Shown here piece by piece: positions 1-64,000 of a stretch of DNA of 64,000 bases. The position numbers and the translations under genes were made by a program. This stretch comes from Candidatus Woesearchaeota archaeon (GTDB taxonomy: Archaea; Nanobdellota; Nanobdellia; Woesearchaeales; DSVV01): assembly GCA_018657385.1 (NCBI GenBank), contig JABHXF010000033.1:1-64000 (forward strand), written 5' to 3'. The notes below the pieces were generated by a model. That model had not been told where the DNA came from. It saw nothing but the letters and a program-made list of their open reading frames with translations, and did no database searches. Every line of letters begins with the position of its first letter. Positions within the stretch are counted from its first letter, which is position 1.

Positions 1-30
1 ATACTCCATGCTTCAGCATGGGGATAGTTG
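1..30 (+). mobile_element. Possible right-end hairpin of an IS200/IS605 (TnpB-type) element lying upstream of the window
   Basis: CTCCATGC-TTCA-GCATGGGG 8-bp stem (one G.U) followed by ATAGTT; resembles IS605-family right-end subterminal hairpins. No transposase in window. Confidence 0.4.
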
Positions 31-89
31 GCGAGACAATTTAAAATTGGCAAATTTTGATTATTACTTAGAACTACTTCTTTCCTTAT

Positions 90-785
90 CTATCCACCAC
101 TACCAATAGAATCATAAATAATAAAGCTCATTGTTTCATTAAATTTACTTGTATATTTCCAGAATTTATATTCTTGGGCTTCATCCCATGAAACTGAATT
201 ATGTCCACTCATATCTCCAACAGAATTTCCACTCATTAATGCATTCATCTGGATTCTTCTTACAATATCTTTGATTTCTTTGAAAGTTACAACTTCTTGT
301 CCCCATTCAAATTTTCTTTTCTTTTCTTCACCTTCATCTGGTTGGTAGGCTTTGTAAGCTTCTGTTGCATATTGTGCTTCTTTTAAATATTCACTAAGAA
401 ATCTTTTATATTGTTCAAGTTGTTTTTCATATTGTTCAAGATGTATTTTCTCAAATCCATCCATTCCAAGTGTAATTGCTTCAACTTGTTCATCTAATTC
501 TTCTTTATGTTTTTCAGATTCATCAATTATTATTACAATACTCTTGTCTTTTTTTTCCTTCTTTGTTTTTATTTTTTTGACAAGCTCACTATCTTCTTTT
601 GTTTTAGCCTTTCTGTTATTGGATTTTGTAGTTTTTAAGTGTGATTTATTTGGTATGTGATATTTTGGGTTAAGATTTAGTCCATTAACTAGGCTTAATA
701 CTATATTTAAATCAAAATTAACAATATTTGGTATATTTGTATTTGGTGTTACTATAACATCTGGTATTTTAATATCTATCCCCAT
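90..785 (-). CDS. Hypothetical protein, K/E-rich
   Basis: 231-aa ORF, no recognised domain. Confidence 0.6.
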   Translation of the reverse strand: MGIDIKIPDVIVTPNTNIPNIVNFDLNIVLSLVNGLNLNPKYHIPNKSHLKTTKSNNRKAKTKEDSELVKKIKTKKEKKDKSIVIIIDESEKHKEELDEQVEAITLGMDGFEKIHLEQYEKQLEQYKRFLSEYLKEAQYATEAYKAYQPDEGEEKKRKFEWGQEVVTFKEIKDIVRRIQMNALMSGNSVGDMSGHNSVSWDEAQEYKFWKYTSKFNETMSFIIYDSIGSGG

Positions 786-881
786 GATTATTTAAAATGA
801 AATGCCTGTTTAAATAGATTTGGGTTTTAGAAAATAGATGATTAAATAATAATAAAAAAGAAATAATAAAAAAGTATGTTT

Positions 882-2144
882 TTAGGTCCCTTCTTCCCAA
901 CTTGTTAGGTATTTTTTTTGCTCTTCTGTTAATTCATCAATAACAATACCCATTGCTTCTAATTGAAGACCTGCAATATGATCATCCATTTCTTCAGGTA
1001 AGAAGATTACTTCTGGCTTTAATTGTCCTCTATTCTTAACAAGATATTCACATGCCAATGCTTGACCACAGAAACTAGTTGACATAACTTCACTAGGATG
1101 TCCTTCTGCTGCAGCAAGATTAATTAATCTACCTTCTCCACATATAAATATCTTTTTTCCATTAAGAACATATTCGTCCATGAAAGGTCTGATTCTTCTT
1201 TCACTACTTGCAATTTCTTTTAATCCTTTAATATCAATTTCAATGTCAAAATGACCTGAGTTAGCAACAATTGCACCATTTTTCATTTCTTTCATGTGTT
1301 CTGTTCTAATTACATGTTTATTACCTGTAACCGTAAGGAATATATCTCCTTCTTTACATGCATCTTCCATTTTCATTACTCTAAAACCATCCATTCTTGC
1401 TTGTAATGCTGGGAAATTTGCAACTTCTGTTACAATTACATTTGCTCCATGTCCTCGTGCAGAATGAGCAAAGCCCTTTCCACAACTTCCATAACCTAAA
1501 ACAACAACACTTTTACCAGCAAATAGTATATTAGTTGCCCTAATTATTCCATCCATAGTTGATTGAGCAGTTCCATAAACATTGTCTAATAAATGTTTAG
1601 TTTTATTATCATTAACTGCAACTACTGGATATTTTAATGCATTATCTCTTACCATTGATTTAAGTCTAATTATGCCTGTAGTTGTTTCTTCACATCCACC
1701 AATTAATTCAGGGATAAGTGAAGTATGATTTTTATGAATTTCACTAACTAAATCACACCCATCATCTATTGTGATATGTGGTTTAAAATTAATGATACTT
1801 GTTATATATCTATAATAATCTTCATTTGTTTCGCCTTTATAACCCCAAACTTTTACACCTTCTTCAGCTAGTGCAGCAGCGACGTCATCTTGAGTTGATA
1901 ATGGATTACATCCAGTGATTGCAACATCTGCACCACCTGCTATTAATGTTTTTACAAGAACAGCTGTTTCTTTTGTAACATGGAGTGCCATTCCAATTCT
2001 GATTCCTTGCAATGGTTTTTCTAATTCAAATTTTTTTTTGATTTTTAATAATGCACCCATATTACTCTCTGCAAGTTCAATATTCATTTTACCTTGTTTT
2101 GCTAAGGTTATATCTTTAACTTCATAATTTTCTGTTGTATTCAT
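882..2144 (-). CDS. ahcY: Adenosylhomocysteinase
   Basis: Motifs TGCNPLSTQDDVAAAL, GYGSCGKGFA (NAD site), NSGHFDIEID; start set at MNTTENYEV. Confidence 0.95.
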   Translation of the reverse strand: MNTTENYEVKDITLAKQGKMNIELAESNMGALLKIKKKFELEKPLQGIRIGMALHVTKETAVLVKTLIAGGADVAITGCNPLSTQDDVAAALAEEGVKVWGYKGETNEDYYRYITSIINFKPHITIDDGCDLVSEIHKNHTSLIPELIGGCEETTTGIIRLKSMVRDNALKYPVVAVNDNKTKHLLDNVYGTAQSTMDGIIRATNILFAGKSVVVLGYGSCGKGFAHSARGHGANVIVTEVANFPALQARMDGFRVMKMEDACKEGDIFLTVTGNKHVIRTEHMKEMKNGAIVANSGHFDIEIDIKGLKEIASSERRIRPFMDEYVLNGKKIFICGEGRLINLAAAEGHPSEVMSTSFCGQALACEYLVKNRGQLKPEVIFLPEEMDDHIAGLQLEAMGIVIDELTEEQKKYLTSWEEGT

Positions 2145-2506
2145 GGTTATTTCCTCCAAATTTTGCAATTTTATAAAGATTTATTGTTATTTACTATTAC
2201 TATTTAACAAATAATTGGCTAAATTTAATAATTTAAGTTAATTTATAATTGAAATAATTAATATGTTTATTAATTATTCGGTAATTAAATTCGTGTTTGT
2301 ATACAGCAATAGTACCTCTGTTGTGTATTTATTATCTCCTATTAAGTTAAAACAAACCATTCAAAATACGCTTTTTAAATTTTATGAAACACCGAAACAT
2401 TTAAATAGGGGTTTATTAATAATTTTATTAATATAATTTAATTAATTTTATTTTTAAGTTATAATCAATTTCCAAAAAAAAATGTTTAAAAAAAGAGGTG
2501 TAAAAT

Positions 2507-5500
2507 ATGTTAGGTAGAAAAATTCTATTAGGTTTAATTATATTATTATGTGTTGTTTTGACTACAACAATGGCTTTTGCAGCTAATGTTTATTTTGAGG
2601 CGTACGATGCTTTAGCTGAAAACAAAAACTATACTCTAGGGGAGGCAACATTCGGTGGTCAGCTTTCAGGAGAGAACACATTGATCTTATCTGCATACTT
2701 ATGGGCAGATGGAGACCAAAACTTAAGTAGCCTGAATTTAACAATATATAACCTAGGAAGTTTTTCTAATGATACCTTAGCAAATCTTACTCAAACTAAT
2801 AGTAGTGGGATATTTATTACATATGATAATGATACTAATACTAATACAGTTGATCCTATTGTTACCTTGTTGGGTGCTCCAACTTGGAACTCAACAAGTG
2901 ATGGAATCAAATATCATATTAATTTTACATTTGATAATACCACTAATCCTATAAATCTTTCAAAATCAAAACCTGCTAGTCCTAACCTAGAAATCAGGTT
3001 TAATATTTCAGATACATTAGCAAATGTAGATAGTGCATTATTTGCTGTTGGATTTGATAGTGCAGCTACATTTGGAACTAGCGGAAATACATCTATTAAT
3101 TTTAATAGTTCACTTAACTCATCATATGTTAAGATGGACACATATGCAGCAAACTTCTCAACAGCTTATACAAGAGATGCAGACAAGTCTGGTGGGGTAG
3201 ATTCCTTGGTTGTTACTTTTAATGAACCAATTGATGATACTAATTTAGCAAATGGATGCTTTGGTGTTAATGGAACAAGTAGTACTGTATCAGTTGAAAC
3301 AGGTGAAACAGCAAACGATTCAATTGTTTTCCTTAATTTTACAAATAATATCCAATTTACAAATGCAACACCTCAATATAATTATACAAATAATAATAGT
3401 TGTAATCTAACTGACTTTGCAGGTAATCCAATTGGAATACAAACAAATACAAGTGCAGATGGTGCGCTACCAGCTTTCATGTATGCTAGTACATATGATA
3501 TAGATGGGGATGGTGCAGTTGACTATATTAACATAACATTGAGTGAAGCTTTAACAGTAGGTAATGTTTCATCATCAGCATTTACTGGTAATGTTAGTTT
3601 AGGTCAAGATACAACTCATGGTAAAAACACTTTTGAAATTGAAAGCGCTTCAATAATGAACTCTACAGTTAGATTAGTATTAAATGATAGTTATGCAATT
3701 GGTACTGGTGCAATTTTATTATCTTATTCTCCAGGTGACATAAATGATACATATGGTAATTTAACTTTAGCAAATGGTTCAATTAGGGTAGAAGATAATA
3801 TGAGTGCAGTATTATTAACTGCAAAAACATATGATAGGGATTCAAATGGGAATTTGGATTCTATAGCATTAAATTATTCAGAAGGTATTGGTAAATATGT
3901 TTTTGGTACTGCAACAGCTGCTTTAAATTCTTCAGCTAATATAACTCTTAACCTTGTTGGTAGTGAAGCATTTACATATGATACAGACAATAATTATGAT
4001 GGAGTAAATGACAGTGTTATTTATTTAAATTTTACAGGAGCGGATTATCTTACTGATGCAACTCCTTTAGTAAATGTGACTGTTAATACTACAACTTCTA
4101 ACAATATTTATTTAACAGATTTAGCAGGTGTAAATGTTACTAACACAATTAATAATCAATCAGTTGACAGAGCTGGACCAGCATTTTTAGTTTCCACATC
4201 ATATGACACTGATGGTGATGGTGCTCTTAATTATATTAACATAACAATGAGTGAGTTTTTAACAGCTGGAAATCATTCAACTGGTGTGTTTGATATTGCA
4301 AATGTTAGTATTGGTCAGGATACTACAAAAGGATTAGTAACATTAACTATAGGTAGTGTAGTTACTATAAATGATCAAATAAACATTGCCTTTGATGATA
4401 CTGTTTTTGGAACAGGTGCAGTAACTTTATCTTATACTGGTACAACAGTTAATGATAGTAGTGGTAATACTAACACTGCTCCAGTAAATGCTACCATAAC
4501 AACTGTTGATTCAGCGGCTGCTGTATTACTAAATGCATATACTCTTGATAGAAGCAGAAATGGTTATGTTGATGGTGTAAGATTAAACTTTTCAGAAGGT
4601 ATTGGTAATAATACTTGGGGAACTGCAACAGCTGCATTAAATGCTTCAGCTAATATAAGTATTGGAATTGAAACATTAAGTTTTGATCCTGATGCAGATT
4701 ATGATGGAGTAAATGATAGTGTTATTTATCTGAACTTTACAGGTACAACTTATTTATCAAATGAGACACCTGTAGTTAATATCTCTGTTAATAAAACAAC
4801 AAACAATGTTTATTTAGCAGACCTTGCAGGTAATAATATTAGTTATTCCATAAATAATGCAACAATAGATAAAGCTGTACCATCAATTTGGATCAAACAA
4901 ACTCTGGATTATACAAGATCTGGTTATGTTGAATCTATTAATATTACCTTTTCAGAGCAGATGAATGATTCAACATGTGATGCTGCAAACTTTTCAATAG
5001 AGGGAGTTTCAGATTATACATTAAGAACAATAACTGCAAATGACAACTATTTTCATTTAGTTATTTCAACAACTCTTGATACAAATGAAACATTAACTGC
5101 AAATTATACAATAGGTGGAACAGAGAATTGTCGTGACCTTGCACAAAATGTATTAGCAACAAATAATTCTGCTGTAAAAGCACCTGATATGGCATATCCA
5201 CAGATTAGATATGCAGTTGCAAGTGATAATAGTAATCAAGTACAAGGAATTGATGAAGATGATACTCTTGTATTAAGTTTTAGTGAGCCAGTTAATCTTA
5301 CAGGTGCATTGTCAGTTGTTCCTTCAACTGTTGGTCCTGTACTTAACAATAGTTTGATCTTTTTTACCAATACTCCATTGAAGATTTTTGATATTGCAAA
5401 TGCATCTTTCAATGCACTAAATACATCATTGACTATTTATTTCAACTCAACAAGATCTACAATAGCAGATGGTGATGTCCTCTTTGGAAATATGAGTATT

Positions 5501-5980
5501 CAGGATTTGAATGGTAACCTTGGAATAGCTGATAATAAAACTAATGTAAGTATTACTGGTACTTTCTTTACTCAATCACCAAGTGGTACTAGTCCAGGTG
5601 GTGGTGGTCCAAGTGATGATCCAGAAGATCCAGAAGAAGTTGAAGAAGATACATCAAGTGATTTAGATGCATTATTAGCAAGTTGGGAAGCAGCAGGTAC
5701 AGGTGATGAATCAACACCAACAACAAGTGGTGGATCATCTACTGATGATGATGAACAAGAACTTGGTGCAGAAGGAGCAGGAACTGAAGAAGGAGGAGAA
5801 TCTGGAGCAGGAGCAGGAGATGTTACAGGTGAAGGAACTTCAGAAGAGAATTTAGTTGGAAAAGGAAGCTCTAAGTTAATGGCTGGTAAAACAAGCAAGA
5901 TAATAGCAGTAATTGTAATTTTGTTATTGATTGTTGGTTTAGTAGCTTTACTGCAAAGCAAGAAATTTAAAACATTATAA
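2507..5980 (+). CDS. Large secreted/S-layer-like glycoprotein with internal duplication and C-terminal TM anchor
   Basis: N-terminal signal peptide, many N-x-S/T sequons, repeated DxDGDGxxxYINITxSE units, acidic/Gly linker, C-terminal TM segment and basic tail. Confidence 0.85.
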   Translation: MLGRKILLGLIILLCVVLTTTMAFAANVYFEAYDALAENKNYTLGEATFGGQLSGENTLILSAYLWADGDQNLSSLNLTIYNLGSFSNDTLANLTQTNSSGIFITYDNDTNTNTVDPIVTLLGAPTWNSTSDGIKYHINFTFDNTTNPINLSKSKPASPNLEIRFNISDTLANVDSALFAVGFDSAATFGTSGNTSINFNSSLNSSYVKMDTYAANFSTAYTRDADKSGGVDSLVVTFNEPIDDTNLANGCFGVNGTSSTVSVETGETANDSIVFLNFTNNIQFTNATPQYNYTNNNSCNLTDFAGNPIGIQTNTSADGALPAFMYASTYDIDGDGAVDYINITLSEALTVGNVSSSAFTGNVSLGQDTTHGKNTFEIESASIMNSTVRLVLNDSYAIGTGAILLSYSPGDINDTYGNLTLANGSIRVEDNMSAVLLTAKTYDRDSNGNLDSIALNYSEGIGKYVFGTATAALNSSANITLNLVGSEAFTYDTDNNYDGVNDSVIYLNFTGADYLTDATPLVNVTVNTTTSNNIYLTDLAGVNVTNTINNQSVDRAGPAFLVSTSYDTDGDGALNYINITMSEFLTAGNHSTGVFDIANVSIGQDTTKGLVTLTIGSVVTINDQINIAFDDTVFGTGAVTLSYTGTTVNDSSGNTNTAPVNATITTVDSAAAVLLNAYTLDRSRNGYVDGVRLNFSEGIGNNTWGTATAALNASANISIGIETLSFDPDADYDGVNDSVIYLNFTGTTYLSNETPVVNISVNKTTNNVYLADLAGNNISYSINNATIDKAVPSIWIKQTLDYTRSGYVESINITFSEQMNDSTCDAANFSIEGVSDYTLRTITANDNYFHLVISTTLDTNETLTANYTIGGTENCRDLAQNVLATNNSAVKAPDMAYPQIRYAVASDNSNQVQGIDEDDTLVLSFSEPVNLTGALSVVPSTVGPVLNNSLIFFTNTPLKIFDIANASFNALNTSLTIYFNSTRSTIADGDVLFGNMSIQDLNGNLGIADNKTNVSITGTFFTQSPSGTSPGGGGPSDDPEDPEEVEEDTSSDLDALLASWEAAGTGDESTPTTSGGSSTDDDEQELGAEGAGTEEGGESGAGAGDVTGEGTSEENLVGKGSSKLMAGKTSKIIAVIVILLLIVGLVALLQSKKFKTL

Positions 5981-6074
5981 ATTTCTTTTTTTATTTTTTT
6001 ATTCTTATTCTTTTAATTATTTTTGTATGTTTTTTAGAATATTTATTTTTAAATCCAACAACATGCTTGGATAA

Positions 6075-6165
6075 GAAAATAACAACATGGCCAGGCGAGC
6101 CATTAGGCGAGTAGGATATTTTACGAAGTAAAATGTCCGTCTGTGCCGTGGTTGTTGTTATTTTC
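6075..6165 (+). ncRNA. Dispersed three-way-junction element, copy A
   Basis: GAAAATAACAAC..GTTGTTATTTTC outer arms; core GGCCAGGCGAGCCATTAGGCGAGTAGGATATTTTACGAAGTAAAATGTCCGTCTGTGCC. Confidence 0.7.
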
Positions 6166-6190
6166 GACATAATATAAATAAGAAAATAAT

Positions 6191-6430
6191 CTTCAACAAA
6201 AAGAGCCTTCGGCCTGTTAAAAAAGTAACAAAGAAAAATAAAAAGAGAACATCTCCAACAAAAAGAGCCTGCCGGCTTGTTAAAAAAGTAACAAAGAAAA
6301 TAAAAAGAGAACATCTTCAACAAAAAGAGCCTACGGCCTGTTAAAAAAGTAACAAAGAAAAATAAAAAGAGAACATCTCCAACAAAAAGAGCCTGCTGCC
6401 TGTTAAAAAAGTAACAAAGAAAAATAAAAT
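6191..6430 (-). repeat. 62-bp tandem repeat, about 4 units; each has a small GC hairpin plus T-tract (minus strand)
   Basis: Units start at 6191, 6253, 6315, 6377: CWYCAACAAAAAGAGCCTNCGGCCTGTTAAAAAAGTAACAAAGAAAAATAAAAAGAGAACAT. Confidence 0.9.
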
Positions 6431-6433
6431 AAA

Positions 6434-7333
6434 TTAAAATTCTCTCATTTTTTCAAACTCTTGGAATCTTTTATTAATTTCTTCCATGTTAAGAGTTTTT
6501 TGTCTTTCTAATGAAAAATCTTCAGCATTAAAGGATGCAATAGTTGATCCATAAATAATGGCTTTTCTTAAATTTGGTTCTGATATATCATCTGTTTTAG
6601 CCAACCATCCAATTAAGCCGCCTGCAAAGCTATCTCCACAACCAGTTGGGTCTTTGAGAACTTCTAATGGATAACCAGGGGCACTAAAATGTGTTGTTTG
6701 TGTGAATAATAATGCACCGTGTTCGCCTTTTTTAATTATTACATATTTTGGTCCTAAATTTAAAGCTTTATTTCCTGCATCTAATAAATTAACAGTTTCA
6801 AATAATAGACGAGCTTCTCCATCATTAATTAAAAGTAAATCTACTTTTTTAATGACTTCTATAAGGTGCTCTTTTTTGCTCTCAATCCAAAAATTCATAG
6901 TATCCATAGCAATAAGTTTTGGTTGGGATAATTGTTCTATTACTTTTAATTGCAGCTCAGGATCAATGTTACCTAATAAAATATATTCTGCATTTTTATA
7001 ACTTTCTGGAAGGTTTGCTGAGAATTCTGTTATTGAGTTTAGTTCTGTATTTAATGTTTTAGCTTCATTCATATCATATTCATATTCTCCTGACCATCTG
7101 AATGTTTTACCTTTGAACTCAATGCCACTCATATCTATATTTTTGTTAGTTAATAGGTTTTTATATTCTTCTGGAAAATCTTCTCCTGCTATTGAAACTA
7201 TACCAACATTAGTGAAAAAAGAAGATGCATATGAAGCATACACTGCACTTCCTCCAAGAATCGCTTTCATGTCTCCAAAAGGAGTTTTAACATCATCTAA
7301 ACCAATACTTCCTATGATTATTGTTTTTGCCAT
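6434..7333 (-). CDS. PfkB-family carbohydrate/nucleoside kinase
   Basis: C-terminal DPTGCGDSFAGGLIGW PfkB signature; N-terminal GGSAVYAS. Confidence 0.9.
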   Translation of the reverse strand: MAKTIIIGSIGLDDVKTPFGDMKAILGGSAVYASYASSFFTNVGIVSIAGEDFPEEYKNLLTNKNIDMSGIEFKGKTFRWSGEYEYDMNEAKTLNTELNSITEFSANLPESYKNAEYILLGNIDPELQLKVIEQLSQPKLIAMDTMNFWIESKKEHLIEVIKKVDLLLINDGEARLLFETVNLLDAGNKALNLGPKYVIIKKGEHGALLFTQTTHFSAPGYPLEVLKDPTGCGDSFAGGLIGWLAKTDDISEPNLRKAIIYGSTIASFNAEDFSLERQKTLNMEEINKRFQEFEKMREF

Positions 7334-7373
7334 GGCTTTTTGGGTAGGCTGATTATTTATATATTTTATTGAA

Positions 7374-7462
7374 AATGCTTGTAAGGATTGTAGGGCTAGT
7401 AAGGTTTGTCAGGCCTTATTTGTCTTACGAACCTAACAAGCCTGAATAGCTTTACAAACATT
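7374..7462. other. Long imperfect inverted repeat in divergent intergenic region
   Basis: AATGCTTGTAAGG..CTTTACAAACATT outer arms (one mismatch, one G.U) plus inner AGGTTTGT..ACGAACCT. Confidence 0.55.
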
Positions 7463-7502
7463 ATCAATAACATTTTTAAACTTCCGAAATTATTTTGCTT
7501 AT

Positions 7503-8771
7503 ATGGACATATTTAACAAAGTTATTGCAAAACACCTGCCTAACAAAACAGAACAAGCTAGAATTAGGTCTGAAATAGATGAATTTATAGAAAACTTAGA
7601 AAAAGTAATGAAAAAGCAGGAGATTTTAGGAGAAGTAATGCTTGGTGGGAGTGCTGCTAAAGGTACATTCTTGATAAAAGATTTTGATGTTGATGTTTTT
7701 GTAAGGTTTGATTATGAATATAAAGATAAAGATTTATCACCTATGCTTGAATCTATGTTATTATCTATTAAAAAAATTAAGTTTGATAAAGTCCATGGTT
7801 CAAGAGATTACTTTCAATCTAAAACTAAAAAAATTAATTATGAAATTATTCCTGTTTTAAAAGTAGATGATCCTAAGAAAGCATTGAATGTAACTGATAT
7901 GAGTCCTTTGCATGTTAAATGGCTAAAAAAACATTTGTCTAAAAATCTTAGAAATGAAGTTGTCTTAGCAAAATTATTTTGTAAAGCACAACATGTTTAT
8001 GGTGCTGAATCATATATTCAGGGTTTATCTGGACATGTTTTAGATATTTTAATTGTTTATTATGGGAGTTTTTTGAAATTACTTAAAGCATCTCAAAATT
8101 GGGATTTACTTGGTAAAAAAAATGAAATAATTGATGTTGAAAAACATAATAGTGTTGGTAAATTGAATAAATCTAAAATATCTCCTTTAATTGTAATTGA
8201 TCCTATTCAACCAGAAAGAAATGCAGCAGCAGCTTTAAGTAAAGAAAAACTTAATATTTTTGTAATAGCTGCAAAAGAATTTTTAGATAAGCCACATGAA
8301 AAGTATTTTGCTAGAAAAGAATATAATTTAGATGATTTAAAAGCAATTAAAATAAAACATTGTGCTAGCTGGTTGTTGATTTTGGATATTAATGCTTTAA
8401 ATGGAAAAGAAGATATTGTTGGAGCAAAATTATTAAAATCATATAAACATATTTTAAGACATCTTAAAATTAATGAATTTACTGTTAAGGAATCAGGCTG
8501 GAAATGGGATAAGCAGAAAAAAGCTGAATTTTGGTATGTTATAGAAGAAGATAAATTGAGTAAATCTTTGGAAAGAATGGGTCCACCAGTATCAGCTAAA
8601 AATGCTGCAGAAGGTTTTAAATTAAAGCATAAAAAAGCATATGAAAGGGAAGATAGATTATATGCAATGGTGGAAAGGTTATTTAAAACACCTGATAAAT
8701 TAGCTAAATCAATGGTTAAGGAAGAATATGTTAAAGAAAAAATTAAGAGTGGAAAGTTAAAGGTGTATTGA
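7503..8771 (+). CDS. cca: Archaeal CCA-adding enzyme (tRNA nucleotidyltransferase)
   Basis: GGSAAKGTFLIKDFDVDVFVRF class I CCA nucleotidyltransferase motif. Confidence 0.93.
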   Translation: MDIFNKVIAKHLPNKTEQARIRSEIDEFIENLEKVMKKQEILGEVMLGGSAAKGTFLIKDFDVDVFVRFDYEYKDKDLSPMLESMLLSIKKIKFDKVHGSRDYFQSKTKKINYEIIPVLKVDDPKKALNVTDMSPLHVKWLKKHLSKNLRNEVVLAKLFCKAQHVYGAESYIQGLSGHVLDILIVYYGSFLKLLKASQNWDLLGKKNEIIDVEKHNSVGKLNKSKISPLIVIDPIQPERNAAAALSKEKLNIFVIAAKEFLDKPHEKYFARKEYNLDDLKAIKIKHCASWLLILDINALNGKEDIVGAKLLKSYKHILRHLKINEFTVKESGWKWDKQKKAEFWYVIEEDKLSKSLERMGPPVSAKNAAEGFKLKHKKAYEREDRLYAMVERLFKTPDKLAKSMVKEEYVKEKIKSGKLKVY

Positions 8772-8832
8772 TAATTTATTTATAATGTTGTATGTGTGAA
8801 TTGAAAATTTGATTTAGATTTAATAGTATTTA

Positions 8833-8921
8833 AAAAACAACAACAATCCTGGCACAGACGGACATTTGCTACGCAAATATCTTACTCGCCTAACGGCTCG
8901 CCTGGCCAAGTTGTTGTTTTT
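8833..8921 (-). ncRNA. Dispersed three-way-junction element, copy B
   Basis: Reverse complement core GGCCAGGCGAGCCGTTAGGCGAGTAAGATATTTGCGTAGCAAATGTCCGTCTGTGCC. Confidence 0.7.
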
Positions 8922-8966
8922 CACTTTGAAATGAATGGAAAATAGAATTTAATTAATAAAATAAAT

Positions 8967-9443
8967 ATGATAAAAGAAATATTAGAATTAATTGGAATTA
9001 CTTTAATACCTGGGCTAGAATTGAGAGCAAGTATTCCTTATGGTATTTTACAGACAGAACTTCATTGGTTTACTATATTTTTTATTTGTGTTATTGTAAA
9101 TATTATATTGGGTGTTATTATCTATTTTTTGTTGGATAAAGTTGTTCATCTATTCTTTTTTTGGAAGTGGTTCCATAAACTTTATCATAAAATTGTTGAA
9201 AGATCTCAGAAAAAGATACAAAAATATGTTGATAAGTATGGGACTATTGGCTTAGCTTTATTTATTGGTATTCCATTACCTGGATCAGGAGTTTATACAG
9301 GTGCATTAGGAGCATATGTTTTAGGTTTTGGTTATAGGAGATTTATAATTGCAAGTACTATTGGTGTTTTAATTGCAGGTGTGCTTGTTACTGCTATTAT
9401 GTTAAGTGGTAATGGCTTGTTTAATTTTTTAGTTAAGGTATAA
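8967..9443 (+). CDS. Small multi-drug export family membrane protein (COG2426-like)
   Basis: ELRASIPYGI and GIPLPGSGVYTGALGAY motifs. Confidence 0.8.
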   Translation: MIKEILELIGITLIPGLELRASIPYGILQTELHWFTIFFICVIVNIILGVIIYFLLDKVVHLFFFWKWFHKLYHKIVERSQKKIQKYVDKYGTIGLALFIGIPLPGSGVYTGALGAYVLGFGYRRFIIASTIGVLIAGVLVTAIMLSGNGLFNFLVKV

Positions 9444-9444
9444 A

Positions 9445-10023
9445 ATGAAATATATAAAAAAAGAACAAATATTACAATGGGTTTTAATTGGAGTAGGTGT
9501 GATTGCATTAATTGTAAGTTTATTTTTTGATACTGCTATTAATGAAAAATTAAGTGGATTGAATTATCCAATTCTTAGTGCAATGTCCATTGTGTTAAGT
9601 AATTTATATCTGATTATTTTGGTTTTGTTTATTTATACAACTTTTGCTATGTATATTGGGAAAAAAAGAGAAGGAATTTTGCCATTATGGGCAAGTTTAA
9701 TTATTACTATTGTATTAGGTGTTTTATTGAAACTGTTAGTTGCAAGAGAAAGACCATTAGATGTTAATGATTTTGCTTTTTTTACATATGCATTTCCTAG
9801 TCTACATGCAGCAATATGCTTCTGTGTTGTTCCAATCTTAGATGTTGAATTTCCTAGGTTGAAATGGTTTTGGATTGGTTTAGGGGTGCTAGTAGGATTA
9901 AGTAGGTTATTTTTACAAGTACATTATCTAAGTGATGTAATTGCTGGTATTTTAATTGGTTATATTATTGGGCTAGTTGTATGGTATATGAATCAAAAGT
10001 TCTTTTATAAGATTAAATGGTAA
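9445..10023 (+). CDS. PAP2-family membrane phosphatase
   Basis: KLLVARERP..FPSLHA..SRLFLQVHYLSDVIAG motifs. Confidence 0.9.
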   Translation: MKYIKKEQILQWVLIGVGVIALIVSLFFDTAINEKLSGLNYPILSAMSIVLSNLYLIILVLFIYTTFAMYIGKKREGILPLWASLIITIVLGVLLKLLVARERPLDVNDFAFFTYAFPSLHAAICFCVVPILDVEFPRLKWFWIGLGVLVGLSRLFLQVHYLSDVIAGILIGYIIGLVVWYMNQKFFYKIKW

Positions 10024-10053
10024 TTGATTTTTTTAATTCTTTTATTGTGAAGT

Positions 10054-10151
10054 AAATCCAGCCATTCTTGGCAGGGCTAACGGACTTTTGCTATGCAAAA
10101 GTCCTATTCACCTCGTTTCACTCGGCTCATCAGCCCGCCATGACTGGATTT
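10054..10151 (-). ncRNA. Dispersed three-way-junction element, copy C (extended P1/P2)
   Basis: AAATCCAG..CTGGATTT arms; reverse complement core GGCGGGCTGATGAGCC..GGTGAATAGGACTTTTGCATAGCAAAAGTCCGTTAGCCCTGCC. Confidence 0.65.
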
Positions 10152-10181
10152 TTTCCAAAAACATTAAATATTAGCTTATTT

Positions 10182-10658
10182 ATGATAGCATATATGAGAA
10201 TAACAATAGATACTGATGATTCAAAAGAAGAGATAATTAAAGCTATTAACTTATTGAAAGAAGCAATTGAAAATAAAGGTTCTAATTCTAATCAAAATGA
10301 GTTTGATTTAGGTGGATTAAACTTTAATGAGCCTAAAAAAGTTGAAACAATTGATCTTGATGAACCTAATGATGAACCAAGCCAAGAAGAAGTTGAGAAA
10401 TTGATTCAATCACAACTTGAAGCTTCTACACCAACAAATCAACCTTCAAGCCAGTCCTCACAACCAACTGGGGCTTTTGGAGCAATGTTTGGTGGCGAAA
10501 GCAAGAATGACATATTTAGTAATGATGATGGTTTTGGTGGAAATGATGATAATTCTTCTGCAAATGACTTAATTAATAATCCAAATAAAAAAGAAGAGAA
10601 AGATGAAGAATGGGGACCTAGAACCAAGATGACATTAGGTGATTTGGAGAGGTATTAA
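10182..10658 (+). CDS. Hypothetical acidic, low-complexity C-terminal protein
   Basis: Start reassigned from 10068, because the called N-terminus is translated from repeat copy C; ATG at 10182 or 10194. Confidence 0.65.
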   Translation: MIAYMRITIDTDDSKEEIIKAINLLKEAIENKGSNSNQNEFDLGGLNFNEPKKVETIDLDEPNDEPSQEEVEKLIQSQLEASTPTNQPSSQSSQPTGAFGAMFGGESKNDIFSNDDGFGGNDDNSSANDLINNPNKKEEKDEEWGPRTKMTLGDLERY

Positions 10659-10677
10659 TTATATTCTTTTTCCATTA

Positions 10678-10689
10678 AATATATAAATT
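10678..10689 (+). promoter_or_regulatory. TATA box for gdhA leader
   Basis: AAATATATAAAT; predicted start about 25 nt downstream, giving a leader of roughly 155 nt. Confidence 0.45.
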
Positions 10690-10730
10690 CTTACTAATTC
10701 TGCAAGTGTATAATTATAATAATTAAAAAA

Positions 10731-10851
10731 GTATTCAAGATGTCTCGCTCGTGTCCACCCTATAATAAAAGCTTCGCTTGGAAAGGGTGGTAGCTTAAAT
10801 AACAATCAGGATATGGCACTCGCTGGTCCTGAAGGACGACACCTTGAATAC
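10731..10851 (+). ncRNA. Structured 5' leader of glutamate dehydrogenase (candidate cis-regulatory RNA)
   Basis: GTATTCAAG..CTTGAATAC closing stem; CCACCCT..AGGGTGG, AAGC-TTC-GCTT, GTCC-TGAA-GGAC internal hairpins; ends about 17 nt before ATG. Confidence 0.6.
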
Positions 10852-10868
10852 AAACAGAGGTAAAAAAA

Positions 10869-12131
10869 ATGGTATTTGAAAATGTAGTAGCAATGTTAGA
10901 CAAGGTTTCTAAAGTAATGGAGTTAAAAGAAGAAGAAAAACAAAAATTATTAACTTTTACAAGAGTTAGTCATGATGAGATAGAAGTTGATGGAGAAAAG
11001 TATCCAACATGGCGTATTGTTCATAATGATGCATTAGGTCCTGGAAAAGGTGGTATAAGGTATCATCCTGGTGTTTCTGAAGATGAAGTTAAATCATTAT
11101 CATTCTGGATGAGTATTAAGAATAGTTTAGCTGGATTACCTTTTGGAGGAGCAAAAGGTGGTGTTATTATTGATCCTAAAGCATTAGTAGAGAAATTAGG
11201 AAGAAAAGGAGCAGATAAAAGATTAGAAGCAGTCAGTCGTGGTTTTGTACAAAAATTCCATAATGTTCTTGGACAAGATATTGATGTACCTGCTCCAGAT
11301 GTTTACACTAATCCACAAACAATGGGTTGGATGTTAGATGAATTTGAAAAATTGAAAGGTAAACATGAACCTGGTGTTTTTACAGGAAAACCAATTGCCT
11401 TAGGTGGAATTCCTTTAAGAAGTGATTCAACAGCTAAAGGCGGATATATTATGTTTAAAGAAATTATTTCTGAACTAAAAAATCAAGATGTAACTATTGC
11501 AGTGCAGGGCTTTGGTAATGCTGGTTATTTCTTTGCAAGTATGGCTGGAAAAGATGGGCATAGAGTTGTAGCAGTAAGCGACAGCAAAGGCGGAATTTAT
11601 GATGAAAATGGTTTTAGAGTTGAAGAAGTAAAAAAAATTAAAGATGAAGAAGGTAGTGTTGTAAATTGCTATAAAGATGGTGGTTGTTATGGTAAGAAAA
11701 TTAGTAATGAAGAACTTTTAGAATTAGATGTTGATTTTTTAATTTTAGCAGCACTTGAGAACCAAGTTACAACTGAAAATGCTTCCAAAATAAAAGCAAA
11801 GTATGTTATTGAGTTAGCAAATGGTCCTGTTACAACAGAAGCAGATGACATTCTTTATAATAATGGTGTTGTTGTTGTTCCTGATGTGTTAGCTAATTCA
11901 GGTGGTGTTGTTGGAAGTTATCTAGAATGGGTACAGAACAGAACTGGAATGATCTTTGAAGAGGATTATTTAGTTGGAAGATTAGATAAAATCATGAAAA
12001 AGAGTTATCATGCTGTTGATCAATTACATAAAGACAAAAATGTCAATATGAGAGTTGCTTCTTATGTTTTAGCAATTGAAAGAATTTTAGGAGCAGAGAA
12101 AGCAAGGGGACGATTGTGTTGTTATAAATGA
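10869..12131 (+). CDS. gdhA: Glutamate dehydrogenase
   Basis: GPGKGGIRYHP, FGGAKGG, DVPAPDVYT, GFGNAGYFFA motifs. Confidence 0.95.
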   Translation: MVFENVVAMLDKVSKVMELKEEEKQKLLTFTRVSHDEIEVDGEKYPTWRIVHNDALGPGKGGIRYHPGVSEDEVKSLSFWMSIKNSLAGLPFGGAKGGVIIDPKALVEKLGRKGADKRLEAVSRGFVQKFHNVLGQDIDVPAPDVYTNPQTMGWMLDEFEKLKGKHEPGVFTGKPIALGGIPLRSDSTAKGGYIMFKEIISELKNQDVTIAVQGFGNAGYFFASMAGKDGHRVVAVSDSKGGIYDENGFRVEEVKKIKDEEGSVVNCYKDGGCYGKKISNEELLELDVDFLILAALENQVTTENASKIKAKYVIELANGPVTTEADDILYNNGVVVVPDVLANSGGVVGSYLEWVQNRTGMIFEEDYLVGRLDKIMKKSYHAVDQLHKDKNVNMRVASYVLAIERILGAEKARGRLCCYK

Positions 12132-12185
12132 ATTATTTCTTTTTTCTATTATTTTTTTATTAATTTTAAAGCTTTAATACCATAA

Positions 12186-13076
12186 TTAGGGCGTATACAC
12201 TACTTTGTAAAATGCTTCAGGAACATTACAGCTAACTACTTTACATTTTTTAAATCTTTGATTTTTTTCTTCTAATTGATCTATTCTACTATATCCTTCT
12301 CTTTTGAAAACTTTTTCACCATCATCAGTCGGATAATTAGTTATTATAAAACCTTCTGTGTCATGATCATGAGCAATATTCTTGATTAGTTCCTCATTTA
12401 ATTTTACAACATAATGTGGTATGTTTAATCTGCAATCTTCTTTCCATCTTAATGGGATTGGCATGATTAAATCTACTTCATCTTTTGGTCTTATCCAAAA
12501 TTTATTTGCTTCTTCTAGGTTTATGCTATATACTAACAATATATCATAAACTTGGTCATCAACCTCTTCTCTAAATAATTGGAAATTAAAGCTCCCTGCA
12601 ATAGATATTCTCTCAAATGCAGCACCATATTTTTCTTCTCTTTTTTTTAAGAATTCTGAAAAAGATTTGAGTTGAGGCGTATCTTGTTTATTTTTTTCAT
12701 ACCATTCTCTTGATTCTAACTCACATCCATTACTCATTATTGATATGTCAACATGGAGAGCAGTTATTTCTTTGTAAGAAAAATCAAGACTGGATATTCC
12801 TAACTTTAATGGTTTTACTTCTAATTTTGGGATTAATTCATATGCTTCAGGAAGTTGATCCTTTAGAATTTTTATTGCTTGCATTAATTTCCTTGTAAAT
12901 TCTTCTGGAGTATAACCATATGTTTTACTTACAAAAGAACTAATTTCAGGTTTATTTATATATAATGAAACCATTTTTTGAACTCTTGTTTCAACATCTT
13001 GATCCATAGAAAGAAAATCAAAAGCTTGTTCAGTAGTTAAATCGTCTATTGATTGTGGAATTCGTTTATTACTCAT
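12186..13076 (-). CDS. Hypothetical protein
   Basis: 296-aa ORF; no confident domain. Confidence 0.65.
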   Translation of the reverse strand: MSNKRIPQSIDDLTTEQAFDFLSMDQDVETRVQKMVSLYINKPEISSFVSKTYGYTPEEFTRKLMQAIKILKDQLPEAYELIPKLEVKPLKLGISSLDFSYKEITALHVDISIMSNGCELESREWYEKNKQDTPQLKSFSEFLKKREEKYGAAFERISIAGSFNFQLFREEVDDQVYDILLVYSINLEEANKFWIRPKDEVDLIMPIPLRWKEDCRLNIPHYVVKLNEELIKNIAHDHDTEGFIITNYPTDDGEKVFKREGYSRIDQLEEKNQRFKKCKVVSCNVPEAFYKVVYTP

Positions 13077-13149
13077 GACATAAAGAAATCTAGTGGGGTT
13101 TTTAAATTATCTTATTTATTACTTTAATAAATCCTAGTGAAAAAACTAT

Positions 13150-13180
13150 CCCACCTCCTATTCCCCCGACCACCCACCCC
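13150..13180 (-). other. G-rich tract, potential G-quadruplex on minus strand
   Basis: Minus strand GGGGTGGGTGGTCGGGGGAATAGGAGGTGGG. Confidence 0.4.
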
Positions 13181-13351
13181 TTAATTGTAAGAAGGAAAAA
13201 GGGGATTTATTGTTTTAGAAAACTCATAACTTAATAACTACATATCCACTACAAACCTAGAACTCATAACTTAATAACTATTTACAAACTCAAAACTAAA
13301 TTACTAATAACCAACTACAAACTTAAAACTCACAACTACTTCCCCCAAGAA

Positions 13352-13954
13352 CTATAGATCAATAATTTTTCCTTCTCTACCTACATTAATAACTTTGGTA
13401 TCGCCTATTTTCTCTTCAATACCTTGTGCTTCATGGACATGGCTACAAAATAGAATATCAGGTTTGAATTTTTCAACTGCTTTTTTTACTCCAATACTAC
13501 CTTTAACAAAATCAGAAAACTTCTCCATCTTTGTTTCAGAAGGATGAACATGAGTCATCATGATTTTCTTTTTCAAATATTTAATATTATCAAAACCTTT
13601 TTTTAGATTGTCATAAATTTCTTTTTCATCAATCTGGTTAGGACCAATATTTGCAAAACCACAACCAAAAATACCAACATCTTCATATTTTACACTATAA
13701 CCATGAACATTTTTGATGCCATAGAACTCTGTAAGAAAATCAGCAGTTGCTACGCTGTCATGATTGCCAGGGATAAATAATACTTTTTTACCTGCTTTTT
13801 TGAATGGTCCAATTAAACCATCTACACCTTGATCAAAATATGTAATGTCTCCAGTAATTAATACTAAATCAACATCTTCATCTTTAGCTTTCTTAGCTAG
13901 TTTCTTAACTAGGCTAACATCACCATGAATATCTCCTGTAGCTAGTATTTTCAT
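13352..13954 (-). CDS. Metallophosphoesterase
   Basis: GDIHGD, GDITYFDQ, PGNHD, THVHPSE, SHVHEAQG motifs. Confidence 0.92.
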   Translation of the reverse strand: MKILATGDIHGDVSLVKKLAKKAKDEDVDLVLITGDITYFDQGVDGLIGPFKKAGKKVLFIPGNHDSVATADFLTEFYGIKNVHGYSVKYEDVGIFGCGFANIGPNQIDEKEIYDNLKKGFDNIKYLKKKIMMTHVHPSETKMEKFSDFVKGSIGVKKAVEKFKPDILFCSHVHEAQGIEEKIGDTKVINVGREGKIIDL

Positions 13955-14064
13955 TATACTATATAGGTTGAAAGAGGGTTTTATATGTTTTTCCTTGTTT
14001 TTTATGTAAGAATTATGCTATTTCACCATAAAACATAAATACCATATATATTAAAGATAGATAT

Positions 14065-15177
14065 ATGGTAAAAAGAGTTGTTAATTATAAACATATTTTA
14101 GATAATCATCTACATATTCTTAAAAATTTGCAATATGAATCAGGATTATTTGCAGCTTCTAATAAAAATTCAACTACTGGTTATAATAAATCCTGGTTAA
14201 GGGACAATTTTTATGAAGCTTTAGCATTTGAAGTGATTGGTGATTATTCCACTATTAGAAAAACATACAAAGCTTTGTTAAAAGTTTTTCTCAAACATGA
14301 AGATAAAATAGACCACGCAATTGCTATTAAACCAAAACATCGCTACCAATACATTCATGCACGATTTCATCCAGAAACATTTGATGAGTTCTGGGATGAA
14401 TGGGGTAATAAACAAAATGATGCAATTGGAGCAATGTTATTTGGTATTGGAAAATTGCATAAGGATAAAATAAAGATTGTTGAAAGTGTAAATGAAAAAA
14501 GGATAGTTCAAAAGCTAGTATGGTATCTAAGTACATTAGAATATTGGCATGATAAGGATTCAGGTATGTGGGAAGAGGATGAGGAAGTACATAGCTCTTC
14601 AATAGGTGCTTGTGTTGCAGGATTAAAAATGATTAAATGTGTTAGAGGGATTACGGTTCCTCAAAGATTGATTGTGAAAGGAAAAGATGCATTAGCTAAT
14701 CAATTACCTCGTGAAAGCAAAAAAAAATTTGTTGATCTTGCTCTGCTTAGTTTGATCTGGCCTTATAATATTACAGACGATAAACAGACAAAGGATATTT
14801 TAAAGAATGTAGAATATCATCTATTAAAAAAAAGAGGCGTTATCAGATATAAAAATGACCACTATTACAACAAAAATCCAGATAAGTATAGTGAAGAAGC
14901 AGAATGGACTTTTGGGTTGAGCTGGTTAGCTATTATTTATTCTAATTTATGTAGTTCTGAAAAAAATAAAAATAAAAAGCAAGAATATGAAAAAAAAGCA
15001 GAAAAGTTTGAAACTCTTGCATTAAAAACAGTTACCCGGGAAAAGACCTTGCCTGAATTATATTTTTCTAATTCTATAAAATATAATAAAAACAATCCTC
15101 TTGGCTGGTCAGAAAGTATGTTTATTGTAGCTTTGCATGAGATTAACATGAAGCATGCTAAAGTTAAGAAAAAATAG
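14065..15177 (+). CDS. Glycoside hydrolase family 15-like protein (glucoamylase / phosphorylase kinase alpha fold)
   Basis: KSWLRDNFYEALAFE, DSGMWEEDEEVHSSSIG, WSESMFIVALHE. Confidence 0.8.
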   Translation: MVKRVVNYKHILDNHLHILKNLQYESGLFAASNKNSTTGYNKSWLRDNFYEALAFEVIGDYSTIRKTYKALLKVFLKHEDKIDHAIAIKPKHRYQYIHARFHPETFDEFWDEWGNKQNDAIGAMLFGIGKLHKDKIKIVESVNEKRIVQKLVWYLSTLEYWHDKDSGMWEEDEEVHSSSIGACVAGLKMIKCVRGITVPQRLIVKGKDALANQLPRESKKKFVDLALLSLIWPYNITDDKQTKDILKNVEYHLLKKRGVIRYKNDHYYNKNPDKYSEEAEWTFGLSWLAIIYSNLCSSEKNKNKKQEYEKKAEKFETLALKTVTREKTLPELYFSNSIKYNKNNPLGWSESMFIVALHEINMKHAKVKKK

Positions 15178-15225
15178 CTGTTTTTCCATTATATATATAA
15201 ATAATAACTAAATCTTTAATGTAAA

Positions 15226-16158
15226 ATGCTTACAGAAGAACAAAAACAGCTAATTGAGAAGATTAATTTGCTGAAAAAACAGAAAAATGCCATCATATTA
15301 GTGCATAATTACCTAAATCCTGAGATTTATGAAGTTGCAGATTATATGGGTGATTCTTTAGGTTTAAGCAAAGAAGCTGCTAAAACAGATGCTAATATTG
15401 TCTTATTCTGTGGTGTAGATTTTATGGCTGAAACAGCTAAGATTTTATCTCCACAAAAGAAAGTTTTAATTTCTAGAATGGATGCAACATGTCCAATGGC
15501 TGCAATGGCAGATGTTAATGAAGTTAAAGAAATGAAAAAAACTCATCCTAATGCAAATATTGTTGCATATGTTAATACAACTGCAGTTGTTAAAGCTGAA
15601 GCTGATATTTGTTGTACAAGTGCAAATGCTTTAAAAGTTGTTGAATCATTGCCAAGAGAAAGTCCTATAATTTGTGTTCCAGACAGAAATTTAGCAAGGT
15701 ATATACAATTAACAACTGCTAGAGATATTATTCTATGGCCTGGTTTTTGTCATTCACATCATTTTATTACAGAACAAGATGTTATAGGAATTAAAGATGC
15801 TTATCCTAATGCAAAAGTAATGGCACATCCTGAATGTACTAAACAAGTTTTAGATCATGCAGATGAAATTTGTTCAACAGAAGGTATGGTTAACTTTGCT
15901 AAAAAAAGCGAGGCAAATGAATTTATTGTTTTAACTGAAGTTGGTATGGTTAATAGATTAAAACGAGATATTCCTGAAAAACAATTTTATTCTCCCAAAT
16001 TTAGCAATGAACAAGCTGGAATATGTCCAAATATGAAAAAAACAACTTTACAAGATGTATATGATGTTCTTAATGAAGAAAAAAATGAAGTTGTTGTTCC
16101 AGAAGAAGTTGCATTAAAGGCAAGGAAAGCTTTGGATAGAATGATGGAATTGAGTTAA
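15226..16158 (+). CDS. nadA: Quinolinate synthase
   Basis: LVHNYLNPEIYEVADYMGDSLGLSKEA, CGVDFMAETAKIL, AHPECTKQVLDHAD, CPNMKKTTL. Confidence 0.95.
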   Translation: MLTEEQKQLIEKINLLKKQKNAIILVHNYLNPEIYEVADYMGDSLGLSKEAAKTDANIVLFCGVDFMAETAKILSPQKKVLISRMDATCPMAAMADVNEVKEMKKTHPNANIVAYVNTTAVVKAEADICCTSANALKVVESLPRESPIICVPDRNLARYIQLTTARDIILWPGFCHSHHFITEQDVIGIKDAYPNAKVMAHPECTKQVLDHADEICSTEGMVNFAKKSEANEFIVLTEVGMVNRLKRDIPEKQFYSPKFSNEQAGICPNMKKTTLQDVYDVLNEEKNEVVVPEEVALKARKALDRMMELS

Positions 16159-16174
16159 TTCTTTTTTTGAAATT

Positions 16175-16262
16175 ATTTAATGGCGTAGATCGACCGGGGG
16201 ATGTCCCATCCGGGGTGGTCGATAGGTCTGAGTTAAACGAAGACCGTCTAGCGCCATTAAAT
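16175..16262 (+). ncRNA. Divergent three-way-junction element, copy E
   Basis: ATTTAATGGCG/CGCCATTAAAT closing stem, TAGA/TCTA, CGACC..GGTCG P2, GGTCT..AGACC P3, then GT. Confidence 0.5.
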
Positions 16263-16286
16263 TAAAAAATTTCTTTTAACAATTAA

Positions 16287-16390
16287 GAAAATCCATTCAT
16301 TCATGGCAGCACATACGGACTTTTCGCTTCGCTCAAAATCCTATTCGGTTCACTACGTTCACCTCACATGTGCGCCATGAATGGATTTTC
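16287..16390 (-). ncRNA. Dispersed three-way-junction element, copy D
   Basis: GAAAATCCATTCAT..ATGAATGGATTTTC 14-bp arms; reverse complement core GGCGCACATGTGAGGT..ACCGAATAGGATTTT..AAAAGTCCGTATGTGCTGCC. Confidence 0.65.
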
Positions 16391-16444
16391 AGTAACGATT
16401 TATGTTTAATTAACTTTATATATCACTAATTACCTAGAAACAAT

Positions 16445-17248
16445 ATGTTTAAATATTTCAAAAGACAATTAAAAATAGGTATTATTGGTTGTGGTGCAAT
16501 AGGTACAATTCTTGCTAAAAAAATTAATAATGATATTGATGGTGCAATAGTGGTTGCTTTATCTGATTTAGACAAGAGTAGGGCAAATACTTTAGCAGAA
16601 CAATTAAGTGGGAAAAAAGGTAAGGTAAAAGCAGTTGATATTGATAAGCTAGTTGTAATGTCTGATCTTGTAATTGAAGCAGCTTCAAAAGGGATTGTTA
16701 AAGAAGTTGTTACTAAATGTATTTCTAAGAAAAGAGATGTAATGTGTATGAGTGTTGGTGGATTTATTGGTAATGAAGGATTACTTAGTAAAGCAGAAGA
16801 AAAAAATTGTAATGTTTATTTACCAAGTGGAGCTATAGCAGGATTAGATGGTGTTAAAGCAGCTGCTGTTGGAAAAATAAAAAGTGTTACTTTGACGACA
16901 ACAAAACCCCCCAAATCATTAGATGGTTATGAAAATGCTAAAACTAAAAAAGTAGTATATGAAGGTAATGTGATTAAAGCTGTAAAATTATTTCCTAAAA
17001 ATATAAATGTTTCTGCTTCATTAAGTTTAGCAGGTATTGGAGCAAAAAATACAAATGTTAAGATTGTTGTTGATCCAAATACAACAAAAAATACTCATGA
17101 AATAGTTATTGAAGGTGATTTTGGTAAGATAACAACAAAAACAGAAAATGTTCCTAGTCCTCTTAATCCAAAAACTAGTTATTTAGCAATACTAAGTGCA
17201 ATAGCAATGGTTAAAAGAATTGTTGGTAAAATTGAAGTTGGAAGTTAA
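16445..17248 (+). CDS. nadX: L-aspartate dehydrogenase
   Basis: GIIGCGAIGTILAKKI, LPSGAIAGLDGVKAA; adjacent to nadA. Confidence 0.9.
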   Translation: MFKYFKRQLKIGIIGCGAIGTILAKKINNDIDGAIVVALSDLDKSRANTLAEQLSGKKGKVKAVDIDKLVVMSDLVIEAASKGIVKEVVTKCISKKRDVMCMSVGGFIGNEGLLSKAEEKNCNVYLPSGAIAGLDGVKAAAVGKIKSVTLTTTKPPKSLDGYENAKTKKVVYEGNVIKAVKLFPKNINVSASLSLAGIGAKNTNVKIVVDPNTTKNTHEIVIEGDFGKITTKTENVPSPLNPKTSYLAILSAIAMVKRIVGKIEVGS

Positions 17249-17817
17249 CGTTTTATTTCTGCTTCGCCACTAACTAAATCAACAACTTGGGATGGATTTC
17301 CTTTAATTATTCCTTCATTAATTGCAAAGTCTACTTTATTTCTTATTCCAATAGGTAATTTAGAAATGTCTGTTAAGAAACTTTCACCACTTCTATTAAC
17401 AGAAGTTGTAATAATTGGTTTGTTTAATTCTTTTGCTATTTCAGAAATCCAATGATTAGGAATTCGAACACCTAATGTTTGATTATCATTTGGATTTACA
17501 TTATTAGCAACACAATCTTCATGTTTAAGAGCAAAGATTAATGTGAATTTACCTGGTAACTTGTTAACATAATCTCTTCCTTTTCCAAATACTTCACAAT
17601 TCTCTTGTATCCATAATTTCCTTGGAGCTATTATTGAAAATGGTGTGTCTGGTCTTTCTTTAATTTCTCTAATTTTTTGAACAGCTTTAGCATTTGTTGC
17701 ATCACAACCAATTCCATAAATTGTATCAGTTGGATAAATAAAAACAGAGCCAGCTCTAATCTTATCTAAATATTCTTGTTTGTTAACATCAAATTCTGTT
17801 TTACCAATTAGTTTCAT
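17245..17817 (-). CDS. Sua5/YciO/YrdC-family threonylcarbamoyl-AMP synthase
   Basis: FIYPTDTIYGIGCDATN, KERP, KLPGKFTLIF, TTSVNRSGE. Confidence 0.93.
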   Translation of the reverse strand: MKLIGKTEFDVNKQEYLDKIRAGSVFIYPTDTIYGIGCDATNAKAVQKIREIKERPDTPFSIIAPRKLWIQENCEVFGKGRDYVNKLPGKFTLIFALKHEDCVANNVNPNDNQTLGVRIPNHWISEIAKELNKPIITTSVNRSGESFLTDISKLPIGIRNKVDFAINEGIIKGNPSQVVDLVSGEAEIKR

Positions 17818-17865
17818 ATGAAAAGTAAATGCTGGATTATATATAAATTTATTGATAATATTGGG

Positions 17866-18939
17866 TTAGAAATCAGTTAACTTCTTTACACTTTTATAGC
17901 TAATTATAGAAGTAGAACCACCATCTCCACCTGGGATTACTTTGACAGATATGAACTTGCCTTTAGCTAAATCATCTATTTTTCTTCTGAATGTTTTATA
18001 GCTACTTTTTCCGCTATTTTCTTGATAAACTTTGTATATATCTCCTATCTTTTTCCCATCATTAAGTTTAACAATATTAAGAATAAATTGTCTTTCTTCT
18101 TCTAATCCTAAATCTTTAACTGATAACTCATCTAATTTTCTTATTGCTGCATCAACATGATTTTTTTTAATTTTTCTAGATGCAACTCCTTCTGCAATTT
18201 CTCCTGATGTTTTCATTAAATGTAATCCTGATCTAATATCTTTTGTTATTACTGTTTTTTCAACCACTATGTTAAAAGCTTCATTATCCCAAATGTTAGA
18301 TTGAAAAGCAAATTCTTTTCTTTGTTCTAATATGCCCTTAGTTTCAAGATTATTATATGGTTTAAAATCTAATAATTGTGGATTTAATCTAGATTTAATT
18401 CTTGGATCAAGTTGAATTAGCCATTCTTTATAATTAGATATAAGTAAAATTGTTTTTTTGTAAATTTGTTCTAGGAATGTGTATAAGAAATCATAATCTT
18501 CTACTTTATCAATCTCATCAAAAACAAAAACAACTGCAGAAGAATTTAATTTTTGTGTTACTATCTTAAGTAATTCTTCTGTTTTCTTATTTTGTGTTAA
18601 TCTATAACCAATTTGTTCACAAATTTCAATTACAACTTTATATGTTGTATTTTTTTGCCAGCAGTTGATATAAATTGGTAAGATTTCTAAGTCTGCATCT
18701 GTTTCTTCTAAATCTTTTAGAACTTGTTTTACAGCAATTGTTTTTCCAATTCCTGGTTTGCCATGGACTAATAAATGAGTACCATCTCTTTCCATAAATA
18801 ATGGTTTAATGGCATTTGCCATAAACCTTTGTTCTACATCTCTATACTTCAATGGTTTTGGGTGAAAATCAAAATTTAAAGCATCAACTATCTTAAACAA
18901 AGACTCAGAATCCTTTAACATCTCATCAAATAACCCCAT
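17866..18939 (-). CDS. cdc6: Orc1/Cdc6 replication initiator
   Basis: HGKPGIGKTIAVKQ Walker A, FVFDEIDK Walker B, C-terminal winged-helix-like region. Confidence 0.88.
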   Translation of the reverse strand: MGLFDEMLKDSESLFKIVDALNFDFHPKPLKYRDVEQRFMANAIKPLFMERDGTHLLVHGKPGIGKTIAVKQVLKDLEETDADLEILPIYINCWQKNTTYKVVIEICEQIGYRLTQNKKTEELLKIVTQKLNSSAVVFVFDEIDKVEDYDFLYTFLEQIYKKTILLISNYKEWLIQLDPRIKSRLNPQLLDFKPYNNLETKGILEQRKEFAFQSNIWDNEAFNIVVEKTVITKDIRSGLHLMKTSGEIAEGVASRKIKKNHVDAAIRKLDELSVKDLGLEEERQFILNIVKLNDGKKIGDIYKVYQENSGKSSYKTFRRKIDDLAKGKFISVKVIPGGDGGSTSIISYKSVKKLTDF

Positions 18940-19008
18940 TTTTATGGATTAGGATGTTTGTTTGGTATATATTTGTTGTGGTATTTTATAGAGAAATAGT
19001 GATTATTG

Positions 19009-19026
19009 TTACTCAGTTTTGAGTAA
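19009..19026. promoter_or_regulatory. Inverted repeat upstream of cdc6
   Basis: TTACTCA-GTTT-TGAGTAA. Confidence 0.35.
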
Positions 19027-19027
19027 T

Positions 19028-19231
19028 TTAACTTAATTTATGATGTGTAATTGCTAATATCAAAATACCTAATGTTAATGATACAATTGCACTAATTGTT
19101 TCGTTTTGTTTGAATAAGTAAAGATCTAATAATAACCAAATCCCTCTCCAAATCCCAACAATTCCTATTGCAATAATTAATGAGTACATGAATTGATGGT
19201 GTTTTTCTAATGTTTTTAGCTTTTTGAACAT
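19028..19231 (-). CDS. Small membrane protein
   Basis: 67 aa, two hydrophobic segments; RBS AGAGGTATATC. Confidence 0.6.
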   Translation of the reverse strand: MFKKLKTLEKHHQFMYSLIIAIGIVGIWRGIWLLLDLYLFKQNETISAIVSLTLGILILAITHHKLS

Positions 19232-19269
19232 GATATACCTCTTTTTGTTGTTGTTAATAAAGTTTTTGT

Positions 19270-20208
19270 CTAAAGTTTGTTGACAACATAATCTAGTAGA
19301 CTCATTGCACTAAACAATCTCATCTGTGTTTGAGGTTCTATTGTGAATTTATGTCTTTCCATGACTTCATTAGTTATTTCTCTTCCTCTATGAGCTGGTT
19401 GATAATGTGAAACGCTTAAAAATCTTTTAGTATTTTTTATTAGTTCAGAATTTATTTGATATTCTTTTGGAACTGGAACATCATTAATATCAACTCCAGG
19501 TTTCCACCATTCATCACCATATAATACATCTACTTCTTTAACAACATCTGTTGATGCAGTTACTTTAAATTTACCACCATATCTTTTTGTTAACTCATCT
19601 ACCTTTTGGAAAAAGTTTTCATTTATTGGATTGTAATTTGCATTAGGTGTTATCAAAGTTATATTTTCCCCAAGCATTAAAACACCATAAGTAAAACTTT
19701 CTACATCACCACTACCCCAGTTAGGAACAATAGATGCATAATCAAATTTCATATACTCTTTATTTTTTTTAAATATGGCCAAATCTGCAATAATTTGAGA
19801 GGGGTGACCTGTAATAGAAAAACCATTAATTATTGGGGTGTTTGTTGTTTTAACAGCAGTTTCTAAAAACTTTCTTGAATAATCTCTGATGACATAAACA
19901 TTAGTGCCAAGCATATCTAAAGATCTAATTACATCTCTAACATCTTCTCTTGGTGTTCCATCTTTTTCTTTTACTAAATCTGCTATCTCATGAAAATAAT
20001 GGTGACCACCCATTAAATCAGTTGCTCTTTCAAAACTTGCTTTAGTTCTTAATGAGTTACTATCAAATATTAATCTTACTGATTTGTTTTTTAATAAAGT
20101 GTTAGTTTCTTTCTCAGTAAATGCAAATCTCTGTGTTTCTTTAATTAAATCTTCTAATTGTTCTCTGCTTAAATCAGTAATTTCTAGTATGTGTTTTGGA
20201 AATAACAT
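19270..20208 (-). CDS. Divergent aspartate/ornithine carbamoyltransferase-family protein
   Basis: SNSLRTKASFE (carbamoyl-P loop), GHPSQIIADL, HYQPAHRGREI; start MLFPKHILEI preceded by RBS GAGGTAAAG. Confidence 0.85.
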   Translation of the reverse strand: MLFPKHILEITDLSREQLEDLIKETQRFAFTEKETNTLLKNKSVRLIFDSNSLRTKASFERATDLMGGHHYFHEIADLVKEKDGTPREDVRDVIRSLDMLGTNVYVIRDYSRKFLETAVKTTNTPIINGFSITGHPSQIIADLAIFKKNKEYMKFDYASIVPNWGSGDVESFTYGVLMLGENITLITPNANYNPINENFFQKVDELTKRYGGKFKVTASTDVVKEVDVLYGDEWWKPGVDINDVPVPKEYQINSELIKNTKRFLSVSHYQPAHRGREITNEVMERHKFTIEPQTQMRLFSAMSLLDYVVNKL

Positions 20209-20222
20209 TTTCTTTACCTCTT

Positions 20223-20324
20223 TTATAACAAGATTATGATTGTTATAGCTAGGAATATCAAGATACTTCCCCAACTAAATTCTTCTCTTTTCCTATAATA
20301 TATCATGCTTGCTTTTCCTTCCAT
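20223..20324 (-). CDS. 33-aa single-TM micropeptide (not in supplied ORF track)
   Basis: MEGKASMIYYRKREEFSWGSILIFLAITIIILL*, RBS AGAGGTAATTAAA; ends about 15 nt before the carbamoyltransferase start. Confidence 0.55.
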   Translation of the reverse strand: MEGKASMIYYRKREEFSWGSILIFLAITIIILL

Positions 20325-20387
20325 TTTAATTACCTCTTTTATTTTAACTACTTCTTAGTAAGCATACTGTTAATATATTAATGCTTG

Positions 20388-20405
20388 GTGTCTAATATTA
20401 GACAC
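20388..20405. promoter_or_regulatory. Perfect 18-bp palindrome, candidate operator
   Basis: GTGTCTAATATTAGACAC in the divergent intergenic region next to a TrmB-type regulator. Confidence 0.65.
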
Positions 20406-20446
20406 AAATAGTAAAAAATATAAAGAATAAACACATTATAGGTAAT

Positions 20447-21154
20447 ATGAACAAAGAAATACTCAAAGAAGCTGGCTTAAATATGCAGGAAATTGAAGTA
20501 TATCTAGCTCTAGTCAAGTATGGAAGTATAGCTGTAAGCAAGATAAGTCAAATTACAGGCTTGCATAGATCTAATCTGTATGACACACTAGAAAAATTAC
20601 ATAATAAAGGATTAGTTAGCTATGTTATTAAGAGCAATATTAAGTATTATCAATCTACTAAACCATCTAGATTAATAAGTTATTTTGAGGAAAGATTAAA
20701 TAATGTTAAAAGCATTATTCCAGAGCTTGAAGATATGTCTAATCTTCCCAAAGAAGAAACAGTTGTTGAATTGTTCAAAGGCAAAGAAGGGATTAAGTCA
20801 ATCTTTAAAGATATATTGGATGACGGAAAAGAAAATAGGGTATGTGGGGCTGCTGAAAAGTTTGAAGAGCTTTTACCAATTTTTTCTAAGCAATATTTAA
20901 GACAAATTAATGAAAAAAAGATTGTAGAAAAAATTATTTTTGAAGAAGGTACAAAAGTTGATATTAAGACAAATAAAGGAGAATATAAATTTCTATCAAA
21001 TGAATATGATGTTCCAACATCTTTTAATGTCTATGGAGATAAAGTTGCATTGTTTATATGGAACCAGCCCATGTTTGCTATCTTAATTAAATCTCCTGAA
21101 ATCGCTGAAACATATAAAAAGTATTTTGAGTTTCTGTGGGGATTGAGTAAGTAA
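20447..21154 (+). CDS. TrmB-family transcriptional regulator
   Basis: N-terminal wHTH LNMQEIEVYLALVKYGSIAVSKISQITGLHRSNLYDTLEKLHNKGLV. Confidence 0.9.
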   Translation: MNKEILKEAGLNMQEIEVYLALVKYGSIAVSKISQITGLHRSNLYDTLEKLHNKGLVSYVIKSNIKYYQSTKPSRLISYFEERLNNVKSIIPELEDMSNLPKEETVVELFKGKEGIKSIFKDILDDGKENRVCGAAEKFEELLPIFSKQYLRQINEKKIVEKIIFEEGTKVDIKTNKGEYKFLSNEYDVPTSFNVYGDKVALFIWNQPMFAILIKSPEIAETYKKYFEFLWGLSK

Positions 21155-21175
21155 ATTATTTTGTTTAAATTAAGG

Positions 21176-21263
21176 AAAAAACAACAACATGGCCAGGCGA
21201 GCCGAAGGTGAGTAGGACTTTACGTAGGAAAGTCCGTCTGTGCCATTGATGTTGTTGTTTTTT
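21176..21263 (+). ncRNA. Dispersed three-way-junction element, copy F
   Basis: AAAAAACAACAACAT..ATGTTGTTGTTTTTT 15-bp arms; core GGCCAGGCGAGCCGAAGGTGAGTAGGACTTTACGTAGGAAAGTCCGTCTGTGCC. Confidence 0.72.
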
Positions 21264-21320
21264 ACTTTTCTATTTAATTTTTCAAAAACACATATAAATC
21301 AACCTTAACTCCTAATTAAC

Positions 21321-22322
21321 ATGAAAGCATCAGCAATTGCACATTCAAATATTGCATTATGTAAGTATTGGGGGAAAAGAAATGAAGAATTAATTCTTCC
21401 ATTTAATGCTAACATTAGCATGACTTTAAATAAATTCTTTACTCATACTACTTTAGAGTTTGATAAGAAATATGATAAAGACATATTAGTTATTAATGAT
21501 AAAGAATATGCAAATGAAACAAAAGAATATAAACTATATGTTGGCAGATTTTTAAGAGTTGTTAGGGAAAGAGTTAATACAGATTTATATGCTAGAATTG
21601 TCAGCAATAATAATTTCCCATTAGCTGCTGGTTTAGCAAGTTCTGCTTCTGGATTTGCAGCATTAGCAATTGCAGTTAATGAAATATTTAATTTAAGTTT
21701 AGATAAAAATGGATTAAGTATTTTAGCAAGGCAAGGTTCAGGAAGTGCTGCTAGATCTATTCATGGTGGATTTGTAGAATGGTTAAAAGGAGAAAATGAA
21801 AATGGAGAAGATTCATATGCAAAACAAGTTTTTGATGAAAACTATTGGCCAGAATTTAGAATGATTGCTTGTATCACATCTACAGAAGAAAAAAAATACA
21901 AATCAAGGCCTAGCATGCAAATGTCAGTAGAAACTTCACCTTATTTCAAACAATGGGCAGAAGGATCTGATGAAGATGTACAGAAAGTTAAACAAGGTTT
22001 GCGAGAAAAAGATTTTACTTTAGTTGGAACTACAGCAGAACATAGCTGTATGAAAATGAATGGTGTAATGTGGACAACTAAACCAGCTATTATTTATCAA
22101 AACCAAACAACTATTGAGTTAATGCATGCAATAATGCAATGGCGTGAAGAAGGATTAGAAAGTTATTATACAATGGATGCTGGCCCACAAGTAAAAATTC
22201 TATGTTTGGAAAAGGATGTTGATGTTTTAGTTGAAAAATTAAGTAAGTTTGATGGTGTTGAAAAAGTAGTTGTAAATAAGCCAGGCTATGATGCTAAGGT
22301 TGTTAGTGAACATTTATTTTAA
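21321..22322 (+). CDS. mvaD: Diphosphomevalonate decarboxylase-like
   Basis: AHSNIALCKYWGKRN, NNFPLAAGLASSASGFAALA, GSGSAARSIHGGFVEW, MDAGPQVKILC. Confidence 0.92.
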   Translation: MKASAIAHSNIALCKYWGKRNEELILPFNANISMTLNKFFTHTTLEFDKKYDKDILVINDKEYANETKEYKLYVGRFLRVVRERVNTDLYARIVSNNNFPLAAGLASSASGFAALAIAVNEIFNLSLDKNGLSILARQGSGSAARSIHGGFVEWLKGENENGEDSYAKQVFDENYWPEFRMIACITSTEEKKYKSRPSMQMSVETSPYFKQWAEGSDEDVQKVKQGLREKDFTLVGTTAEHSCMKMNGVMWTTKPAIIYQNQTTIELMHAIMQWREEGLESYYTMDAGPQVKILCLEKDVDVLVEKLSKFDGVEKVVVNKPGYDAKVVSEHLF

Positions 22323-22362
22323 TATGTTATAAATAATGAAAAAAAGAAATTCTAGAGTGACT

Positions 22363-22400
22363 GTCCTTCGGACCTAGTAAAAAAAAGAAAAATAAAATGA
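22363..22400 (-). terminator. Hairpin plus T-tract downstream of the tautomerase gene
   Basis: Minus strand TTTATTTTTCTTTTTTTTACTAG-GTCC-GAA-GGAC. Confidence 0.45.
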
Positions 22401-22598
22401 TTACTTTATCATATCTTTGAATTTTACAGAATGTTGTTCTCCACCACTGCCCCAATTTTCTTGTTTGGTTTCATGAAGTATTACTGTTACAACTTCTGCT
22501 GGGATTCCAATGTCAGTAAAAACATCTGTAATCTTCTTTATTATCTCTGGTTTTTTCTCTTTATCTAATGGCCATGATTCTATTGTTATAACCGGCAT
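22401..22598 (-). CDS. 4-oxalocrotonate tautomerase family protein
   Basis: 65 aa, MPVITIESWPLDKEKKPEIIKKITDVF; Pro after initiator Met. Confidence 0.88.
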   Translation of the reverse strand: MPVITIESWPLDKEKKPEIIKKITDVFTDIGIPAEVVTVILHETKQENWGSGGEQHSVKFKDMIK

Positions 22599-22635
22599 TT
22601 TTTCACCTCAAAAATTTAATAAAATAAAAAAATAA

Positions 22636-22842
22636 TTATTTAAAAATTTTATACATTGGCTTTATTGCTGCAATAACTCCAATTACCAAATACCAATACC
22701 AATCTAGACTAAGTAATGGTGCCCATAACTTTGCGATCATCAAAACAAAAGCAGCTGTACTTAGCTTAATCATTGATATATCACATGGTTCCATTGTTTT
22801 AATTTTACTTTTCATCCATTTGTATAGTTTTTTACAACACAT
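22636..22842 (-). CDS. Small membrane protein
   Basis: 68 aa, hydrophobic, RBS AGAGGTGATAT. Confidence 0.55.
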   Translation of the reverse strand: MCCKKLYKWMKSKIKTMEPCDISMIKLSTAAFVLMIAKLWAPLLSLDWYWYLVIGVIAAIKPMYKIFK

Positions 22843-22974
22843 AATATCACCTCTTAAATAGGCTTATTTGTTTAAGGATTTATATTTGTTTTGGTGTATC
22901 TTTTCGGAAATATTTGTTTTTTATTAAACTTATTTTTAGAAAAGTTTTTATTATATGCTTATATTCTTATTATT

Positions 22975-23286
22975 ATGGAAGGTAAAAGCATATGGTACTA
23001 TATTGGGATTCCTTTATTGATAATTGCATTTATTTTTAAATTAGCAAGTAGACTTTTCAAAGATAAGTTAGGAAACTTTCCTCTATTTCAATATGTTGGT
23101 GGTATATTTCTTATTGTTATTGGTTTTTTTATTATAATTGCAATCTATGAACAATATGATTATTTTGTAGAAGATTATAAATATCGTTTTTTCAAGAAAA
23201 TATTTAGAGAGACAGGAGTGAAGATATTTTATTATCTTCTTGGTGCACTTATTATAACTATGGGTTTTTTTGTTCTTAGTAATTGA
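22975..23286 (+). CDS. Hypothetical membrane protein
   Basis: Start reassigned to MEGKSIWYYIG; several TM segments. Confidence 0.5.
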   Translation: MEGKSIWYYIGIPLLIIAFIFKLASRLFKDKLGNFPLFQYVGGIFLIVIGFFIIIAIYEQYDYFVEDYKYRFFKKIFRETGVKIFYYLLGALIITMGFFVLSN

Positions 23287-23386
23287 TTTTTTAATAAAAT
23301 ACTTAAATTGTTAAACAAAAATTTTATATATTTAAAAAAGATAAGATTAATTATGATACTGGAGATATTAAACATTGGTTAATTTC

Positions 23387-24406
23387 ATGAAATTAATAAA
23401 GAGAATTAAAAAAATAATTAGGGATGGTTTTTTCTTTGCTTTAGTTTCTTATAAATGTTTAACTCATGGAGAAAGTTTAGGAATCTTAACTAATCTAAAT
23501 CCTTCTATTCCTTTTGGGGGTCTAGGTAGATTGTCCAAATCTTTTATTATTAATAAATTAAATCAAAATGATTATTCAGAATATTTTTCTAAACAAACTC
23601 GACTAAAAATATCTCTATCAGTTGAAGAAAGATTAGTCAAAGCAACGGCATTTATCAAAAATAATGAATTTCCTATTGTAGCAAAACCAGATGTTGGTTT
23701 TACAGGAATTGGGGTTAATATATTTAATAATAAAGAAAATCTTTTAGAATTTCTTAGTAAACAAAAAGTTGATTATGTTTTGGAAGAATTTTGTCCATAT
23801 TCTCATGAATTAGGTGTGTATTATCTTAAATTACCTGGGCAGAAACAAGGGAAAGTTATTGGTGTAGTAGAAAAAGATTTTCCTTTTATAATTGCTGATG
23901 GTATTAAATCAATAAACAAATTAGCAGGCAATGTAGATGGCTTTGTTAAAGCATATCTTACAATTAAATATGGTTCTTTAGAAAATATTCCTGAAAAAGA
24001 ATCAATTATTAATCTTATTGGTAAATCTCATGCAACTGGAGAACAAATATCTATTGATAGAACACATGAATTAAATGAAAAATTATCTGATATTATTGGG
24101 AACATTTCTTCACAAATTTCAGATTTTTATTATGGAAGGTATGATCTTAAGATTTCAAAGTGGCCTTTAACAGATGATAAGTTTAATTTTAAAATTCTAG
24201 AATTAAATCCAAGCATTGATGCTATACCTTTACATTTCTATGATAAAAAATATGGTTTTTTTCAGAAATATAGGTCTGTTCTTGGCTTATTAGATACTGC
24301 AGTTAAGATTTGTTCTCAAAATAAATCAAATAATGGGGATAATATCAGTTTTTTTAGATTGTTGAGGGAACAAGTAAGGTTAGTTAAACATCTAAGAAAG
24401 ATTTAG
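23387..24406 (+). CDS. ATP-grasp-like protein
   Basis: FPIVAKPDVGFTGIGVNIF..DYVLEEFCP..FKILELNPSID pattern. Confidence 0.7.
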   Translation: MKLIKRIKKIIRDGFFFALVSYKCLTHGESLGILTNLNPSIPFGGLGRLSKSFIINKLNQNDYSEYFSKQTRLKISLSVEERLVKATAFIKNNEFPIVAKPDVGFTGIGVNIFNNKENLLEFLSKQKVDYVLEEFCPYSHELGVYYLKLPGQKQGKVIGVVEKDFPFIIADGIKSINKLAGNVDGFVKAYLTIKYGSLENIPEKESIINLIGKSHATGEQISIDRTHELNEKLSDIIGNISSQISDFYYGRYDLKISKWPLTDDKFNFKILELNPSIDAIPLHFYDKKYGFFQKYRSVLGLLDTAVKICSQNKSNNGDNISFFRLLREQVRLVKHLRKI

Positions 24407-24422
24407 TTAATTGTTTATTTCA

Positions 24423-25526
24423 TTACGTGAAAAAAGGACTTAAAGATGGCCATTTTCTAATAACTTCATCATATTCATCTTTTCCTATTTCTAAATTTTT
24501 ATCAACTACTTTTTTTATTAATAATTTCTGCATAACTGAAGTATCTACACCTAAAAATTCTGCCCAATCTTTGCCCATTGTTTGTAATAATTCATCAACT
24601 TTGTCGGTACGTTCATACCAACTAATATCATCTCCATTAGGTAATTGTGCTGTTTTTTTAATTGTGGTTTCAATTCTTTTTTCAATAATTTCTCCAATTC
24701 CACTTACCATGTGCACTATTCTTTCTACTGGAAAACAAGGATTTAAAAGGTATCCATCAATGTTGTTAAATAAGCTTTGTGATCTGCCTTGTGGAAGGTT
24801 AAATTCAATTTTATTAGGATCATTATCGTCTGCTGCCATCCAATTATCCCAAACTATGCTTCCTCTTCCATTTTTATAATCAGGAACATCTTCAGAAGTA
24901 ATTGATCTACAATATGATTTTGTTCCTGTAAATATTAATCCAATTGAGGGTGGTGTATTTTCATTTAATATTCTATGTTTCTGCTCTAAAGTGTTTTTTG
25001 ATCCGTAATATTCTGTTGGACAAATCATTTTTAATATTCCAGGGTAATTATCAGCAATCTTACAGGCAAGATAAGCTTGTTTTTCAACTTCAATCTTTGA
25101 ATCTCCTCCTGGGCTATCATCGAGTAAAAGAGAAATTCCAGATACACCTAACTCTAAAAGCTTTTCAATAACATTAAAAATTCCTTTCTCATTTTTACCC
25201 CAACCAGGATGATAAGTTGTCCATGGTTCATGTGTTCCTGGTGCAATTCCCCATATGAATTCAATTCCATTATCTTTTGCTACAGAAAAAGTTTCTTTCC
25301 ATTGTTCTAAATCTACTATTAATTCTGGATTATAAGCTCTTTCATAAATTCCATTTTTTCCTTCTCTGAAATGTTTAGGATCATAAACATAAGTATTAAG
25401 CTTTTTTTTGCCCATAAACTCTAAAAGTTTAATTCTTTTGTTAGGATTAAATTCTCCATGCCTACCATTAACTGAATGTTTGGAAATCCAATAAAATCCT
25501 TCTACTATTCCTTTATAACTTACCAT
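24423..25526 (-). CDS. GH84-like beta-N-acetylglucosaminidase (O-GlcNAcase fold)
   Basis: N-terminal GIVEGFYWISK, NTYVYDPKHFR, FIWGIAPG, Asp-Asp catalytic pair in ISLLLDDSPGG, VWDNWMAAD. Confidence 0.8.
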   Translation of the reverse strand: MVSYKGIVEGFYWISKHSVNGRHGEFNPNKRIKLLEFMGKKKLNTYVYDPKHFREGKNGIYERAYNPELIVDLEQWKETFSVAKDNGIEFIWGIAPGTHEPWTTYHPGWGKNEKGIFNVIEKLLELGVSGISLLLDDSPGGDSKIEVEKQAYLACKIADNYPGILKMICPTEYYGSKNTLEQKHRILNENTPPSIGLIFTGTKSYCRSITSEDVPDYKNGRGSIVWDNWMAADDNDPNKIEFNLPQGRSQSLFNNIDGYLLNPCFPVERIVHMVSGIGEIIEKRIETTIKKTAQLPNGDDISWYERTDKVDELLQTMGKDWAEFLGVDTSVMQKLLIKKVVDKNLEIGKDEYDEVIRKWPSLSPFFT

Positions 25527-25630
25527 TTTATTCTATTACTTTTTATTCTATTATGAAATATAAGTAGAAATTTATCCTTTATATATCAGTGTTGTATTAT
25601 TTACTACAACTTATCTTTAATTAATTGTTT

Positions 25631-25703
25631 TGTCCACTGCTCCATAACCCCTATGCTAGTTGAATTCTTCAATATTAGCCATTATTAGCGTTAGCACTGG
25701 ACA
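25631..25703. other. Inverted repeat with internal hairpin upstream of Hef
   Basis: TGTCCACTGCT..AGCACTGGACA (one mismatch), internal TTGAA-TTC-TTCAA. Confidence 0.4.
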
Positions 25704-25823
25704 TGTGTCTGTGAGGTTTATAAAGGATAAGAGATAATATTGTAATTGATTATGACATCTTACCACAATATATGCTTAAAATACATCAGAAACTATTAAA
25801 ATCATGGAAAAATCCAATAGACA

Positions 25824-28037
25824 ATGATAAAAGACTTCAAGCCAAGATTATACCAAGAAACAGTGTTTGCAACTACTGCTGAAAAGAATTGTTTAGTAGT
25901 ATTGCCAACTGGTATGGGTAAAACTCAAATAGCTTTAATGTTAGCTGCACACAGATTAAAACAATATCCTAAATCTAAAATTCTAATAGTAGCTCCAACA
26001 AAACCATTAGTTGAGCAAATTATGAACGTGTTTAAAAAATATTTAGATGTTCCTGATGAAAAAATAACTATGTTTACTGGACATGTTAAGCCAGAAAAAA
26101 GAGTTGAGTTATGGGATTCTTGTCAGGTAATTGCTTCTACTCCACAATCTATTGAAAATGATATTATGGGGAATAAAATTAAACTAGAAGATGTTAGTTT
26201 AATGGTTGTTGATGAAGCTCATAGAGCAACTGGTGAGTATAGTTATGTTTGGTTAGCTAAACAATATGATAAATTAGCTAGGTATCCTAGAATTTTAGCA
26301 TTAACTGCTTCTCCAGGAAGTGATTTTGAAAAAATAAGTGAAGTTCTTATGAATTTATTTATTGAAGAAATAGAAGTTAGAGTTGATACTGATCCTGATG
26401 TTAGACCATATGTTCAAGAGGTTGAGATTGTATGGAAACAGGTTGAGTTAACTGAAGAACTAAAACAAATACAAAAGTTTTTGCAAGATTGTTTTAAAAC
26501 AAAAGTTAAGGATTTAAAAAATTTAGGTTATCTTGATGAGTCTCAAATGAATTTGCAAAGTAAATTAGATATAATTAAATTACAAGCACATTTACAGGCA
26601 GAATTAGCCCAAGGAAATAGGGATTTTTCAGTTCTAAAATCATTAAGTGTTGCAGCAGAAGCATTAAAAGTTCAGCATGCTGTTGAATTATTAGAAACAC
26701 AAGGTATAACAGCATTAAAAGTTTATTTAGAAGATATACAAGCACAATCTAGGACAACAAAAACAAAAGCAGTGCAAAATTTAGTAAAAGATATTTATTT
26801 TAGATCTGCGCTAATAAAAACAAGAAGTTTGAGTGAACAAAATATAGAACATCCTAAAATAAATGAATTAAAAAAATATTTAACAGAAAAAGTTATAATC
26901 TTAGAAAATAAAAATTATAAAGCAATTTTATTTAGTCAGTATCGAGATAGTTGTGAGAAAATTGTTAATTTGTTAAATGAAGCAGGTATTTCTGCTAAAT
27001 TATTTGTTGGGCAAGCTCATAAAAGGCAAAAAGGTCTTAGCCAAAAAAAACAAATTGAAATGTTAAATGAATTTAGAGCAGGGGAATTTCAAGTTTTAGT
27101 TTCTAGTTCAGTTGGTGAAGAAGGATTAGATATTCCACAAGTTGATGAAGTTATTTTTTATGAGCCAATTCCTTCTGCAATTAGACAAATTCAACGTCGT
27201 GGAAGAACTGGCAGACAAGAAAAAGGTTTAGTTACAATTTTCTTAACAAAAGATACAAGAGATGTTGGTTATAGATGGAGTGCTCATCATAAAGAAAAAA
27301 GAATGTATAGAGTTCTTCAAGATGTTAAGAAAAATTTGGCATTTGCAAATATTAAAAAAAGTAATACCAAATTAACAGATTATATTTCTAAGAATGATGG
27401 AATCAAAATTTATGTTGATCATAGAGAAAAAGGGAATCATGTTATTAAAGAGTTGATTGAATTAGGTGTTTCAATTCAATTGGAAAAGCTTGATACTGCA
27501 GATTATGTTTTAGGAAGTAATGTTTGTGTTGAATTTAAATCACAAGAAGATTTTGTAGATAGTTTATTAGATGGTAGATTGTTTCAACAACTTAAAGCAA
27601 TGAAAGATAATTTTTTAAAACCAATTATTCTTGTGGAAGGTAGTAAAGATCTGTATAGTATTAAAAATATTCATCATAATTCTATTAGAGGGATGTTGAG
27701 TAGTATTGCTGTTGACTTTTCTATTCCTGTTATTTATTCTAAGACATTTAGAGAAAGTGCTGCTTTGTTAGTTGCAATGGCAAAAAGAGAGCAAGAAAAA
27801 TGTGGAAAAAATTTTTCATTTCATGGTGCAAGAAAGCCAGCCTCATTTAAAGAACAACAAGAATATTTAGTAAGTGCATTGCCAGGTGTTGGTCCAAGTT
27901 TAGCAAAACAATTGTTAAAGAAGTTTGGAAGTATTAAGAAAATAATGGGTGCTTCTGAAGAAAAGCTGAAAAAGGTAGAAATGTTAGGGGATAAAAAAGC
28001 AAAACAGATTAGGGATATTGTTGGGGGAGAGTATTGA
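25824..28037 (+). CDS. hef: Hef-type helicase/XPF nuclease
   Basis: LPTGMGKTQIAL, DEAHRATG, QRRGRTGR, nuclease VDHREKGNHVIKEL, HhH ALPGVGPSLAKQLLKKFGS. Confidence 0.95.
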   Translation: MIKDFKPRLYQETVFATTAEKNCLVVLPTGMGKTQIALMLAAHRLKQYPKSKILIVAPTKPLVEQIMNVFKKYLDVPDEKITMFTGHVKPEKRVELWDSCQVIASTPQSIENDIMGNKIKLEDVSLMVVDEAHRATGEYSYVWLAKQYDKLARYPRILALTASPGSDFEKISEVLMNLFIEEIEVRVDTDPDVRPYVQEVEIVWKQVELTEELKQIQKFLQDCFKTKVKDLKNLGYLDESQMNLQSKLDIIKLQAHLQAELAQGNRDFSVLKSLSVAAEALKVQHAVELLETQGITALKVYLEDIQAQSRTTKTKAVQNLVKDIYFRSALIKTRSLSEQNIEHPKINELKKYLTEKVIILENKNYKAILFSQYRDSCEKIVNLLNEAGISAKLFVGQAHKRQKGLSQKKQIEMLNEFRAGEFQVLVSSSVGEEGLDIPQVDEVIFYEPIPSAIRQIQRRGRTGRQEKGLVTIFLTKDTRDVGYRWSAHHKEKRMYRVLQDVKKNLAFANIKKSNTKLTDYISKNDGIKIYVDHREKGNHVIKELIELGVSIQLEKLDTADYVLGSNVCVEFKSQEDFVDSLLDGRLFQQLKAMKDNFLKPIILVEGSKDLYSIKNIHHNSIRGMLSSIAVDFSIPVIYSKTFRESAALLVAMAKREQEKCGKNFSFHGARKPASFKEQQEYLVSALPGVGPSLAKQLLKKFGSIKKIMGASEEKLKKVEMLGDKKAKQIRDIVGGEY

Positions 28038-28100
28038 TTAACTTTTTAAACTTAACATGACTTCTTTCTTATAATGTTGGGGTATAGTGATATAAGGGAT

Positions 28101-28832
28101 ATGGGTATTGTTTCTTTATTATCTTTGTTTTTACTAGGTGCAGCTCCATCTCCAAGAATTGAGACTGACCAACGTTTGTTAGAAGCAATGCAAGATGAAA
28201 TATCAATTGTAGTTGAAGAATCTTTTCAAAGATTTGAAGATCAGGATATAAATAAACAAATAAAATCAAAAATAATAACAACAGTTGAATTAATGCCTGC
28301 TGTTTATCAAAATATAGCTACTAATTCCTTTTTTTTTGTATCAAATGGTGGGGATGATCTTAGTGGATTATGTGATTGGAAAACAGAAAGTGTTTGTTAT
28401 GAAGCTGGGAACTTTTTTGTGTATGCAGAAAAAATTGATACTATAAATAAAGATTTAGCATATGTTTTAGCTGATATTTATTATAGTAGTATACCAAGAA
28501 AACAAAAAATAAATTTAGAAAGAAAATTAAAAACATATTTACATAGTGACAAAGAACCAAAAGATTTTGATGCATGGAAAGGGAATAGTAAAGGACCAGG
28601 ATTTTGGTTATTATATCCAGAAGCAACAAACTCTGTTGAAGAATTAGTGATAAGTTATGTTACCGATGTCTATGGGAATGATGGAAATGATACAGTATAT
28701 TTATTAAAAGGGGGATATAAAGGTAATGTTATTAGAATTTTTGATCATATGGAAAAGTTTGGTTTCTTAGGAACTGAAGATGAGGCTTTGAAAACAAGAG
28801 CTGATTTAGAATATAGGGGTAATGTTGGATAG
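28101..28832 (+). CDS. Putative exported hypothetical protein
   Basis: MGIVSLLSLFLLGAAPS signal-like start. Confidence 0.6.
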   Translation: MGIVSLLSLFLLGAAPSPRIETDQRLLEAMQDEISIVVEESFQRFEDQDINKQIKSKIITTVELMPAVYQNIATNSFFFVSNGGDDLSGLCDWKTESVCYEAGNFFVYAEKIDTINKDLAYVLADIYYSSIPRKQKINLERKLKTYLHSDKEPKDFDAWKGNSKGPGFWLLYPEATNSVEELVISYVTDVYGNDGNDTVYLLKGGYKGNVIRIFDHMEKFGFLGTEDEALKTRADLEYRGNVG

Positions 28833-28902
28833 GGAAGTTTTTTCTTTTATACATCTTTTCTTTTATACATCATACATATATTAAACTATTAAATATGTCA
28901 GT

Positions 28903-29017
28903 ATACCACCAGTCTATTAACTGGTGGTATTCTGAGCATGCTCAAGAACCACTGTTATTGTATTTTTAGATGAAGCTTTTGCTTCATGCCATCGGTCTAT
29001 TGACCAGTGGTTCTTGA
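28903..29017. other. Multi-hairpin inverted-repeat region
   Basis: ATACCACCAGT-CTATTA-ACTGGTGGTAT; TGAGCATGCTCA palindrome; TCAAGAACCACTG..CAGTGGTTCTTGA 13-bp arms; internal ATGAAGC-TTTT-GCTTCAT and GGTC-TATT-GACC. Confidence 0.7.
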
Positions 29018-29035
29018 CATATAAAAAATCAAAAC

Positions 29036-29043
29036 ATTTATAA
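29036..29043 (+). promoter_or_regulatory. TATA box of the membrane-protein operon
   Basis: TTTATAAA about 37 nt before ATG 29080. Confidence 0.45.
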
Positions 29044-29079
29044 AGTAATTTCTTAATAGTGAGCGTAGGTGTAAAAAAG

Positions 29080-29661
29080 ATGTCTGAAGCTACAGTATTT
29101 GGAGGAGTCATTGTATTCCTTGAAAAATTAGGTGTGTATGAAATAATTCTACCCTTCTTATTAGTTTTTACTATTGTTTATGCTGTTTTTGAACGTACTA
29201 GAGTATTTGGAACTGAAGAAGTTGATGGTGTAAAATATGGTAAGAAAAGTTTAAATGCAATGGTTGCTTTTGTTACAGCATTTCTTGTTATTGCAAGTTC
29301 ACAGCTTGTTGCAATTATTAATGAAAGTTTATCTAAAATTGTTTTATTGATTTTAATGGTTATTTGTTTTTTGGTTTTAATTGGAACTTTTTTTTCAGAG
29401 GAGGAAGAAGTAATTTTAGAAGGTGGATGGAGAACTTTTTTTATGGTGATTATGTTTATAGGGGTTATTTTAATATTCATGAGTGCTATAAAAACTGAGG
29501 GTGGTAATTCTTGGTTAGGTAGCTCAATTGATTATTTGAAAGCAAACTTTGGAAGCACAGGTGTTAGTGCGTTAATACTCATTATTGTTATTATTGTTTT
29601 TATGGCTTATATAGTAAAAGATCCTAAGCCAGCAATTAAAAAAGATAAAAAAGAAGAATAG
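29080..29661 (+). CDS. Membrane protein, paralogue 1 of 3
   Basis: ILPFLLVFTIVYAVFERTRVFG motif; start MSEATVFGG. Confidence 0.75.
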   Translation: MSEATVFGGVIVFLEKLGVYEIILPFLLVFTIVYAVFERTRVFGTEEVDGVKYGKKSLNAMVAFVTAFLVIASSQLVAIINESLSKIVLLILMVICFLVLIGTFFSEEEEVILEGGWRTFFMVIMFIGVILIFMSAIKTEGGNSWLGSSIDYLKANFGSTGVSALILIIVIIVFMAYIVKDPKPAIKKDKKEE

Positions 29662-29673
29662 GAGGATGATATT

Positions 29674-30270
29674 ATGCCATCTTATGGTATTGCACAAAGG
29701 TTCCTTATTTGGTTGGAACATGCAGGATTGACTGATGCAATTTTACCGTTTTTGTTAATCTTTACAGTAATTTTTGCAGTTTTTCAGAAAACAAACATTT
29801 TCGGTGAAAACAAAAAAAATATGAATGTTATGGTGGCATTATTTATGTCTCTTATGACTGTTGTACCTCATGTTATGGGTCGTTACCCAGCAAATGCAGA
29901 TCCAGTTTTGATTATGAATCAAGCTCTACCTAATATCTCTGTATTAGCAGTAGCCATTATTATGGGTTTATTGTTAATTGGTATTTTTGGAGGAAAAGCA
30001 AGTTGGATTGGTGGTACATTCTCTGGAATTATTGCTTTAATGGCATTTGCTTCAATTGTATACTTCTTTGGTTCAGCAGCTGGATGGTGGACTAGTTTCC
30101 ATGGTGGTTGGTGGAATAGTGATGTTACTGTTGCAATTATTGTAATATTGATATTTGCGTTAATAATATGGTTTATTACAAAAGAAGAATCAACTTCACA
30201 ATCAACAGGTGCATTAAGAAATGTGATTGATGAAGTGGGTAATTTCTTCAAAGGTGGCGGAGGGAAATAG
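29674..30270 (+). CDS. Membrane protein, paralogue 2 of 3
   Basis: ILPFLLIFTVIFAVFQKTNIFG motif. Confidence 0.75.
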   Translation: MPSYGIAQRFLIWLEHAGLTDAILPFLLIFTVIFAVFQKTNIFGENKKNMNVMVALFMSLMTVVPHVMGRYPANADPVLIMNQALPNISVLAVAIIMGLLLIGIFGGKASWIGGTFSGIIALMAFASIVYFFGSAAGWWTSFHGGWWNSDVTVAIIVILIFALIIWFITKEESTSQSTGALRNVIDEVGNFFKGGGGK

Positions 30271-30279
30271 GAGAATAAA

Positions 30280-30921
30280 ATGGCAACACCAATGATGGAT
30301 GTATCCATGTTAAATTATTTTTCACCTATTTTTATCTTTGTTTTAATTTTTGCATTTGTATACGGTGCATTGCATAAAACAAGGGTATTTGGTAGTAATA
30401 AGATGTTGTCTGGAATCATTGGTTTAATCATTGCTTTAATTTTTGTTTTAATTACTCCTTTAACAAAAGTGGTGTTAATAATTGCACCATGGTTTAGTAT
30501 TTTATTTATTTTTCTTATATTTGTAATAGTTGTGTTTAAAATATTTGGTGCAACTGATGATAATATTACAACTGTAATTAGAAAATCAGGATTATTACAA
30601 TGGACATTAATTATTATCTGTTTTATTATTGCAGTTGGTGCATTAGCTGCTGTATTTGGTCAGCAAAGTTTAGAAGAAGGCTATGGCACACAACAACCAG
30701 GAATAGGAGAAGGTGGCGAAGTTAGCATAGAGGGAGAAGTTATTTCAGTTGGTGCTCCTGGTTATCAACATGCAGGAACTTCAACAGCTTCTGGTAATTA
30801 TGGTAGTAATGTTGCAGCAACTCTGTATCATCCAAAAACCTTAGGTGTTATATTTATTCTAATAATAGCAGCACTAGCTGGTGGAATGTTAACTGGCAGA
30901 ATGGCACCAAGTTGGCCTTAG
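30280..30921 (+). CDS. Membrane protein, paralogue 3 of 3
   Basis: FIFVLIFAFVYGALHKTRVFG motif; 10-nt gap from preceding gene. Confidence 0.75.
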   Translation: MATPMMDVSMLNYFSPIFIFVLIFAFVYGALHKTRVFGSNKMLSGIIGLIIALIFVLITPLTKVVLIIAPWFSILFIFLIFVIVVFKIFGATDDNITTVIRKSGLLQWTLIIICFIIAVGALAAVFGQQSLEEGYGTQQPGIGEGGEVSIEGEVISVGAPGYQHAGTSTASGNYGSNVAATLYHPKTLGVIFILIIAALAGGMLTGRMAPSWP

Positions 30922-31111
30922 ATATTAATTCTTAATTTTTTATATTATATTTTATTCCTATTACTTTCATCCCCACCAAACAATTAATTCTTTAATATAG
31001 TATAATAAAGTAGTATAAAAAACTAAATATTTATATATTGGTATATGTAATAAGTATACTAGTTTAGTACAGGCTATGATAAATTAAACAACAAAAAAGG
31101 TGTGATATATT

Positions 31112-32404
31112 ATGAAAATTCAATTTTTAGGCTCTGCACAGGAAGTAGGAAGAAGTTGTATAGTGGTAAATGACTGGATGTTATTTGATGCCGGCATTAA
31201 AATAGGTAAAGGAGCAAGTGAACATCCTCAAGATTTTTCTGAAAAAGATATTAAAGCAGTATTCATTAGCCATGCACACCTTGATCATACTGGGGCATTG
31301 CCATTATTAAATCATATGGGATTAAGATGTGTAATTTATGCAACTAAGATGACAAGAGCAATAACAAAAATATTGCTGGCAGATTCTATTCATATTGAAG
31401 AAATCAAAGGTCAACATCCAGCTTATACAGAAGAAAATATTAATAATATTCTTAGTTATTTTAGTTATACAGATTTTAACAGATGGTATGAAGAAAAAAG
31501 TATTAACATGAGATACAAATTCTATAATGCTGGACACATTCCAGGAAGTGCATCAATTCTTGTTGAATTTGATGACAGCAATAAAGGAGGGCAAAGAAGG
31601 AAAATATTTTACACAGGAGATATTAATGCAACTGATACTAATTTAATGCAAGGTTTAACATATCAAAAAGATAAGGATCTAAGAAATGTAGATGTAATGA
31701 TATCTGAAACAACTTATGGTGGTAGAGATCATCCTAATAGAGAAGAACAAGAGAATGAATTTTTAAAAATAATAAGTTATACTCTTAATAATCATGGTTC
31801 TGTATTAATTCCAGCTTTTGCAGTAGGGAGATCACAAGAAATTTTATTGATGTTAGCTAAGAAGAATTTTAATGTACCTATTTATTTAGACGGGATGGGT
31901 AAAAAAGTAACAGACCTTTGCCTAAATCAAAATAAATTTGTAAGAGATGGAAAGGCATTCCGAAAAGCAATTGATAAAGTCGAATATATTAAAGATCATA
32001 AACAAAGAAAAAGAATAGTACAAAGTCAAGCAATAATAGTTACTACTTCAGGTATGATGGATGGTGGTCCAATAATGGATTATATCAAATATTTTTATCA
32101 TGACAAGAATAATGCAATACTATTAACAGGTTATCAAGCAGAAGAAAGCAATGGCAGAAGATTATTAGAACATGGTTATGTGGAAGTTGATAATAAAACC
32201 TATGATGTTAAAGCTTTTGTTAAGAAATTTGATTTTTCAGCTCATTCTGGACAAAAAGAGTTAATAGAAATGATTAAAGGGATTAATCCTAAACATTTGA
32301 TCTTAAACCATGGTGATCCAGAAGAAATGAATGAGTTTATTTTGAAATTAAAATCAGTAAAGGAAATTCATGTTCCAGTATTAGGAGAGGTTGTGAGAGT
32401 TTAG
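31112..32404 (+). CDS. Beta-CASP metallo-beta-lactamase RNase (CPSF/RNase J-like)
   Basis: SHAHLDHTGALP, FYTGDIN, SETTYGGRDH, PAFAVGRSQE, FDFSAHSG, LNHGDPEEM. Confidence 0.93.
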   Translation: MKIQFLGSAQEVGRSCIVVNDWMLFDAGIKIGKGASEHPQDFSEKDIKAVFISHAHLDHTGALPLLNHMGLRCVIYATKMTRAITKILLADSIHIEEIKGQHPAYTEENINNILSYFSYTDFNRWYEEKSINMRYKFYNAGHIPGSASILVEFDDSNKGGQRRKIFYTGDINATDTNLMQGLTYQKDKDLRNVDVMISETTYGGRDHPNREEQENEFLKIISYTLNNHGSVLIPAFAVGRSQEILLMLAKKNFNVPIYLDGMGKKVTDLCLNQNKFVRDGKAFRKAIDKVEYIKDHKQRKRIVQSQAIIVTTSGMMDGGPIMDYIKYFYHDKNNAILLTGYQAEESNGRRLLEHGYVEVDNKTYDVKAFVKKFDFSAHSGQKELIEMIKGINPKHLILNHGDPEEMNEFILKLKSVKEIHVPVLGEVVRV

Positions 32405-32494
32405 AAGGTAAGGAAGGTTGGGAAGGTAAAAAAACCTCCTAACCATCTGAATCATTCAAATCCTCCCAATCTTCAAAAAAAAGAGGTAGACAAA

Positions 32495-32833
32495 ATGAAG
32501 TTAACAGTAAAGGAATTTGTAGAGGCAATAGAAGAAGAAGAGTTATATAAGCTTCAGTATGATCTAAATAAAGGATCAATTGGATTAAAAAGTTTAGTAG
32601 ATGAGAAAATAAAGGCTGTTGAGAACCTACCAAAAAAGTTCTGTGCAGTTTGTGGTGATGGATTAGTAGATAAAGAAGGAACTTTCTCGATTATTTTTAA
32701 GCATGAAAAGTTAAAGAAAAAAGCAAGTTTTTGTGCAATTGATTGTATGGAGTTTTTCATTTCAAAAATTAAGAAAGCAAAAGAGTTAGAACCAAGTAAA
32801 ATAAAGTCAAATATTGAAAGAACAAATGTTTAG
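32495..32833 (+). CDS. Hypothetical protein with Cys pairs
   Basis: CAVCGDG..CAIDC; RBS AAGAGGTAGAC. Confidence 0.6.
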   Translation: MKLTVKEFVEAIEEEELYKLQYDLNKGSIGLKSLVDEKIKAVENLPKKFCAVCGDGLVDKEGTFSIIFKHEKLKKKASFCAIDCMEFFISKIKKAKELEPSKIKSNIERTNV

Positions 32834-32850
32834 GACTAAATAAACAAAAC

Positions 32851-35532
32851 ATGGAATTACATAATTTAACTTTAAAAAAACTATATGAACATTATAATAG
32901 TTCAGAAAATGGTTTGACTAGATTAAATTATATTAAAAATAAAAGAAAATTTGGTGCAAATGAATTAAAAAAAGAAAAAGGGATGAGCTTATTCCAAATA
33001 TTTGTTTCTCAGTTCAAAAATACATTAATTTATATCTTATTCGGGGCTGCAATTATTTCTCTTGCATTTGGAGAATGGATTGATGCAATTGTTATCATGC
33101 TAATATTAATTGTGAATGCTGTTGTTGGATTTTTGCAAGAATATAAAGCTGAAAAAAGTATAGAGGCATTACAAAAATTAGCAAGCCTAAAATCAAGAAT
33201 AATTAGGGATGGCAAAGAACAAGTAATAGATGTTAAAGATGTTGTTCCTGGAGATATAATTTTATTAGAAACAGGGGATAAGATTTCAGCAGATGCAAGA
33301 CTAGTTGAAATAACACATTTTGAAACACAAGAAGCTTCCTTAACTGGTGAATCTCTGCCTGTTAAAAAAGAAGTATGTGAGTTAGAAGATCATACAGCAT
33401 TAGCTGAAACAAAGAATATGGTGTTTTCAGGGACAATTGTAACTCATGGTAGAGCAAAAGCATTAGTTGTTGCAACTGGAATGAACACAGAAATTGGAAA
33501 AATTGCTAAGCTAGTACAGGCCCAAGAAATTAAGAAAACCCCTTTACAAAAGAAACTTAAAATATTTGGTAAAAAATTAGGATATGGGATAATTGTATTG
33601 TGTTTAATTGTATTTGTTGTTGGATCATTTCGTTTAGGATTAAACTTAGAATTATTTATTACAGCAATTGCATTAGCAGTTGCAGCTATTCCTGAAGGAT
33701 TACCTATTGTGGTTACAATTTCTTTAGCTTTAGGAACAAAACGAATGTTAGCTAAAAATGCTTTAATGAGACGATTATCTTCAGTTGAAACTCTTGGTAG
33801 TGTAAGTGTAATTTGTAGTGATAAAACAGGAACATTTACTAAAAATGAGATGACTGTTAAAAAATTATTTGTTAATAATAAAGTAGTAGAAATTACAGGG
33901 ACTGGATATAAAGCAACAGGAGATTTTTTAATAGCAGGGAAAAAAGTTGATCCTAAACAATTTAAATTATTATTAATGATTGGTGCCTTAAATAATAATT
34001 CTAAATTTGATAAAGAAATAGTTATTGGTGATCCAACAGAAGCTTGTTTACTTGTTTCAGCAAAAAAAGCAGGTATGAATATTAATGAATTAAATCAAAA
34101 AAATCAACGATTAGATGAACTTGAGTTTACATCTGAAAGAAAAGTAATGACAACTATTCATAAAACTGGGAAAAAAAGAGTTGTTTTTATGAAAGGTGCT
34201 CCTGATTTTGTTCTAGAAAAATGTAATCGGATGCTGATTAACGGCAAAGTTAAGAAGATGACATTAGATGATAAAAGAAGATTCTTAGAAATGAATAAAC
34301 AATTTGCTTCTCAAGCATTAAGAGTTTTAGCGTTTGCATATAAAGAAGATGATCATCCAAAGAATTATGAAAAAGCTTTGATTTTTGTTGGATTACAAGG
34401 AATGATTGATCCCCCAAGAGAAGAAGTTAAAGAAGCAATTTTAAATTGTAAAAGAGCAGGTATTAAAGTTGTTATGATTACTGGTGATAGTGAAGATACA
34501 GCTGTGGCAATTGCAAAAGATATTGGTATATTAGATAAAAACTTATGTATTAGTGGAGATGAATGTAATTATTCTAAGACAGGAAAAGAACTTGATAAAT
34601 TAGATCTAAATAAAGAAGTTGATAATATTGTAATTTATGCAAGAGTTAATCCATCTCATAAAATGCAGATTATTGAAGCTTTACAAAAAAGAAATAATGT
34701 AGTAGCAATGACTGGAGATGGTGTTAATGATGCACCAGCATTAAAAAAAGCAGATATTGGTATTGCTATGGGCATTACTGGAACAGATGTTAGTAAAGAA
34801 GCAGCTGATATGGTATTAGTAGATGATAATTTTACAAGTATTGTAAGGGCTGTTGAAGAAGGAAGAGTAATCTATGATAATATTAAGAAATTTATTATTT
34901 ATTTGTTATCATCAAATATGGGTGAAGTATTGGCATTATTTATTGGTATAATGATTGGTTTGCCTTTACCATTAATTGCTTTACAAATATTATGGATTAA
35001 CATGGCAACAGATAGTTTGCCTGCTTTAGCTTTAGGTCTTGAAAAAGCTGAAATTGGTATTATGAAGAGAAAACCACGTCATAAAAGAGAAAAGTTAATT
35101 AATATAAATACTGGTATGTATATGTTATTTTTAGGAATAATAATGATGGTTGGTACATTAGGATTATTTTATTATTATCTTGTTAAACAAGGTTGGAGTT
35201 TTGGAGAATTACTAGCTAGAGATAATCCCATTTATGTGTATGCAACATCTATTTCATTTACAACCTTAATGATGTTTCAAATGTTTAATGTGATTAATTG
35301 CAAAACATTGAAAGAAAGTGTGTTTAAAGAAGGGTTATTATCAAATCTGTGGTTATTAGGGGCAGTTGTAGTTTCAATTCTAATGCAGATTATTGTATTG
35401 TATACCCCACTTTCAAATGTGTTTCATGTAACTGCTTTAGGTTTTATAGATTGGATAATTATAATTGTTGTTTCCTCATCTGTTTTATGGATTGGGGAAA
35501 TTATTAAATTAGTAATGTTTAAGAAAAATTAA
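32851..35532 (+). CDS. P-type cation ATPase, Ca2+/SERCA-like (P2A)
   Basis: TGESLPVKKEV, CSDKTGTFTKNEMTV, MTGDGVNDAPALKKADIGIAMG, IPEGLPIVVTISLALG. Confidence 0.95.
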   Translation: MELHNLTLKKLYEHYNSSENGLTRLNYIKNKRKFGANELKKEKGMSLFQIFVSQFKNTLIYILFGAAIISLAFGEWIDAIVIMLILIVNAVVGFLQEYKAEKSIEALQKLASLKSRIIRDGKEQVIDVKDVVPGDIILLETGDKISADARLVEITHFETQEASLTGESLPVKKEVCELEDHTALAETKNMVFSGTIVTHGRAKALVVATGMNTEIGKIAKLVQAQEIKKTPLQKKLKIFGKKLGYGIIVLCLIVFVVGSFRLGLNLELFITAIALAVAAIPEGLPIVVTISLALGTKRMLAKNALMRRLSSVETLGSVSVICSDKTGTFTKNEMTVKKLFVNNKVVEITGTGYKATGDFLIAGKKVDPKQFKLLLMIGALNNNSKFDKEIVIGDPTEACLLVSAKKAGMNINELNQKNQRLDELEFTSERKVMTTIHKTGKKRVVFMKGAPDFVLEKCNRMLINGKVKKMTLDDKRRFLEMNKQFASQALRVLAFAYKEDDHPKNYEKALIFVGLQGMIDPPREEVKEAILNCKRAGIKVVMITGDSEDTAVAIAKDIGILDKNLCISGDECNYSKTGKELDKLDLNKEVDNIVIYARVNPSHKMQIIEALQKRNNVVAMTGDGVNDAPALKKADIGIAMGITGTDVSKEAADMVLVDDNFTSIVRAVEEGRVIYDNIKKFIIYLLSSNMGEVLALFIGIMIGLPLPLIALQILWINMATDSLPALALGLEKAEIGIMKRKPRHKREKLININTGMYMLFLGIIMMVGTLGLFYYYLVKQGWSFGELLARDNPIYVYATSISFTTLMMFQMFNVINCKTLKESVFKEGLLSNLWLLGAVVVSILMQIIVLYTPLSNVFHVTALGFIDWIIIIVVSSSVLWIGEIIKLVMFKKN

Positions 35533-35545
35533 AATAGGTGAAATC

Positions 35546-35629
35546 ATGAATGAAAAAAATAAGAGTAATGATGAAATTTATGAGAACTGGCTAAAGTATA
35601 TGGAAGTAAGAAAGAAAAATAAAGATTAA
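35546..35629 (+). CDS. 27-aa sORF (not in supplied ORF track)
   Basis: MNEKNKSNDEIYENWLKYMEVRKKNKD*, preceded by AGGTGAAATC. Confidence 0.4.
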   Translation: MNEKNKSNDEIYENWLKYMEVRKKNKD

Positions 35630-35642
35630 AAAGGTGAGTAAT

Positions 35643-36938
35643 ATGATAGGTAAAGAAGTTTTTGATTCAAAATATTTTTATTCAATGTTAGCATTCATCT
35701 GTTTAGTTATTATTGGATTGTTAGCTTGGAATATCTGGATCCCTTTAATTGTTGTATTACCAATTGCAATTATTATTCCTTTATTGATTACTCTTGGAGC
35801 ATATTTTAAACATTGGCAAGGTTTTATAGGTGAATGGAAAAACTTAACATATTCAACTATTTATGCAATTACAACTACAATGGTTGTATTTGTTGTAATT
35901 TCTAATCTTGGTTTTATTATATTAAAAGACTTTTATAATACATTATTATTAACAACTATTTTTATATTTATACTTGTTGCAGTATTTGTTTATTCAGTTA
36001 TTTATTTTAAGAAGAAATTAGTTAAAGCACCTTTTATTTCAAGACAAGTTGTTGTTGATATGGTTGTTGTTTCAATAATTATTTGTTTAGTATGGTCTAG
36101 TGTTTTTTTAATTTTAGTTGGTGGTGGATTATATGATAAATATGTTGTTAGAACAGAAGAAAGTATGAAACAAATTAATGATGATATGCAGAACTATAAA
36201 CTAACTGCAGATGAGAAAGGATTAATTGTATTTAATGAATTAGGTGCATATTATGATGTTAATGTGATTCAATCAAACAAAGCAATAGAAGATATTAAGA
36301 AAAAAGAAAAAGCAAAACCTATTATTGCAAGTTGTCTAGTAGATGATTGTTTTGAATTTGTTGCTGAGAGAGTATTAATAAATTATGATTATGCTATAAC
36401 ATCTTTAATCTTTAAAGAACAAATGAATAATGCTAGAGAAATAGCTATTGAATTAAAAGAAAATGAATTACATGGTAATACTATTGAATCTTCTGGTATT
36501 AAGGATAAATCTAAATATTTTGAACTTTTAGGTAAAGGTATTAATAATGAATATTTTATTGAAGATGTTGATGAGTTTGATGTTTTGTTGTTGAAACTAG
36601 AGAATGATTTTAATTATGATGAAATGCAAGAGATTAACAAGAAAATGGAAGATATGTTTGCTAATCTTGGTGGTATGGGTGATGTCGCTGGATTACTTTC
36701 TGCTAAATCATTATTAATGAAAAGTTTTAATAATGTGTTTTTACATACTAATTTTGCAGAACAAATGTTTGTTGTAATTGCTAAAATTGGTTTAAATAGC
36801 AATAAAAATACTAAATTAAATCCTTTACTTGATAAAGTGTATACTAATAAAGATGTTGAAGAAACTAGTAATGGTAAAATTATTAGAAATTATCTATTTT
36901 ATAAACATACAGAGAAGAGAGATGATCTGGACAAGTAA
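35643..36938 (+). CDS. Hypothetical membrane protein
   Basis: N-terminal TM segments, soluble C-terminus; start MIGKEVFD after AGGTGA. Confidence 0.65.
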   Translation: MIGKEVFDSKYFYSMLAFICLVIIGLLAWNIWIPLIVVLPIAIIIPLLITLGAYFKHWQGFIGEWKNLTYSTIYAITTTMVVFVVISNLGFIILKDFYNTLLLTTIFIFILVAVFVYSVIYFKKKLVKAPFISRQVVVDMVVVSIIICLVWSSVFLILVGGGLYDKYVVRTEESMKQINDDMQNYKLTADEKGLIVFNELGAYYDVNVIQSNKAIEDIKKKEKAKPIIASCLVDDCFEFVAERVLINYDYAITSLIFKEQMNNAREIAIELKENELHGNTIESSGIKDKSKYFELLGKGINNEYFIEDVDEFDVLLLKLENDFNYDEMQEINKKMEDMFANLGGMGDVAGLLSAKSLLMKSFNNVFLHTNFAEQMFVVIAKIGLNSNKNTKLNPLLDKVYTNKDVEETSNGKIIRNYLFYKHTEKRDDLDK

Positions 36939-36993
36939 AAATTTATATATAAAAGATTATAAATAATAAATATAAAACAAAAAAGGTGATAAA

Positions 36994-37935
36994 ATGGCAA
37001 AACATAAACATTCTATGTATTTAGTGGTATTAGTAACATTAATGCTTTTATTTGGATTAGTTGTGGTATTAGATGGATGTAACACAGTAGTTACAGATAG
37101 TGTAGTTGATACAAATGAAGATGGTGGAGAAGATGTTACAGCTGAAGAAGGTGAAGAAGTAGTAACTGAAGATGGTGATTTAGCTGGTATGGCAATCAGA
37201 AGAAAAGCTGCGACTCCTCCAACAATGAAGGCCCCAGATTTAAGAATAAAAAGTGTATATATTCAAAGTGTTGATAGCTTTTTTCGTATAAGAGCAAAAA
37301 TTAAAAACTTTGGTAATTCTGATATAACTAAACCTTTTGAGCTTAAATTAACCACATTAAATGATAATGGGGATGAATATGAATATAATTCTCATACTGT
37401 TCCAAGTATAAATGCAGGAGAAACTAAGTTAATAAATATAATTCAAGAATATGATTATAATCTTCTTAATAACAAAGGGGTACTTCCTTTTAAAGTAGAA
37501 GTTGATTCACTTAATCAGGTGTTTGAATCTTCTGAAACAAATAATGTCTACAAGAAAAAATTAGTGGCAGATCATGAATTAAGACTATTAGATGTAGATT
37601 TAAAAATTGTTTCAAAGGAAAAAAATCTGATAAATGCTATTATAGAATTTAAAAATGTCGGTATTAAGGATATTACTCATCCTTTTCACATAAAAATTGC
37701 TTGTATTGAAAGTGGTGTTTTAAGTTATACAAATACTGATGTTGAAGGTTCTTTGATTCTTGTTGATTCAATTAAATCTGGAGAGAAGAAAATAATTAAT
37801 GAAGACATTACATATCTTCCTGAGTGTAATCATGAATCATATATTGAATTTGCTGTTTTTTTAGATCCTGATAATATTCTAAATGAATTATCAAGATCAA
37901 ATAATCAGAAATATGAAAGTGCTTCATTTTATTAA
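36994..37935 (+). CDS. Secreted lipoprotein-like protein with CARDB-like domains
   Basis: Signal LVVVLDGC; APDLRIKSVYIQ..VDSLNQVFESSETNN pattern, repeated. Confidence 0.65.
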   Translation: MAKHKHSMYLVVLVTLMLLFGLVVVLDGCNTVVTDSVVDTNEDGGEDVTAEEGEEVVTEDGDLAGMAIRRKAATPPTMKAPDLRIKSVYIQSVDSFFRIRAKIKNFGNSDITKPFELKLTTLNDNGDEYEYNSHTVPSINAGETKLINIIQEYDYNLLNNKGVLPFKVEVDSLNQVFESSETNNVYKKKLVADHELRLLDVDLKIVSKEKNLINAIIEFKNVGIKDITHPFHIKIACIESGVLSYTNTDVEGSLILVDSIKSGEKKIINEDITYLPECNHESYIEFAVFLDPDNILNELSRSNNQKYESASFY

Positions 37936-37945
37936 TTTTTTCTTT

Positions 37946-38230
37946 TTATTTTTTCCAACAATACTTTACCCATTTCTTTTTGATAAATGGTAATGTTAAT
38001 GTTGAGAGCATAAACGCTACACTAGGAACAATAGCATTTAACCAAGGTTTTTGGATATTAATAGCCCACATATAAGCACCAATTGCTAAGAAAGTGAATA
38101 ACATTAATAATAATCTTCTAGAATAACTTGTTTCCCAAGCTTTGTTACCCTCTACTGACTTATTCCTATATCTTATTTTGTTGATTTCTGATTCTAATGC
38201 TTTTATTCGTTTTTCTGTTTTTGATGGCAT
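37946..38230 (-). CDS. Small membrane protein
   Basis: 94 aa, two TM segments. Confidence 0.5.
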   Translation of the reverse strand: MPSKTEKRIKALESEINKIRYRNKSVEGNKAWETSYSRRLLLMLFTFLAIGAYMWAINIQKPWLNAIVPSVAFMLSTLTLPFIKKKWVKYCWKK

Positions 38231-38326
38231 ATTATATGTCTTATTGATTTTAATTTAAATAATTTTTGTTAGTTATATAAACATAATCCACAACCTTTAA
38301 AAATAACCATATTCTTTGGATTGGAT

Positions 38327-38890
38327 ATGAAGGATATATTTGAGATAAGGATACATGGAAGAGGTGGCCAAGGAGCTAAGACTGCTGCTCAATTTATAGT
38401 AGAAGCTGCTTTAAGTAAAGGTAAACATATACAATCTTTTCCTGAATATGGTCCTGAAAGAGCTGGTGCTCCTATGAAAGCATTTGCTAGGATTTCTGAT
38501 AAGGAAATTAGAACATATGCACCTGTTGTTAATCCAGAAGTTGTAATTGTTATTGATCATACATTGTTAGATTCAGTTGATGTTACAGAAGGTTTAGGTG
38601 AAGATGGTGTTTTATTAGTAAATACTCCTCATGATTCAGATTCTATTAAAAAGCAATTAAAATTTAATGGTAAATGTATGACTGTTGATGCTACTAAAAT
38701 TGCAATTGAAGCAGTTGGTAGAAACTTGCCAAATACACCTATGATTGGGGCTTTAATCAAGGCAACAGGCTGTATTTCAATGGATGATATTGAAGAAAGT
38801 ATTAATCATAAATTCCTAAAGAAAATAGGAGAAGAAAAAACAAAAGCAACAATTAATGCTGTTAAAAAAGCTTATGAAGAAGTAAAATGA
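38327..38890 (+). CDS. porG: 2-oxoacid:ferredoxin oxidoreductase gamma subunit
   Basis: IRIHGRGGQGAKTAAQ, FPEYGPERAGAPMKAF. Confidence 0.93.
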   Translation: MKDIFEIRIHGRGGQGAKTAAQFIVEAALSKGKHIQSFPEYGPERAGAPMKAFARISDKEIRTYAPVVNPEVVIVIDHTLLDSVDVTEGLGEDGVLLVNTPHDSDSIKKQLKFNGKCMTVDATKIAIEAVGRNLPNTPMIGALIKATGCISMDDIEESINHKFLKKIGEEKTKATINAVKKAYEEVK

Positions 38891-39216
38891 CAAAACTAAA
38901 AACATACAAGGAAATTCCTATTGGTGGGATGATTGAAAAAGCTGGAAGTAGTGCTGAGTTTAAGACAGGAGATTGGAAAGCTTTTAGACCAATTTGGAAT
39001 AAAGAAAAGTGTATACATTGTATGATCTGTCCAGTTTTATGTCCAGAAGATTGTATTCCTGTTATTAAAGGTAAAGATCCAAAAAGAAAAGAAACTGATT
39101 TTGATTATTGCAAAGGATGTGGGATTTGTGAGAAAGTTTGTCCTGTAAAATGTATTAAGATGGTAACAGAAGGTTCAGAAGAGTGTAAAGAAAAAGGTGG
39201 TGATAAGTGTGACTAA
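38887..39216 (+). CDS. porD: 2-oxoacid:ferredoxin oxidoreductase delta subunit (2x[4Fe-4S])
   Basis: CIHCMICPVLCPEDC, CKGCGICEKVCPVKC. Confidence 0.93.
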   Translation: MTKLKTYKEIPIGGMIEKAGSSAEFKTGDWKAFRPIWNKEKCIHCMICPVLCPEDCIPVIKGKDPKRKETDFDYCKGCGICEKVCPVKCIKMVTEGSEECKEKGGDKCD

Positions 39217-40414
39217 TTCACCAAAAACAAAAGCATTAACAGGTGCTCAAGCAGTTGCACAAGCAATGAGACAAATTAATCCTGATGTTGTTAGTGTTTT
39301 TCCAATTACACCACAAACAGCTATAATGATGCAGTTTTCACAATTCCATGCTGATGGTTTAGTAGAAACAGAATTAGTTAGGGTAGAATCTGAACATTCA
39401 GCAATGTCATGTTGCGTTGGTGCAAGTGCTGCTGGAGCAAGAGCAATGACTGCTACTGCATCAGCTGGTTTAGCATTAATGTGGGAAATATTAGGTGTTG
39501 CTTCTGGATTAAGACTACCAATAATAATGCCAGTTGTTAATCGTGCATTATCTGCTCCTATTAATATTCATGGAGATCATTCAGATGCAATGGGTGCAAG
39601 AGATCAAGGATGGATACAAATATTTTGCGAAAATGGGCAAGAAGCTTATGAAAATACAATGTTAGCGGTAAAATTAGCAGAACATAAAGATGTTATGTTA
39701 CCTGTAATGGTTTGTCAAGATGGATTTATTACAAGTCATGGTGTACAAAATGTTAATTTATTTGAAGATAAGGTTGTTAAAAAGTTTGTAGGTGATTATG
39801 AACCTAAAAAATGGTTGCTTAATACAGATGATCCAGTTACTTACGGTCCTTTACAATTACAAGATTATTATTTTGAAACACAAAAACAAAGAGCAGATGC
39901 AATGTTAGCTTCTAAGAAAATTTATTTAGAGATTGGAAAAGAATTAAGTAAAATTACTGGTAGTAATTATCCATTATTTGAAGAATATAAACTCAAAGAT
40001 GCAGAAGCTGTTATTGTTGTTATGAGTTCAACAGCCGGAAATACTAAAGTTGTTATTGATAAAATGAGGGCTGAAGGTAAAAAAGTAGGGTTATTAAAAC
40101 CAAAATTGTTTAGACCATTTCCTTATACGGAAATTGCTAAAGCATTAGCTAATAAAAAATATGTTGCTGTTCTTGATAGATCTGAAAATTATGGTGCAAA
40201 TGCTCCTTTGTTTGGAGAAATAAAAAATGCATTGTTTGATTCTGTTGTTTGTGGTGATAAAGATGTTTGTGTTCCTAAATTAAAAAGTTATATTTTTGGA
40301 TTAGGTGGAAGAAATATTTTTGAATCTGACATAGAAGATGTTTTTGATGTGTTACTTTCTGATAACTTTGATAATAAAGTTGGTTATATTGGCTTGAGAG
40401 GAGAAGAAAAATGA
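39209..40414 (+). CDS. porA: 2-oxoacid:ferredoxin oxidoreductase alpha subunit
   Basis: FPITPQTAIM, ESEHSAMSCCVGASAAGARAMTATASAGLALM; GTG start at 39209 overlapping the delta subunit is likely. Confidence 0.93.
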   Translation: MTNSPKTKALTGAQAVAQAMRQINPDVVSVFPITPQTAIMMQFSQFHADGLVETELVRVESEHSAMSCCVGASAAGARAMTATASAGLALMWEILGVASGLRLPIIMPVVNRALSAPINIHGDHSDAMGARDQGWIQIFCENGQEAYENTMLAVKLAEHKDVMLPVMVCQDGFITSHGVQNVNLFEDKVVKKFVGDYEPKKWLLNTDDPVTYGPLQLQDYYFETQKQRADAMLASKKIYLEIGKELSKITGSNYPLFEEYKLKDAEAVIVVMSSTAGNTKVVIDKMRAEGKKVGLLKPKLFRPFPYTEIAKALANKKYVAVLDRSENYGANAPLFGEIKNALFDSVVCGDKDVCVPKLKSYIFGLGGRNIFESDIEDVFDVLLSDNFDNKVGYIGLRGEEK

Positions 40415-41331
40415 ATTATAAAGAACTAGTTAATAAACCTCAAAAGTTTGCTCCTGGCCATAGAAGTTGTGCAGGTTGCGGATTTCCACCAATTGTTAGG
40501 ACTGTATTGGCATCAACAGATGACCCAATAGTTGCAGCTTGTGCTACTGGTTGTTTAGAAGTAACCTCTACTATTTATCCGTTTACTTCATGGGGAATTC
40601 CTTTTATCCATAATGCTTTTGAAAATTCAGCTGCAACTATTTCTGGAGTTGAAGCAGCATACAATGCATTGAAAAGAAAAGGCAGGATTCCTAAAAATAA
40701 AAAAATTAAATTTGTTGCTTTTGGAGGAGATGGCGGAACATATGATATTGGATTGCAATCATTATCCGGGGCATTAGAAAGAGGACATGATTTTACTTAT
40801 ATCTTATATGATAATGAGGCTTATATGAATACTGGAATTCAAAGAAGTAGTTCAACACCTTTTGGTGCTTCAACAACAACTGCTCCTGCTGGTAAAGTTC
40901 ATCAAGGTAAAGAAGAATGGAAAAAAGATATTATGCAAATTGTAACTGCTCATCATATTCCTTATGTTGCACAAGCATCTGTTCATAATCCTATTGATTT
41001 ATCAATGAAAGCAGAGAAAGCTTTGAACACTCCTGGTCCTGCATTCCTTGTTGTGTTACAACCATGTACTTTAGGCTGGAGATATCATCCATCAATGACT
41101 ATAGATATGGCAAAGATGGCTGTTGAATCTAATTTCTGGCCATTGTATGAAGTTGAAAATGGTAAGTATAAATTAAATTATAAACCTTCAAAAGCAATTC
41201 CAATAGTTGATTATCTAAAACCACAAGGTAGGTTTAAGCATTTGTTCAAGCCTGAGAATAAACATTTGTTAGATGAAATGCAAAAAAAAGTTAATGAAAG
41301 ATGGGATGAGTTAGTTAAGAAGTGTGAATAA
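40411..41331 (+). CDS. porB: 2-oxoacid:ferredoxin oxidoreductase beta subunit
   Basis: HRSCAGCGFP, FGGDGGTYDIGLQSLSGALERGHDFTYILYDNEAYMNTGIQ TPP motif. Confidence 0.95.
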   Translation: MNYKELVNKPQKFAPGHRSCAGCGFPPIVRTVLASTDDPIVAACATGCLEVTSTIYPFTSWGIPFIHNAFENSAATISGVEAAYNALKRKGRIPKNKKIKFVAFGGDGGTYDIGLQSLSGALERGHDFTYILYDNEAYMNTGIQRSSSTPFGASTTTAPAGKVHQGKEEWKKDIMQIVTAHHIPYVAQASVHNPIDLSMKAEKALNTPGPAFLVVLQPCTLGWRYHPSMTIDMAKMAVESNFWPLYEVENGKYKLNYKPSKAIPIVDYLKPQGRFKHLFKPENKHLLDEMQKKVNERWDELVKKCE

Positions 41332-41377
41332 TTCTTTTTTTGTTTTTTTTGACAGGCCGACAGGCTCTTTTTGTTGT
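41332..41377 (+). terminator. Terminator-like T-tract plus hairpin
   Basis: TTTTTTTGTTTTTTTTGACAGGCCGACAGGCTCTTTTTGTTGT; same motif as the 62-bp array. Confidence 0.5.
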
Positions 41378-41427
41378 GATTTTTTTTAAATATTTTCATT
41401 TTTTATCTGGTGAGTTATTCTAATAAT

Positions 41428-41515
41428 GAAAAAACAACAACATAGGCACGGACGGACATTTTTCTGCGAAAAATATCCTACTCGGCTTCGCCTCGCCCGG
41501 CCATGTTGTTTTTTC
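41428..41515 (-). ncRNA. Dispersed three-way-junction element, copy G
   Basis: Reverse complement core GGCCGGGCGAGGCGAAGCCGAGTAGGATATTTTTCGCAGAAAAATGTCCGTCCGTGCC. Confidence 0.72.
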
Positions 41516-41561
41516 AAATAAACAACTAAATTTATAAATTCTATACCTTACTTTAATACTA

Positions 41562-43358
41562 ATGATCACTAACAAAGCCTATTTTAAGGAATTAATCTCT
41601 AAGTTAAAAATAAAGCCATTAACAGATAGGCAAGTTTCTAGATTTAAGATGGACTTATGTAAAAAACATAAAGTTAAGCAGATGCCAACTAATATTCATG
41701 TTTTGTTAAATGCTGATGAAAAATATCTTGGAAAACTAAAATATTTGCAAACAAAACCAACTAGAACTATTTCAGGTGTTTCAATTGTAGCATTGATGAC
41801 AAAACCATTTCATTGTCCACATGCCAAATCTTCTAAATCTAAATTAAGTAAATCTAAGAAAGGTCCTTGTATCTTTTGTCCTGGTGGTCCTAAAAGTAAG
41901 ATTGGAAATGTTCCTCAGTCTTATACTGGTAATGAACCATCAACAATGCGTGGAATTAGAAATAAATTTGATAGTTATTTAAGTACAATGAATAGATTAG
42001 AGCAATATGTTGTTCTTGGACATAATTTTGATAAGATTGAATTAATTGTAATGGGTGGAACATTTAATGCATTCCCTAAAAAATATCAAGAAGATTTTGT
42101 TATGTATGCTTTCAAGGCAATGAATGATTTTAGTAAAATCTTTTTTGATTCTAAAGGTAAGTTTAATGTTATGAAATTTAGGGAATTCTTTTTATTACCT
42201 GGGGTTGTTGGTGATCCTATTAGAACAAAAAAGATTCAAAAGAAGTTGTTAGAATTAAAGAATAAAGTAAATGGGAAAAAAGTTAAAACAACTTTAGAAA
42301 ATGAGCAGAAAAAGAATGAAAAAGCAAAAATTAGATGTGTTGGATTAACATTAGAAACAAGACCTGATTGTATTGATAAAAAAACAGCAAATGAAATGTT
42401 AAAATTAGGAGCAACAAGAGTTGAGTTAGGTGTGCAAAGTGTTTACGATGATGTTTTAGATTTTGTTAAAAGAGGTCATGGTGTTTCTGAATCTATTAAG
42501 GCAACAAAATTATTGAAAGATTTAGGTTTTAAAATTAATTATCATTTAATGCCTGGTTTACCTGATAAAAATGGAAAAGTAATAAGCATAAAAAAAGATT
42601 TAGCAGGGTTAAAAGAGATTTTTGAAAATTCTGATTTTAGACCAGATATGTTAAAATTATATCCTTGCATGGTAATGCCAGGTACTAAATTATTTAATTT
42701 ATGGAAAAAAGGTAAGTTTAAGGCTTTGACAACTGAAAAAGCAGCAGAATTGATTGCAGAGTTTAAGAAATATGTTCCTGTTTATTGTAGAATTCAGAGG
42801 ATTCAAAGAGATATTCCTTCGTATATGGCAAAAGCAGGTGTTGATAAAACTAATTTAAGGCAATATGTTGAAAAAATTATGAACAAACATGAAAAAGAAG
42901 CTAAAATTAAAGGAAAAAATAAATGCAGATGTATTAGATGCAGAGAAGCAGGACATGTATTTAGAAAACATAAATTAATTCCAAAAGAAATTAAGTTAAT
43001 TGTTCGTGGTTATGAAGCTTCTAAAGGTGTAGAATGGTTTATTACAATTGAGGATAAAAAACAAGATATTCTTTTAGGCTATTGCAGATTAAGAATAGCA
43101 GATAAAGCTTTTATCAGAGAATTACATGTTGTTGGAGAAGCTGTTGGTATTGGTAAAGATAAAATAGCAGGGAAAAGCAAAGTAAAAGCAACACAACATA
43201 AGGGTTTAGGTAAAAAAATGTTGAAAGAAGCTGAGAAAATAGCAAAACAATTTAATAAAAAGAAAATAATTGTTATTTCTGGAATTGGTGTAAGAGATTA
43301 TTATAGGAAATTTGGTTATAAGAAAGAAGGCGTTTATATGGTGAAGATTCTTAAGTAA
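41562..43358 (+). CDS. elp3: Elp3: tRNA uridine(34) acetyltransferase (radical SAM + GNAT)
   Basis: CPHAKSSKSKL..CIFCPGGP, LGVQSVYDDVLDFVKRGH, GNAT AFIRELHVVGEAVGIG. Confidence 0.95.
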   Translation: MITNKAYFKELISKLKIKPLTDRQVSRFKMDLCKKHKVKQMPTNIHVLLNADEKYLGKLKYLQTKPTRTISGVSIVALMTKPFHCPHAKSSKSKLSKSKKGPCIFCPGGPKSKIGNVPQSYTGNEPSTMRGIRNKFDSYLSTMNRLEQYVVLGHNFDKIELIVMGGTFNAFPKKYQEDFVMYAFKAMNDFSKIFFDSKGKFNVMKFREFFLLPGVVGDPIRTKKIQKKLLELKNKVNGKKVKTTLENEQKKNEKAKIRCVGLTLETRPDCIDKKTANEMLKLGATRVELGVQSVYDDVLDFVKRGHGVSESIKATKLLKDLGFKINYHLMPGLPDKNGKVISIKKDLAGLKEIFENSDFRPDMLKLYPCMVMPGTKLFNLWKKGKFKALTTEKAAELIAEFKKYVPVYCRIQRIQRDIPSYMAKAGVDKTNLRQYVEKIMNKHEKEAKIKGKNKCRCIRCREAGHVFRKHKLIPKEIKLIVRGYEASKGVEWFITIEDKKQDILLGYCRLRIADKAFIRELHVVGEAVGIGKDKIAGKSKVKATQHKGLGKKMLKEAEKIAKQFNKKKIIVISGIGVRDYYRKFGYKKEGVYMVKILK

Positions 43359-43508
43359 CTTGCTAATTTTACTTGTTTTTATATAGTAGTACTACCCTAC
43401 AATAATACTAAAACTATTTAATAACTATTACATATCTATATATAAATCATATAAAGATAGTATTATTTATATTATATATACAATGTGTCGGGAAAAAAGG
43501 GTGGTAAA

Positions 43509-45038
43509 ATGAAATTAATGGTTAAAGAGTGCTTAATTAAAAATCTAAATGCTGATGTTCTTGTAATTCCTGTTTTTAAGGATATGGAAAATAAAGAAAA
43601 GATGTTTGTTGAGGTTAATAATATTCTTAATAAACTACTTTCTCAAACAATATATGAAAATCCTGATATTGGGGAAGAAGGAAAATTTCATATGTTCTAT
43701 ACTAATTCAAGATTAAAACTAAAAAGAGTTTTGTTAGCTGGTTTAGGAGAGTCTGATGAATTAGATTTAGAAAAAATTAGAAATCTAGGTGGGAAATTAG
43801 CTGCTCACATAAAAAATAATTCTATGAAAGATGTTGCATTTCTAAGTTTTGGTTATGATCTTAAGAATGTTACAATAGAAGCTGCATCTAAAGCATTAGT
43901 AGTTGGTTTTAAACTTGGGGATTACAAATATGAAGAGTTTAAAACAGAAAATATGGGTACAAAAGAAGCAGACAAGGGAAAAAAGAAATACAAAGGTATT
44001 AATTCATTGCTTTTTGTTCCACAAGTTAAATCTGATCTAAAATTGATTGAAAATGTAATTAAAGATGCTGAGATTGTTTCAAATAATGTTTGTATTGTAA
44101 GAGATTTAGTTAATAAACCTGCAAACATGTTGTCACCATCTCTTTATGTGAAAGAAATTAAAAAAATATTTACAAAATCAAAAGTTAAGGTTAAAATATT
44201 AGAAGAAGCTGCTATTAAAAAAGAAAAAATGGGTTGTATTATTAATGTAGCAAAAGGCAGCGTCGAGAAACCAAAATTAGTTGTATTAACTTATTCCCCT
44301 CCAAAAGCTAAGAAAACAATTGTTTTTGTTGGTAAAGGGGTTACATTTGATGCTGGTGGAACTAATTTAAAGCCTAGCCAATATATTTCTAACATGAAAC
44401 AAGACATGGGTGGAAGTGCTGCTGTTGTTGGTGCTGTAAAATCAGCTGCAGAGATGAAATTTCCAATTAAAGTTATTGGAATCATGCCATTAGTTGAGAA
44501 TTTAATTAGTGGAACAGCAATGAAAACTGGAGATGTTATAACTGCTGCAAATGGAAAAACAATTGAAGTAGAAAATACAGATGCAGAAGGAAGATTAATA
44601 TTAGCAGATGCATTACATTATGCAACTAAATTTAAACCATATTGTATTGTTGATATTGCAACTTTAACAGGTGCTGCAAGTGTTGCTTTAGGTAGTAGGT
44701 GTACATCATTAATGGGAAATGATCAAGATTTAATTAAAAATCTAATTGAAGCTGGAGAAAAAATGCATGAAAAAGCATGGCAATTACCTTTATTTAAGGA
44801 ATATGATGAAGATATTAAAAGTGATATTGCAGATCTCAAAAATATGGGTAATCCAGGTGGAGAAGCAGGAACAATAATTGGGGGTATGTTCTTGCAAAAC
44901 TTTATTGGGGAGAATAAATGGGTACATCTTGATATTGGTGCAACAGCTTTTACTGCTAAACCTAATGCGTATAAATCAAAAGGTGCAACTGGTGTTCCTG
45001 TTAGGATGTTAGTTAAGTGGATGAGAGGATTGTTTTGA
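43509..45038 (+). CDS. pepA: Leucyl aminopeptidase (M17)
   Basis: VGKGVTFDAGGTNLKPS, NTDAEGRLILADAL; start MKLMVKECL after GGGTGG. Confidence 0.95.
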   Translation: MKLMVKECLIKNLNADVLVIPVFKDMENKEKMFVEVNNILNKLLSQTIYENPDIGEEGKFHMFYTNSRLKLKRVLLAGLGESDELDLEKIRNLGGKLAAHIKNNSMKDVAFLSFGYDLKNVTIEAASKALVVGFKLGDYKYEEFKTENMGTKEADKGKKKYKGINSLLFVPQVKSDLKLIENVIKDAEIVSNNVCIVRDLVNKPANMLSPSLYVKEIKKIFTKSKVKVKILEEAAIKKEKMGCIINVAKGSVEKPKLVVLTYSPPKAKKTIVFVGKGVTFDAGGTNLKPSQYISNMKQDMGGSAAVVGAVKSAAEMKFPIKVIGIMPLVENLISGTAMKTGDVITAANGKTIEVENTDAEGRLILADALHYATKFKPYCIVDIATLTGAASVALGSRCTSLMGNDQDLIKNLIEAGEKMHEKAWQLPLFKEYDEDIKSDIADLKNMGNPGGEAGTIIGGMFLQNFIGENKWVHLDIGATAFTAKPNAYKSKGATGVPVRMLVKWMRGLF

Positions 45039-45094
45039 TTTGTTTGATATGTTAATAACGTAAAAAACAATAATCAATTTAATATAATACTAAC

Positions 45095-45190
45095 GTAAAA
45101 AACAACAACATCATTGGCACAGACGGACATTTTACTTTGTAAAATATCCTATTCGCCTTCGGCTCATCTGGCCATGCTGTTGTTTTTTAC
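45095..45190 (-). ncRNA. Dispersed three-way-junction element, copy H
   Basis: Reverse complement core GGCCAGATGAGCCGAAGGCGAATAGGATATTTTACAAAGTAAAATGTCCGTCTGTGCC. Confidence 0.72.
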
Positions 45191-45255
45191 TTGAGAAAAT
45201 AAAAATATTTAATAAGAAAGATTAATAGTTAAATAAATTTTCCTGTTTTTAGAAC

Positions 45256-47634
45256 TCAATAATCAAATAAACTCTTTTGTTTCTTTCCTGATATTAGCTC
45301 ATCAAACTTCTGATCGAAGAATCCTAGAATAGAATCAGCAATTGGTTTTAGTTGTTTATTGATATAATGGTCATAATCTACTTTAGATTTTAATTTTTGA
45401 ATTGGTTCTGGACCATTTTCTGTAACTACATATTTAATTATAGTGGAATCAATCTTATCTAATAATCTTGCTGCTTTTACATGAGGTGGTGTTGTTTTAA
45501 CATATTCTTCAAGAGGTTTTCTTAATTCTTTTGTATAAATTAGTAATTTATCATGTTTTCCAGATTTAAGGTCTTTAACAAATTTAATTATATAATCTGA
45601 AACTTCTTTATCATGAAATATTTTATCAAGTAATTCTAATTGAAATTCTTTAGCTAAGTCTGTCCAATCTCTTCTTACAAATTCTAAGCCAACAAAATCC
45701 ATGTCTTCTTTAATTTTTATTTTTCCATTCTTGTCTTTTTCTCTAATAAGTTTTAATCCTGCATATCTTTTCTTTGCTCCAACATCAGTTCCCCTCAACT
45801 TTGGCATGATAAACTTTTTGTAAATTTTTTCATATTCCAATTCTAAGAAACAAGGCATGTTATACCAATCTTTAACAGTTGCTTCCCAATATTCATTAAT
45901 GAACTTTTGTATTTTTTCTCCTACTTTGTCTGCATCTTCTAATGTTTTTGCTTTTACGTCTACAAAAATAGAATCTGTATCACCATAAATAACTTTGTAA
46001 TTTCCATCTTTCACATCCATCTCTTCTACTCTTTTTACAGTTTCTTGAATTATATAACGTGCATAGCTAGTTATTGCATTTGCTACATCTAAATTAAAAA
46101 ATCTGCAATTTGGATTAGCAAGTACTCCGAAAAAACTATTCATTGTAATTTTAATTGCATGGCTTGCTGCTGTATCTTTCTTTTTCTTTGCTTCATCTCT
46201 CATTCTCCATAAATATTCAATTAAATTTGGAAGAACTCCTACTTTTTTGTAGAATCTTGCTTTGTTTGGGGCTTTTATTTCTCCTTTTTTACCTGTTTCA
46301 TCAAATCTTAATGGATCGATGTTAAATGTTCTAATAATACTAGGATACAGGCTTTTGAAATCTAATACTAAAATATAATCATAAATCCCAGGTGATGATT
46401 GTTTAACATAGCCACCCTTTATTCGTTCATCATTATCATTATATCTTGAGGATGGTGCTACAATTTTAAGTTTTTTAGTTTCTCTTAAATACATTGAATC
46501 TAAGCTAGCAATAGAACCTGATACACGATCTGGCTGCATACCTGTTAATATTGATCTTTTAACTGTTAGATTGATTAAATCTTTTTTCTCAAAAATATCA
46601 TATACAAGCTGTGAATCTACTAAGTTATAATCAACTACTTTTTGTGGATCTGTCTTATAAAGATTAATTATTTCATCAGCTCTGTTATTTCCTTTGATTA
46701 ATTTACCTTTGCCAAGAATTGTTTGTGCAGCTGTTTCTAGTTTGTAGTCATCTAATCTAATAAAATTATTTTTTAATAATTCAATTCCATCTAACACTTG
46801 TCTTCCTGCAATATCTGCATTAGATGATCTAAAAAAATCAGCTTGTATTCTTACTTTTGATTCCCAATCTGTTCTTCCAAGTATAAATGGGATTTTACTT
46901 TTTTTGAATCTTTCTCTTAATACATTTAAATCAAAATCAATCACATTCCATCCTGTTAATATATCTGGATCAATTTCTTGAACTTTGTCTTTGAAATATT
47001 GTAATAATGCTGCTTCATTTTCAAAACAAATTGCATTTTTTAATTTTCCTGTTTTTTTTTCTTGTTTTTGATCGTAAACTATGAAAACTTTTTTGTAATC
47101 ATCTGTATATAATGAGATTGATAATAGTTTGGTGGCATCTTCATTAGTTTCAATATCAAATGATAGGATTTTTAGTTTTGGTTTATATTCTTTTGTTTCA
47201 CTAAACTTTGGATTTTCATAAATTCTATTAACAAGGTTTCCTTTTTTGTAATCTCCTTCTATATTAGTAATACCTTTGATGTTATTATCCATCATAAATC
47301 TATATGTGAATCTAACATCTGCTTCATAACATGGTATTTTGTTATCTTCTAATTCTTTTCTTAATCTGTTAATATCATTTGGTAAATCTAATATTATTTT
47401 AGAAACTTCTTCTTCATCAAAGTTTTTAGCTTTTCCTTTGCCTGTTTCTGCTGTAATTTTAATTTCTTCTGCTATTTTAAGTGCTTTATCTAATTGTTTC
47501 TTTTTCACCCAGAAATATGGTCTGAATAAGTTGATTGATAAGAAACTTTCACCATTATCTAGTTTTCCAAATAAATAAACATGTGCTTTATTATCTATAA
47601 TCCTATATGTTGGATATACTATGAATGCTTTCAT
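45256..47634 (-). CDS. polB: Family-B DNA polymerase
   Basis: Exo FDIETNEDATKL, DFKSLYPSIIRTFNIDP, YGDTDSIFVD. Confidence 0.96.
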   Translation of the reverse strand: MKAFIVYPTYRIIDNKAHVYLFGKLDNGESFLSINLFRPYFWVKKKQLDKALKIAEEIKITAETGKGKAKNFDEEEVSKIILDLPNDINRLRKELEDNKIPCYEADVRFTYRFMMDNNIKGITNIEGDYKKGNLVNRIYENPKFSETKEYKPKLKILSFDIETNEDATKLLSISLYTDDYKKVFIVYDQKQEKKTGKLKNAICFENEAALLQYFKDKVQEIDPDILTGWNVIDFDLNVLRERFKKSKIPFILGRTDWESKVRIQADFFRSSNADIAGRQVLDGIELLKNNFIRLDDYKLETAAQTILGKGKLIKGNNRADEIINLYKTDPQKVVDYNLVDSQLVYDIFEKKDLINLTVKRSILTGMQPDRVSGSIASLDSMYLRETKKLKIVAPSSRYNDNDERIKGGYVKQSSPGIYDYILVLDFKSLYPSIIRTFNIDPLRFDETGKKGEIKAPNKARFYKKVGVLPNLIEYLWRMRDEAKKKKDTAASHAIKITMNSFFGVLANPNCRFFNLDVANAITSYARYIIQETVKRVEEMDVKDGNYKVIYGDTDSIFVDVKAKTLEDADKVGEKIQKFINEYWEATVKDWYNMPCFLELEYEKIYKKFIMPKLRGTDVGAKKRYAGLKLIREKDKNGKIKIKEDMDFVGLEFVRRDWTDLAKEFQLELLDKIFHDKEVSDYIIKFVKDLKSGKHDKLLIYTKELRKPLEEYVKTTPPHVKAARLLDKIDSTIIKYVVTENGPEPIQKLKSKVDYDHYINKQLKPIADSILGFFDQKFDELISGKKQKSLFDY

Positions 47635-47700
47635 GATTATTTTAGTATATTTTGATGTTTATATTGATTTTGGTTGAAATATGGTATTTGAGATAATTTG

Positions 47701-47790
47701 AAATCCAACAACATGGCCGGGCGAGGCGAAGCCGAGTAGGATATTTGCTTGCAAATGTCCGTCCGTGCCGTTGTTGTTGTTGTTGGATTT
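47701..47790 (+). ncRNA. Dispersed three-way-junction element, copy I
   Basis: AAATCCAACAAC..GTTGTTGGATTT arms; core GGCCGGGCGAGGCGAAGCCGAGTAGGATATTTGCTTGCAAATGTCCGTCCGTGCC. Confidence 0.72.
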
Positions 47791-48543
47791 TCAAACTAAA
47801 TAACTATTAATTACTTTTTTTAGTTTTCCATAAACATATTCCATCAATGGTTTTAGATTAATAATATCTTCTTCATTGTATTGTATAAGTAGGTCTAAAT
47901 ACTCTTTATCACCTGAGGCAAGAAAAGCACGCCATAGATCAATTGGGTTTTCTCCATAAGCTTTAAGATGTATTGGTCTTTTTATTCCAACTTCTTCTTC
48001 AATCATCTTCAATCCTCCTTTTAATCCTATTTTTTTGCATGCGTGTCTTAGATCAATATGTGCTAATTTAGGTATTGTTTTTGGATAATATTTGTTAATA
48101 TTGGGGATATCATGGCTTGAGCCGTTAAATGTGATGAGGAGTTTGTATTTTTCTAATTCTTTTCTTAATATGTTCATATCTAGGTTTATGTTCTTGACCA
48201 TTGTTTTTGTTTCAATGCCATCATACAAACCAATTATTGTTATGTTTTTTCCGTGTTCATAACTTTCAATATCTAAAAAACAACATTCATCTTTGAAATA
48301 TTCATATAATCTCCATGTTTCTGTATTTGGTAAAAGTTTTTGGAAATAATAGGAGTTCTCTGCTCTTAGCTCTTCTTTTGCTTCTCTTATTTTCATGTCA
48401 TAGAAAGCTTTTGCCTTCTTTGAAATACCTTTTATTGAATCTGTTTTTAGAAATTGATTCCAATTATTGATGCCTTGTTTCCAAATATTCTGCTCTTTCT
48501 TATTGCTGATTTTAGGTAGGAAAATAAAAGTAGATTGGATCAT
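47791..48543 (-). CDS. RNase H-like (YprB-type) 3'-5' exonuclease domain protein
   Basis: CFLDIESYEHGKNITIIGLYDG, LITFNGSSHDIPNI, HIDLRHACKKIGLKGGLK, YNEEDIINL. Confidence 0.85.
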   Translation of the reverse strand: MIQSTFIFLPKISNKKEQNIWKQGINNWNQFLKTDSIKGISKKAKAFYDMKIREAKEELRAENSYYFQKLLPNTETWRLYEYFKDECCFLDIESYEHGKNITIIGLYDGIETKTMVKNINLDMNILRKELEKYKLLITFNGSSHDIPNINKYYPKTIPKLAHIDLRHACKKIGLKGGLKMIEEEVGIKRPIHLKAYGENPIDLWRAFLASGDKEYLDLLIQYNEEDIINLKPLMEYVYGKLKKVINSYLV

Positions 48544-48573
48544 AGGATTATTATTTTGTAGTTGTATAAAAAG

Positions 48574-49278
48574 TTAATTAGTTTGCGCTAGAAACTTTAT
48601 GGCAGAATTCTCTAATATGTTGACAGAGTTAATGATTGGAATTGGTGAATCTTCTTTTTTTATTAGTATTGGGAGATCTGTGCATCCTAGGATGACTTCT
48701 TCTACGCCTTGTTCTTTCATATCTTTAATTAGTTTAATCATAAATACTTTATCACTTTTTTCAACTTTGTTATTTATTATTCTTAAAATTATTTTACTTA
48801 AAACATTTTGTTCTAATAAATTTGGTGTTATTAATTCTATGTTGAATTTTTCTAGTTCTTTTTCAAACAATTTTTCTTTAATTGTTTTTGTTGTTGCCAA
48901 TAATCCTATTTTCTTAATACATCTAGAATTACATTCTTTTGCACATTCTTCTATGATGTTTAGTATTGGTATATTAGATATTTCTCTAAGTTGATCTATG
49001 AAAATGTGTGCTGTATTGCAAGGAATTGTAATTAAATCAACTTTGTTACTATTATTATTTAATCTTTTAACTGCATTTGAAAGTAATACTAGGTATTCCT
49101 CTGAAACATTTCCTGTTATCAACTGTTCTTCAGCAAATCTTGATACAGGCAAATTTTCTAGAGTTATATCTGGTTGTTTCTTTGTTCTTTCTTTAACCAT
49201 ATTATTTATATTAAGGCAAAATTGGCAGCTAGTTTCTGTTCCTAATCCTCCAATTATACCTAATCTTTTAGCTTTCAT
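48574..49278 (-). CDS. Aspartate/glutamate racemase family protein
   Basis: IGGLGTETSCQF, TIPCNTAH, VILGCTDLP. Confidence 0.92.
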   Translation of the reverse strand: MKAKRLGIIGGLGTETSCQFCLNINNMVKERTKKQPDITLENLPVSRFAEEQLITGNVSEEYLVLLSNAVKRLNNNSNKVDLITIPCNTAHIFIDQLREISNIPILNIIEECAKECNSRCIKKIGLLATTKTIKEKLFEKELEKFNIELITPNLLEQNVLSKIILRIINNKVEKSDKVFMIKLIKDMKEQGVEEVILGCTDLPILIKKEDSPIPIINSVNILENSAIKFLAQTN

Positions 49279-49321
49279 ACTATCACTAACTTAAGTAATC
49301 AAACTTGCCATATATATTTAA

Positions 49322-49377
49322 TTGAATAATATTCGAAAAACAAGCAAAAAATATATAAATAATTGAATATTATTCAA
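49322..49377. promoter_or_regulatory. Pair of palindromic operators flanking a TATA box
   Basis: TTGAATAATATTCGA (49322-49336) and TTGAATATTATTCAA (49363-49377), ATATATAAAT between. Confidence 0.65.
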
Positions 49378-49403
49378 CTTTATGTGTAAAATGGGGTAAA
49401 ATA

Positions 49404-49853
49404 ATGAAGGATATCAAACAAAAACTAATCAAACTCTTTAAAGAAGGATATTGTACACCACAGATAGCTAGGATTGCAAAGAAAATTAAAGAGCCATCTA
49501 CAACAATACACTATAATATAAAAAAATTAGAAAAAGAAGGGGCTGTAAGGGGATATAATGCTGTTTTTGATTATAAAGAAATTGGTTTAGGCTATTGTAC
49601 ATACTTATTTATTAGATTGAATACTGAAAACTATGATAAATCAGAAGATATTGCTAAGCAAATTGCAAAGTATGAAAATGTTGAAAGTGTAGATATTGTA
49701 ACTGGACAATATGAAATTATTGTTAAGCTAAGATGTAAAGATAGTGATGATTATTATGTTTTTGTTCAAAGATTATTAAAAAAATATGGTATAGCAAAAG
49801 CATTCTCAATGACATCACTTAAACAAGTTAAAACTGAGTTTGTTAATTTGTAA
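49404..49853 (+). CDS. Lrp/AsnC-family transcriptional regulator
   Basis: HTH plus C-terminal ligand-binding-like YENVESVDIVTGQYEIIVKLR. Confidence 0.9.
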   Translation: MKDIKQKLIKLFKEGYCTPQIARIAKKIKEPSTTIHYNIKKLEKEGAVRGYNAVFDYKEIGLGYCTYLFIRLNTENYDKSEDIAKQIAKYENVESVDIVTGQYEIIVKLRCKDSDDYYVFVQRLLKKYGIAKAFSMTSLKQVKTEFVNL

Positions 49854-49886
49854 TTATTATTTTTATATTATTTATTCAATCCTTTT

Positions 49887-50621
49887 TTATTCTAATTCAA
49901 AATAAACTCTTCTATTATTTTTGCCTTGATTCTTTGATTTAAGAAATTTTAATTTTCCTACTTCTTTTGTATTAGCAACATGAGTACCACCATCAGGTTG
50001 AATATCAAAACCAACAATCTCAACAATTCTAACATTTGTAATATTTTCTGGTAAACCTTTTGCCAATCTTAAGAATTTATCAACATCTTCATTCTTATCA
50101 ACATAATAAACTTTATTTTCATGACCTTCAGCTGCAATTTTGTTTGATTCTGCGATATAATTAGCTAGCATTTCAGGATTGTATTCTTCTACTGAGAAAT
50201 CAATTCTTGATCTTTCAATGTTTAATTGGTTGCCTGTAATCATTGCTTTGCATTCTTTATGTAAAACACCAGCTAAAATATGACATGCAGTATGCATTCT
50301 CATTAATTTGTATCTTCTATCCCAATTTAGTTTGCAAGTTACTTCATCTCCTTCATTTAAATCAGAAAGATTACAATCAACTTCATGGCTAATTTCTCCT
50401 GAGAATTTTCCTACAAACACAACATTGAATTCTTTTCCATCAGATTTTTTTGTAATAACACCTTCATCATGTGGTTGTCCACCAGAATTTGGATAAAAAG
50501 CAGATTTATCTAATGTAATGAATAATGTGTTTTTATTTTCTTTATCATTATTTTTAATACTAACAACCTTTGCATTCCATTCTTTTAAGTATGAATCATC
50601 TAAATAAAGTGTTTCTGTCAT
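49887..50621 (-). CDS. alaX: Alanyl-tRNA editing protein AlaX
   Basis: FYPNSGGQPHDEGVI, MRMHTACHIL, IQPDGGTHVANTKEVG. Confidence 0.95.
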   Translation of the reverse strand: MTETLYLDDSYLKEWNAKVVSIKNNDKENKNTLFITLDKSAFYPNSGGQPHDEGVITKKSDGKEFNVVFVGKFSGEISHEVDCNLSDLNEGDEVTCKLNWDRRYKLMRMHTACHILAGVLHKECKAMITGNQLNIERSRIDFSVEEYNPEMLANYIAESNKIAAEGHENKVYYVDKNEDVDKFLRLAKGLPENITNVRIVEIVGFDIQPDGGTHVANTKEVGKLKFLKSKNQGKNNRRVYFELE

Positions 50622-50648
50622 AATATCACCTAAACTATGAGAACTAAC

Positions 50649-51134
50649 TCACGTTTTAATATTTTTTGTTGATTTCATATGTTTTTTATTCTTTTGATAT
50701 CTTTTAACAATAAATAAAACTATAAAATAACTTAAAATGGATATGATTATTCCATTTATAATACTACCTACTAAATATCTTCTGCTAAAATTATAGACTA
50801 AATCAACAAACACCAAGTTATATTTAATAACAGGCACTGCTCCAAATAATAAATCTCCAACCTTATGATTTAACCAATAGATTGGTATTGAAACAATTGG
50901 GTTCCAAAATAAAATTGCACCAAATAACGATAGTTTGCTAATCCTTTCAAATATTAAAACTAATAACAAACCAATCAGAATATTAAAACCAGGGGTTGGA
51001 AGAACAGATATGAATGTTCCAATAGCAAATCCTAAAGCAATTGAATGAGGAGTTGTTTTAAGTTTAATTACCTCATTGAAATGATGTTTCATTAAATTTA
51101 TTATCTTTTTCATAATCTCAATAATTATGTTCAT
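50649..51134 (-). CDS. DUF2062-like membrane protein
   Basis: SPHSIALGFAIGTFISVLPTPGFN-like, WNPIVSIPIYWLNHKVG. Confidence 0.8.
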   Translation of the reverse strand: MNIIIEIMKKIINLMKHHFNEVIKLKTTPHSIALGFAIGTFISVLPTPGFNILIGLLLVLIFERISKLSLFGAILFWNPIVSIPIYWLNHKVGDLLFGAVPVIKYNLVFVDLVYNFSRRYLVGSIINGIIISILSYFIVLFIVKRYQKNKKHMKSTKNIKT

Positions 51135-51597
51135 CTAATTCATTGTTAGGATCAGTATCTTTATACTTCTCATAGTGATCTCTACATAACTTTCTACCTT
51201 CCCATATCTTAGAAGCCTTTCTTGTGCAATTATAATCTTCACATTCAGTAATTTCTTCATCAGATTCAGACATCCTAAATAGTCTTATTGAATTTAAACT
51301 TAACCTAAATTCTTTTATTAAATAATTAATAATATTTTCATAATCTATATTATATTTATAATCAAAAATAATCTTTACTTTTCTATTCTCTCTTTCTGTA
51401 TCCATTACAATTTTACCGTTTTCTGTGATTATAATTGATATAAAATAATTCTTGTTGATATTATAACTGATAGGTCCATCAACTAATTTTGAAGAAGTAA
51501 TATTCATGAGTTCTTCTAATACTTTGTTTATATATTCCTTTGTAAGCAAGCTTTCATCAATATTTACACATGAAATAAAAGTTATATTATTTTCCAT
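51118..51597 (-). CDS. Hypothetical protein with C-terminal Cys/His motif
   Basis: CEDYNCTRKASKIWEGRKLCRDHYEKY. Confidence 0.6.
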   Translation of the reverse strand: MENNITFISCVNIDESLLTKEYINKVLEELMNITSSKLVDGPISYNINKNYFISIIITENGKIVMDTERENRKVKIIFDYKYNIDYENIINYLIKEFRLSLNSIRLFRMSESDEEITECEDYNCTRKASKIWEGRKLCRDHYEKYKDTDPNNELDEHNY

Positions 51598-51700
51598 TGA
51601 TAATAGAATGGTGTTATGCTTTTTATACTTTCTCTTAATGTTGTTTTAAACTTTATTGTTTTGCGTAACCTTTATAAACCAATCAATCACTATAGTTTAT

Positions 51701-52618
51701 ATGGCATTTTTAGAAATAATCACTGGCTTTGCTACTCAAGTTTCAGGTTTTCTTCAAACTGGTTTAGGTAAACCTATATTAATTATAATAATTCTGATTT
51801 CAGCACTAATCATTGAAAGGATTGTAAGAAAACTGCTTCATAAATCATTTGAGAAATCATCTAAATTTATTAAAGTTGATCATACTCAATATGCAGTACT
51901 TAAACATATAACAAGCGCAGTTATCTATATGGTTGGTATTGGTGTAGCAATATTTATGATACCAGCCCTTAAAACATTGTCAATATCATTATTTGCAGGG
52001 GCAGGTGTCCTTGCAATAGTTATTGGTTTTGCCTCACAAACTGCATTTTCAAATATTGTTAGTGGTATATTCATTGCAATCTTTAAGCCATTTAGGGTTG
52101 GTGATACTATCCAATTTGGAAGTAATAGTGACAAAAGAGGAACCATAGAAGACATAACTTTAAGACATACCGTTATAAGAAATTTTGAAAATAAAAGATT
52201 TGTTGTTCCAAACTCAATTATTAGTAATGAAATTATTGAAAACTATAACTTAGGGGATGATAAGATCTGTAGGTTTGTAGAATTTGGTATAAGCTATGAT
52301 TCAGATATAGACAAAGCAATGAAAATAATGAGATCAGAAGCTATGAAACATCCTCATCTCTTAGATAATAGAAAAAAAGAAGAAAAAGATAAGGGGATTC
52401 CAGCTGTGGTTATTAGAGTAATTGGCTTTAGTGATAGTTCTGTTAATTTAAGAGCATGGGTTTGGACAAAAGATCCACCATCTGCTTATGAATTAGGCTG
52501 TGATCTGAACAAATCAATAAAAGAAAGGTTTGATAAAGAAGGTATTGAAATTCCTTTCCCTTACAGAACTATTGTCTATAAAGATCAAATCAATAGAGGA
52601 AAGAGATTTAGAAAATGA
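51701..52618 (+). CDS. MscS-family mechanosensitive channel
   Basis: GLGKPILI..AIVIGFASQTAFSNIVSGIFIAIFKPFRVGDTIQFG, RRFVVPNS-type motif. Confidence 0.93.
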   Translation: MAFLEIITGFATQVSGFLQTGLGKPILIIIILISALIIERIVRKLLHKSFEKSSKFIKVDHTQYAVLKHITSAVIYMVGIGVAIFMIPALKTLSISLFAGAGVLAIVIGFASQTAFSNIVSGIFIAIFKPFRVGDTIQFGSNSDKRGTIEDITLRHTVIRNFENKRFVVPNSIISNEIIENYNLGDDKICRFVEFGISYDSDIDKAMKIMRSEAMKHPHLLDNRKKEEKDKGIPAVVIRVIGFSDSSVNLRAWVWTKDPPSAYELGCDLNKSIKERFDKEGIEIPFPYRTIVYKDQINRGKRFRK

Positions 52619-53556
52619 TTGAAATATTTTATCTTGATAAAAAAGTAAAAAAGGCACAATTGAAAGATTTGCCTAAGTTAAAAAACAATAAGGTATGGAT
52701 TGACATATTTAAGGCAAGTAAAGAAGATATCCTTACTATTGGAAAAATATTTGATATTCATCCTTTGACAGTAGAAGATTTAGTTACCTCAAGTACAAGA
52801 ATAAAAGTAGAAGAGTTTCCAAATTATTTGTTCTGTGTATTTTATGGTCTTCTAAAAACAAAAGACATTGCACTCAAAGAGGTTAATTTTATCCTCGGAA
52901 AAGATTTTCTTATAACTAATCATAATCATGATTCACCTGCTTTTCAAGATCTAAAATCAAATCCTGAAAAGATTGAGTTATTGTTTAATAAAGGTGTGGA
53001 ATTCATATTTCATAGGCTTTTGGATAAAGAAATAGATAATTTTTCTCCAATATTGGAGACAATAGATGATGATATTGAAACTATAGAAGATTCAGTTGCA
53101 AAGAAAGCAGATTCAAAAATGCTTCAGAATATTCTTAAGATGAAACGTAAAGTAATTCTGCTTAAAAAGACTGTTATTCCACAAAGAGAAAAAATCTCAT
53201 TTATTGCTAAAAACGATTATAAGTTTATATCAAAAAAAAGTATACCTTATTTCAGAGATATCTATGATCATTCAATAAGGGTTGCTGACAGTATTGATAA
53301 TTATCGGGAAGCAGTTGGCAATACTTTTGATGTTTATATGTCTACTTTATCTAACAACATGAATGAAGTCATGAAAACATTAAGTATTATTGCTACAATT
53401 GCTTTGCCATTATCTGTTATTTCTGGGATTTATGGAACAAATTTCACAAAACTACCTGGTTCAGGTTTTTTATATGGATTCTGGACAATGATATTTGTAA
53501 TGGTACTTGTATCTGTGGGCATGCTTTTATTTTTTAAGAAAAGAAGATGGTTCTGA
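52615..53556 (+). CDS. corA: CorA-family Mg2+/Co2+ transporter
   Basis: C-terminal SGIYGTNF GMN-like region, two TM segments; ATGA overlap with mscS. Confidence 0.93.
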   Translation: MIEIFYLDKKVKKAQLKDLPKLKNNKVWIDIFKASKEDILTIGKIFDIHPLTVEDLVTSSTRIKVEEFPNYLFCVFYGLLKTKDIALKEVNFILGKDFLITNHNHDSPAFQDLKSNPEKIELLFNKGVEFIFHRLLDKEIDNFSPILETIDDDIETIEDSVAKKADSKMLQNILKMKRKVILLKKTVIPQREKISFIAKNDYKFISKKSIPYFRDIYDHSIRVADSIDNYREAVGNTFDVYMSTLSNNMNEVMKTLSIIATIALPLSVISGIYGTNFTKLPGSGFLYGFWTMIFVMVLVSVGMLLFFKKRRWF

Positions 53557-53600
53557 CTTTTAGTTTAGTTCTTATTTGCTTTATTCTATTAATATAATGG

Positions 53601-53788
53601 TATGTGCATAGCTCCTTTTATGATGTTGTTACTGCCTCAAATTTGTTATAGTGGCATTGTGTTTTTATTATGTTAGGAACTGAAATCCAATTATATACCC
53701 TAACATATTATTTTAGCAAGTTATACTTATGTGATTTCAGCCACTATAACCGGTAGTAACAACATCTCTGTTAGGAGCTATGCATATA
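53601..53788. ncRNA. Candidate structured RNA with nested pseudoknot
   Basis: P1 53601-53615/53774-53788 (15 bp), P2 53622-53636/53752-53766 (15 bp), P3 53645-53655/53740-53750 (11 bp), P4 53669-53677/53699-53707 (9 bp), P5 pseudoknot 53680-53687/53733-53740 (8 bp). Confidence 0.72.
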
Positions 53789-53833
53789 CATATAACAACA
53801 AATTTTATATAAAATTACATCAATAAACCAATT

Positions 53834-54583
53834 ATGGAACAAAAACAGTGGGATAAACTTGCTGAAAAGTATCATGATGAAGTAATTAGTCCTTTTTTTG
53901 GAGAAGTTGAAAATCCATTAATTGATGAACTAAAGAAAATTAAAAATAAAAATAATAAAATAGTTGCAGAATTTGGATGTGGTTTGTTTTATTTAGGTGA
54001 AAAATTATCAAAAATGTTTAAACAAGTGCATGCTTCTGATTTTTCTTCTAAAATGGTTAAGAAAGCAAAGGAAGGAAATCTTCAGTTTACTAATATTAAC
54101 CTTGTACAAGAAGATATAAGAAAAATAAATTATAAAAATAAATTTGATGTAATTCTTTCTGTAAACTCCTTATTAATGCCATCTTTAAAAGACATAAGTG
54201 TTTCATTTCAAAACTTACATAATGCATTAAAGAAAAATGGAACTTGTTTTATAATCTTACCATCGATGGAAGCTGTTATTTATCATGGACATTTGTTATT
54301 ACATCAACAATTAGATAAACATGACGAAGCAACAGCAAAAAGAACAGCTAAAGTAATGTTTGAGCTTAATAAATATGATCTGTTCACAGGACATTATACA
54401 GATGGTAAAGACAAGCAAAAGTTTTATTATAAACATGGAATCATGCAATTCATGAAAAAAGCTGGTTTTAATGAAATAAAAATTTCTAAAGTAAAATATC
54501 CTTGGGGAAAAGAAGTAAGTGATTATGAAGATTTTCCTAATGAAGATAAATTATGGGATTGGTTTATCAAAGCAAAGAAATAA
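53834..54583 (+). CDS. Class I SAM-dependent methyltransferase
   Basis: VAEFGCGLFYLGEKL, FDVILSVNSLLMP. Confidence 0.88.
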   Translation: MEQKQWDKLAEKYHDEVISPFFGEVENPLIDELKKIKNKNNKIVAEFGCGLFYLGEKLSKMFKQVHASDFSSKMVKKAKEGNLQFTNINLVQEDIRKINYKNKFDVILSVNSLLMPSLKDISVSFQNLHNALKKNGTCFIILPSMEAVIYHGHLLLHQQLDKHDEATAKRTAKVMFELNKYDLFTGHYTDGKDKQKFYYKHGIMQFMKKAGFNEIKISKVKYPWGKEVSDYEDFPNEDKLWDWFIKAKK

Positions 54584-55159
54584 TTAATATAACCAGCTTA
54601 AACCTTTTTTAACTAATTTTTCTATCTTTTGCTTAGAACTATCATCAAAATTTAATGCTCCACCATATTGAAATACTTTAGTTTTAATACCACAATATTG
54701 TAGAATGTCTTTTTTCATTATTTTTGCTGCTCTTTTCCCCATAAATAAGCATGACATGAAATTATTCGCACCACTTGTTATAAAAACAGCTGCTTTTCTA
54801 CCTTTTAGCAATCCTTTTGGATAACCATTAACAAATTCAAAAGCAAATTTTGAAGTGAAAACACGATCAATAAAACCTTTCATAATAGCTGGCATTGAGT
54901 TCCACCAAACAGGATAAATGAAAATTAGTTTATCTGCATTTGTTATTTGTTTTTGTATTTCTTTGTTTTGCTTTGAAATAGTGTAATTACCTCTTGTATA
55001 ATGTTCTTTTTCATGTAAAAGGGGATCATATTTCATTTTGTATAAATTAAGAAGTACAATGTCTGTTTCTATCTCTTTTAAACTTGCAATTACATTATTT
55101 AGGATCTCAGCACAGTGTCCACCTGTGTCTGGATGTGCATATATTATTAAAGTTTTCAT
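54584..55159 (-). CDS. NAD(P)H dehydrogenase (quinone)/flavodoxin-like oxidoreductase
   Basis: IYAHPDTGGHCAEILN, LIFIYPVWWNSMPAIMKGFIDRVFT. Confidence 0.92.
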   Translation of the reverse strand: MKTLIIYAHPDTGGHCAEILNNVIASLKEIETDIVLLNLYKMKYDPLLHEKEHYTRGNYTISKQNKEIQKQITNADKLIFIYPVWWNSMPAIMKGFIDRVFTSKFAFEFVNGYPKGLLKGRKAAVFITSGANNFMSCLFMGKRAAKIMKKDILQYCGIKTKVFQYGGALNFDDSSKQKIEKLVKKGLSWLY

Positions 55160-55241
55160 TATTATATTTACTTAACTTATTTAGTTAAATATTTTTCTGT
55201 TTATTCTAATGTTTATTAAGGTATAAGTAATTTAATTTTAA

Positions 55242-55592
55242 TTATTCTGAATTTAAACATAAAAACATTGCAAGATCCTCATCTGCCTTTAATGAATGTG
55301 GTGCATTAGCTGGCATAAAAATAAATACACCTGGCTCAAGCTTAATTTCATTATTAAATAATTTGAATGTGCCCTTTCCTTTTAATATTTGAACAAATCC
55401 TGCTTTTGTAGATGTATGTGTATCAATGTCTGTACCTTTTGCTAAATTCATTAATGTATAATTATAATTTTCTGATTTTGCTAATACTCTACTATTTATT
55501 CCACCTTCACTAAAATTCATAATCTCATTTAGATTAATATTAAATCCTTCCTTCATTTGTTCATTTAGATTTTTATTTTTTTCATTTTCCAT
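55242..55592 (-). CDS. Cupin-domain protein
   Basis: DIDTHTSTKAGFVQILKGKGTFKL..PANAPHSLKA. Confidence 0.88.
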   Translation of the reverse strand: MENEKNKNLNEQMKEGFNINLNEIMNFSEGGINSRVLAKSENYNYTLMNLAKGTDIDTHTSTKAGFVQILKGKGTFKLFNNEIKLEPGVFIFMPANAPHSLKADEDLAMFLCLNSE

Positions 55593-55594
55593 TT

Positions 55595-56464
55595 TTACAC
55601 CCAGTTTTCATTTACAATATTTCCTTGTATACCAACAACAACTGCTTTTATAGGTATCTTTCTTTCAGCGTTGTCAACTGCTGTCTTTGCTATATGCAAC
55701 AAGCCACCACAACAAGGAACTTCCATAATCATTACAGTTAATGTATTGATTTTTGCTTCATCAATAAGTGCTGTTAATTTTCCAATATAAATTTCTTGTT
55801 CAGAATCAAGCTTTGGACATGCAATTGCTAAACTTTTATCTTTCAAATAATCCTTATGAAAATCAGCTAATGCATATGCTGTACAATCTGCTGCTAATAA
55901 TACATCCTTATTTTGAAAATAAGGTGCATGAGGTGTTACTAAATGTAATTGAACAGGCCATTGTCTTAGTTGAGAAGTTCTTTTTCCTGATTCATCATCT
56001 TCATTATTATCTACATCTTTATTACTAAAATCTTTCATTGCCATGCCTGGACAATTACATTGTTTGTTTCCTGGCTCTTTATCATCATTCATATTCTCTT
56101 CCTCGCTATTTTTTAATGGGTTTTTAATATTATTATCTTCTAAATATTCAAGTGCTTGTTTCAAATATTCATTCTCATTGTGATCTATCATGTGTTGTAA
56201 ATGAGCCTTTACAGTATTCATGCCTTGTTTTACTATTTTTTCCATTACTTTTTTTTCATCATAAGGCTCTGCTTCTCTCTCAACTATTGTTATTGCACCT
56301 TGAGGACAATGGCCTAAGCAATTACCTAAACCATCACAAAATAAATCACTAATTAATCTTGCCTTATTATCTATTATTTGTAAAGCACCTTCATGACAAT
56401 TTGGAATACATAAACCACAACCATTACATTTATCTTCATCTATTTCTACTATTTTTCTTTTCAT
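55595..56464 (-). CDS. 4Fe-4S ferredoxin-domain protein with Cys-rich C-terminal domain
   Basis: CNGCGLCIPNCHEGAL, CDGLGNCLGHCPQGAI, VPCCGGLLHIA. Confidence 0.88.
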   Translation of the reverse strand: MKRKIVEIDEDKCNGCGLCIPNCHEGALQIIDNKARLISDLFCDGLGNCLGHCPQGAITIVEREAEPYDEKKVMEKIVKQGMNTVKAHLQHMIDHNENEYLKQALEYLEDNNIKNPLKNSEEENMNDDKEPGNKQCNCPGMAMKDFSNKDVDNNEDDESGKRTSQLRQWPVQLHLVTPHAPYFQNKDVLLAADCTAYALADFHKDYLKDKSLAIACPKLDSEQEIYIGKLTALIDEAKINTLTVMIMEVPCCGGLLHIAKTAVDNAERKIPIKAVVVGIQGNIVNENWV

Positions 56465-56643
56465 TTATGTTTCACCCTTGGTATTACAATTTAATTGATT
56501 AATATAACATATAAGTAAAAAGAAGTTGTTTATAAAACTTAGTCTATGGATTATGTGTTTATCATTTTATTATAACTATAATTTATAAGTTTTGAACTTA
56601 GGACCCATGTTAAATATAATAAAAAAAGAAAAAATTATTGTTA

Positions 56644-56739
56644 AATCAAGCCTAATATTTTTTGCTTTAGCTAGAGGAAGGCTTGATTAAACAATCCTTC
56701 AAATTTGCCAATTAATATTAAATTTTGGGCAAATTTGAA
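56644..56739 (-). terminator. Two consecutive perfect-stem hairpins downstream of the DoxX gene
   Basis: AATCAAGCCT..AGGCTTGATT and TTCAAATTTGCC..GGCAAATTTGAA; the latter abuts the stop codon. Confidence 0.5.
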
Positions 56740-57171
56740 TTACTTACATTTTTTACATAGTAAGTTATCCAAACTAAACTTTCCAGCACCATAACCAAAT
56801 AATAAGACCATTGATGCAAAGAAAACTACTACAAGTTCTCCACCATTAGTAAATGGATTTAAACCATTTGGCATATGTCCCATAATAAAAGCAACAATCA
56901 TTTGGATTCCACCTAAGGCAGCGAACACTCTTGTGAATAATCCTAATGCAATAGCTATTCCACCTACTAATTCAACTAATCCAGCAATAACTCCTAACCA
57001 AACTGGAATACTCATTGCACCAGCGAATCCTGATATAGTAAAATCACTCATGAATCCAAACTTCATTGCACCATGCATTGCAAATAACAATCCAATAATT
57101 ACTCTAAAAACTAAAAAACAATAATCACATTTTTTTTCACATTTCCATAATTTACATATTTCTAATGTCAT
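56740..57171 (-). CDS. DoxX-family membrane protein
   Basis: RVIIGLLFAMHGAMKFG, GLVELVGGIAIALGLFTR. Confidence 0.9.
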   Translation of the reverse strand: MTLEICKLWKCEKKCDYCFLVFRVIIGLLFAMHGAMKFGFMSDFTISGFAGAMSIPVWLGVIAGLVELVGGIAIALGLFTRVFAALGGIQMIVAFIMGHMPNGLNPFTNGGELVVVFFASMVLLFGYGAGKFSLDNLLCKKCK

Positions 57172-57232
57172 CTTTTCACCTCTTTTTTTATTAAATAATT
57201 ATATTTAAATACTAATATATATGTAATTAATC

Positions 57233-58165
57233 TTATTTTTTTATAACTTTATGGCCGCCAAATTGATTTCTCATGGCTGCAATTAGTTTTCCACAAATAT
57301 TTTTCTTAGTTTTACCTGTTTTTGTCTTTGCTGTTCTTGACTTTACCCTCATTAATCTTGCTTGATGTAGTACAGGCATGTCTGCAAGACCTTCTAGTTC
57401 TTTCATCTCGTCTTCAGTTTCTCCTTTTGGAACAGTACAAGATATTTTATCAAGATATCCTTTTGTCTTGAATGATTTCCATAACCAACTTGATAATTTT
57501 CCTGCAATTATACTTCCATTTGCATAAACTTTTGAAACTTCCTTAAGATCAGTATTAAATTTTGGTTTATGTTTTTCTATTGCAAGGAAACCTTCAGCAA
57601 GAGCACTCATCATACCATATTCAATTCCATTATGGACCATCTTAACAAAGTGGCCTGCTCCAGCATTTCCCATGTAACCATAACCATTTTTTGTACACAT
57701 ATCTCTAAAAAGGGATTCCACTTTATTGAAAACTTTCTTGTTTCCTCCAACCATCATACATGCCCCATTTCTTGCTCCTTCCATTCCTCCTGAAGTTCCA
57801 CAGTCAAGAAAATGAATTCCTTTTTTCTTTAATAGTTTGTTTCTTCTTATCGAATCTTTGTAAAAAGAATTACCTCCATCAATAATAATATCACCTTTAT
57901 TAAGCAGAGGGATAAGTTTTGCAATAACCATATCAACTGGTTTCCCTGCCTTTATCATTATCCAAATAACTTTTGGTGTTGTTTTTGAACTTGGTAATTT
58001 TTTCACTAACTCTTCAAGACTATAGGCAGGTATTGCTCCTTTTCTTTTCATCTGTTTTACAGGACCAAATGTACGATTATATGCTACTATTTTGTTTTTT
58101 TTCTCAATAAGATTAAGAACCATATTTGATCCCATTCTTCCTAATCCAATAAATCCTATTTTCAT
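57233..58165 (-). CDS. gnd: 6-phosphogluconate dehydrogenase (decarboxylating), short form
   Basis: GFIGLGRMGSNMVLNL, DCGTSGGMEGARNGACMMVGG, HFVKMVHNGIEYGMM. Confidence 0.94.
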   Translation of the reverse strand: MKIGFIGLGRMGSNMVLNLIEKKNKIVAYNRTFGPVKQMKRKGAIPAYSLEELVKKLPSSKTTPKVIWIMIKAGKPVDMVIAKLIPLLNKGDIIIDGGNSFYKDSIRRNKLLKKKGIHFLDCGTSGGMEGARNGACMMVGGNKKVFNKVESLFRDMCTKNGYGYMGNAGAGHFVKMVHNGIEYGMMSALAEGFLAIEKHKPKFNTDLKEVSKVYANGSIIAGKLSSWLWKSFKTKGYLDKISCTVPKGETEDEMKELEGLADMPVLHQARLMRVKSRTAKTKTGKTKKNICGKLIAAMRNQFGGHKVIKK

Positions 58166-58183
58166 TTTTTCACCATTATTTTT

Positions 58184-59635
58184 TTATTTCACTTTCAGAT
58201 GCCATTCTCTATTATCTTTCTCTATTAACTTATCAGCTTCTTTAGGATATGTTCCTATTTTATATTTATGAAGTTTTGTCTTCTTATTTTTTATTGTTCT
58301 GTTAATTGAATTTTTAATCTTATCAATAATTTTCCATTGTTGCTCAATTTCATCTGTTCTTACAAAAGTAGATTGGTCCCCTATAATTACATCATTTAGT
58401 AAATTTTCATATGCAACTGGACTTCCAGGGCCAAAAGTGCATTCATGACAAAAATCCATTTTTACTGAGGTTATATCAGGTTTTCCTGGGATTTTTGCAT
58501 TGAGTTGAATATAAAATCCTTCTTCAGGTTGTATTTGTATTACCATATAATTTGGTTTGAAATTACATACATTGCTGAATAAAAGACATGGTGCTTCCTT
58601 GAATTGTACATAAATTGAAGTAATTTTATTCTTCATTTTTTTGCCTGTGATAAAATAAAAAGGAACATTTTTCCATCTTCTATTTTTGATAAACATTTTA
58701 GTTGCAGCAAAAGTTTCTGTTGATGAAGCTTTGCTAATTACTTTTTCTTTAGTATAACCTATGTATTGACCAACAACAGTATCTTCTTTAATTTTTGATG
58801 GCTTTATAGATTTTAAAATTTTAACTTTCTTATCTCTTATATAATCACCAGTCAGCTTTTTTGGTGTATCCATTGTTGCAAGAGATAGCATTTGCATCAT
58901 ATGATTTTGCATGACATCTCTTATTGCACCATATTTGTCATAAAATGCTCCTCTTTCCTCAATACCAACATCTTCACTAAGAATAATTTGTACATGATCA
59001 ATATGTTTTTTGTTCCATAATGGTTCAAGAATTGTGTTTGTAAATCTTGCTACTGCAATATTTTGGATTAATTCTTTTCCAAGGTAATGGTCAATTCTAT
59101 ATATCTGTTTTTCTTTAAAGACCTTTGTTATGCATTTGTTGATTTGTTTTGCAGATTTTAAATCGTGACCAAATGGTTTTTCAAATACTACTTTTGTCCA
59201 GTTTTTCTTAAACCCTTGTTTTTTTCTTCTTTTTTCTTTTGTTAAACCACATTTGCTAAGATTGTCAGCAATTACTTTAAAATGAGATGGTAGTGTAGCA
59301 AGATAAAATATTCTATTCCCTGGAAGTTTATGTTTTTTCTCAATAGATTTTGTAAATTCTTCAAGCTTGCAAAATCCTATATTATTATAGAAATCTGCCT
59401 GAAAATAATACATTCTTTTTTCTAATGTTGACCATGTTTTTTTATTAAGCTTTTCTACATACTTTTTTGATTTTTTAAGAATAAGTTTAGGATTTGAATG
59501 TGCTCTTCCAACTCCAACTATTGCAAAATCTTTTATTTTTTTATTTGCAACTAGATTATGTATTGCTGGAATTAATTTCTTTTTTGTAAGATCTCCTGTT
59601 GCACCTAAAATGACAATCAAACATTTGTCTTCCAT
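58184..59635 (-). CDS. zwf: Glucose-6-phosphate 1-dehydrogenase
   Basis: LGATGDLTKKKLIPA, FEKPFGHDL, YRIDHYLGKELIQNI. Confidence 0.95.
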   Translation of the reverse strand: MEDKCLIVILGATGDLTKKKLIPAIHNLVANKKIKDFAIVGVGRAHSNPKLILKKSKKYVEKLNKKTWSTLEKRMYYFQADFYNNIGFCKLEEFTKSIEKKHKLPGNRIFYLATLPSHFKVIADNLSKCGLTKEKRRKKQGFKKNWTKVVFEKPFGHDLKSAKQINKCITKVFKEKQIYRIDHYLGKELIQNIAVARFTNTILEPLWNKKHIDHVQIILSEDVGIEERGAFYDKYGAIRDVMQNHMMQMLSLATMDTPKKLTGDYIRDKKVKILKSIKPSKIKEDTVVGQYIGYTKEKVISKASSTETFAATKMFIKNRRWKNVPFYFITGKKMKNKITSIYVQFKEAPCLLFSNVCNFKPNYMVIQIQPEEGFYIQLNAKIPGKPDITSVKMDFCHECTFGPGSPVAYENLLNDVIIGDQSTFVRTDEIEQQWKIIDKIKNSINRTIKNKKTKLHKYKIGTYPKEADKLIEKDNREWHLKVK

Positions 59636-59679
59636 ATTTAACCTCCTTTTTATGTTTTAATGAATAAATATTAAATAGT

Positions 59680-61500
59680 TTAGAATTGCTTAACAGCACT
59701 AATTATTGCTGAAGCATCAATCTTATATCTTTTTCTAAGTTCTTCAGGTTTTCCAGATCTTGGAATTTCTTTAATGTAAAGATGTTTAAGTTTTATTGAT
59801 TTATTATTAATTTTATTTGTAGATGTTGCAAATACTTCAGATACAACTGTACCAATTCCACCAAAATAATGATCCTCTACAACAATAATATTTCCTGAAC
59901 ATTCTTTTGCATTCTTCAGTAATGCTTTTTTGTCAATCGGTTGTATTGAGTATAGGTCAATTACTCTTGTGTTTATTTTCTTTTCTTTTAATTTGTTATG
60001 TGCTTTTAATGCTTCATACAAAGTTACACCTGCACCAATGATTAATATTTTATCTCTTTTGCTTTTCTTTATAACTTTAAGTCCACCTAAAGGAAATTTT
60101 TCTGAATTTTTATATATTGTTGGGGTTTTTTCTCTTGTTGTCCTCATATATGAAATCCCTTTATGTTTTGCCATCTCTTTAACAAGTTTTTCTGTTGAAA
60201 TAGCATCACAAGGATATAAAATAACAGAACCAGGTATACTTAAGAACATATTTATATCTTCTAGTCCCATTTGTGATGGGCCATCTTCTCCAATACTTAC
60301 TCCAACATGGCTACCCATAATCTTAATATTTGCTTTTGAATAAAGAGCCATTCTTATAAAATCATGTGCTCTACTTAAAAAAGCAGAAAATGTTGCGGCA
60401 AATGGTATTTTACCTCTAGCTGATAATCCTATTGCCATTCCAATCATGTTTTGTTCAGCAATGAATGATTCAAAACTTCTTTTTGGAAAGTTCTTGAAAA
60501 ACTCTTCAGTCATAGTTGAATTTTTAACATCTCCGTCAATAACAACAGCACTTTTATTTTTTTTACCTAAATTAACTAATGCTTTACCAAATGCAGATCT
60601 TGTTGCAATTTTTTCTCCTAATTTGTAAGTATTATTCTTGAAGTTTTTGAATTTATATGTTACTTTTTCATACTTAATGTCTGATTTTAACTTAAGGCTA
60701 TTTATTCCTGGTTTTTCAAGTTCTTTAAGTGCTTTTTCAAATTGATCTCCCTTAAGTGCTTTTCCATGCCACCCTTCTTTGTTCTCAATAAATGATATGC
60801 CCTTTCCTTTTAATGTCCTTGCTATTATTACTGTAGGTTTATTATGGTGTGTAGATGATTTAGATTTTTTTAATGCATTTAATATTTCTGTTACATTATG
60901 ACCATTGATTACAATAGTATTCCATCCAAAAGCACTGAATTTTTTCTGGTATGTGTTAAGATTATGGCCATGCATTGTAGGCTGTGATTGACCTAATCTA
61001 TTGACATCAATAATTGCACAAAGATTATTTAACTTATAATATGACGCAGCATTTGCAGCCTCCCATACAGAGCCCTCTGCAATTTCACCATCTCCTAATA
61101 AAACATATACTCTTTTTTTTTCTTTACCTAATTTTTGGGCTAATGCCATTCCAACTCCTGCAGATAATCCTTGACCGAGACTACCTGTTGCTACTTTGAT
61201 CATAGGCATATTTGGTGTGGGATGACCTTCAAGATTACTTGTGATTTTCCTAAGATTCATTAACTCTTTTACTGGAATAATTCCTGATTCTGCGTATGCA
61301 GCCCATAAAATAGGAGCAGCATGGCCTTTTGACATTACAAACTCATCTCCTTGTCTTAATTCAGAAAAAAAACAACAACTCATGATTTCTGCACATGAGA
61401 AACATGTTGTTGGATGACCTGAACCAGCAGCAGTTGTCGATCTAAGAGAATGAATCCTTAACTTATCAGCCATTAGCTGGAGTTTTTTTATTTTACTCAT
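59680..61500 (-). CDS. tkt: Transketolase, full length
   Basis: STTAAGSGHPTTCFSCAEIM, LGDGEIAEGSVWEAANAASYYKLNN, AEQNMIGMAIGLS. Confidence 0.95.
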   Translation of the reverse strand: MSKIKKLQLMADKLRIHSLRSTTAAGSGHPTTCFSCAEIMSCCFFSELRQGDEFVMSKGHAAPILWAAYAESGIIPVKELMNLRKITSNLEGHPTPNMPMIKVATGSLGQGLSAGVGMALAQKLGKEKKRVYVLLGDGEIAEGSVWEAANAASYYKLNNLCAIIDVNRLGQSQPTMHGHNLNTYQKKFSAFGWNTIVINGHNVTEILNALKKSKSSTHHNKPTVIIARTLKGKGISFIENKEGWHGKALKGDQFEKALKELEKPGINSLKLKSDIKYEKVTYKFKNFKNNTYKLGEKIATRSAFGKALVNLGKKNKSAVVIDGDVKNSTMTEEFFKNFPKRSFESFIAEQNMIGMAIGLSARGKIPFAATFSAFLSRAHDFIRMALYSKANIKIMGSHVGVSIGEDGPSQMGLEDINMFLSIPGSVILYPCDAISTEKLVKEMAKHKGISYMRTTREKTPTIYKNSEKFPLGGLKVIKKSKRDKILIIGAGVTLYEALKAHNKLKEKKINTRVIDLYSIQPIDKKALLKNAKECSGNIIVVEDHYFGGIGTVVSEVFATSTNKINNKSIKLKHLYIKEIPRSGKPEELRKRYKIDASAIISAVKQF

Positions 61501-61519
61501 GGTGGTTTTTTACGACTTT

Positions 61520-61780
61520 TTACCTTTTCTTCTTCTTTTTAGTTGTTGTTTTAGTTTGACACCAACAGCCGTCAACTAACCACTTATACACTAACCAAAA
61601 GATTACTGAAAATATAAATGCTCCTACTATAATATATAATAATTTCCATAGGCCCCAGCTATATAGCATGTGTCCACCCTTTTTAGCAAAACAACTACCT
61701 TCTTCTGTACCTGCATATCCTGCCAATGCTATTGGTATTGATGCTAATGCTGGTAAAATATACATTATTTTGTGTTTCAT
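61520..61780 (-). CDS. Small membrane protein with poly-K tail
   Basis: 86 aa, two TM segments, RBS AGAGGTGCAAAC. Confidence 0.55.
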   Translation of the reverse strand: MKHKIMYILPALASIPIALAGYAGTEEGSCFAKKGGHMLYSWGLWKLLYIIVGAFIFSVIFWLVYKWLVDGCWCQTKTTTKKKKKR

Positions 61781-61830
61781 GTTTGCACCTCTTTTTTTTG
61801 AATTAATTTATTCTTATTTTACTGTTATTC

Positions 61831-62478
61831 TTATTTTTTACACATTATTATCTTAACACTATGTAAATAATGATAAGATGTTCTTATATATTTAAATTTT
61901 CTCTTCTTTAATTCTCTTTCTAAGTCATAATCTAAGAATTTATTTGCTCTATTATAATCAGGTTCAAATATTCTTAAGTAAAGTCTAAATAAATTCCTAA
62001 ATACTATGTTTTTTGGTTTGTTTAATTCCATAATTACAAGAACTTTATTTTTCTTTAAAAGTCTATATGCTTCTTTAATTATTCTTGCTCTTGGTTCTTC
62101 AGGAATCTCGTGGAGAGCAAAACCAATCATTACAACATCAAATTTATTTGATGAGAACTCAGTATCCTCAATATTCCTTCTCAAAAAAGAAATATTTAAT
62201 TTCTTATTTTTTGCTTTTTTCTTGGCTCTTTTTAACATCCCATAAGATAAATCAATACCAACAATATCTGATTTTGGAAATAACTCTTTAGTTAATATTG
62301 CAAGCTCTCCTGTACCTGTTGCTAAATCAATTATTCTCTTTGAGTTTTTAGGGATCTGTCTAAGAGCTTTTAATCTTATTTTTTTTGCTTTGCCAAAAAG
62401 AGAAATATTAAAAATAAAATCATATAATTTCGGAACTAACATCTCAAAGCTTTCTTTGTAATATTTAGGTATCCTCAT
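61831..62478 (-). CDS. UbiE/MenG-like methyltransferase
   Basis: IIDLATGTGELAIL, FDVVMIGFALHEIPE. Confidence 0.88.
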   Translation of the reverse strand: MRIPKYYKESFEMLVPKLYDFIFNISLFGKAKKIRLKALRQIPKNSKRIIDLATGTGELAILTKELFPKSDIVGIDLSYGMLKRAKKKAKNKKLNISFLRRNIEDTEFSSNKFDVVMIGFALHEIPEEPRARIIKEAYRLLKKNKVLVIMELNKPKNIVFRNLFRLYLRIFEPDYNRANKFLDYDLERELKKRKFKYIRTSYHYLHSVKIIMCKK

Positions 62479-62502
62479 AATAAGAAAAATAAAAAAACTA
62501 AT

Positions 62503-64000
62503 TTATAGCTTTTTCCCTTTTAACAATAAAGAATTACTAACAACACTCACACTGCTAAGGGCCATTGCTCCACCTGCTATCATTGGTGATAATAACCAGC
62601 CAGTCCATGGATATAATAAACCTGCAGCAATTGGAATTCCTGCAGTATTATAAAATAATGCCCAAAACATGTTTTGTCTTATCTTAGACATGGTCATTTT
62701 GCTTAATTTAATTGCTTTAACTACATCTAATAAATCATCTTTCATTAAAACAATTTCACCAGTTTCCATTGCAACATCTGTGCCTGAACCCATTGCTATA
62801 CCAACATCTGCTTGTGCAAGTGCAGGAGCATCATTAATTCCATCTCCGACCATAGCTACTTTTTCATTCTTGTTTCTTCTTTTTAATCTTTTTTGAATTC
62901 TTTTAACATATTTAGCTTTATCTTCTGGTAAAACTTCAGCAAATACATTTTTAATATTAGCTTGTTTAGCTATTGCCTTTGCTGTTCTTTCATTATCTCC
63001 AGTAATCATATACACTTTTATCTTCATTTTTTGTAATTGTTTTATTGCTTTTGGTGATGTTTCTTTAATTGTATCGGCAACTCCAATTACTCCAATTAAT
63101 TTCTTATTTTCAGAAAGCATCATTACAGTTTTACCTTGTTCTTCTAATTTTTGAATTGCTTTTATTTGAGATTTAACATTAACGTTATATCTACTCATTA
63201 ATTTGGCATTACCAAAATAATATTTCTTCTTGTTAAGATTTGCAGTGATTCCATGACCAGGTATTGCTTTAAAACCAGTAACTTTTTTAAACTTAATTTT
63301 ATTATCTTTTGTATGTTTTACAATTGCTTCTGCTAATGGATGTTCACTACCTTTTTCAATGCTTCCTGCAATTTCTAATAACTTATCTTCTGATATCTTT
63401 TGTTTTCCTTTTCCACTTAATGCTATTATATCTGTAACATCTGGAGTTCCTTTAGTAATTGTTCCTGTTTTGTCTAAAATAATTGCTTTGATTTTATGAG
63501 ATGTTTCTAATGCTTCTCCACCTTTAATAAGAACACCATTTTTAGCTCCTTTTCCAGTGCCTACCATAATAGCTGTAGGTGTTGCTAGGCCAAGAGCACA
63601 TGGGCATGCAATAACTAAAACTGCAACAGCTGCAATCAATGAAAATCTAAAATCTTCTCCAATTGCATAAAACCAAACTAAAAATGTGACTAATGCAATA
63701 ACTAAAACAACTGGCACAAAATAACCTGCAACTGCATCTGCAAATCTTTGTATTGGTGCTTTGCTACCTTGAGCATCTTCTATAAGCTTAATTATCTGAG
63801 CTAATGTTGAATTTGCTCCTACTTTTGTAGCTCTAAATCTAAATCCACCATATTTGTTAATTGTTGCACCAACAACTTTGTCTCCTTTCTTTTTCTCAAC
63901 TGGGATACTTTCTCCAGTAATCATGGATTCATCTACAGAAGTACTACCTTCAATAACAACACCATCAACTGGTATTTTTTCTCCTGGTTTAACAAGAACT
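62503..64000 (-). CDS. copA: Cu+/heavy-metal P1B-type ATPase, partial (5' end beyond window)
   Basis: [83 protein letters not shown]; reading frame open to window edge. Confidence 0.95.

Follow-up and report, generated by a model that had tools for sequence, protein, structure and literature searches.

What are the branched repeats that recur between the genes of the 64-kb window, the whole stretch of DNA analysed here, and are they RNA, binding sites that serve the host, or mobile DNA? A sequence-only reading had described eight clear copies and one divergent copy of a three-way junction. All nine fold as described at the positions listed below; the clear copies are recovered by the covariance models R1 and R2, and the divergent one by an unfiltered scan.

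6075..6165, +: copy 1, core 6087-6147, placed by model R1 (78.0 bits), fold and parse; outer stem GAAAATAACAAC/GTTGTTATTTTC; GGC 6089-6091 with GCC 6145-6147, T bulge 6144; P1 6092-6094/6141-6143; junction pair Y 6096 with R 6111; tandem GA 6097-6098 with GA 6109-6110; P2 6099-6101/6106-6108, loop ATTA; TA 6112-6113; P3 6114 to 6138; GT 6139-6140
6189..6429, +: second hairpin AACAAAAAGAGCCTGCCGGCYTGTTAAAA in 3.9 tandem copies of 62-bp period (Tandem Repeats Finder), assigned by association and spacing
8833..8921, -: copy 2, core 8851-8909, R1 75.1 bits
10054..10151, -: copy 3, R1 39.4 and R2 59.7 bits; long P1 (GGGCT/AGCCC), P2 extended by tandem GA, outer stem (AAATCCAGTC/GGCTGGATTT) as found order-wide
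16175..16262, +: copy 4, divergent, R2 28.3 bits in an unfiltered scan of 801 bases (E = 1e-8; match at 16180-16255); P2 long (CCGGGGGATGTCCCATCCGGGGTGG), a feature shared with other families, C-G/G-C in place of the G.A pairs
16287..16390, -: copy 5, R2 50.0 bits; long P1 (GCACAT/ATGTGC), outer stem GAAAATCCATTC/GAATGGATTTTC
21176..21263, +: copy 6, core 21189-21244, R1 69.6 bits
41428..41515, -: copy 7, core 41445-41504, R1 80.8 bits
45095..45190, -: copy 8, core 45116-45175, R1 78.5 bits
47701..47790, +: copy 9, core 47713-47769, R1 80.5 bits

Selection acts on one strand of the element to maintain a three-way junction in the shape of a T. A terminal stem leads into P1, which is short and has a T bulge; next come the P2 arm, closed by tandem G.A pairs and tipped by a minihairpin loop of GNA/GNNA type, and the P3 arm, with an invariant TA on entry and GT on exit. 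Across 104 distinct copies the stems are paired to 99.0% with 193 double-sided changes, and covariation amounts to 0.330 compared with at most 0.047 when slid, so that the stems indeed covary around a conserved junction, as had been claimed. The joints themselves had been given as NYGA, GARTA and GT. The Y of the first pairs with the R of the second (C-G in 123, T-A in 58 and others in 6 of 187), and in distant families the tandem GA/GA is swapped for GC/GC, GA/TC, TC/GA or CG/CG; the true joints are therefore only N, TA and GT, and the segments as first drawn were too long, having the Y-R and G.A pairs inside them. Such Watson-Crick replacement is not something a kink-turn would allow, and a kink-turn/L7Ae reading was rejected. 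Finally, G.T pairs far outnumber A.C pairs in the outer stems (67 v 25), in the core (48 v 9) and at the fourth pair of P3 (88 v 0), hence it is the described strand that folds.

The outer stem forms terminal inverted repeats of 12-20 bp (mean 14 bp) and contains an internal loop of constant 4-nt asymmetry, the unpaired bases of its 5′ and 3′ sides differing by exactly 4 in about two-thirds of stems. About half of the copies in the own genome are followed, some 55 nt downstream, by a second hairpin; this hairpin and the asymmetric loop had both been overlooked. Outer stems vary, with terminal inverted repeats AAAATCCAGCCATGGC/GCCATGGNTGGCTGGATTTT in several families and an AAAATCCAGCC outer stem in most families. 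The 16-nt terminal repeat AAAATCCAGCCATGGC occurs in 12 genomes of 10 genera, its reversed control in 0. Tandem duplications of the 3′ half of the element were also seen, and a solitary terminal repeat at one locus is a remnant adjoining a truB-like gene.

Model R1 finds 109 copies in the own 1.54-Mb genome, of which the stretches around copies were studied further, and the 13-mer GTCCGTCYGTGCC has 82 genomic occurrences against 0 for its reversed control, which together show that the copies are not due to chance. The congener (G001) holds at least 72 copies by covariance model. Diverged members are present in 79 of the 353 genomes of the Woesearchaeota order, in 62 genera, and the other 274 gave no match, a very patchy distribution. 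No members were seen outside the order: the model supported none of the core-pattern matches in bacterial genome contigs (best E 0.37), which are taken as chance, and viral carriage was rejected on 0 core-pattern matches in viral contigs and 0 model matches in 100 loci from looser patterns. Rfam likewise returned 0 matches in the window, at the gathering threshold or at E of at most 1, in line with the earlier remark that no described RNA class fits. Nor does any described family of elements seem to fit, MITEs having been compared by description via a review (PMC10969869), and the copies have the look of a miniature mobile DNA family that is new and is recognised by its fold.

The copies are intergenic and adjoin many unrelated single genes, with no common gene context or fixed position. 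Those in codirectional contexts lie sense in 41 cases and antisense in 44, which upholds the view that no cis-UTR role is common to all copies; riboswitch, terminator and UTR readings were rejected on random orientation and unrelated neighbours. The P2 loops read GNA or GNNA in 124 of 138 cases (90%) and GNRA or UNCG in none, in keeping with the rule for extra-stable DNA minihairpin loops (PMC4686876), an argument from DNA biophysics and not a measurement. Distant families have other P2 loops. Energy models of the loops, which left out the bonuses for special loops, were given no weight. It is rather unlikely that the copies are instead a structured RNA family, whose transcribed sense strand would fold as a ribozyme, a protein-binding or a processing RNA, whose P2 and P3 would be the target of an RNA-binding protein, and which would spread as an RNA-coding repeat, perhaps by retrotransposition. 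The invariant TA/GT joints would suit such an RNA, as would the one-strand G.T (G-U) pairs, including one that is fixed in roughly half of all copies, the tandem G.A pairs, which are frequent in RNA, and the 18 P3 loops that read CTTG closed by G-C, a stable RNA loop. However, orientation relative to genes is unbiased, no positioned promoter signal was found at the copies, GNRA and UNCG are absent from all 276 short loops, Rfam has no match, and no reverse transcriptase gene was found in the own genome or the copy-rich congener. Thus the proposal of a self-folding ncRNA or processing element has so far gained no support, and single-stranded DNA is the better guess because of the missing promoter signal, the lack of orientation preference and the DNA-minihairpin loops. 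The G.T pairs and the strongly conserved junction would fit RNA too.

Comparison with the congener shows the element absent at 21 of 42 comparable sites, the clearest empty sites having an interval about 120-270 nt shorter; at the site of copy 8, for example, the flanking matches are separated by 224 nt in the window and by 32 nt in the congener. Near 29.3 kb of contig C33 of the own genome, a three-way junction with its second hairpin is inserted inside an older copy. The copies are scattered, may be present in one congener and absent from the other, occur nested and take no account of gene orientation; the earlier suggestion of a dispersed mobile structured repeat is probably correct. Same-site pairs between the congeners are mostly not mutual closest copies. 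The congener copy at the site of copy 7 has a near-identical P3 and a different but compensated P1, junction pair and P2, and that at the site of copy 9 has the opposite orientation; at shared sites with opposite orientations the cores differ, therefore independent insertion is as likely as in-place inversion. No clear target-site duplication was seen; the ends are AT-rich, and none is cleanly readable at the congener's identity of only about 80%.

It is improbable that the copies are REP/BIME-type DNA sites kept because host proteins of the nucleoid, replication, repair or termination bind them, their mobility being only historical. A number of about 100 along the genome, insertion near gene 3′ ends and a convergent next gene in 41 of the 52 copies with a second hairpin would agree with a service to the host, as would slow core evolution at some shared sites (E3 and E64, with cores 0.96-0.98 identical and flanks more diverged), whereas 274 of 353 genomes of the order do without a match, half of the comparable congener sites are empty and the position relative to genes is not fixed.

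Neither an autonomous partner nor a cognate enzyme came to light. Among 30 loci with the 16-nt end there was no transposase-bearing version that could represent a parent IS with the same ends, and a Xer-type recombinase gene 0.35 kb from one copy is taken as chance, the congener having the gene without that copy. Still less probable is descent from IS200/IS605 or REP-RAYT elements, in which a Y1 transposase would cut RTAGG and P3 as the equivalents of a REP head and its hairpin. The J23-P3 segment does read (G/A)TAG followed by a hairpin, comparable to the REP start GT(A/G)G (PMC2817692), and Y1 genes occur in 10 of 14 copy-rich vs 4 of 12 copy-poor genomes, but R in RTAG takes part in a base pair and can trade places with Y, and the copy-rich congener has no Y1 (IS200-type) gene at 92% completeness. 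Moreover, the Y1 loci examined in copy-rich genomes have no flanking copies; one in the own genome (L181) lies about 1.1 kb from a copy, and its IS appears itself to have landed inside the stem of another. On these grounds Y1 transposase was rejected as the driver. The idea of old insertions with only local shuffling by slippage and inversion at strong hairpins, to which the 3′-half duplications and opposite orientations at some shared sites might point, can be dismissed almost outright given the many unrelated gene contexts, the empty sites and the nested insertion.

The copies thus probably belong to a mobile DNA element of Woesearchaeota that is miniature, non-autonomous and recognised by its fold. 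The fold would form in single-stranded DNA, either the lagging-strand template or a nicked strand, where a trans-acting transposase or recombinase may read the junction and terminal stem and use the 4-nt asymmetry to tell the two strands, and the two ends, apart. The putative enzyme would then cut at or near the stem ends and paste the element into intergenic DNA, and in this genus the second hairpin, which follows after about 55 nt, would seem to travel with many copies as one unit.

The order Woesearchaeota is large, has small genomes and is for the most part uncultured. A branched element of about 100 nt that reaches some 100 copies in a 1.5-Mb genome and occurs in 62 genera would make up a major part of these genomes, one that has apparently gone undescribed. 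Its junction offers hundreds of natural variants of one fold, in which base pairs, loops and joints are testable together. If the single-stranded DNA reading is true, this is a natural DNA three-way junction under selection that points to a fold-recognising recombinase; if the element is RNA, it is a new and very abundant archaeal structured RNA. Under either reading it is of use as a genome marker and probably causes breaks in assemblies.

Several known systems share part of this design. REP, BIME and REPIN sequences (PMC3116915, PMC2817692) are likewise short intergenic palindromic repeats in about 100 or more copies per genome, with compensatory stem changes, inverted neighbouring pairs, a proposed folding as single-stranded DNA, non-autonomous spread and an RTAG ahead of a hairpin. 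However, REPs are simple hairpins of 20-40 nt with a GT(A/G)G head, whereas the Woesearchaeota element is a branched junction within an inverted-repeat stem, its hairpin is one arm of the junction, and the R that opens RTAG, either G or A, is paired with Y; in addition, the RAYT gene is flanked by REPs, and no flanking Y1 gene was found here. The attC sites of integrons (PMC2727003; archaeal integrons, PMC9668308) are also imperfect palindromes of little sequence conservation with proposed folded-strand recognition, in which asymmetric unpaired bases could set polarity. In the Woesearchaeota element, strand asymmetry and a 4-nt asymmetric loop were seen. Unlike attC, the element has a true three-way junction, no cassette array, no integrase adjoining the copies and, instead of order-wide AAC/GTT boxes, the AAAATCCAGCC outer stem in most families. 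With MITEs (PMC10969869) it shares miniature size, lack of coding capacity, terminal inverted repeats, intergenic location and multiple copies. It differs from them in its conserved, covarying junction interior, and neither a parent IS with the same ends nor a target-site duplication was seen. The T-shaped ITR of AAV has a long terminal stem and two short arms with three-base loops, and is read by Rep as folded single-stranded DNA; the shape is similar, but the Woesearchaeota element is dispersed in the chromosome, with no linked virus or Rep gene and no occurrence in the viral contigs tested. The hammerhead ribozyme is a three-way junction whose stem II is closed by tandem G.A pairs, as P2 is here, yet its CUGANGA/GAAA/NUH core is absent (J12 is NYGA, J23 GARTA and J31 GT), and with no Rfam match it was rejected. 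On the best reading, the element resembles REPs, attC sites and MITEs in its presumed manner of working and is a member of none. It may, more tentatively, represent a new class of DPANN mobile DNA whose mobile form is a folded single strand and which is read via its three-way junction, with invariant TA/GT joints, G.A pairs, GNA arms and 4-nt-bulge polarity, by an enzyme outside the Y1, RAYT and integron-integrase systems.

When folded on the strands assigned by the sequence-only reading, all nine copies in the window adopt the three-way-junction layout described there, and R2, the broader of two covariance models of the element, gives the divergent copy (16175-16262) 28.3 bits when that locality is scanned without filters. 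R1, a consensus model built from six copies, gives 109 matches at E ≤ 0.1 (E < 1e-9 for most) in the whole source genome G000 (1.54 Mb, 60 contigs, 90% complete), and an exact 13-mer from the 3′ half of the element occurs 82 times, compared with 0 for the reversed control. Altogether, 110 copies were collected from G000 and 66 from its copy-rich congener G001, with 21 more coming from other genera. The alignments used for pair counting were fitted to the model and are thus biased in its favour; in them, the 104 distinct G000 copies are 99.0% paired, with double-sided changes at 11 of 17 pairs (193 such cells) and a covariation of 0.330 versus at most 0.047 in slid structures (0/500 shuffles), while a diverse set of 57 distinct sequences is 95.8% paired, with double-sided changes at 17 of 18 pairs (163 cells) and a covariation of 0.494 versus at most 0.092. 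The P2 stem occurs as GCC/GGC, GGC/GCC, GAC/GTC, GTC/GAC, ACC/GGT, GGT/ACC, GCT/AGC and AGC/GCT. Given the slid controls and these kinds of change, there is no doubt that the covariation is real despite the model-fitted alignments, and the proposed compensatory stem changes are confirmed.

The junction had been described as three fixed single-stranded joints, NYGA, GARTA and GT, of which only GT is unpaired throughout. First, the Y and R positions pair with each other (C-G 123, T-A 58, T.G 3, C.A 2 and other 1 among 187 parsed copies). Next, the GA/GA between this pair and P2 forms tandem G.A pairs, replaced in other families by GC/GC, GA/TC, TC/GA or CG/CG, each Watson-Crick. The unpaired joints are therefore N, TA and GT only. 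The T bulge lies on the 3′ side of P1, and roughly two in three of the 176 outer stems have (1,5), (0,4), (2,6) or (3,7) unpaired bases at the foot, a constant 4-nt excess on the 3′ side. Extra hairpins are found within the P2 or P3 arm of copies with an intact junction (L246 4780-4981; L120 2501-2605; L088 6193-6284), so these arms tolerate insertions.

G.T pairs outnumber A.C pairs in the outer stems (67 versus 25), in the core (48 versus 9) and at P3 pair 4 (88 versus 0), and the folding strand is therefore the one originally described. GNRA and UNCG loops are favoured by structured RNAs. Neither occurs among the short loops of P2 or P3; in these related copies, which are not independent events, 124 of 138 P2 loops are GNA or GNNA, the GNNA loops having a pyrimidine at the third position in 29/29, and 89 of 138 P3 loops are triloops. 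Extraordinarily stable DNA minihairpins follow the published rule of a GNA or GNNA loop together with at least two G-C pairs (PMC4686876). Judged from loop usage, the evidence leans, short of proof, towards folding as single-stranded DNA.

The claim that all copies are intergenic holds for nearly all of them, the exceptions being two in G000 inside an ORF predicted by simple ORF calling. Neighbouring genes are divergent, convergent or codirectional, and both orientations relative to genes are indeed found, with 41 sense and 44 antisense copies in codirectional contexts. Distant copies adjoin unrelated genes, which by eye encode a uS13-like r-protein, aminoacyl-tRNA synthetases, GAPDH and regulators, and no positioned promoter-like signal was found upstream of copies.

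Among 42 sites comparable between G000 and G001 by both flanks, the element is present in both at 21 and not at the other 21, empty sites being under-counted because the G001 stretches were picked around its own copies. At the clearest differing sites (E12, E14, E60, E61, E66, E87, E93, E104 and E108) the G000 interval is about 130-270 nt longer. Copies at most shared sites are not each other's closest relatives and at some are oppositely oriented; E3 and E64 are among the few with near-identical cores. One complete copy with its downstream hairpin is nested within an older, broken copy (L110 2460-2680, contig C33), and the 5′ flanks of many copies contain the truncated 5′ half of a further copy.

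At L111 2543-2678 (C33, ~66.5 kb) a tandem duplication with a 54-bp period and 98% match covers the 3′ half of a copy with its flank, and there are further 3′-half duplications at C27:1-300 and the end of C8; where such duplications lie at contig ends, they could be artefacts of assembly. Contigs C8, C14, C27, C32, C37, C50 and C53 of this MAG each have an end no more than a few hundred bases from a copy, and the element therefore probably fragments Woesearchaeota assemblies.

A second, terminator-like hairpin of class a, AACAAAAAGAGCCTGNCGGCYTGTTAAAA, or class b, GAAACAYGTCCTCCGGACCTAGTAAAA, accompanies 52 of the 110 G000 copies, the next gene being convergent in 41 of the 52. In the window:

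6189-6429, class a/b hairpins, 3′ of a three-way-junction copy

In the G000 stretches around copies, 55 of 68 class a/b hairpins have a copy no more than 150 nt away; 48 of these are 3′ of that copy, ~50-70 nt off, and share its orientation. They recur at a spacing of about 55 nt and usually directly follow the stop codon of the convergent gene (L110, L111 and L112 among many loci). G001 sites without the element usually lack the second hairpin as well, and it is rare in that genome (6 matches). For part of the family in the G000 species, the unit that moves or is retained thus comprises two hairpins; outside this species the element stands alone.

Among 353 genomes of the order, representing 220 genera, R2 finds the element in 79 genomes and 62 genera, often with at least 13 copies among the matches listed, and when 371 genomes were sampled evenly across the phylum, 38 were positive, 38/38 in the same order. 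The names obtained when 84,980 species genomes were scanned by pattern are Candidatus Woesearchaeota and one labelled Nanoarchaeota; bacterial pattern matches were not confirmed by the model. The 16-nt terminal repeat AAAATCCAGCCATGGC was found in 12 genomes belonging to 10 genera (control 0). In nearly all cases it lies at a copy's end, and its conservation exceeds the needs of pairing, as expected of ends read by a protein.

The element would be a mobile DNA that is non-autonomous and is recognised in the form of a folded strand, a reading that fits its anatomy (an inverted-repeat stem with a terminal sequence, an asymmetric bulge, a strand-specific branched fold and minihairpin loops), its indifference to genes and its comings and goings. 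No IS200-type (Y1) transposase genes were found in G001, those elsewhere had no flanking element copies at the loci examined, no reverse transcriptase was found in G000 or G001, and the loci read with the 16-nt repeat showed no version with these ends that carries a transposase. An IS200-like Y1 region, at L181 1400-2091 (C3 end) and at the C50 end, where the contigs break, has an outer sequence that matches another copy's 3′ flank; the outer stem of a copy seems to have been the insertion site of this IS. The window also holds a 1157-aa ORF (2507-5980) with internal repeats about 705-714 bp apart.

Rfam gave no match, and no description of such an element appeared among the listed results of literature searches that covered repeats of Woesearchaeota, DPANN hairpins and three-way junctions in transposition, in sources other than subscription journals and preprints. 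In other families, neighbouring copies are often inverted, with their 5′ ends towards each other at a distance of 2-85 nt and with differing outer-stem types (L065, L193, L196, L198, L205, L209, L211, around 1501-1720), an arrangement that resembles REP doublets. The ends of the element are MITE-like. REP/REPIN elements and attC sites are the closest in working, although the element fails defining features of both.
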